35,046 nt of DNA from Candidatus Accumulibacter phosphatis. GTDB lineage: Bacteria; Pseudomonadota; Gammaproteobacteria; Burkholderiales; Rhodocyclaceae. Location: assembly GCF_012939955.1 (NCBI RefSeq), contig NZ_SPMY01000050.1, forward strand, positions 37 through 35,082. Direction: 5' to 3'. This document shows, one piece after another, positions 1-35,046 of the stretch (within the stretch, counting starts at the first letter, position 1; the number at the start of each line of letters is the position of its first letter). A model generated the notes under the pieces. That model ran no database searches. It was not told the origin of the DNA and worked only from the letters and a program-made list of their open reading frames with translations. The position numbers were made by a program, and so were the translations under genes.

Positions 1-14
1 TTCTCTTCCCTCGC

Positions 15-39
15 CCCTTCTCCCGCGAGGGGAGAAGGG
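15..39. repeat. GC-rich perfect hairpin, REP-like or terminator-like
   Basis: A perfect 10-bp inverted repeat: arm 15-24 (cccttctccc) pairs with arm 30-39 (gggagaaggg) around a 5-base loop. There is no T-tract after it, so it is not a canonical intrinsic terminator in the + direction. Hairpins of this pyrimidine/purine type are often scattered between genes in GC-rich Proteobacteria. It may close an upstream gene outside the window. Confidence 0.5.
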
Positions 40-48
40 AGTTTCGTG

Positions 49-64
49 AGTCGCTTGCGCGACT
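49..64. terminator. Small hairpin, possible weak terminator
   Basis: agtcgc (49-54) pairs with gcgact (59-64) around the loop ttgc. It directly follows the larger hairpin at 15-39. Only short T runs follow it, so its role as a terminator is tentative. No gene is supported between here and the membrane protein gene start at about 248. Confidence 0.25.
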
Positions 65-247
65 TTCACATTAAGCCAAGACCTCCACGACGGGGTCACC
101 CGACGGGGGCTGGCTTTGACTTTTTCCCAAGGCACGGGAAAGGCCTGGCCTGCGTTTCGCTTGATGATGAAGTGATGTAGGCTCAGTCCATTTCGTCATT
201 TCTCGGCGCGGAAGGTGGACACTACTGAGACTTGCCAAGTGAAGCCG

Positions 248-1012
248 ATGAAGGTCCATGCCGATTGTCCCGCCGTGCCGCTTGCCAGCTTCTCGCTGGC
301 GGTCGTCTTGTCCTGGCTGGCTGTCGGCGTTTGCCGTGCCGACGTGCCGACTCCCGAGCAGGAATGCCGCCTGCGCAACGCGGCGATCTGCGAGCTGAAC
401 GGTGTGCAGTTCATGGTTGACGGAGCTTGCCCGCCGCCGGCGCGGACGTTCCGGCCGCCGGGTAGCGAGCGTTGCGACGAAGCTGGGCGGACCGAAACCC
501 GCAGCCGACAGCCGTCCCCGGCGCGCATGCCTGCAGCGCAAGCGGCTGCGGCGCCCACCGTCGTGGCAGCAGCGCCAACACCAACTGGCGCCGCCGCGTC
601 GCCGGCCCCGGTTCGCGATCTGGCGTGGGTCGGGCGGGCCGAGCGCTGGCTCTTGCCGCTGCTGCTGGCGTTAGGCGGCCTTCTGCTTGCCGCTCTGTGC
701 CTGCTCCTCGTGCGCGCGTGGCGTGCGGCTCGCAAGCATGGGCCTACTGGTGAAGCGGCGCCTGAACTTGCTCGCCCGCTGCTGCAAGGGGTGGTCGCTG
801 CCGTCTGCGCGCTGCCACTCGGCTACCAGGCGGCAGCGCTCACTTTTGAGCGTGTTTTCTCGAGTGCCAACAACCATGATACGGCGCTGCCCTGGCTGCT
901 CGCCGCTCCGCTCGCCGTGCTGGTGTTCCTGCTGGTCACCGCTCTTTCCTTGGCACTGCTTGCATTGCTGCTCGGCTGCCTGTTCAAGGGAGCCGGAAAG
1001 CGCTCGCAGTAA
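248..1012 (+). CDS. Hypothetical secreted-N-terminus, multi-pass membrane protein
   Basis: A 254-residue protein if started at ATG 248; an in-frame GTG at 215 would add 11 residues. I prefer 248 because it gives a signal-peptide-like N-terminus: MKVH followed by the hydrophobic stretch LASFSLAVVLSWLAVGV and then CRADVP. After it comes a short cysteine-containing segment (CRLRNAAIC, GACPPP, ERCDE). A low-complexity Ala/Pro/Thr linker of about 50 residues follows. Three hydrophobic segments likely to span the membrane follow, one around LLPLLLALGGLLLAALCLLL and two more before the C-terminal GAGKRSQ. I do not recognise the family. Neither possible start has a convincing ribosome binding site. 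It lies 424 bases upstream of the giant gene on the same strand, so a shared function is possible but the gap argues against one simple operon. Composition matches the neighbouring coding DNA. Confidence 0.6.
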   Translation: MKVHADCPAVPLASFSLAVVLSWLAVGVCRADVPTPEQECRLRNAAICELNGVQFMVDGACPPPARTFRPPGSERCDEAGRTETRSRQPSPARMPAAQAAAAPTVVAAAPTPTGAAASPAPVRDLAWVGRAERWLLPLLLALGGLLLAALCLLLVRAWRAARKHGPTGEAAPELARPLLQGVVAAVCALPLGYQAAALTFERVFSSANNHDTALPWLLAAPLAVLVFLLVTALSLALLALLLGCLFKGAGKRSQ

Positions 1013-1401
1013 GCGGGGGCAGGCGGCAAGTTGAGGTACCGCGCAAGTCATTGCAGGCACTTCGGCCGCTGTGTCATCTGCCGTCGAGGCTTGGCCAAGC
1101 GCCCGCGATTTGTCGGAGTTTCTTACATCTGCTGCGCGGGGATGTCTGCGCGATTCAATTAACTGTCGATTAAACAAGAGTGTGCGATTTCGTACACACT
1201 CAGGAATAGGAATTGCTTATAGTTCTAAAACCCGTCTTCCGCGATAAGCAGTCTTGCTTCCTGCTGCGAGAGCTGTGTTGCTGACGTCAAGATTGAGTGT
1301 TGGAACCGTAGGCTCAAGCATCGCGCGCCAAGGCCGAACCGTGGCCAGGGACGCGATGCCCCCAGCCGTGTTCGTGCCAGCTGGCCTGGAGGAGTGGAAC
1401 A
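1013..1401 (+). promoter_or_regulatory. Intergenic region with probable promoter of the giant gene
   Basis: About 390 bases without a supported gene. The stretch from about 1155 to 1240 is clearly more AT-rich than anything around it (for example tcaattaactgtcgattaaa and ttgcttatagttctaaaac), which is the expected place for a promoter. I cannot name convincing -35 and -10 hexamers. The reading frame of the giant gene is closed by a TAA at 1245-1247 and is open from 1248 on, so its start must lie downstream of this. Confidence 0.35.
1178..1201. promoter_or_regulatory. Inverted repeat GAGTGTG-N10-CACACTC, possible operator or hairpin
   Basis: A perfect 7-bp inverted repeat (1178-1184 and 1195-1201) separated by 10 bases, which themselves contain cga/tcg able to extend the stem. 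It lies in the AT-rich stretch about 200 bases upstream of the leader ORF and giant gene. It could be a dimeric regulator site or an RNA hairpin in the 5' leader. The sequence alone does not decide between these. Confidence 0.35.
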
Positions 1402-1437
1402 ATGGATACCGAGATCGCACTACGGTCGTACTGCTGA
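1402..1437 (+). CDS. 11-residue leader ORF translationally coupled to the giant gene
   Basis: ATG 1402 opens an 11-codon ORF (MDTEIALRSYC) ending in TGA at 1435-1437. It has the best ribosome binding site of the area: GGAGGAG at 1388-1394, seven bases from the ATG. Its stop overlaps the proposed start of the giant gene in the sequence TGATG, the classic arrangement for translational coupling. The ATG at 1437 has no good ribosome binding site of its own. Alternatives: the strong site and ATG 1402 are the true start of the giant gene and a base is missing from the assembly in this short interval, or translation really starts at in-frame ATG 1356, which has a weaker AGGGA four bases upstream. 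Confidence 0.4.
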   Translation: MDTEIALRSYC

Positions 1438-1643
1438 TGGATAGCAAAGCGCGCCCGGAGATTTTGCCGTCGCCGACCGGCGGGTCGGCAGCGAGGAAAG
1501 CACAGCGCAGTCATCGTGGTCGTGGTTTGGCGTGGCTGAGCGGGTTTCTGGCCAAGGCCTTCAGGCCAGCGGCCGGCGAGCTGCCGACAAGCGCCGGGCG
1601 CCTGAACTTCGAGGCGCTCGAACCGCGCATCCTGCTCGACGGC
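1437..1643 (+). other. N-terminal basic tail and LEPR-XLL motif
   Basis: Residues 1-69. A basic stretch (RKAQRSHRGRG) precedes a short hydrophobic patch (LAWLSGFLAKAF) and then NFEALEPRILLDG. LEPRILL fits the LEPR-XLL signature known at the N-termini of very large repeat proteins in Gram-negative bacteria, thought to be a targeting or processing signal. The hydrophobic patch is too short for an ordinary Sec signal. The motif sits just before the first repeat, as expected for this class. Confidence 0.85.
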
Positions 1644-4600
1644 GCGCCGAGCATACCGGTCACCCAGATCGATGGCTCGATCGACGTCGCCGGCGAGACC
1701 GATCGCTACGGTTTCACGCTGAACGAAACGGTTCGCGTGGTGTTCGATTCGCTGACCAACGATGCCAGCATGCACTGGTCGCTCGAAGGACCGCGCGGCA
1801 CGGTGGTCAGCGAGCGTGGCTTCAACGCTTCGGATTCCTACGAGCGGAGCGGCGATGTCGCCCTCGATCTGGGGGCGGGCGACTACACCTTGAGCGTCGA
1901 TGGTGTCGCCGACAACATCGGCGCCTACAGTTTCCGCTTGATCGATATCGCGCAGGCGCAGGAGTTGACACCGGGAACGACGGTCGACGCACAGCTCGAT
2001 CCAGGCAACAAGACCAACGCCTACCGCTTCAGTGTCGCGGCTGGTCAGCGCTTCTTCATTGACCGCTTTGCGAATACCGGCGACATCTATTGGCGGCTGC
2101 TCGATCCCTACGGTCGCACGGTCGTCGATCGTACGCACATGAGCAATGATCTCGGCGAGTTGACGCTCGCCGTGGACGGTAGTTACACGCTGTTGATCGA
2201 GGGCCGTGCCGCCAGCACAGCTCCCGCCAGCTACAGCTTTAACGTCGCCTTGCTCGACGAAACCGTGCCGCAAGCGATGGCCGTGGGTTCGCTGGTCACC
2301 GGTCGTATCGCGCAGGCTGGGCAGCGCGACATCCACAGCTTCACGCTGGCTGCGGATACCCGTGTCGTCTTCGACTCGCTGACATCCGACTACCAACTGC
2401 TGTGGTCGCTCACCGGCCCCAACGGCACGCTGCTTGCCGACCGCCGATTCCAGTATTCGGACTCCTCCGAGCTGGCCGGCAATACCAGCATCCTGCTGCG
2501 CGCCGGTAGCTACACGCTGAGCGTCGATGGTGACCGCGACCGCGTTGGGGACTACGCGTTTCGCGTGCTTGACCTGGCGGCAGCCTCGGCGATCGCGGTG
2601 AACACGACGGTGACCGGGAGCTTGAGCGACGCCGGTGCCGGCGGCGGCACGGCGAGCAATGCACCGGCCACGGAGACGCGGCTGTACAAGTTCACTGCGC
2701 TTGCCGGCGAGCGCTTCTTCTTCGACAGCCAGGGGCTGTCCGGCGACAACTTCTCGCTGCGCATCTTCGATCCCAAGGGCGGCCTGGTCTCCGGGCCGCA
2801 GTTCTCCACGGGTGACGTCGAGGTGTTCACTGCGCTCTACGATGGCGATTACGTGCTGGCGCTGGAAGGTCACATCTACAACACCCGTTCCAGCGACTAC
2901 CAGTTCAAACTGCAGCGGGTCGTCGATGGCAGCGCGCCGCTGACGCTGGATTCTCGCGTCGACGGCACTCTCGACCATCCCGGTCAGCGACAGGCCTACA
3001 CTTTCACGCTGGCGGCGCCGGCGCAGTTGCTCTTCGACTCGCTGACTTACGACAACGATTTCAACTGGAGCCTGGTCGGGCCACGCGGCAGCGAGGTCGC
3101 CGGGCGCAGCTTCGTGTACTCGGACGCCGCCGAATTCGGCGGCAATCCGCTGCTGAGCCTGGCCGCCGGGGCCTATACCCTGACCGTCGACGGCAATCTC
3201 GATAGCCTTGGTGCCTACGCTTTCCGTCTGCTGAACGTGGCCACTGCGAGCAGTGTCGTCGCTTACGACAGCGACGTCAGCGGCACGCTCAGCCCGGGCG
3301 GCATGACTCGGGTCTACCAGTTCACCGCCAGCGCAGGCGACCAGGTGCTGTTCGACCGTATCGCGCTCAGCGCCGGCAGCCCGTACTGGCGGCTGCTCGA
3401 CGAGACCGGCTTGCAGCTCTTCGGGCCGGAGCCTTTCGCCGACCGGGAGAGTGCCAGCCTGCGCCTTGGCGGCACCTACACCCTGCTGGTCGAAGGCCGC
3501 AGCTGGGAAAGCAGCGCTATCGATTACAGCTTCAAGATTGCCCTCGAGGGCAATACCCCGGTCGCCGCGCTGACCGGAACGGCCATCACGCTGGGTGCCG
3601 CGGTCAGCGGCACGCTGAGCGCCGCGGGCGAGGTGGACGACTACGTCTTTGCCGTCGCCGGTCCGACGCGACTCTACTTCGACAGCTTGGCGCCCAGCAG
3701 CAGTGGCGAGTTTCACTGGTCGCTGCGCGGTCCGCGCGGTACCGAGATCGCCGATCGCAGCACCTATTACTCGGACTCCTACGAGTTCGGCAACGGCAAC
3801 CCGGTGATCGACGTGCCGCTGGCCGGAAGCTATCAGCTACGCGTCTGGGGCAATGGCAACACCACCGGCAACTACAGCTTCCGCGTCCTGAACCTCGCCG
3901 ACGGCGTGGCGGTGACACCCGGCACGCCGCTCACCGCGAGCCTCGACCCAAGCAACGAAACCGACGTTTACCGCTTCACCGTCAACGCCGGCGACCGGCT
4001 GTTCTTCGACCGCCAGACGTTCAGCCCGGCCAACTCGGGCTGGGTCAGCTGGCGCTTGCTCGACCCCTACGGCCGCCAGGTCTGGGGACCGGCGAATTTT
4101 TACGACGACGTCGACGTCAGCACGCTGGCATTTACCGGTGTTTATACGCTGCTCATCGAGGGGCGGATCTGGAGCACGGGATCGTCGGTTGCCCGCTTCG
4201 ACTACAGCTTCAACATCCAGCCGGTCGCCGATGATCCGGTGAGTGCGCTGGCCATCGGCGAAGCCGTCAACGGCAACATCGACCACGCCGGACAGCAGGA
4301 CAGCTACAGCTTCTCGCTAAGCGACGAAACCCTGGTCTATTTCGACAGCCTGAGCAACAGCAACATCGCCTGGACCTTGCGGGGCCCGGACGGCTACCTC
4401 CTGAGTCGCCATCTGCAGAACTCGGATTCCTACGAACTGGGCCAGACCAACCCGCTGCTGCGGCTGGCGGCCGGCGCTTACACGCTGACTCTCGACGGCA
4501 GTGGCGATACCACTGGAAATTATAGCTTCCGGCTTGTGGACGTGGTCAGTGAAGCCGCCGCGTTGATCCCCGGCACGGCGCTCAACGACAGTCTGAGCAG

Positions 4601-7600
4601 CGCACGCGTCACCGATTTCTATCAGTTCGACGCCCTTGCCGGCGAGCGTTACTACTTCGACCGCATCAGCTATGACAACTACTACAACACCACCTACCGC
4701 CTGATCGATCCGCAAGGCAGGCAGGTCTGGGGCGGTTACGTCTGGCCGGAAGACCAGGAGATGAGCGCCTTCACCCTGTCGGGCACCTATTACCTGCTGG
4801 TTGAAGGCCGGGTCGGAAACACGGCGGCGGCCAACGCCTACGGCTTCAACATCCACAAGGTCGTCGATATCAGCGACAGCCTTACCTTGGGTCAGGCGGT
4901 GAGCGGCAGCTTCGGCACACCCGGCCAGCGCGCCAGCTATCGTTTCACGCTCAGCGACGCGCGGCAATTGCTCTTCGACGGCCTGACGCCGAACAGCACC
5001 AATCCTGATATCTACTGGACGCTGACCGGGCCACGCGGCACCGAGATCAGCAATCGCCGTTTCTACGGCTCCGAATCGCACGAGTTGGGCGCCACCAGTC
5101 CACTGCTCGATCTCGTCGCCGGTGACTACACCCTGACCCTCGACCCGCAGGGTGATCAGACCGGCGATTTCAGCTTCCGGCTCCTCGACCTTGCCGCGGC
5201 GACCGCGTTTACCAGCAACAGCGTCGTCAGTGGTCAGCTCGACCCGGCCAACGAAACCGACGTTTACCGCTTCGACGCCACGGCCGGTACGCGCTACTAC
5301 CTCGATCGCCAGAACCTGAGCAGCAGTGCCGACCGCCTGACCTGGCGCCTGTTCGATCCCTACGGTCGGCAGGTCTTCGGCCCCACCTACCTGAACGACG
5401 TCGACATTTTCACGCTCGCTGAAAGCGGCACCTACACGCTGATCATCGAGGGCCGTATCTGGCAGACGCAATACAGCGCCAAGATCGACTACAGCTTCAA
5501 GCTGCTGGAGATCACCGACGACATTGTCGACATCGTCCCCGGCGTCAGCCACGGCCTCGACCAGTTCAGTACCGATGGTCAGCTCGGTGGCGCCCTGAAT
5601 GTCAACGGCCTGCGCTACGCACAGGTGGCCAGTAATGGCGACATTGATCTGACCGGCTCGCTGACACTTGAAGCCTGGATCAAGGTCGACGCCTACGCCA
5701 GCACCTGGCAGCCGCTCTTCTACAAGGGCAACGGCAACAGCAACCAGCGGACCTACACCCTGTGGCTCAATTCCGCGGGTTACCTGCACCTGTCGACCGG
5801 CAACGATTCCAACAACAACATCAACACCGCCGCCGGCAGCGTGGTCACCGGTCAGTGGCACCACGTCGCCGTGGTGCTTGATCGCGACAGTGCAAGCGGG
5901 GTGATGAAAATCTACCTGGACGGCGTCGAGGCCGCCAGCGGCGCTCTCGCCAAAGACGCGGCAAGTTCCAATACCAATCCGCTGCTGATCGGCAGCAGCC
6001 TGGAAAATTACCCGATGTTCCAGGGTGCGGTCGACGAGGTCCGTTTGTGGAACAGCGTGCGCAGCGCGCAGCAGATCGCCGATAACAAGGACCAGGCGCT
6101 GGTCGGCGATGAGGCCGGCCTGCTGATGTACCTGAAGGCCGACGAGACCAGCGGCGGGACGCTGGCCGACGCCAGCGGCCGGGGCAATGCGGGACAGATG
6201 GTTCATCCCTGGTCGAGCGTGCCCGGCGTCGTCGCCGGACGCATCGATTTCGGTCAGCAGGACTACTACCGATTCACGCTTGCCGATACGACGCGTCTGT
6301 ATTTTGATTCGCTGACCGACCACAACAATCTGCGCTGGTACCTGAGCGGCCCGCGTGGCACGGTGGTTTCCGATCGTCCCTTCCAGAGCAGCGATTCGCA
6401 GAACGGACTGAGCGTCTTCGACCTGGTGGCCGGCGACTACACCTTGCGTATCGACGGCGTCGGCGACGCTACCGGCGACTATGGCTTCCGTCTGCTCGAC
6501 CTTGCCGGCGCCCTGGAGCTGGACTTCGATACCGTGGTCAACGGTCAGCATACGCCGGCCACGGCCACCACCGCCTACCGTTTCACCGCCGAGGCGGGCG
6601 AGCGCCTGTACTTCGACGAGGTCTCGGCCAGCGGCGGCTATCCTTACTGGCGCCTGCTGGACCCCTGGGGTCGCAACCTGTGGGGACCCAACTACCTGCC
6701 CTCGGACGACGTGCGCTTGCAGACCCTGCCGTTTGCCGGCGTCTACACACTGCTCGTCGAGGGCCGCCGGGATGGTGGCAGTGGTAGCAGCAACTTCAGT
6801 TTCCGGGTGCAGCGGGTCCGGGACCTGACCCAGGCCATCACGCTGGACGGCGTGTACGGCATGCCAGCGCCCTGGGCCAATGGCCACTTTGGCGGCGCGC
6901 TGCACTTCAACGGCGTGCAGTCGGCCCAGATCGACCATGCTGCGGCTCTCGACCTGACCGACACCCTGACCCTGGAGACCTGGGTCAAGGTGGACCGTTT
7001 CGACAATACCTGGACCACGCTCTTCTACAAGGGCAACCCGGAGAACCCTGGCGAGCGCAGCTATAGCCTCTGGCTACACTCCAACGGTAGCGTCGCTTTC
7101 GATACCGGTGACGGCAGCAACCAGTCCACCCAGACCGGCAGCGGCCTGATCACCACCGGGCAGTGGCATCACATCGCGGCGGTCATGGATCGCACTGCCG
7201 GAACGGTACGCATCCTGGTGGATGGCGTGTTGCAGAAGAGCGGCACCAATATCCGCAAGAATCCGGCCAGCAGCAACAGCAAGCCCCTGTACCTGGGTAG
7301 CGCGCTGGAGCCTGGCAGCAGCTACGCCAGCCTGGTGGGCAGCATGGACGACATCCGGGTCTGGAACGTGGCGCGTAGCGACGCCGAGATCCTGGCCTCG
7401 ATGAATGCCCCGCTGGTCGGCAACGCGGCCGGGCTGGTGGCTTACATCAAGGCTGACGAGGGCGTCGGCAACAGCGCTGCCGATGCTACTGGCCACGGTC
7501 ATGTCGTCCGCCTGAGCGAAGCCACTGCCCCGGTCATCGTGGGCGCCATCGAACATGTCGGTCAGCTGGTCAACTACACCTTCACCCTCAGCGAAGCCAG

Positions 7601-10600
7601 CACGCGCGTCTACTTCGACGCCATGACCGATAGCTCCAATGTGCGCTGGAGCCTCACCGGTCCCCGCGGTACCCTGGTCAGCGGCCGTCACTTTCAGCAG
7701 AGCGATTCCGTCGACGCTCTGTCCTTGTTCGATTTGCCGGCCGGCGACTACCAGCTCAGCATCGCCGGCTATCAGGACTACACCGGCGAATTCCGTTTTC
7801 GCCTGCTCGATCTGGCCGCTGCCAGCATCCTCGCCCCCGGCACTCCGGTCAGCGGCCGCCTGACCCCGGCCAACCAGACCGATGCCTATCAGTTCACCGC
7901 CAATGCCGGTGAGCGCTATTTCTTCGAGCGCATCAGCGAGGTGGCCGGCGATATCTATTGGCGCCTGCTCGACCCCTGGGGCCGGACCGTTTGGGGCGCC
8001 AGTAACTTCAATGCCGACGCCGGCCTGTTTACGCTGGCCTACGACGGCATTTATACCTTGCTGATGGAAGGCCGGCGCAGTGTCGCCGGAAATGCCTCCT
8101 ACTCCTTCAATGTCCAGCCGGTGGCTGATGATGTGGTCAATCTGACCCTGGGCGCCGCGGTCGGCGGCAGTATCGAGCACGCTGCCCAGCAGGACTACTA
8201 CGACTTCCGCCTGGAGGCCGGTAGTGCGCTGTATTTCGATTCCCTCACCAACAGCACCGACTTCACCTGGACGCTCAGTGGTCCGCGCGGCCCGGTGGTG
8301 TCGGCCCGGCAGTTCGCCGACAGCGACTCCAACGATTACAAAAGCAACCCGGTGCTCAGCCTGGAGGCCGGCGATTACACCCTGATCGTAGGCGGCAAGG
8401 ATGCCACGACCGGCGCTTACGGCTTCCGACTGGTGGATCTGGCTGCGGCCACGCTCATCGACGTCGGCGATACGGTCACCGACACCCTGAACCCCGGCAA
8501 CGCGACGCATCTGTTCCGCTTCGCTGCCAGCGCCCGCGACCGTTTTAATTTCGAGTTGCTCAGCGAGAGCGCAAACAGCCCGTACTGGCGGCTCATCAGT
8601 CCCGATTACGGGGTGCTATTTGGCCCCAGCGCCACTGATGACGTGGTGTCAACCATGCCCTTCACCGGCACCTACTACCTGCTGCTCGAAGGGCGGGTCA
8701 GCGAGAGCAAGGCCGTCGACTACAGTTTCCGGATAGCCGACACCGCCTTGCCGAATAGCGGCGGTCACAGCAGTCAGGATTTCGACGCCGACGGCCTGCC
8801 GTGGGTAGCCGCCAGCTTCAGCAACTCGGCGCCGGTGGTGATCCCCGGTGGGCCGTCGGGCAACTTCCTGCGCCTGCTGCCGGGCAGCGTTACCGGCTAC
8901 AACACGATTGCCTTCAACAATGCCGGTGTTGGTGTGATTCCGGCGACGGTGAGCGTCGATTTCGACTTCCGCATCGGCAAAGTCAGCAATCAGGGTGACG
9001 GCATTGGCTTCGCCTGGTTGAATGCGGACGTCTGGGGCATCAGTGGCCCGGCACCACAGTTTGGCGAAGAGGTTAACCTGGCCGGCAGCTTCGGCGTCGG
9101 CTTCGACCCGGTGAACAACGGCGAACTCAGCGACAACCACGTCTCACTGCATTTCAACGGTAGCAAGCTCGCCGAGTTCAACCTCCCTGGCTTCCGCCTC
9201 GACAGCGGTGATTTTCAGCACGCGCGCGTCATCATTGCCGCGGTCACCGGCGGCAGCAAGGTTTCCGTCTACCTGACACCCAATGCCGGCAGCGAAGTGG
9301 CGGTCGTCGAGGACTATTTCATCAGTGGTATGCAGGCCTACGACGGGCGCATGGCTTTCGGTGCGCGCAACGGCGGTTGGCGCGCCGACAACGACCTCGA
9401 CAATATCCGCGTCGCCGTCGTCGCCGGTACGGCCGAGACCCTGCCGGTCCTGACCCTGGGTACCGTGGCGGTGAGCGGCACGCTGTCCGCCAGCGGCGAG
9501 ATAGACCGCTACCGCTTCAGCGTCACCGACGCTACGCGCACCTATTTCGACTCACTGACCAACAACAGCAGCCTGCGCTGGAGTCTGAGCGGGCCGCACG
9601 GCAGCGTCGTTGCCGACCGCAGCTTCACCGCTTCGGATGGCTACCAGGGCCTGTCCCTGCTGGACCTGACAGCGGGTGACTACCTGTTGTCCGTTTTCGG
9701 TAGCACCGGCGCCTACAGCTTCAAGCTGATGGACATGGATCAGGGCGAAGTGCTGACTCCGGATACCCCTACCAGCGGTACGCTCAGCCCGGGCAACGAG
9801 ACCGACATCTACCGTTTTGATGCCCTTGCCGGCGAGCAATTCTACTTCGACCGCGTCAGCTTCAGCGGCGGCTACTACATCGATTGGCGCTTGATCGATC
9901 CCTTCGGCCGCCCGCTGTGGGGGCCGACGCACATGTACACCAACGACGTCGACCTGACGACGCTGCCGTACTCGGGGACCTACTACCTGCTGCTCGAGGG
10001 CCGCTATCACGAGGATACGGCGTCGAGCTACACGATCAACGTGCGCAAGATCGACAACAGCGTCAGCACGCCGATCGTCGTCGGCGACCGCGTCGATGCC
10101 GAACTGAGCAAGCCGGGCGAGGTCGACAGCTTCAGCTTCGAAATCGCCGGCAGCGAGTCGAAACGCGTCTACTTCGATGTTCTTACCAACACCAGCCAAC
10201 TCAGCTGGACCTTGAGCGGGCCGCGCGGCAGCCTTGTCTCCGGGCGCTTGTTCAGCGCCACCGACGCCGCCAACGGGCGCTCGATCATGGATCTGGCGCC
10301 GGGCAGTTACACGCTGATCGTCGACGGCAGTGGCGATGCCACCGGCGCTTACGCTTTCCGCCTGCTCGACCTGGCGGCCGGGACGCAGATCGTCCCCGGA
10401 ACGCCGCTGCTCGACCGGACGCTGACGCCCGGCAACGAGACCGACGTCTACTGGTTTGACGCCGTCGCCGGCGAGCGTTTCTACTTCGATCGCGTCAGCT
10501 TCAGCGGCGGTTATTACACCGACTGGCAGTTGCTCGACCCGGCGGGGAACACGCTGTGGGGCTCCACCCACATGTACTACAGCGACGTGGACGTCACGAC

Positions 10601-13600
10601 GCTGCCGCGCAGCGGTCGCTACACCTTGCTGGTCGAAGGTCGCTACCACGAAGACGCGGCCACTTCGACTTACACCATCAACGTCCAGCCGGTGGTCGAC
10701 CATGTCACGCCGATGACGCTCGACAGCGAGGTCGCCGGCTCGATCGACAGCGTCGGCCAGCGCGGCCTGCATACCTTCACGCTCAGCGAGACCAAGCAGG
10801 TCTACGTCGACGTTCTGACCAACAACGGCAATTTCTCGTGGAGCCTCAGCGGTCCGCGCGGCAGCGAGGTGGCGAACCACTCCTTCAGCAGCACCGACGG
10901 CGTGCATGGGCTGTCGCTGCTCGAACTGCTGCCGGGCGATTACACGCTGAGCATCGACGGTAGCGGCGAGGCAACCGGCGCTTACGCCTTGCGCCTCCTC
11001 GACCTCGCCGCTGCGCCGCTGATCACCCCGGGTACGCCGGTCAGCAGCCAGCTCAATCCGGCCAATTCGACCGATATCTTCCGCTTCAACGCTGCCGCCG
11101 GCGATCGTTTCTACTTCGACCGGGTCAGCTTCAGCGGCGCCTACTACACCGAATGGCGCTTGCTCGATCCCTGGGGCAAGACGGTGTGGGGGCCGACGCA
11201 TTTCTACACCAATGACGTCGACGTAACGACACTGGAATTCGACGGCCTGTACACGCTGCTCGTCGAGGGGCGCTACCATGAGAGCGGCATCTCGAACTAC
11301 ACGCTCAACGTCTCGCCGTCGCCGCTTGCGCAAAAAATCATCCTCACCGGGCTCGGCAGCGTTCCGGGTGCCGACCTCAAGGTCGAGAATCTGGTGTTGA
11401 CGCCGGTCGGCGGCGGCCTCACCGCCGGCGGCCAGGTGCTGGTCAGCTGGGAAGTGAGCAATACCGGCAATTTACCAGCCGATGCGCCGTGGAAAGATCG
11501 CATCCTGGTGCGCAACATGGACCGTGGCGGCGAGTTGGTCGTCAACCTGCTGGTCGACTACAGCGACCTCGGTGGCGCAGCGACCGATCCGCTGGCCGTC
11601 GGCGCGCGTCGCGCCCGGCAGGTGACGGTGAGCTTGCCGCCCGGCAACAGCGGTGCCGGCAACCTGCGTTTCGAAGTCGCCGCCGACGTCACCAACGTCG
11701 TCGCCGAACCCGGCGTCGCCGAGCTGAACAATGCTGCCAGCGTGAACGCGCTTGCCGCGTCGACCCCGTATCCCGACCTGCAGGTCGATAGCGTCGTCGT
11801 GACGCCGAGCAGCGGCTGGGCGGCGGGTAGCAGCGTGACCGTCAGCTGGCGGGTTAATAACGGCGGCAGTGTTGGCGTCGACGACGCCTGGAACGATCGC
11901 CTCAGGGTGCGCAATCTGAGCACCGGCGCGATCCTGCTCAACGCCAGCAGCCGCTACCTGCCGGCGGTCGGTGGCGCGCTCGCCGCCGGCGGCTCGATCG
12001 ACCGCCGCTTCACCTTTAACTGGCCGGCCGGCGCCGTCGGCAGCGGCCAGTTCGAATTCCTGGTGAGCACCGACGACGATGGCGAGATTTTCGAGAGCAA
12101 CGCCAGCGACAGCGCGGAGACCAACAACGCGGCGACTGTGGTCGTCGCCTCGGCGCCTGATCTGCTCGTCCAGAGGCTGCGCGTCGACGCGTTCACGGCC
12201 ACTGCCGGCGACAGCGTCACCGTCTTCTGGGACGATCGCAACGACGGCCTGATCGCCACCCCGGCGAGTTGGCACGACCGCCTGATCGTGCGCAACCTGA
12301 GCAGCGGCGAAACGCTGCTCGACGTCGCTCTGCCCTACAACATCGCGCTGATCGGCAACGCCGCGCTGGCGCCCGATGCCAGCGTCGCGCGTTCGTACAC
12401 CTTCCAGTTGCCGGAGGGCCTGCGCGGCAGTGGCCAGATCGAAGTCGAGGTGCGTGCCGACCAGAACGCCGCCGGCCAGGGGAGCCTGGTCGAATATACC
12501 GCCGCCGGCGACGGCGGCGAGAGCAACAACAGCGCCCGCCTGGCGTTCACCGCGGCGGCCAGACCCTACGCCGACCTCGCGGTCGGCAGCTTGAGCGCAC
12601 CGAGCAGCGGCCGCGGCGGCGAGACGATCACGCTCGAGTGGACGGTGCTCAACCAGGGATCGATTGCCAGCGGCCCGCAGTGGAGCGACCTCGTCGTGCT
12701 CAGCAGGGACGACGTGATCGGCAACGCCGACGACGTGACCCTGGCCAGCGTCGGGCACTACGGCGTGCTGGCGCCCGGTGCCTCCTATCAGCAGAGCCGG
12801 CAGCTGCTCCTTCCCGAGCGCCTGGATGGCGCTTTCCGCGTGGCGGTCGTCGCCGACGCGTTTGGCGAGCTCAGCGAGCCCGACACGCGCGCCAACAACA
12901 GCGCGCTGGTGACGATCGACCTGTCGACGCCGCACGCCGACCTGCAGGTCGAGGTCGTCGCCGCGCCGGCCAGCGCGCGCAGCGGTGAAGCGACGCCCGT
13001 CAGCTGGCGGGTGCGCAATGCCGGCGACCGGCCGACCGACGTGACGCAATGGCAGGACCGCATCTACCTGTCAAGCGACGCCGCGCTCGACGCTGGCGAT
13101 ACGCTGCTGGCGCAGATCCTGCACAGCGGTGGGCTCGGCGCTGGTGAAAGCTACAGCGGCCAGAGCAATGTCTTCCTGCCCTTCGGGATCACTGGCGACT
13201 ACCGCATTCTGGTTAGGACCGACGCTGCCAGCCAGGTTTTCGAGAGCATTTTCGAGGACAACAACGTCACTGCCAGCCATGCGGCAGTGCAGGTGCTGGC
13301 GCCGACACTGGCCGATCTGAGCGTCAGCGAGATCGTCGTGCCGGTGCCGGGTGCTCCGGGGCAGACGCGGATCGTTGCGTGGACCGTCGCCAATAGCGGC
13401 AGCGGCGCCGCGCGTGGCAGCTGGAGCGACCGCGTGTACCTCAGCGCCGACGGCAGTCTCGGCAGCGCGCGTCTGCTGGCGACCGTGCCGCACAGCAGCG
13501 AACTGTTGGCGCTGGCCAGCTACACGGCGAGCACCGAGATCACGCTGCCCGACGTCGCCGACGGCGATTATTTCATTGTCGTCAGCAGCGACGTCGGCGA

Positions 13601-16600
13601 TACGGTTTTCGAAGGCAGCCAGGAGGGCAACAACAGCAGCGTTTCGACGGCGACTCTGGGCGTCGTCCATCCGGATCTGCGGCCGGTGTTGGTGAGCGCG
13701 CCGGCCGGCGCGTTGTCCAGCGAGGCCATCGTCGTCGCCTGGCAGATGCGCAACGCCGGCAGCAGCGACGCTTTCGGCGCGTGGACCGATCGCCTCTACC
13801 TGTCGCGCGATGCGACGCTTGGTGCCGACGACACACTGCTCGGCGAACTGGCGCATGGCGGCCCACTCGCCACCGGCGCCAGCTACGACGCGCAACTGCA
13901 GGTCAATTTGCCGCTGGCGGCCAGCGGCGACTACTTCCTGCTGTTGGTCGGCGACGCGCTCGGGCAGGTGCACGAGCTCGGTGCCGAAAACAACAACGTC
14001 GGTTCGACGCCGTTCGCCGCTGCGCTGGCGCCCTACGCCAACCTGGTCGTCAGCGCCGTCAGCGCCGAAGCCAGCGTGCCGTATGCGCCGGCACCCGAGG
14101 TGGTCGTCGGCGACCCGGCGCAGATCACCGTCAGCTGGACGGTCGGCAACGACGGCAACGGCGTCGGCCAGACGACGCAGTGGACCGATACCCTGCTGGT
14201 GTCCACCGATAGCATCGTCGGCAACGGCGACGACCGCGTCCTTGCCAGCTACGAGCACCTCGGCGCGCTGGCGGTCGGCGAGAGCTACACGCGCAGCGAG
14301 ACTTTCCTGCTGCCGGCCTACTTCCAGGGGCGCTACCATTTCTTCGTACGCAGCGACGCTGGCAACCAGGTCTTCGAGAACGGTCTCGAGGCCGACAATG
14401 CCGCCGAGGCGGCGCGCATCTTCGATGTCGTGCGCATTCCCTACGCCGACCTGATCGTCAGCCAGGCCAGCGTACCGGCCACCGCCCGTTCGGGGCAGAG
14501 CATGAGCGTTTCCTGGCAGGTGACCAACCACGGCATTGGTCCGACCGATATTCCCGGCTGGAACGACGTGGTCACCCTCGCCGACGCTGCGGGCAAGCCG
14601 GTTGCCGTGCTTGGCAGCTTCACGCACCTCGGCGTGCTCGCCGCCGGCGACAGCTACAGCCGCACGCAGGAAGTAACGATTCCCAACGGGCTCTCCGGCA
14701 GCTACTTCGTGAGCGTGCGCACCGCTGGCCCCGAAGAATTCATCTACGTCGACAACAACAGCCGCGTCGCCGGGCTGGTGGACATCGTCCTGTCGGACTC
14801 GCCGGACCTGCAGGTAAGCGACATCATGACGCCGGAGACGGCGTCCGAAGGCGATACCATCGACGTTCGCTGGACGGTCACCAACAAGGGACTGGCCAAG
14901 GCCGATGGCGCGTGGACCGACGTCGTTTCGATGCGCAAGGTCGGCCAGCCCAATGACCCCGGCATTTACCTCGGCACTTTCACCTACGACGCCGGCGGCC
15001 TCGAAGCCGGCATTTCCTACACCCGCACCGAGCGCTTCCGCCTGCCGGCGCGCACCGAAGGCGTCTATCAGCTGGTCGTGCTGACCAATTCCAGCCGGCA
15101 GGTGTACGAGTACGGTGGTGCGGCCGCCAACAACAGCGCTGCCGACGACCAGGTGCTGCAGGTCGCGCTGTTGCCGCGCTCCGACCTGCAGGTGGCCAAT
15201 GTCGTTGCCCCGGCGCGGGCCTCGGCCGGCGCGACGGTGTCGCTGCGCTTCTCGATCATCAACCAGGGGACCGTGCCGACGACGACGCCACGCTGGCAGG
15301 ACCGCGTGTACCTGTCGCTCGACAACAAGCTCAGCGGCGACGACCTGCTGATCGGCTCTTACGACAATGGTGCGGCGCTCAACCCCGGTGAGCAGTACGC
15401 CACCGACAGTGGCAGCCTGCAGATCCCGATCCGTTTCCGCGGCGACGTTTTCCTGATCGTTCAGGCTGACGGCAGCGGCTCGGTCGACGAGTACCCCAAC
15501 GACGCCAACAATATCGCCGCCGTGCCGCTCTTCGTCGAGCCGTACCCACTCGCCGACCTGGTCGCCGGCAGCGTCGTGGCGCCGGCGCAGGCCGTCGAGG
15601 GCGCCAGCATCGAGGTCCGCTACACGGTCGCCAACCGCGGCAGCGGCACCACTGCCGGAGCCAACTGGACGGACACCATCTGGCTGTCGCGCGACAAGAC
15701 GCGGCCCAACGCCAGCGGCAACAGCGCCATCCTGCTCGGCGCGCTGCAGCACCAGGGCGCGCTGGCGGTGGGCAGCAGCTACGACGTCGTCACTCAGGTC
15801 GCGCTGCCGGCGCACGTCGCCTCGGGCTCTTACTACATCACCGTCTGGAGCGATTCCTACGATGTCATCCTCGAGGATACGCTGGCCAGCAACCTCAATC
15901 CGGACGACATCAACGAGCTCGACAACAACAACTACAAGGCACGGGCGATCGACGTCATCGGCGGCTTCGCACCGCCGCCGCCGGACCTGCGCATCAGCGC
16001 TCTCGCGGCTTCGCCTCTGGCCTCGACCAGCAGTGCGCTGAGCGTCACCTGGACGGTGGCCAACAGCGGTGCCGGGGAAGCGGCCGGTAGCTGGAACGAT
16101 GTCTTCTGGCTGTCCGACAAGCCGACCCTCAACGCCGCCGGTGCCAAGCAGTGGTACCTCGGCGCGGTGGCGCACGACGGCGGTGCCGCGCCCGGCGCCA
16201 GCTATACCCAGAGCACCAGCTTTGCGCTCAACCCGGCGGCCAGCGGCCAGTACCTGATCGCCTACACCGACTACAACCCTGCCAAGGGGAAACCCTACGA
16301 CGTCGCCGAAGGCGACGAGGAGAACAACACCCGCGTGCAGGACACCGGCGTCGTGCCGAGTCCGGCCGACCTGCAGGTGCTCACCATCGCCGCGCCGGGC
16401 GAGAACTTCTCGGGTGAGAAGACGACCATCAGCTGGACCGTCAAGAACTTCGGCGCAGCGGTCTGGGAGGGCACGCGCTACTGGCTGGACAGCGTCTATC
16501 TGTCGCCCGACCCGGTCTTCCTGCCCGAGCGGGCGACCAGCCTCGGCACTTTCGTGCACAATAATGCTGGCGGTCTGGCGGCGGGAGCGAGCTACACCGA

Positions 16601-19600
16601 GAGCGCCGAGGTCACGCTGCCGCGCGGCATCGGCGGCAATTTCTATATCTACGTGATTACCGACGCCAACCGCTACGACCCGCGCTATCCGGCCGGTGAG
16701 GCCGACGTTGGCGTCAACGCCTATTATCGCGATGACTACTACCCGACGTCGGTGTACGAGGGCGTCGGCGGGCAGGACAACAACCGCGGCGTCGGCAGCA
16801 TCCCGGTCACCTACCGCGAACCCGATCTGAAAGTCACCTCCTTGCTGGTGCCGCCGCTGGGCGGGCAGTCGGGCGGCACGGTCACCGTCAATTACACGGT
16901 GACCAATATCGGTAACCGCGACACCCGCGAGATCAGCTGGTGGGACCGGCTGTTCCTGTCCAAAGACGTTTCGCTCGATACCTTCGACCTGCAGGTCGCC
17001 GAGGCCCGCCATTACGGCGTACTGAACGCCGGCGACAGCTATACCGGTACGGCGACCGTCAAGTTGCCCGACGGCATCGCCGGCGTTTTCAGCCTGCTGG
17101 CGTTCACCGATTCGGAAGCCGACAGTCGGCTGGCGTGGTGGAACAGCAACATCGTTCCCGAGTATCGCGGCGTCGGCATCGACGCCAACAACGACGCCGT
17201 GCCGGAGTTCCGCGGCGAGGGCAACAACATCACCGTTGCGCCACTGCCGGTGACGGCGGCGCCGCTCGCCGACCTGCAGGTCACCGCGGTCAGCGCGCCG
17301 AACCACATCACCGTTGGCAACGACTTCACCGTCACCTACACCGTCGGCAACCTCGGTGGCGCCGACACGCTGCCCGAGCAGGAACGCTGGGACGACCTGA
17401 TCTACCTCTCACGCGACCCGCTGCTCGACCTCGACAGCGATCGCTACCTGCTGACCGTCGAGCACCGCGGCGGCCTGGCGCAGGGCGACAGTTACACGGT
17501 CAGCAGGACGCTGCGCGCGCCGCTCGACATCAGCGGCGCCTACTACGTCTTCGTGGTCACCGATCCGGCGCGCGGTAGTGGCCGCGGCAAGGTTTTCGAA
17601 GGTGGCTTCGAGCGCAACAACGCGACGCCGAACGCGCCACCGTCGATCTTCGAAGTGCCGCCGCCGGCCGACGTCCAGGTCGACGCGATCACTTTTGCCG
17701 GCACCGGCGCGGCCGGCGAAACGTTGCGTGTCGAGTGGACCGTTGCCAACCACAGCAGCAATGTCACTTCGGCGGCCTGGACCGACGCCGTCTATCTCTC
17801 CGACGATAACCTCTGGGACATCGGCGACCGCCTGCTCGGCAAGCTCGCACACAGTGGCGTGCTCGCCGAGAACGACAGCTACACGGCGAGCCTGGAGGCA
17901 CTGGTGCCGCCGATCAAGATCGGCCAGTATCGCGTCATCGTCCGCCCCGACATCTACAACGAAGTTTTCGAAGGGCCTTACCGCTCGACGGGCGAAGCCA
18001 ACAACTTCAGCACCTCGGCCAACGCGCTGAGCATCGCCGTCGACGAACTGCATCTGGGCGTCGCCTTGAGCACCACTTTGTCCACCGGCCAGAGCCGGGT
18101 CTACAAGCTCACCGTCGGCCAGGGCGAGACGCTCAGGCTGAGCCTGAGCGCTGTCGACCACGACGCGGCCAACGAGATCTTCGTTCGTTACGGCGATGTT
18201 CCCGACGGCTTCAACTACGACGCGACCTACGAGAATCCGCTGCAGGCCAATCAGACGGCGGTGATTCCCTTCACCAGGCCGGGCGATTACTACGTCCTGA
18301 TTCGTGGCCACAGCGAACCGAAAGAGAACGCGCAGGTCAAGCTGCTCGCCGAGGTGGTGCCTTTCGCGATCACCGGCGTGCAGGTCGACCAGGGCGGCGA
18401 CAGCCGCTGGGTGACCATCGACGTGCGCGGCGCCAAGTTCGCCGACAACGCAATCCTCAAACTGGTGCGCCCGGGAGTCGCCGAGTACGAGCCGGTCAAG
18501 TGGGAGGTCATCGATTCGACCTGGATCCGCGCCACCTTCGATTTCCGCGACGCGCCGCTCGGCCTCTACGACCTCAAGGTCATCAATCCGGATGGCCAGC
18601 AGGCGGTGGTCGCCTACCGTTTCCTGATCGAGCGCGCGCTGGAGACCGACGTGACCATTGGTCTGGGCGGTCCGCGCGTCCTCGCTGCCGGCGAGACCGG
18701 CACCTACGGCGTCGCGCTGCAGAGCCTGAGCAACGTCGACACGCCTTACGTGCGCTTCAGCTTCGGTGTTCCCGAGATGGGCGCCAACACCTACGTCTAC
18801 GATCTGCCTTTCCTCAAGTATTACAACAACCTGCGTGGCCAGCCCGAGAGCGGCGGCGAGGACGTGCCGTGGGCCAGCCTCGATTCGGCGACCAACAGCA
18901 ACGGCCAGATCCTCTCATCGGGCTACGCCTATGACGTCATCGCCGGCGGTTACGTCGGTGCCACTTTCAATGTCCAGACCTACCCGCTGCTGAAAGCGCT
19001 GTCGACGCTCAACTGGGACGCGTTGCGCGTTGGCCTGTACGAAATGTACCCCGATCTGGAGCCGATCCAGGCGCTCGCCGGCGGTCCGCAGGCGATGATC
19101 ACGGTGCTGCCCGAGTTCTGGGAGCTGTGGCTGCTGGCCGGCTCGGAAGAAGGTTTGCCCGACAAGTGCGTGATCCCCTTCATCCCCTACCGCTTCAACG
19201 TCGTCGGCGCGGCGACGGCAATGACCCGTGACGAGTTCATTGCTGACCAGACTGCCGAAGCGCTCAAGTTGCGCGCGGCGATCCTTGCCGACGCCGATCT
19301 CGACGCGCAGATCGCAGACACGCGTAGCGACGACACGTCGCTCGCCGAAAAGCGCGCGGCGATCGCGCTGCGCGTCCTCGCCGCCGACGCCACGACCTGG
19401 AGCCAGGCCTACCTGGCGGCGCTCGAAGAGGTCGGTATCCTGCGTCCGGTCGACGAAGCGCCGCCGATCCGCCAGGACATCAAGGTGATGAGCCTGATGA
19501 GTACGCTGGCGACCGGGATCCTGATCGGCCCTGCCGGTGAGCAAATCCGGACCACTGCCGACCTCGCCGATTTCTTCGCCAAGATCAAGGAATGGTACGG

Positions 19601-22600
19601 TGACGAGCCGGGCACCAAGGCCGCCATCGACCACTACGAGGCGCGCGAGAGCGATTGCTTCGAAGGGGGGATTCCCGTGCCGGCCCTGCCGGTATTCGAC
19701 GACTACGATCTCGGTCTGTCGCATCCGACCTACTTCCAGACTTTCAACATCTTCGTTCCCTACGTCGGCTTCGACAAGGATGGCGCGTCGGCGGCAACGA
19801 TTGCCTTGCCCGACTACGCCTCGGTCGCGGCGTCCAACGAGCTGACCGCGCTCGATTTCTCGCGTCTCTACGAGCAGGCGATCGGCGACGGCCAGCTGGC
19901 GTCGATCGCCGGTCCGCAGGGTTACGGCGTCGATCAGTTCCTGCCGGTGGCTCAGGCGCTGCCGTACACCATCAAGTTCGAGAACCCGTCGGCGGCAGCG
20001 ACTTCGGTAACCGAAATCCGCGTCGTCAGCGAACTCGATCCGGCGCTCGATCCGAGTACCTTCCGCCTCGGCGACATCAAGCTCGCCGACCTGACGGTGC
20101 GCATTCCGACCGGTCGCGCGCTGTTCCAGGGCGACTTCGACCTGCGCAATGCAAAAGGCTTCATCCTGCGCGTCTCGGCGGGGATCGACCCGAGCACGAA
20201 TACCGCTTCCTGGGTTTTCCAGGCCATCGACCCGGAGACCGGCGAGGTGCTGGTGGACGCCACGCGCGGCCTGCTGCTGCCCAACGCCGCCGACGGTCGC
20301 GGCGTCGGCCAGCTCGGCTACACGGTACAGGCAAAGGACGGACTGGCCTCGGGAACGCTGGTCAAGGCGCGGGCGGTGGTGCGCTTCAACGCCATTGCGC
20401 CGCAGGAGACGCAGGAACTGGTGCAGACGCTCGACAGCGGCGCGCCGCTGACGACGCTCACCGCCACGCCTGTACAGGCCGGTGGTTCCGACTATGAAGT
20501 GCGCTGGACGGCCGTCGACGAAGACGGCGGTTCGGGCGTCGCTCACGTCACCGTCTATGTCGCCAAAGATGGTGGCGATTTCCGGATCTGGAAGCGGCAG
20601 ACGAGCGACAGCTTCGACATCTACTCCGGCGAAGCCGGTCACCGCTACGAATTCCTCGCTTTGGCGACCGATCGGGCCGGCAATCGTGAAGCGGCCCCCG
20701 GTGGTGTGCAAGCCCCGGACGACGGCTCCGGCGCCAATCTCGGCGGTCTGCCGAGCTTCGGCCAGACTTCGCAGGATCTGCCGCCGCCACCGGCGCCAGT
20801 GCTGCCGCCGACCAATCCCTTGTTCGTCGCCGCACAGCAGCAGATTCCGGCGGCGACGCCGCTGGCCAAGCTGCCCGAGTTCACCGAGACCCTGCGCCCG
20901 TTCACCGCGCAGTCCTACGCCACCGACTTCGTCGAGAGCCACGCGGCGATCGGTCCGTTGGCGATCGTCGAGATGCCGGATGGTTCGACAATCATCAGCG
21001 GCGGTCCGAACCGTGGCTGGCTGTACCGCATCGCGCACGATGGCGGTCGTGCGCTGCAGCCTTTCGTCGAACTCGACGAACCGATCTTCGACCTGGCGCT
21101 GGACGAGCAGGGACAGCTGTGGGCGACCACCGGCGGTGGCGCCTTGCTGCGCCTGGACGCCGACAGCGGCGAAATCCTGGCGCGCTTCGGCACGGGTATT
21201 ACGCAGGCGCTGGCGATCAAGCCGTCGACCGGCGAGATCTACCTGTCGTCGGGCGACGGGATCGAGATTTTCGACCCGAGCAGCGGCAACTTCCGGCATT
21301 TCAGCGACCTGCGCGTCGACGACCTCGCTTTCGTGCCCAACGAGACGCTGTGGGCGACCTCTTGGCCGGCGCGTGGCGACGTCGTAAGTTTCGACCAGCG
21401 CGGTCGCGCGACGGTCATGGTGCGTCTCGACGGCGAAGTCGACTCGCTGGCTTTCGGCCGCGCCGGCACGGATCTGGCGGGGCTACTGTTCGTTTCCAGC
21501 AACTCGACGCATGGTGAAGTCGGCTCGGCGCTGACCATGGTCGACTTGACGACGCTACGCAGCGTCGAGATCGCTCGCGGCGGCTCGCGCGGCGAGGCGG
21601 TGGTGGCGACCAGCGACGGCCGCATCCTGCTCGGCCAGTCGCAGCAGGTCGACGTGATCAGTCCGATCGTCGCGCCGCAGGTGCTTGCCACCAATCCGCC
21701 CAACCGGGCGGTGGTGTTGCTGCCGCTGAGCGAACTGACGATCACTTTCGACCAGGACATGTTTGCCGGGCCGGCTTCGGCTTCGGCTTCGGTGCTCAAT
21801 CCGTTGAACTACCAGGTGGTGCGTCAGAACGGCGGCCTGGCGACGATCAGCGGCGTCAGCTACGACGCGCCGGCGCGTACCGTCACCCTGACCGTCAGCG
21901 ACCTGGAAGCCGACCTCTACGACCTGCGCGTCCTCGGCAGCGTCGGCAGCAGCGCCGGCATGGCGCTCGGCTCGGCCTTCATATCGAGCTTCGTCGCCGC
22001 CCAGGACTTCTCGTCGGTGGTCCGCCTGGACTTCGATCGCGTGCGCAGCGACCGCGGTAGCGGCATCGTTTCCTACGACGTCACGATCACCAACGAAGCC
22101 GACTACGACCTGCTCCTGCCGGCGTCGCTGATCATCGACCCGGCGCGCTACTTCCAGGGCCGGCCGCTCGCTGGCGTCGCCCCGCAGGGCGCCGGCAGCC
22201 TCTGGTACATCGACCTTTCCGGCAAACTGCCGAACGGCAAGCTGCAGGCCGGCGCGTCGCTGGCCACTTTCAGCGTCTCGATCAGCAACGGCGCGGCGCA
22301 ACAGATCGGCATTGGCCACGGTATCTATGCAGTGCCGTATGCAAACCAGCGGCCGAGCTTCACCTCGACGCCGCTGAGCGTCGCTGCTGCTGGCCAGGCC
22401 TACAGCTACCAGGCACTGGCCGTCGACCCTGACGGTAGTGCGCTGGCCTACCTGCTGCTCGATGGACCGGAGGGCCTGCAGCTCGATAGCCACAGCGGCG
22501 TCCTCAGCTGGCTGCCGGCGGCGCTCAGTCCGGCCACTGCTTCAGTGCTGTTGCGCGCCTACGATACGCGTGGCGGTTTCGACAGCCAGGCCTTCGTCAT

Positions 22601-25600
22601 CGAAGTCGCCGGCGCCAATCGTCCGCCGGTGGTTTCCGAACTGCCGGGCGAGATCGAGGGCCAGGAAGGCCAGTCGCTGCTGGTCGGTCTGTCGGCGCAG
22701 GACCCCGACGAAGACTTCCTGCAGTATTTTGCCAACAATCTGCCGCCGGGAGCCGTTTTCGATCCCGAACTCAAGGCCTTGCTGTGGACGCCCGATTACC
22801 AGTCCGCCGGCACCTATCACAACGTCGAGCTGGTGGTCAGCGACGGCAAGACCTCGGTGACCCGCTCGTTCACGCTGCTGATCAAGCCCGACAACGCGCC
22901 GCCCGAAGTCAAGCCGCTGGCCGAGCGGACGATCCGCGAAGGCGATTCGCTGCGCCTGCAGCTGCAGGCTTCCGACGTGGACGGGCAGCAGCTGGTCTTC
23001 TTCGCCAACATCCTGCCGGTCGGTGCGTTTCTCGATCCGCATACCGGCGTCTTCGAATGGACATCCGGCTTCACGCAGGCCGGCGATTATCTGCTCAAGC
23101 TCGGCGCCAGCGACGGCGCCAAAGCGACCGAAACCGAGTTGCGCGTGCATGTCCTGAACGTCAACGCCGCACCGCGTTTCGACGAACTCGGGTCGTGGAT
23201 CAGCTTCGAGGGACAGGTGCTGAGCTTCCGCGCCTTCGCTTTCGATGCCGACAATCCCGGTTTCATCCCGCAGGATCGCCAGAGTAGCGGCACGCTCACC
23301 CTGCAGGAAGGTTCCGAGGCAACGGTGACTTACGTCGTCAGCGGTCTGCCCGCTGGGGCGCGCTTCGATGCGGTGACGGCGATGTTCAGCTGGACGCCCG
23401 ACTTCAGCCAGGCCGGCGACTACAACGTGCGCTTCACCGCCACCGACGACGGTGACGGCGGCGTGCCGCTGACTTCCGAGATTGTCGTGCCGATCAGCAT
23501 CCGCAATGCCAACCGCACGCCGGAAATCGCCGCGATCCTGCCGCAGAGCGTGCAACGCGACAGCGTCTTCGAACTGCCGGTGAGTGCCAGCGACGACGAT
23601 GGCAATCTGCTGCAGCTCACCGTCAGTGGCTTGCCGGCCTTTGCGAGTTTTGTCGACCACGGCGACGGCAGCGGCAAATTCGTTTTCGCGCCGCACTCCG
23701 GCGACCGCGGCGACTACGAGATCGCGCTCACCGCGACCGATGACGGCGACGGCGGCGGCGCGCTGCTGGCGCAGTCGTTTACGCGGCGCTTCATCCTCAG
23801 CGCGCTGTCCGCCTCCGAATCGCCGCTGCTGGCACCGCTCGGCGACAAGCTGGCGCTGGTCGGCCAGCGCCTGAGTTTCACCATCGACGCCCGCGATCTC
23901 GATCAGGATGCGCTCGCTTTTGCCATGCTCAACGCACCGGCCGGAATGACCCTCACGCCGCAGCCGACCTACGGCCGGGCGCTGGTCGAATGGACGCCGA
24001 CCGCGGCCAGCCTCGGTCAGAGCTTCGACGTGCGTTTCGAAGTCAGCGACAACGGCAACCAGGGCGCGACGGCACCGAACAAAGTCTCGCAGGTGGTGCG
24101 CATCAAGGTCCGCAACGCCAACAGCGCGCCGGTGCTGGCGCCGGTCGGCGACCTGACGCTGCTCGAGGGTCAGGCTTTCCGCCTGCAGCTGGCAGCCATC
24201 GACGCCGATGGCGATGTGCTCAGCTACGCGGTCAGCAATCTGCCGGCAGGTGCCAGTTTCGATACTGTCAGTGGCGTCCTCAACTGGACGCCGCATCTCT
24301 TCAGCGCCGGCGACTACCCGGATGTGCGCTTCTCGGTCAGCGACGGCAGCGCCGAGAGCTCTGAGAGCGTGCGTCTCACGGTTCAGAACAGCAATCAGGC
24401 GCCGATCGTCGTTGCCCTGCTGCCGCAGAGCGGCCGCGAGGGTGCCCAGCTGCAGTTCCAGCTGAGTGTTGGCGATGTCGACGGCGACCCGGTGGTGTTC
24501 AGCGCCTTGACGCCGTTGCCCGCGGGTTCGCGCTTCGACGCGCGCACAGGTGAGTTCCGCTGGACGCCGAGTTACGAGCAGGCGGGTGACTACAGCTTCA
24601 GCTTCTCGGCGCGTGACCCGCAGGGCGCGAGCAGCGAGACCACGGTCAGCGTGGCAATTGCCAACGTCAACCGGGCACCGCAGTTGAGCGTCTCCAATCA
24701 CGCGGCGCTGCTCGGTCGGCCACTTGCCTTCCAGATCGTCGCACAGGACGCCGATCAGAACTCCCAGCTCAGCTACAGCGCGAGCGGTCTGCCCGACGGA
24801 GCGACGCTCGATGCGGCGACCGGCTTGCTGCAATGGACACCCGGCGCCGGCCAGGCGGGCGACTACCTGATCATGGCGCAGGTCTCGGATGGTCTCGCCA
24901 GCACGACGCTGCCACTGCTGATCCGGGCCGCGCTGACAGCGCCGACAGCGAACGTGATCATCGAGAACACACCGAGCTTCCCGGTCATACCAGGCCAGCA
25001 GGTGTTGGTGCACGTGATCGCCGAGAGCTTTGGCGCGATCGCCCATCTGCGCCTCTACGCCGATGGCGTCGAAGTGTCGCTAGACCAGGATGGACGAGCG
25101 CTGCTGAGCACCGCCACGGTCGGCAAGATCGCCCTGCGCGCCGAGGCCACCGATGTAGACGGTTTCGTCGGCAGCAGCACGTCGGTCATCCGCGTCCGCG
25201 ATCCGCTCGACAAGAGCGCGCCGACGCCGTCCTTCACCAGTCAGCTGGCATTTGCCCGGATCACTGCGACGACGGCACTGATCGGCAGCACCGGCGACGA
25301 CAACGTCGACTCGTGGACCCTGGAAATCGCCCGTTACGGAGAGGAACACTACTCCTTGCTGGCCAGCGGCGACGGCGCGGTCGATGTCGCTGCTTTCGCA
25401 CAGCTCGACCCGAGTGGCCTGGCCAATGGCTTTTATTCGCTGCGCCTGCGGGTCGTCGACCTGGCCGGCCGACGCGGCGAAGCGAGCATCGCGATCGAGG
25501 TCGATGTGGCGAGCAAGCAGCCGCAGCTGCTGCGCTCGGAGACCGACTTTGTGCTGACCGTCGGCGGCCACGACCTGGCCTTCGCACGCCGCTACGATTC

Positions 25601-28600
25601 GCTGGCGCGCTCGATTCCGGGCAGCTTCGGCGAGGGCTGGCGGCTGGCCTTCCGGGACGTCGATCTGCAAACCGACGTGTCGCTGACCGGTCGCGAGACG
25701 GCTGGCGTGCTCGGCACTTTTGCCGATGGTCAGCGGGTCTTCCTGACGCTGCCAGATGGCCAGCGCGTGGCTTTCAGCTTCGCCCCGCAGAAACACTCGA
25801 TTCCGGGTCAGACCTGGTACCTGCCGGCCTTCGCTGACAATGGCAGCGGCTGGTCGCTGGAGGCGCCAGCGACGCTGCTGCAGCGCGCCGGATCCAGCTA
25901 TTTCGACCTGCTTACCGGGAAGGGCTACAACCCGGCCAACGCCACAGGTACCGACTACGTTCTGGTCGCTCCCGACGGCACGCGCTACCACATCGGTGAT
26001 GGCGAAGTGCGCGAGATTGTTTTCACCGATGGCGTTCGCCTGCTGCTCAGCGACAGCGGCATTGTCGCCAGCAACGGCCAGCGCGTGCAGTTTTCGCTCA
26101 ACGGCGATGGTTTCATCGAACGCGTCGTCGCCGACGACGGCCGCCAGTTCCTCTACGAGTACGACGCGCAGGGTCGCCTGCGTGCCGTTCGCGATCTCGA
26201 AGTAGCGCGTTCGCTCCGCTACGGCTACGAGGAGGGCGCCCTTGGACGCCTGGCGATGGTCGCTACTGCCGGAGGTGGCAGCCTGTTCGATTACCGCGGC
26301 ACGGGCGTCGCAGAGCAGGCGATCACCGCCGACCTGGGTTCGTCGCTGGGCTATCTGGCGACGCCGGTTGCCGGCCATCTCGCCGCCGGCGAGAAAGCCA
26401 GCTTCGCGTTCACCCTGCGCGAGTCCGAACTGGCGTCGACGGCCAGCGGCTCGGTATACCTGGGGCTGATCGTCGAGGGCAGCGGCGGGCTGTTACCGCT
26501 GCTGCCGGTGCTGCCGGGACTGACAGCGGTGGCCTCGTCAGTGCAGGGCAACCGCGCTTTCGCGCTCTACAAACTTGATCGCGCCGGCCTGAAGCTGATC
26601 GAGGTTGGCGGTGGCAGCGCCGCCAGTGCCGGCAGCTACCAGCTGTCGCTGTTCGTTGCCGGCGACGCCAACCGCGATGGCAAGGTCGACGGCAGCGATG
26701 CCGTGCTGATCGCTGCTGCCGCCGGGCTGCGCAGCGGCGACGCTGGCTACGCGCTGGCGCTCGACGCCGACACCAATGGCGTGATCGACAGTCTCGACCT
26801 GCAGCTGCTGATGCAAAACACCGGCTTTACCCCGAACCAGGCGCCGGTGGTGGTCGCGTCGACGGTTACCACGCACGAGGATCTGGATGTCAGCGCACCG
26901 GTAGCGAGCTTTGTCACCGATCCGGAAGGCGACCGCAGCTTCTTCTCCATCGTCGGCGCAAGTCATGGCACCGCGCGCCTGTCGGGCGACGGCCGGGCGG
27001 TGATCTTTGCGCCCGAAATGGGCTTCGTCGGCAGCGCCGACTTCACTATCCGCGCCGACGACGGCTTCGGCCACACCCTCCAGACCATCGCCGTGACGAT
27101 CAGCAACGCGGCGCTGACGCGTATCGACTTCGTCGAGCGCGTCTTGCGACTGGACGTCGGCGAAGGGCGGCAGATCAGCCTGATCGGTGATTTCGCCGAC
27201 CAGAGCGGCGTCGAATTGCCGGTTTCGTACGTCAGCCTGAGCAGTAGCAACGTTGGCAGTGGCACGATCGCCAGCGGCGGGCGGATCAGCGCCGTCGGCA
27301 AGGGCTCCGGCGTGCTCGTCGCCGAACGTGGCGAACTGCGCGCGGCGACATCGTTCACCGTCGGTACGCCGACCGAGACGGTTGCCGCCTACGTTTTCGC
27401 GATGGGCCTCGACGTCTATCCGGGGGCCGTCGCGCTGACCGAGAACGGTGGCCGTCGCCAGATCGTCGCCAGCCTTGCCGGCCAGATCGACCTGGCGCCG
27501 GCGAGCAGCGGCACGCGCTACTTCGTCAGCGATGATCGTGTCCTGAGTGTGTCGGCCGACGGCCTGATCACCGGCAAGGCGGCGGGAAGTGCCACGGTTA
27601 CCGTGATCAACGGCGGCGGCGAGGTCGTTCTGTCAGCGATGGTTGAGGCGCCGATCAGCGGGCCGGCGGTGCTCGGCAGCCGCGGTGGCATCGTCGAAGG
27701 CGCCGACGGGTCGCTCGTGGCGGTGGCGGCGGCGGCCTTGACCGACAATACGCCGGTCTCGATCGCCGCCCTCACGGCGGCGGAACTGCCGCTGGCGATG
27801 CCCGAGGAGATGCTCATGGCCGGCGCCTTCCGGCTCGACATCGGCGACGGCAAGCTGGCGACGCCGGTACAGCTGGCGATTCCGACCACTGGTCTGGCGG
27901 CCGGCACGACGGTGGTCTTCATGCGCTACGCGGAAATACCGACCCCCGAGGGGACGCTGCTGCCGGTCTGGCTGCAGGAGGAGACCGGCATCGTCGGCGA
28001 GGACGGCATGGCGCGTACGTCGTCGCCGCCTTATGCCGGGGTCGCGATCTCGGGCGTCTATATTGCCGGTGTCGCCGGGGAAGCCGAGTTCGGGCAGGTG
28101 CGCGGGCGGACCTACGCCACTTTCCCGTCGGGGATCAACGACGGCGGCTCGTCGTTCGCGATGCTTTCGTCACTCGGCGGCGGCTCCGCCATCGGCGCGG
28201 CTTTTTCGCTGACCTCGGGTTTCATCATGACCGCGCTTTTTGGCGCACGTGAACTGCAGATCATTTCGGTGCCGGCGCAGGGTCTGCCGCAACGGACGAC
28301 GCTCGGCGTCGAAATAGCCGCCGGCAAGGTCAGCGACTACGTCATCCAGGTGGTCAATCCCTACACCCCGAGCACGTCGCCGGCCAGCGAGCCCTTCATC
28401 TCGGAAGCGCGGCTGCTCTTTCGGGCGGCAGGCGCTGACCTCTTGGCGCCCTTCGTCGAGATCCAGGGCGATCGCTTCATTTACGACAACCCGTCGGCGC
28501 CCGCCTCGGCCAAGGACGGCAGCGTCATCGCCGACCTGTTCGTCATCTTCGAGACGCCCGACGGTCGTCGCTACGAGGTCCATCCCGATGCCTCGAGTAC

Positions 28601-31600
28601 ACCGGAGCAGGTCTTTGTACAGGTGCCGCAGTCGGTGGCCATCGGTACCGCCAAGGTCTTTGTCAGGCGGCCGCAATATCTGAGCAACGATGGTGCCTGG
28701 GATCTGTTGGTCGGCAAGGAGAGCAACCGCGTGCAGCTGTCCTACGACGCGCGTTACATCTTCGGCGGCCTCAGCGGCAACCAGTTGCTGGTGATCGACA
28801 GCCAGAGCAAGTATCTGGCCGCGCGCATCCCGATCGGCGGCGACTACCCGGCGCCGCGCTCGGTGGCGATCAGCCCCGACAACACGCGCGCCTACGCGAC
28901 GCTGCGTTACGAAAGCGCGGTCGCCGTCATCGATACAGTCGCCTTGCAGCAGCTCGACGCCGATGGCAATCTGGCCAACGGCGTCAGCAATATCGAGCTG
29001 CTGCCGGGTGCCAGGCCGTTCTGGATCGCGGTCAGCAAGAATGGCAACAAGGCCTACGTTTCGGACGAGGTCGCCGGGCGAATCTACGTGCTCGACATCG
29101 ATCCGTCATCGGGCAGCTACAACAAGCTGGTGCGCACCATCGATGTGGGGCCGGCACCGTCCGGTCTGCGCGGCATGGCGATCAACGCCAACGGCACGCG
29201 CTTGTTCGTCGCCGCGCCGGAAAAGATGCTCTTTGGTAGCGGCAGCGGCGATGGCCGGGTCTTCGTGATCGACGTGGCCGAAGGCAGCGAGACTTACGGT
29301 GAGATCGTGGAAGTCCTGCTGGCGGGCGGCGAACCCTACGGCGTGTCGGCGACCAACGACGCCAACGTGATGCTGTACACCAACCGCCTGTCGGATTCCA
29401 AGGGCGTGGTGATCGTCAAGGGTGACGTCGGCAGCTACACGCAGACCGCCGTCGGCATGCATCTGGGTTCGTTCACCGATTACTTCGACGTCAACAATGC
29501 GATCTCCGTGGTGCTCTCGAAGGACGGCGAGTACGCCTTCGTCTCGGGCTTCAACGTCTTCATTCAGGACAATCCGTCGCACGACCCGAACTACGATCCC
29601 TTCCATCCGGCGGGCGGCAACGTCGGCATCATCCGCGACCCGCTGGGTGAGGCACCGACTCTGGTCGCGGCCACCCGCCCGGTGCCGATGTCCTGGCCTG
29701 ACAATCTGGTCCTCTCGCCGGACGGCGACACTCTCTACGCCGCTTACCGCGGCCAGCGGGTGGTGATGGGCTTCGACGTGCAGGCGATGATTACCGCGGT
29801 CAATAACCCGGACTTTGCCGGGCAACTCGAGCGCAAGCCGATCGACGACCTCGCGCCGTCGATCAACGTCCGCTCGAACTTCAAGATCATCAAGCCCGGC
29901 AGCTTCCACTCGGACCCGGTCTTCGGCGTGCCACCGGGCGAGGAGTTCACCGGCCCGATCGGTGTCGGCGGGCAGGCCAACGGCCTGGTCGCGCAGGGCG
30001 GCGCGTCGCTCGAACTGCTGGCGCCCGGCAAACTGAGCAGCGAGTTGCTACCGACGTTCTCATGGCTGGTAAAGGGCTTCGAGAATGCCAAGAGCCGGCT
30101 CTACGTGAGCACCTACCGGGGCAGTGAAGGCCTTTTCCCGAGCGACCTCGGGAAGCCGGATCTGAACGCCGACCGGATCTTCTCGTCCGCGCTGCTCGAT
30201 GCGAACAGCATCGACGCGGACGGATCGCTGATCTTCATCAAGGCGCTGACCGAGAAACTCAAGCTCACCGCCGGCCAGCAGTATTTCTGGGGCGTCGAGG
30301 TGGTGTCGCCGTCGGGCACGGTGATCGCCCGCGACTGGCGCGTGTTCAAGACCGAAGCCTACCGCGATGCTTCGCAGCCGTTCAGCAGCGTGACGCTTCT
30401 GACGCATGGCTTCCAGCTTTCGCCGACGGCGCCGGCCAACGTCGCCGACAGCATTGCCGCATTCATCGAAATGGCCGAGAACATCGCCCGTGCCGGCGGT
30501 GAGGGCGTCGCCGCGCTGTACCAGAAGACGACCGGCCGCTGGCTGGTCTTCTATAACGGCGCCACTTTCGAAACCAGCGTCGATCTGGAATCGGTGCTCG
30601 CCTCGCCGGCGATGGCCGGCAAGCCGGTGGTGTTGGTCAGCGACTGGTTCAACGAGTCGGATTTTCCGACCAACGGCTTCAGCGAGGCGGCCGCCGACGC
30701 GCTCTATTCGGCGCTGGCCAGGCTCAACTTCAACCTCGGCGACAACAAGCTGTTCGACTCGCCGATCCACCTGATCGGTCACAGCCGTGGCACGGTGGTG
30801 AACAGTGAAATCGCCCAGCGTTTTGGCATTTACGCCAAGGCCGTGCGGCTGACGATGACCTCGCTGGACGTCCATGATTTCAATCAGCCGTCCCTCGACA
30901 TTCCCGTTGGCGAGTACATCGACTTGTTTGGCAGTAGCCTCAGCGCGCTGGGTCTGGGCGCGCTTGGCACGCTGACGCAGTTATGGGGGATGTTGCCGAC
31001 CAACGAGATCATTCCGACCGGCAACTTCCTCGATCCGGACGTCCAGCGCTGGAGCAACATTGATTTCGCCGAGCACTATTACCAGACTCTGGCCAGTCCG
31101 ACGGCTCTGCCGCTCGGTGGCGGCATCGTGTCCACACCGAATGGCCGCTTTGTGCCGAATTTCGATGTCAGCATCAACCTCAACGGCCGCGCCGGTTTCA
31201 CCGTCGACGACGGGCTGGCGACGCTGACCGCCCTTAGCGATGGCTCGCTCAGGCCGGGCGGTCCGCACAGCCGCGTCTGGCGCTGGTACGGCGCGACCAC
31301 GGATCTGTCGGCGGTGAACTTCGACAAGGCCGGCGAGCCGGTCTACCGTCGCCTGGCCGACAAGGAAGCGATCGAGTTTCAGGGCGTTAGCATCCCCTGG
31401 TACAACGCGCAGTCGTTTGCCCTTGGCGTCGGTCCGTCGGAGGGTATCGGCACCGGCTGGGCGTTCTCGCCGCAGGGTGGCGTGCCGTACGCCGGCACGC
31501 CGAGCACGATTCGCATCCCGGTGAGCTTCGACAACAGCGAGACGATCAATCCGTCGGGCCTGCCGGTACCCTCGGTGTTCAACGGCGACTTCGAGGAAGG

Positions 31601-34600
31601 CGCGCTTAACCGCAGCTGGCTGCTCGAATACTCGGCGGGCGGTCTGGCGACGAACCTCACCGGCGATCTGCCGGGCTGGTCCTTCCATGGTGGTAACTTC
31701 GCGGCACTCTACGCTCCCGGCGACCGACTGGTTACGCTGACCGAGGGCCAGCACGCAGCGATGCTCGACAACGACAATTCGTGGATCCAGCACAATCGGA
31801 TGGTCGTCCCGGATTGGGCGGAGTACCTGAGTTTCGACGTCCAGGTAGTCGACGCAGGCGATGGCGAGACGCTGCGGGTGTCTGGCTACCTGCCCGACTC
31901 GGACAGCTGGATCTTCCTTGGTGCGGTCGCGGTCGACAGTGAGGGGAGCGGTTTCGTCAACCGCTTGCTGGAAGTCCCGGTCGAGTTCCGGGGCGCCGAA
32001 CGGATGTTGAAGTTCTCGCTCAGCGCTGGCGGCTCGGCGGACGCCGAGATCCTGCTCGACCATGTCCAGTTCTCGCACGGGCTGATTACCGACAGCACGA
32101 CCGACGAAAGCGACCGGGGCGTCTTCTTTTCCGATACGGCGGGCGGCTTCGATAGTCAGTGGGTCGAATTGACCAATGGCTTCACGGAATCGTTCACGGT
32201 CACCGTGACCACCGACCCGAACGACTTCCTGGTGTTCGTCGACGGCGCCTTCGAAAAGGCGCTAAACGACAACCTGGCCCACGCGCCGCTTTATGAAAAC
32301 CTGCTGCTCAATCCCGGTGACAGCCTGCACCTCGACCTGAAAGCGAGGTTCAGCGACGATTTCGTCAAGACCTACGCCGATGCCGACCTGCCGATCGAGA
32401 AGACCGCCTTGTACTTCACGATTACGCTGAGCAACGGCAGCGTCCGCGACGAGGTGGTCGACCTCTTCTACCTGCCGGACTTCGCCGACGGCGACGCGGG
32501 CGACGGCGTGTGGACGATGATGGACACGCTCGACGGCAAGACGCGAACGCTGGCTTTCGACAATGCCGCGCAGGTAGAGGTCAAGCCGCTGTTGAATCCG
32601 AGCGGACAGTTCTCGGTCGAGATCAGCGGCGACATCGCGCAGGGAATCAAGTACCAGGCGGTGAATCCCAGTGCGATCGACGACTTTGCCGATTATCAGG
32701 TCGAGGAGGGTGGCCGCAATCTGGGCCAGATCAGGGTCTCGGCGCGCGCGGTCGAGAAGCAGACCGTCGGCGTTTCGCTGTCGACCCTGCGCACCATGGT
32801 GCAGGCGATTCGTACCGAATACGAGCAGTGGCTCGCCGACCCGACGACGCCGGTGCACGACGCGAACGGTTTCGCCACCGGCAACTACGGCACTTTCGTC
32901 AGCCTGTTCTCGCCGCTGATCACCGACGCCGAATGGGCCGAGGTGCTGACCGGTTTCCACAATGTCTTCGGCAAGGATCCGGCTGCCCTGGGGCCGGTGT
33001 ACCCGGCGTCGATCTACCTGCCCAGTATCGAGCGGAGCGAGTTCGCCTACGGCGAAATCGGTCTCAATCCGATCGTGATGATCAACCGGCCGTGGCTCGA
33101 CGTCGCCGACAACGAGTCGCGCAGCTTCGCCGGGATCGACTTTGCCTACAGCAGCTTCGAGAGCAATCTCACCGAAGCCGGCGGCGGGGCCGGAAGCTTC
33201 GGCGGCAAGCTCCTGCGCGACGACATTTCGATTCCTGCCAAGCGCTTCCTGCTCTCGCAGGTGGTCAATCCGCTGCGTAGCGGTGCGATGGCTGGCGGTA
33301 AGCCGATGACTTTGGTCGTCGATGGCATCCTGCGTGCCTATTTGAACGTCGGCGACACGCGCCAGGATGTCGGCGAGTCTTTCGGCTGGGTGGTCGGCCA
33401 CGAACTGGCGCACAACCTCGGCCTGTTCGACGAGTACATCTACAGCCCCTTCCAGTCGGTGCCGCGCAATGGCGGCGACAACTTCATGTCCACCGCCAAC
33501 ACCATCACCGTCGCCGATCGCCAACGCGAAGCGCTGCACCTGGCGATGGACAATCCCGAGACGACGGTGTCGCTGGCCGGCACCAACGCCCTGGCGACCT
33601 GGTATCTGGACCTCGACGCGCTCGATGCCTCGAACCGCCCCACCCGCATTGCTCTGGCCTTGGCTCCCGGTGCCGGTGACGGCGACCCCGAAGCCGATCC
33701 ACTCACCGCCTTGCTGGCTTTCGTCGGCATGCAGGGCGCGGCAACAGCCGACGTGATTTCGCAATCGCTGCTGCTCAACGGTGAGGTCCATGCCGGTATC
33801 GTCAATGGCGCTTTCGACGTCGCCGACGTGACGGCGACCGATTACGGCTGGATGGCTGTCGGTCAGGCTGGCGTCGCCAACGGCCAGGGCGTTCTCGGCG
33901 AGGACCCGCGGCTGGCGTCGCGGCTGGTACAGACCTTCACCGTTCCTGAGCAGGCGCAGTTGCTGCGTTTCGAACTGCTCGGCGCCGATTTTGTCGCCAA
34001 TGACGGCGGTCCGTCCGACGCCTTCGAGGTGGCGCTGCTCGATATGGCCGGCAACGCCGTCGCCGGAAGCATCCCGGTGGCCAACAGCGACGCGCTGTTC
34101 AACCTGCAGGCCGGCGGCAAGGTGTTTGCCGCGGCGTCGGTCAGCGCCAGCGGCCTTAGCGACCGCAACGGCGGCACGCTAGCGGTTGATCAGCCGGTGA
34201 CCGTCAGCATCGACCTCAGCGGTATCGCCGCCGGCACCGTGCTGACGCTCTACTTCGACCTGCTCGGTTTTTCCGGCGCGGCGAGTCGGCTGCGGATCGA
34301 CAACGTCAACATCGTGAGCGCCGCTGACAGCGGCAATCTGCCGCCGGTCGCCAGCAGCCGCGCGATTGCCGCCAGCGAAGAGGGCGCGGCGGTGGCGCTC
34401 GGTCTGAGCGCGCCGACCGACGTCGATAGTCCGCTGCTGTCGATCCTGGTCAGCACTCTGCCGACGATTGGCGAGGTGCAGTACGCGGACGGCAGCACGG
34501 TCGGCGTCGGGGACTCGCTGAGCAGCGCCCAGCTGCTCGGCTTGAAGTATCTGCCACCGGCCGAATACAAGGCCAGCGATGCCGTCGGCCGCTTCTCCTA

Positions 34601-35046: not shown

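Follow-up and report, generated by a model that had tools for sequence, protein, structure and literature searches.

Some bacterial proteins exceed 10,000 residues, which raises the question of how chains of this size are recognized and transported across two membranes. The locus studied here poses that question for Candidatus Accumulibacter, which forms granules used in phosphorus removal. The window (the whole stretch of DNA analyzed, 35,046 nucleotides from a Candidatus Accumulibacter assembly) ends where its contig ends, at contig position 35082, and a plus-strand frame that is open throughout from 1254 to 35045 (11,264 codons, no stops) runs off that end unfinished. Is this frame a single gene, what would its product do, and how could it leave the cell? 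We find that the giant is a further member of the known LEPR-XLL class and carries two enzyme-like domains that make an unusual pair. What was not expected is the association of the LEPR-XLL tag with a cassette encoding a PqqD-M50-HlyD hybrid protein, which we read as a candidate for an undescribed export and maturation system and which bears on the question of how such long chains are handled.

The giant frame and its domains

The ATG at 1437 was taken as the start codon because conservation between species sets in at that point, with MDSKxRP present in all five orthologues. At the other end, the last 111 nucleotides of the window are an inverted copy of a nearby segment (Table 1), also seen as a minus-strand self match, and their reading is no longer repeat-like. 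We regard this segment as a fold-back produced during assembly at a repeat, which makes roughly the last 37 codons an artefact. The sequence-only reading had proposed one protein of more than 11,200 residues; the uninterrupted, unfinished frame stands, and its length is reduced to 11,166 reliable codons once the artefact is removed.

The complete gene is present in four Accumulibacter metagenome-assembled genomes (MAGs), namely ACC003 (12,258 aa), HK-STAS-PROT-102 (11,965 aa), HK-STAS-PROT-103 (12,177 aa) and Ca. Accumulibacter appositus (12,054 aa), with lengths counted from the first start codon past the preceding stop. These loci are the four confirmed among 68 pattern-matching stretches. 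In a sample of 61 genomes (60 relatives plus the own genome) the C-terminal enzyme region was matched in six: the own genome, the four MAGs, and G012, where it is a fragment. Identity between the window and the four orthologues is 81-86%, with dN/dS of 0.19-0.22 over the shared length and below 0.7 in each block tested. The frame is therefore genuine and under purifying selection, and four complete orthologues with dN/dS near 0.2 exclude a chance frame. A neutral or decaying repeat array, its frames kept open by high G+C and yielding no single giant product, would be in line with the long antisense ORFs of this G+C-rich window, but the same dN/dS values and the similar length in four further species make it very improbable. 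Frameshifts or stops on resequencing had been named beforehand as an outcome that would count against a single protein; no stop occurs in any of the four.

One region departs from this conservation. The second LamG domain and the PPC block that follows it (residues 1870-2500, window 6861-8753) are only 40-54% identical to all four orthologues; the window copy may have diverged, a domain may have been exchanged, or the repeats may be misaligned. The reliable frame encodes an acidic protein (1,290 Asp+Glu against 690 Lys+Arg) with two Cys, and a hydropathy scan revealed no hydrophobic N-terminal segment. Tandem Repeats Finder listed one 30-base array in the window, which indicates that the protein repeats have diverged. 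A plasmid nucleotide search with window 1437-9000 returned one short match of 76%.

The proposal of a LEPR-XLL giant on a lectin/Ig-like scaffold held, as NF012209 scored over its cut-off and the scaffold domains were recovered by Pfam. Curated cut-offs were exceeded by LEPR-XLL, Laminin_G_3, PPC, CARDB, He_PIG, dockerin, Big_9, Big_2 and the lactonase-type propeller. From the domain list of the sequence-only reading, HMM search confirmed PPC, CARDB, He_PIG, dockerin and propeller, and it also recovered LamG; RHS and L-type lectin remained under cut-off. The 24 PPC-like units span residues 139-3353 by iterated self-profile (Pfam PPC 34.3 bits against 25.9). The He_PIG profile gave 12 matches: nine in an array at residues 7027-7880, a short piece at 5619 and two in the C-terminal repeats. 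The possible lectin stretch is 85-90% identical in the orthologues. The possible first propeller, for which no Pfam propeller family was reported, is 86-92% identical. Membership of the RHS/polymorphic toxin group was not supported, the DUF6531/RHS core not exceeding its cut-offs (Table 1). No RTX family was among the Pfam matches listed for the scanned window pieces.

Table 1. Features of the window. Positions are window coordinates.
Feature	Position	Strand	Basis
265-aa ORF with N-terminal hydrophobic segment and three more TM-like segments	215..1012	+	homologous to the small protein preceding the giant in relatives
Giant LEPR-XLL frame, reliable portion of 11,166 codons	1437..34935	+	open frame, orthologues, dN/dS
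LEPR-XLL tag (FEALEPRILLDGAP), proposed export/maturation leader	1602..1664	+	NF012209 24.2 bits (cut-off 17); 30.6 bits in genome scan
24 PPC-like domains, with two LamG domains and a possible L-type lectin in between	1668..11312	+	iterated self-profile; Pfam PPC
LamG/ConA-like domain 1	5526..5993	+	Pfam Laminin_G_3 (2 stretches); self-profile
LamG/ConA-like domain 2	6849..7298	+	Laminin_G_3; self-profile; block about 40% identical in orthologues
Possible L-type lectin domain	8751..9443	+	Lectin_L-type_dom E 0.062, far under cut-off
17 CARDB domains	11364..17972	+	Pfam CARDB E 7.9e-105, 11 stretches; 17 units by self-profile
Possible first propeller, about residues 6530-6810	20841..21683	+	by eye only
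9 He_PIG Ig-like domains	22332..24893	+	Pfam He_PIG E 2.7e-81; self-profile
DUF6531/RHS-like stretch, under cut-off	25530..26333	+	DUF6531 23.0 bits (cut-off 24.1); RHS_repeat 19.1 (22)
Dockerin type I domain	26658..26816	+	PF00404 27.2 bits (cut-off 22.9)
Lactonase/YVTN-type beta-propeller	28701..29933	+	PF10282 36.7 bits (cut-off 21.7); TIGR02276 30.1 (27.85)
Alpha/beta-hydrolase-like domain, GHSRG, Ser codon 30783-30785	30321..31283	+	motif; Abhydrolase_6 below cut-off
Zincin-like peptidase domain	32748..33560	+	HELAHNLGLFDEY (33399-33437), followed by NFMS as a candidate Met-turn (Met codon 33486-33488)
First part of the C-terminal tandem repeats, cadherin/Big_9-like	34326..34935	+	Pfam Big_9; self-profile
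Repeats 34589-34699 in inverted orientation; treated as an artefact of assembly rather than true coding sequence	34936..35046	.	99.1% over 111 nt

The two enzyme-like domains had been described as an apparently intact hydrolase and an apparently intact zinc peptidase. Their motif residues are indeed kept: both GHSRG and the residues of HExxHxxGxxDE (HELAHNLGLFDEY) with the Met of NFMS are invariant in 5/5 orthologues. The profiles, in contrast, stayed below cut-off (Abhydrolase_6 E 0.008, 17.3 bits against 26.3; Zincin_1 E 0.066, 13.6 bits against 22.4). With its HExxHxxGxxD motif and Met-turn, the peptidase-like domain is presumably metzincin-like. Structure prediction, which had been suggested as a check and was run for these two domains, did not bear out a fold: AlphaFold2 with five-row alignments reached pLDDT 38.9 for the hydrolase-like and 33.2 for the peptidase-like domain. 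No usable match came from sequence searches of the PDB with the two domains. When remote homologues of the peptidase domain were sought, the same orthologue group alone was recovered (5/61 genomes), and both regions are complete in only five Accumulibacter genomes among the 61. Adhesion combined with substrate processing may be the role of this protein, as its domain content suggests.

The C-terminus can be seen in the relatives. The complete orthologues end in further cadherin-like repeats and a module DFxPRPAGxRxP...WRKxFVTxMAKK...PN..LRV, followed in most of them by a short hydrophobic stretch and basic residues. In a comparison of 19 ORF ends, 11 belonged to the four MAGs and eight to other genomes, of which G015 is of the same genus. 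Related C-termini turned up in further giants of these MAGs (ACC003 81422, PROT-103 81230, PROT-102 30060), with a short part of the module shared by appositus 160; in this set the end of ACC003 62857, a gene with a broken frame, is not that of a true protein, and the same may hold for others. Another tail is common to G015 3691 and PROT-103 4230, and a third is shared weakly by G030, G355 and G381 (E 3e-7 to 0.006).

A cassette associated with LEPR-XLL genes

The cassette consists of a GAF-HlyD protein, the PqqD-M50-HlyD hybrid, an optional short accessory SecA and an HlyD protein. In ACC003, PROT-102 and appositus it lies upstream of the giant, within 10 kb and on the same strand, in the order GAF-HlyD (621-630 aa), PqqD-M50-HlyD (715 aa), SecA-like protein, HlyD301-like match and small membrane protein; in appositus two extra ORFs intervene. 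In PROT-103, GAF-HlyD and PqqD-M50-HlyD come just downstream of the giant and are followed by a second LEPR-XLL giant, beyond which lie SecA and HlyD. In the window's own genome a different contig, C53, carries the cassette, which lies outside the window and is unlinked to the giant in this assembly. The window does retain a counterpart of the small protein, the 265-aa ORF of Table 1, whose product is 60% identical over 232 aa to that of ACC003 and belongs to a type without any family over cut-off.

Second giants were also noted. Directly downstream of the ACC003 orthologue lies another LEPR-XLL giant, DUF4347-like near its N-terminus by eye, in two overlapping frames (G011:C3:62857-81804 and 81422-95161) that may be frameshifted or misassembled. 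The own genome also has a second one, with an open frame of 8,156 aa (G000:C35:50246, minus strand, L087) in which the tag LEPRILLDG is followed by a PPC-like reading.

Profile searches assigned HlyD_3/HlyD_D23 to the GAF-HlyD protein, with a weak GAF match, and PqqD and HlyD_3 to the hybrid, with a weak M50 match (Pfam 18 bits against a cut-off of 27.2). Residues 18-405 of the hybrid match NF041824, the daptide intramembrane metalloprotease (E 4.5e-44), at 151 bits against an equivalog cut-off of 300. Scores for the family are thus below cut-off in both Pfam and NF041824, and the hybrid carries the site-2 (M50) motif, HExxH with a downstream Asp. The corresponding H210, E211, H214 and D312, which by M50 convention we take to be the zinc ligands and catalytic residue, are invariant in 37/37 full-length hybrid homologues. 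No ABC transporter family was found among the scanned cassette proteins. Reading of the neighbouring genes, which did not include a channel scan, brought no outer-membrane channel gene to notice beside the Accumulibacter cassette. Two hybrid genes elsewhere have signalling-type neighbours, a GGDEF/EAL gene in G250 (L055:8020-11145) and an adenylate-cyclase/response-regulator gene in G237 (L070:11709-13919).

The SecA-like protein (685 aa) matches SecA_DEAD, SecA_PP_bind and P-loop_SecA, keeps the SecA motifs and has conserved ATPase motifs. Its residues 66-673 align to 16-608 of a 781-residue SecA2 of known structure. Because it ends 12 residues past the alignment, where SecA2 continues for about 160-170, its C-terminal part looks missing. 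Its gene was no more than 8 kb away from the hybrid at 18 of the 39 loci inspected, some of the others being cut by contig ends, and the protein is therefore unlikely to be a universal motor. Housekeeping SecA was rejected as the source of the match: all 61 genomes match SecA, and the short accessory form occurs in 22, exactly the hybrid carriers. An accessory SecA remnant with two TAG stops (65% identity; G010:C1:2223591-2224175, minus strand) was observed in an Accumulibacter genome that has no LEPR-XLL or M50-HlyD match, and looks like a case of joint loss.

LEPR-XLL was found in 23 of the 61 genomes (51 loci, of which 21 sit on open frames 8,000 aa or longer), the hybrid in 22 at 500 bits or more, and the short SecA in the same 22 at 450 bits or more. 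Both tag and cassette were present in 21 genomes, LEPR-XLL only in two (G012, in 820 contigs, and G019), the cassette only in one (G006) and neither in 37, giving p 4.4e-13, a value overstated by the relatedness of the genomes. The association between LEPR-XLL and hybrid held inside the genus (p 1.2e-4, n=28) and outside it (4/4 vs 0/29, p 2.4e-5). Wider samples agreed, with bit thresholds that differ by sample and were picked after the tables were seen. In the class sample (n=369) there were 29 LEPR-XLL genomes and 30 with the hybrid (at least 380 bits), 23 having both (p 4.1e-25), so that the hybrid occurred in 23/29 LEPR-XLL genomes vs 7/340 others. The phylum sample (n=398) had 41 and 37 (at least 320 bits), with 32 shared (p 8.2e-34), or 32/41 vs 5/357. 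The LEPR-positive sets of these two samples have three genomes in common.

LEPR-XLL genomes lacking a strong hybrid match numbered 2, 6 and 9 in the three samples. Some hybrid matches may be missed in the class and phylum samples because few candidates were scored per genome (at most three and two, respectively). At 100 bits a hybrid relative is present in 27/29 (class) and 40/41 (phylum) LEPR-XLL genomes, and also in 25 and 49 genomes without a LEPR-XLL match. Very long frames were recorded along the way, including one of 19,427 aa (about 58 kb, open and tagged) in a different member of the phylum (G477:C115:112865, minus strand) and LEPR-XLL frames of 15,434 aa (G438) and 14,920 aa (G432).

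Physical linkage was assessed in 39 hybrid loci from 38 genomes, hand-picked among LEPR-positive, LEPR-negative and weak-match genomes. A LEPR-like motif was present beside the hybrid in 23/39 loci. Within the first 200 residues it occurred in 24/174 same-strand non-cassette ORFs vs 0/274 opposite-strand ORFs, where many ORFs of both strands are not genes and the motif pattern was written after examples had been seen. Cassette-side tags in genomes lacking an NF012209 match include QERRILFSAD, VEPRLLFSAG, MEPRVLFSDG, LEPRLLLSGG and LETRLLYSAD (L063, L064, L066, L069, L073). Variant tags stand beside the cassette in profile-negative genomes (G318, G324, G419, G154) and in weak-match ones (G355, G051, G222), and the tag family therefore appears wider than NF012209. 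No tagged ORF was found in the fetched stretch of 16/39 loci. A giant frame was recorded with its tag outside the stretch in three of these (G167, G300, G284), four are cut by contig ends (G325, G006, G154a, G160), four have the tag on another contig (G237, G344, G363, G000), and five are without explanation (G068, G239, G339, G179, G254). Taken together, LEPR-XLL genes appear tightly, and often physically, associated with the cassette.

A FastTree tree of the hybrid has a deep branch formed by G051, G222, G284, G179, G339, G254 and G160. Tags there read LEPRxxFDGA where readable (G051, G222, G284), and most others end in SAD or similar. The split between tag and tree is not clean, as the window and the four orthologues read LEPRILLDGA or LEPRILLDAT and G379, a weak hybrid match, reads LEPRILLDGA. 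An outer-membrane efflux protein (PF02321) is encoded near the hybrid in G051, G284 and G222, and two separate HlyD proteins in G051 and G284. The diverged operons L074, L072 and L076 comprise genes for outer-membrane efflux, HlyD-type, M50-HlyD and LEPRxxFDGA-tagged proteins, with no SecA match seen in them, and possibly represent a second branch of the same system.

Proposed export model and alternatives

Our main reading, to which we assign a probability of roughly 0.55, is that the giant is an exported surface or biofilm-matrix LEPR-XLL protein of about 12,000 residues, provided with a leader and exported by the PqqD-M50-HlyD cassette. PqqD domains serve peptide maturation by binding leader peptides. 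Given this and the PqqD domain of the linked hybrid, we infer that the LEPR-XLL segment would act as a leader to which that RRE-like domain binds in the cytosol. The conserved M50 site suggests that the hybrid's zinc protease would then cut the leader. A path across the envelope is suggested by the HlyD parts and by the outer-membrane efflux protein of three diverged loci: the chain would cross the periplasm via the HlyD-type adaptors (HlyD, GAF-HlyD and the HlyD part of the hybrid) and exit through a TolC-type channel, with the short accessory SecA as a plausible motor in Accumulibacter. Outside the cell, the PPC/LamG/CARDB/He_PIG rod may bind matrix or cells and display the hydrolase-like and zincin-like domains, the surface location and any adhesion or enzyme activity being predictions from the domain content. 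The lack of a visible hydrophobic N-terminal segment, the two Cys and the acidic composition count in favour of this export model; the separate cassette contig of the own assembly, the LEPR-XLL genomes lacking a strong hybrid match, the hybrid relatives in genomes without a LEPR-XLL match, the M50 score under cut-off and the untagged loci, five of them unexplained, count against it, and association alone does not amount to export. The general form of the proposal is more tentative, and we place it at somewhat less than even odds: LEPR-XLL would be the leader of an undescribed envelope-spanning secretion system of Pseudomonadota that works without an ABC transporter. It would consist of PqqD-M50-HlyD, additional HlyD adaptors and a TolC-type channel, joined in one branch by a dedicated short SecA.

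Giants with Ig-like and cadherin-like repeats are often substrates of type I secretion. The protein could accordingly be an ordinary type I secreted adhesin of the LapA/SiiE kind, its ABC transporter encoded elsewhere and the cassette serving something else. A Vibrio LEPR-XLL giant reported to have C-terminal RTX domains (PMC10868602) points the same way, as does some ABC-exporter match to the LssB profile in all 61 genomes. These ABC matches are mostly weak, though, and TIGR03375, the LssB/LapB-type ATPase, exceeds its cut-off in 17/61 genomes. It does not track LEPR-XLL, being above cut-off in 6/23 LEPR-XLL genomes vs 11/38 others, and in 0/5 of those carrying the giant. The neighbouring type I secretion genes expected by the sequence-only reading were thus not borne out for this one ATPase type. 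Together with the strong and linked cassette association, and with cassette proteins free of ABC transporter families in our scan, this makes an ordinary type I route unlikely.

It is similarly unlikely, in our view, that the cassette acts after Sec export, processing or anchoring the giant, with M50 as a sortase-like site-2 protease that would release or retain the protein. Such a role would accommodate the invariant M50 residues, the cassette-linked SecA, which suggests Sec involvement, and the C-terminal modules common to different giants. However, several HlyD-type adaptors and the efflux protein of the diverged loci argue for a trans-envelope route, and a hydrophobic N-terminal segment for Sec was not seen in the hydropathy scan. 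Export of the giant by the cassette thus remains our preferred reading. The present data tie a short tag to one particular cassette that is often linked to it and keeps its protease site, which renders the export question testable. If the reading is true, the system would handle some of the longest bacterial proteins, considering LEPR-XLL frames of up to 19,427 aa. A matrix protein of 12,000 residues served by an exporter of its own would also be a candidate for the material that keeps the granules together.

Comparison with known systems

In a study of the secretome of granular Accumulibacter (PMC12019908), long, beta-rich proteins with negative charge are described as a cluster, most of whose members do not come from Accumulibacter; the main text of that paper does not mention CARDB or SecA. 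Glycoproteins are reported in Accumulibacter extracellular polymers (PMC11320575). We found no description of an export route or function of LEPR-XLL giants in the literature searched, and a search without preprints and most subscription papers found no paper on the cassette.

The Accumulibacter giant resembles other LEPR-XLL giants (NF012209) in its N-terminal segment over cut-off and its very long repeat body, but adds hydrolase-like and zincin-like regions. The proposed system would share HlyD-type adaptors with type I secretion, as well as an outer-membrane efflux protein at three diverged loci; it differs in having a zinc membrane protease and no ABC ATPase among the scanned cassette proteins. 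The arrangement of PqqD plus M50 is that of the daptide protease (NF041824) and other PqqD/M50 leader handlers, whereas the hybrid has a C-terminal HlyD part and is linked to giants rather than to small peptides. The accessory Sec system (SecA2/SecY2) for serine-rich repeat adhesins likewise places an accessory SecA near a giant adhesin-like gene, and a short SecA-like protein is present in the orthologous loci. Unlike SecA2, however, the short SecA seems to lack the C-terminal part, was seen in 18/39 loci only, and is combined with HlyD and M50 proteins.
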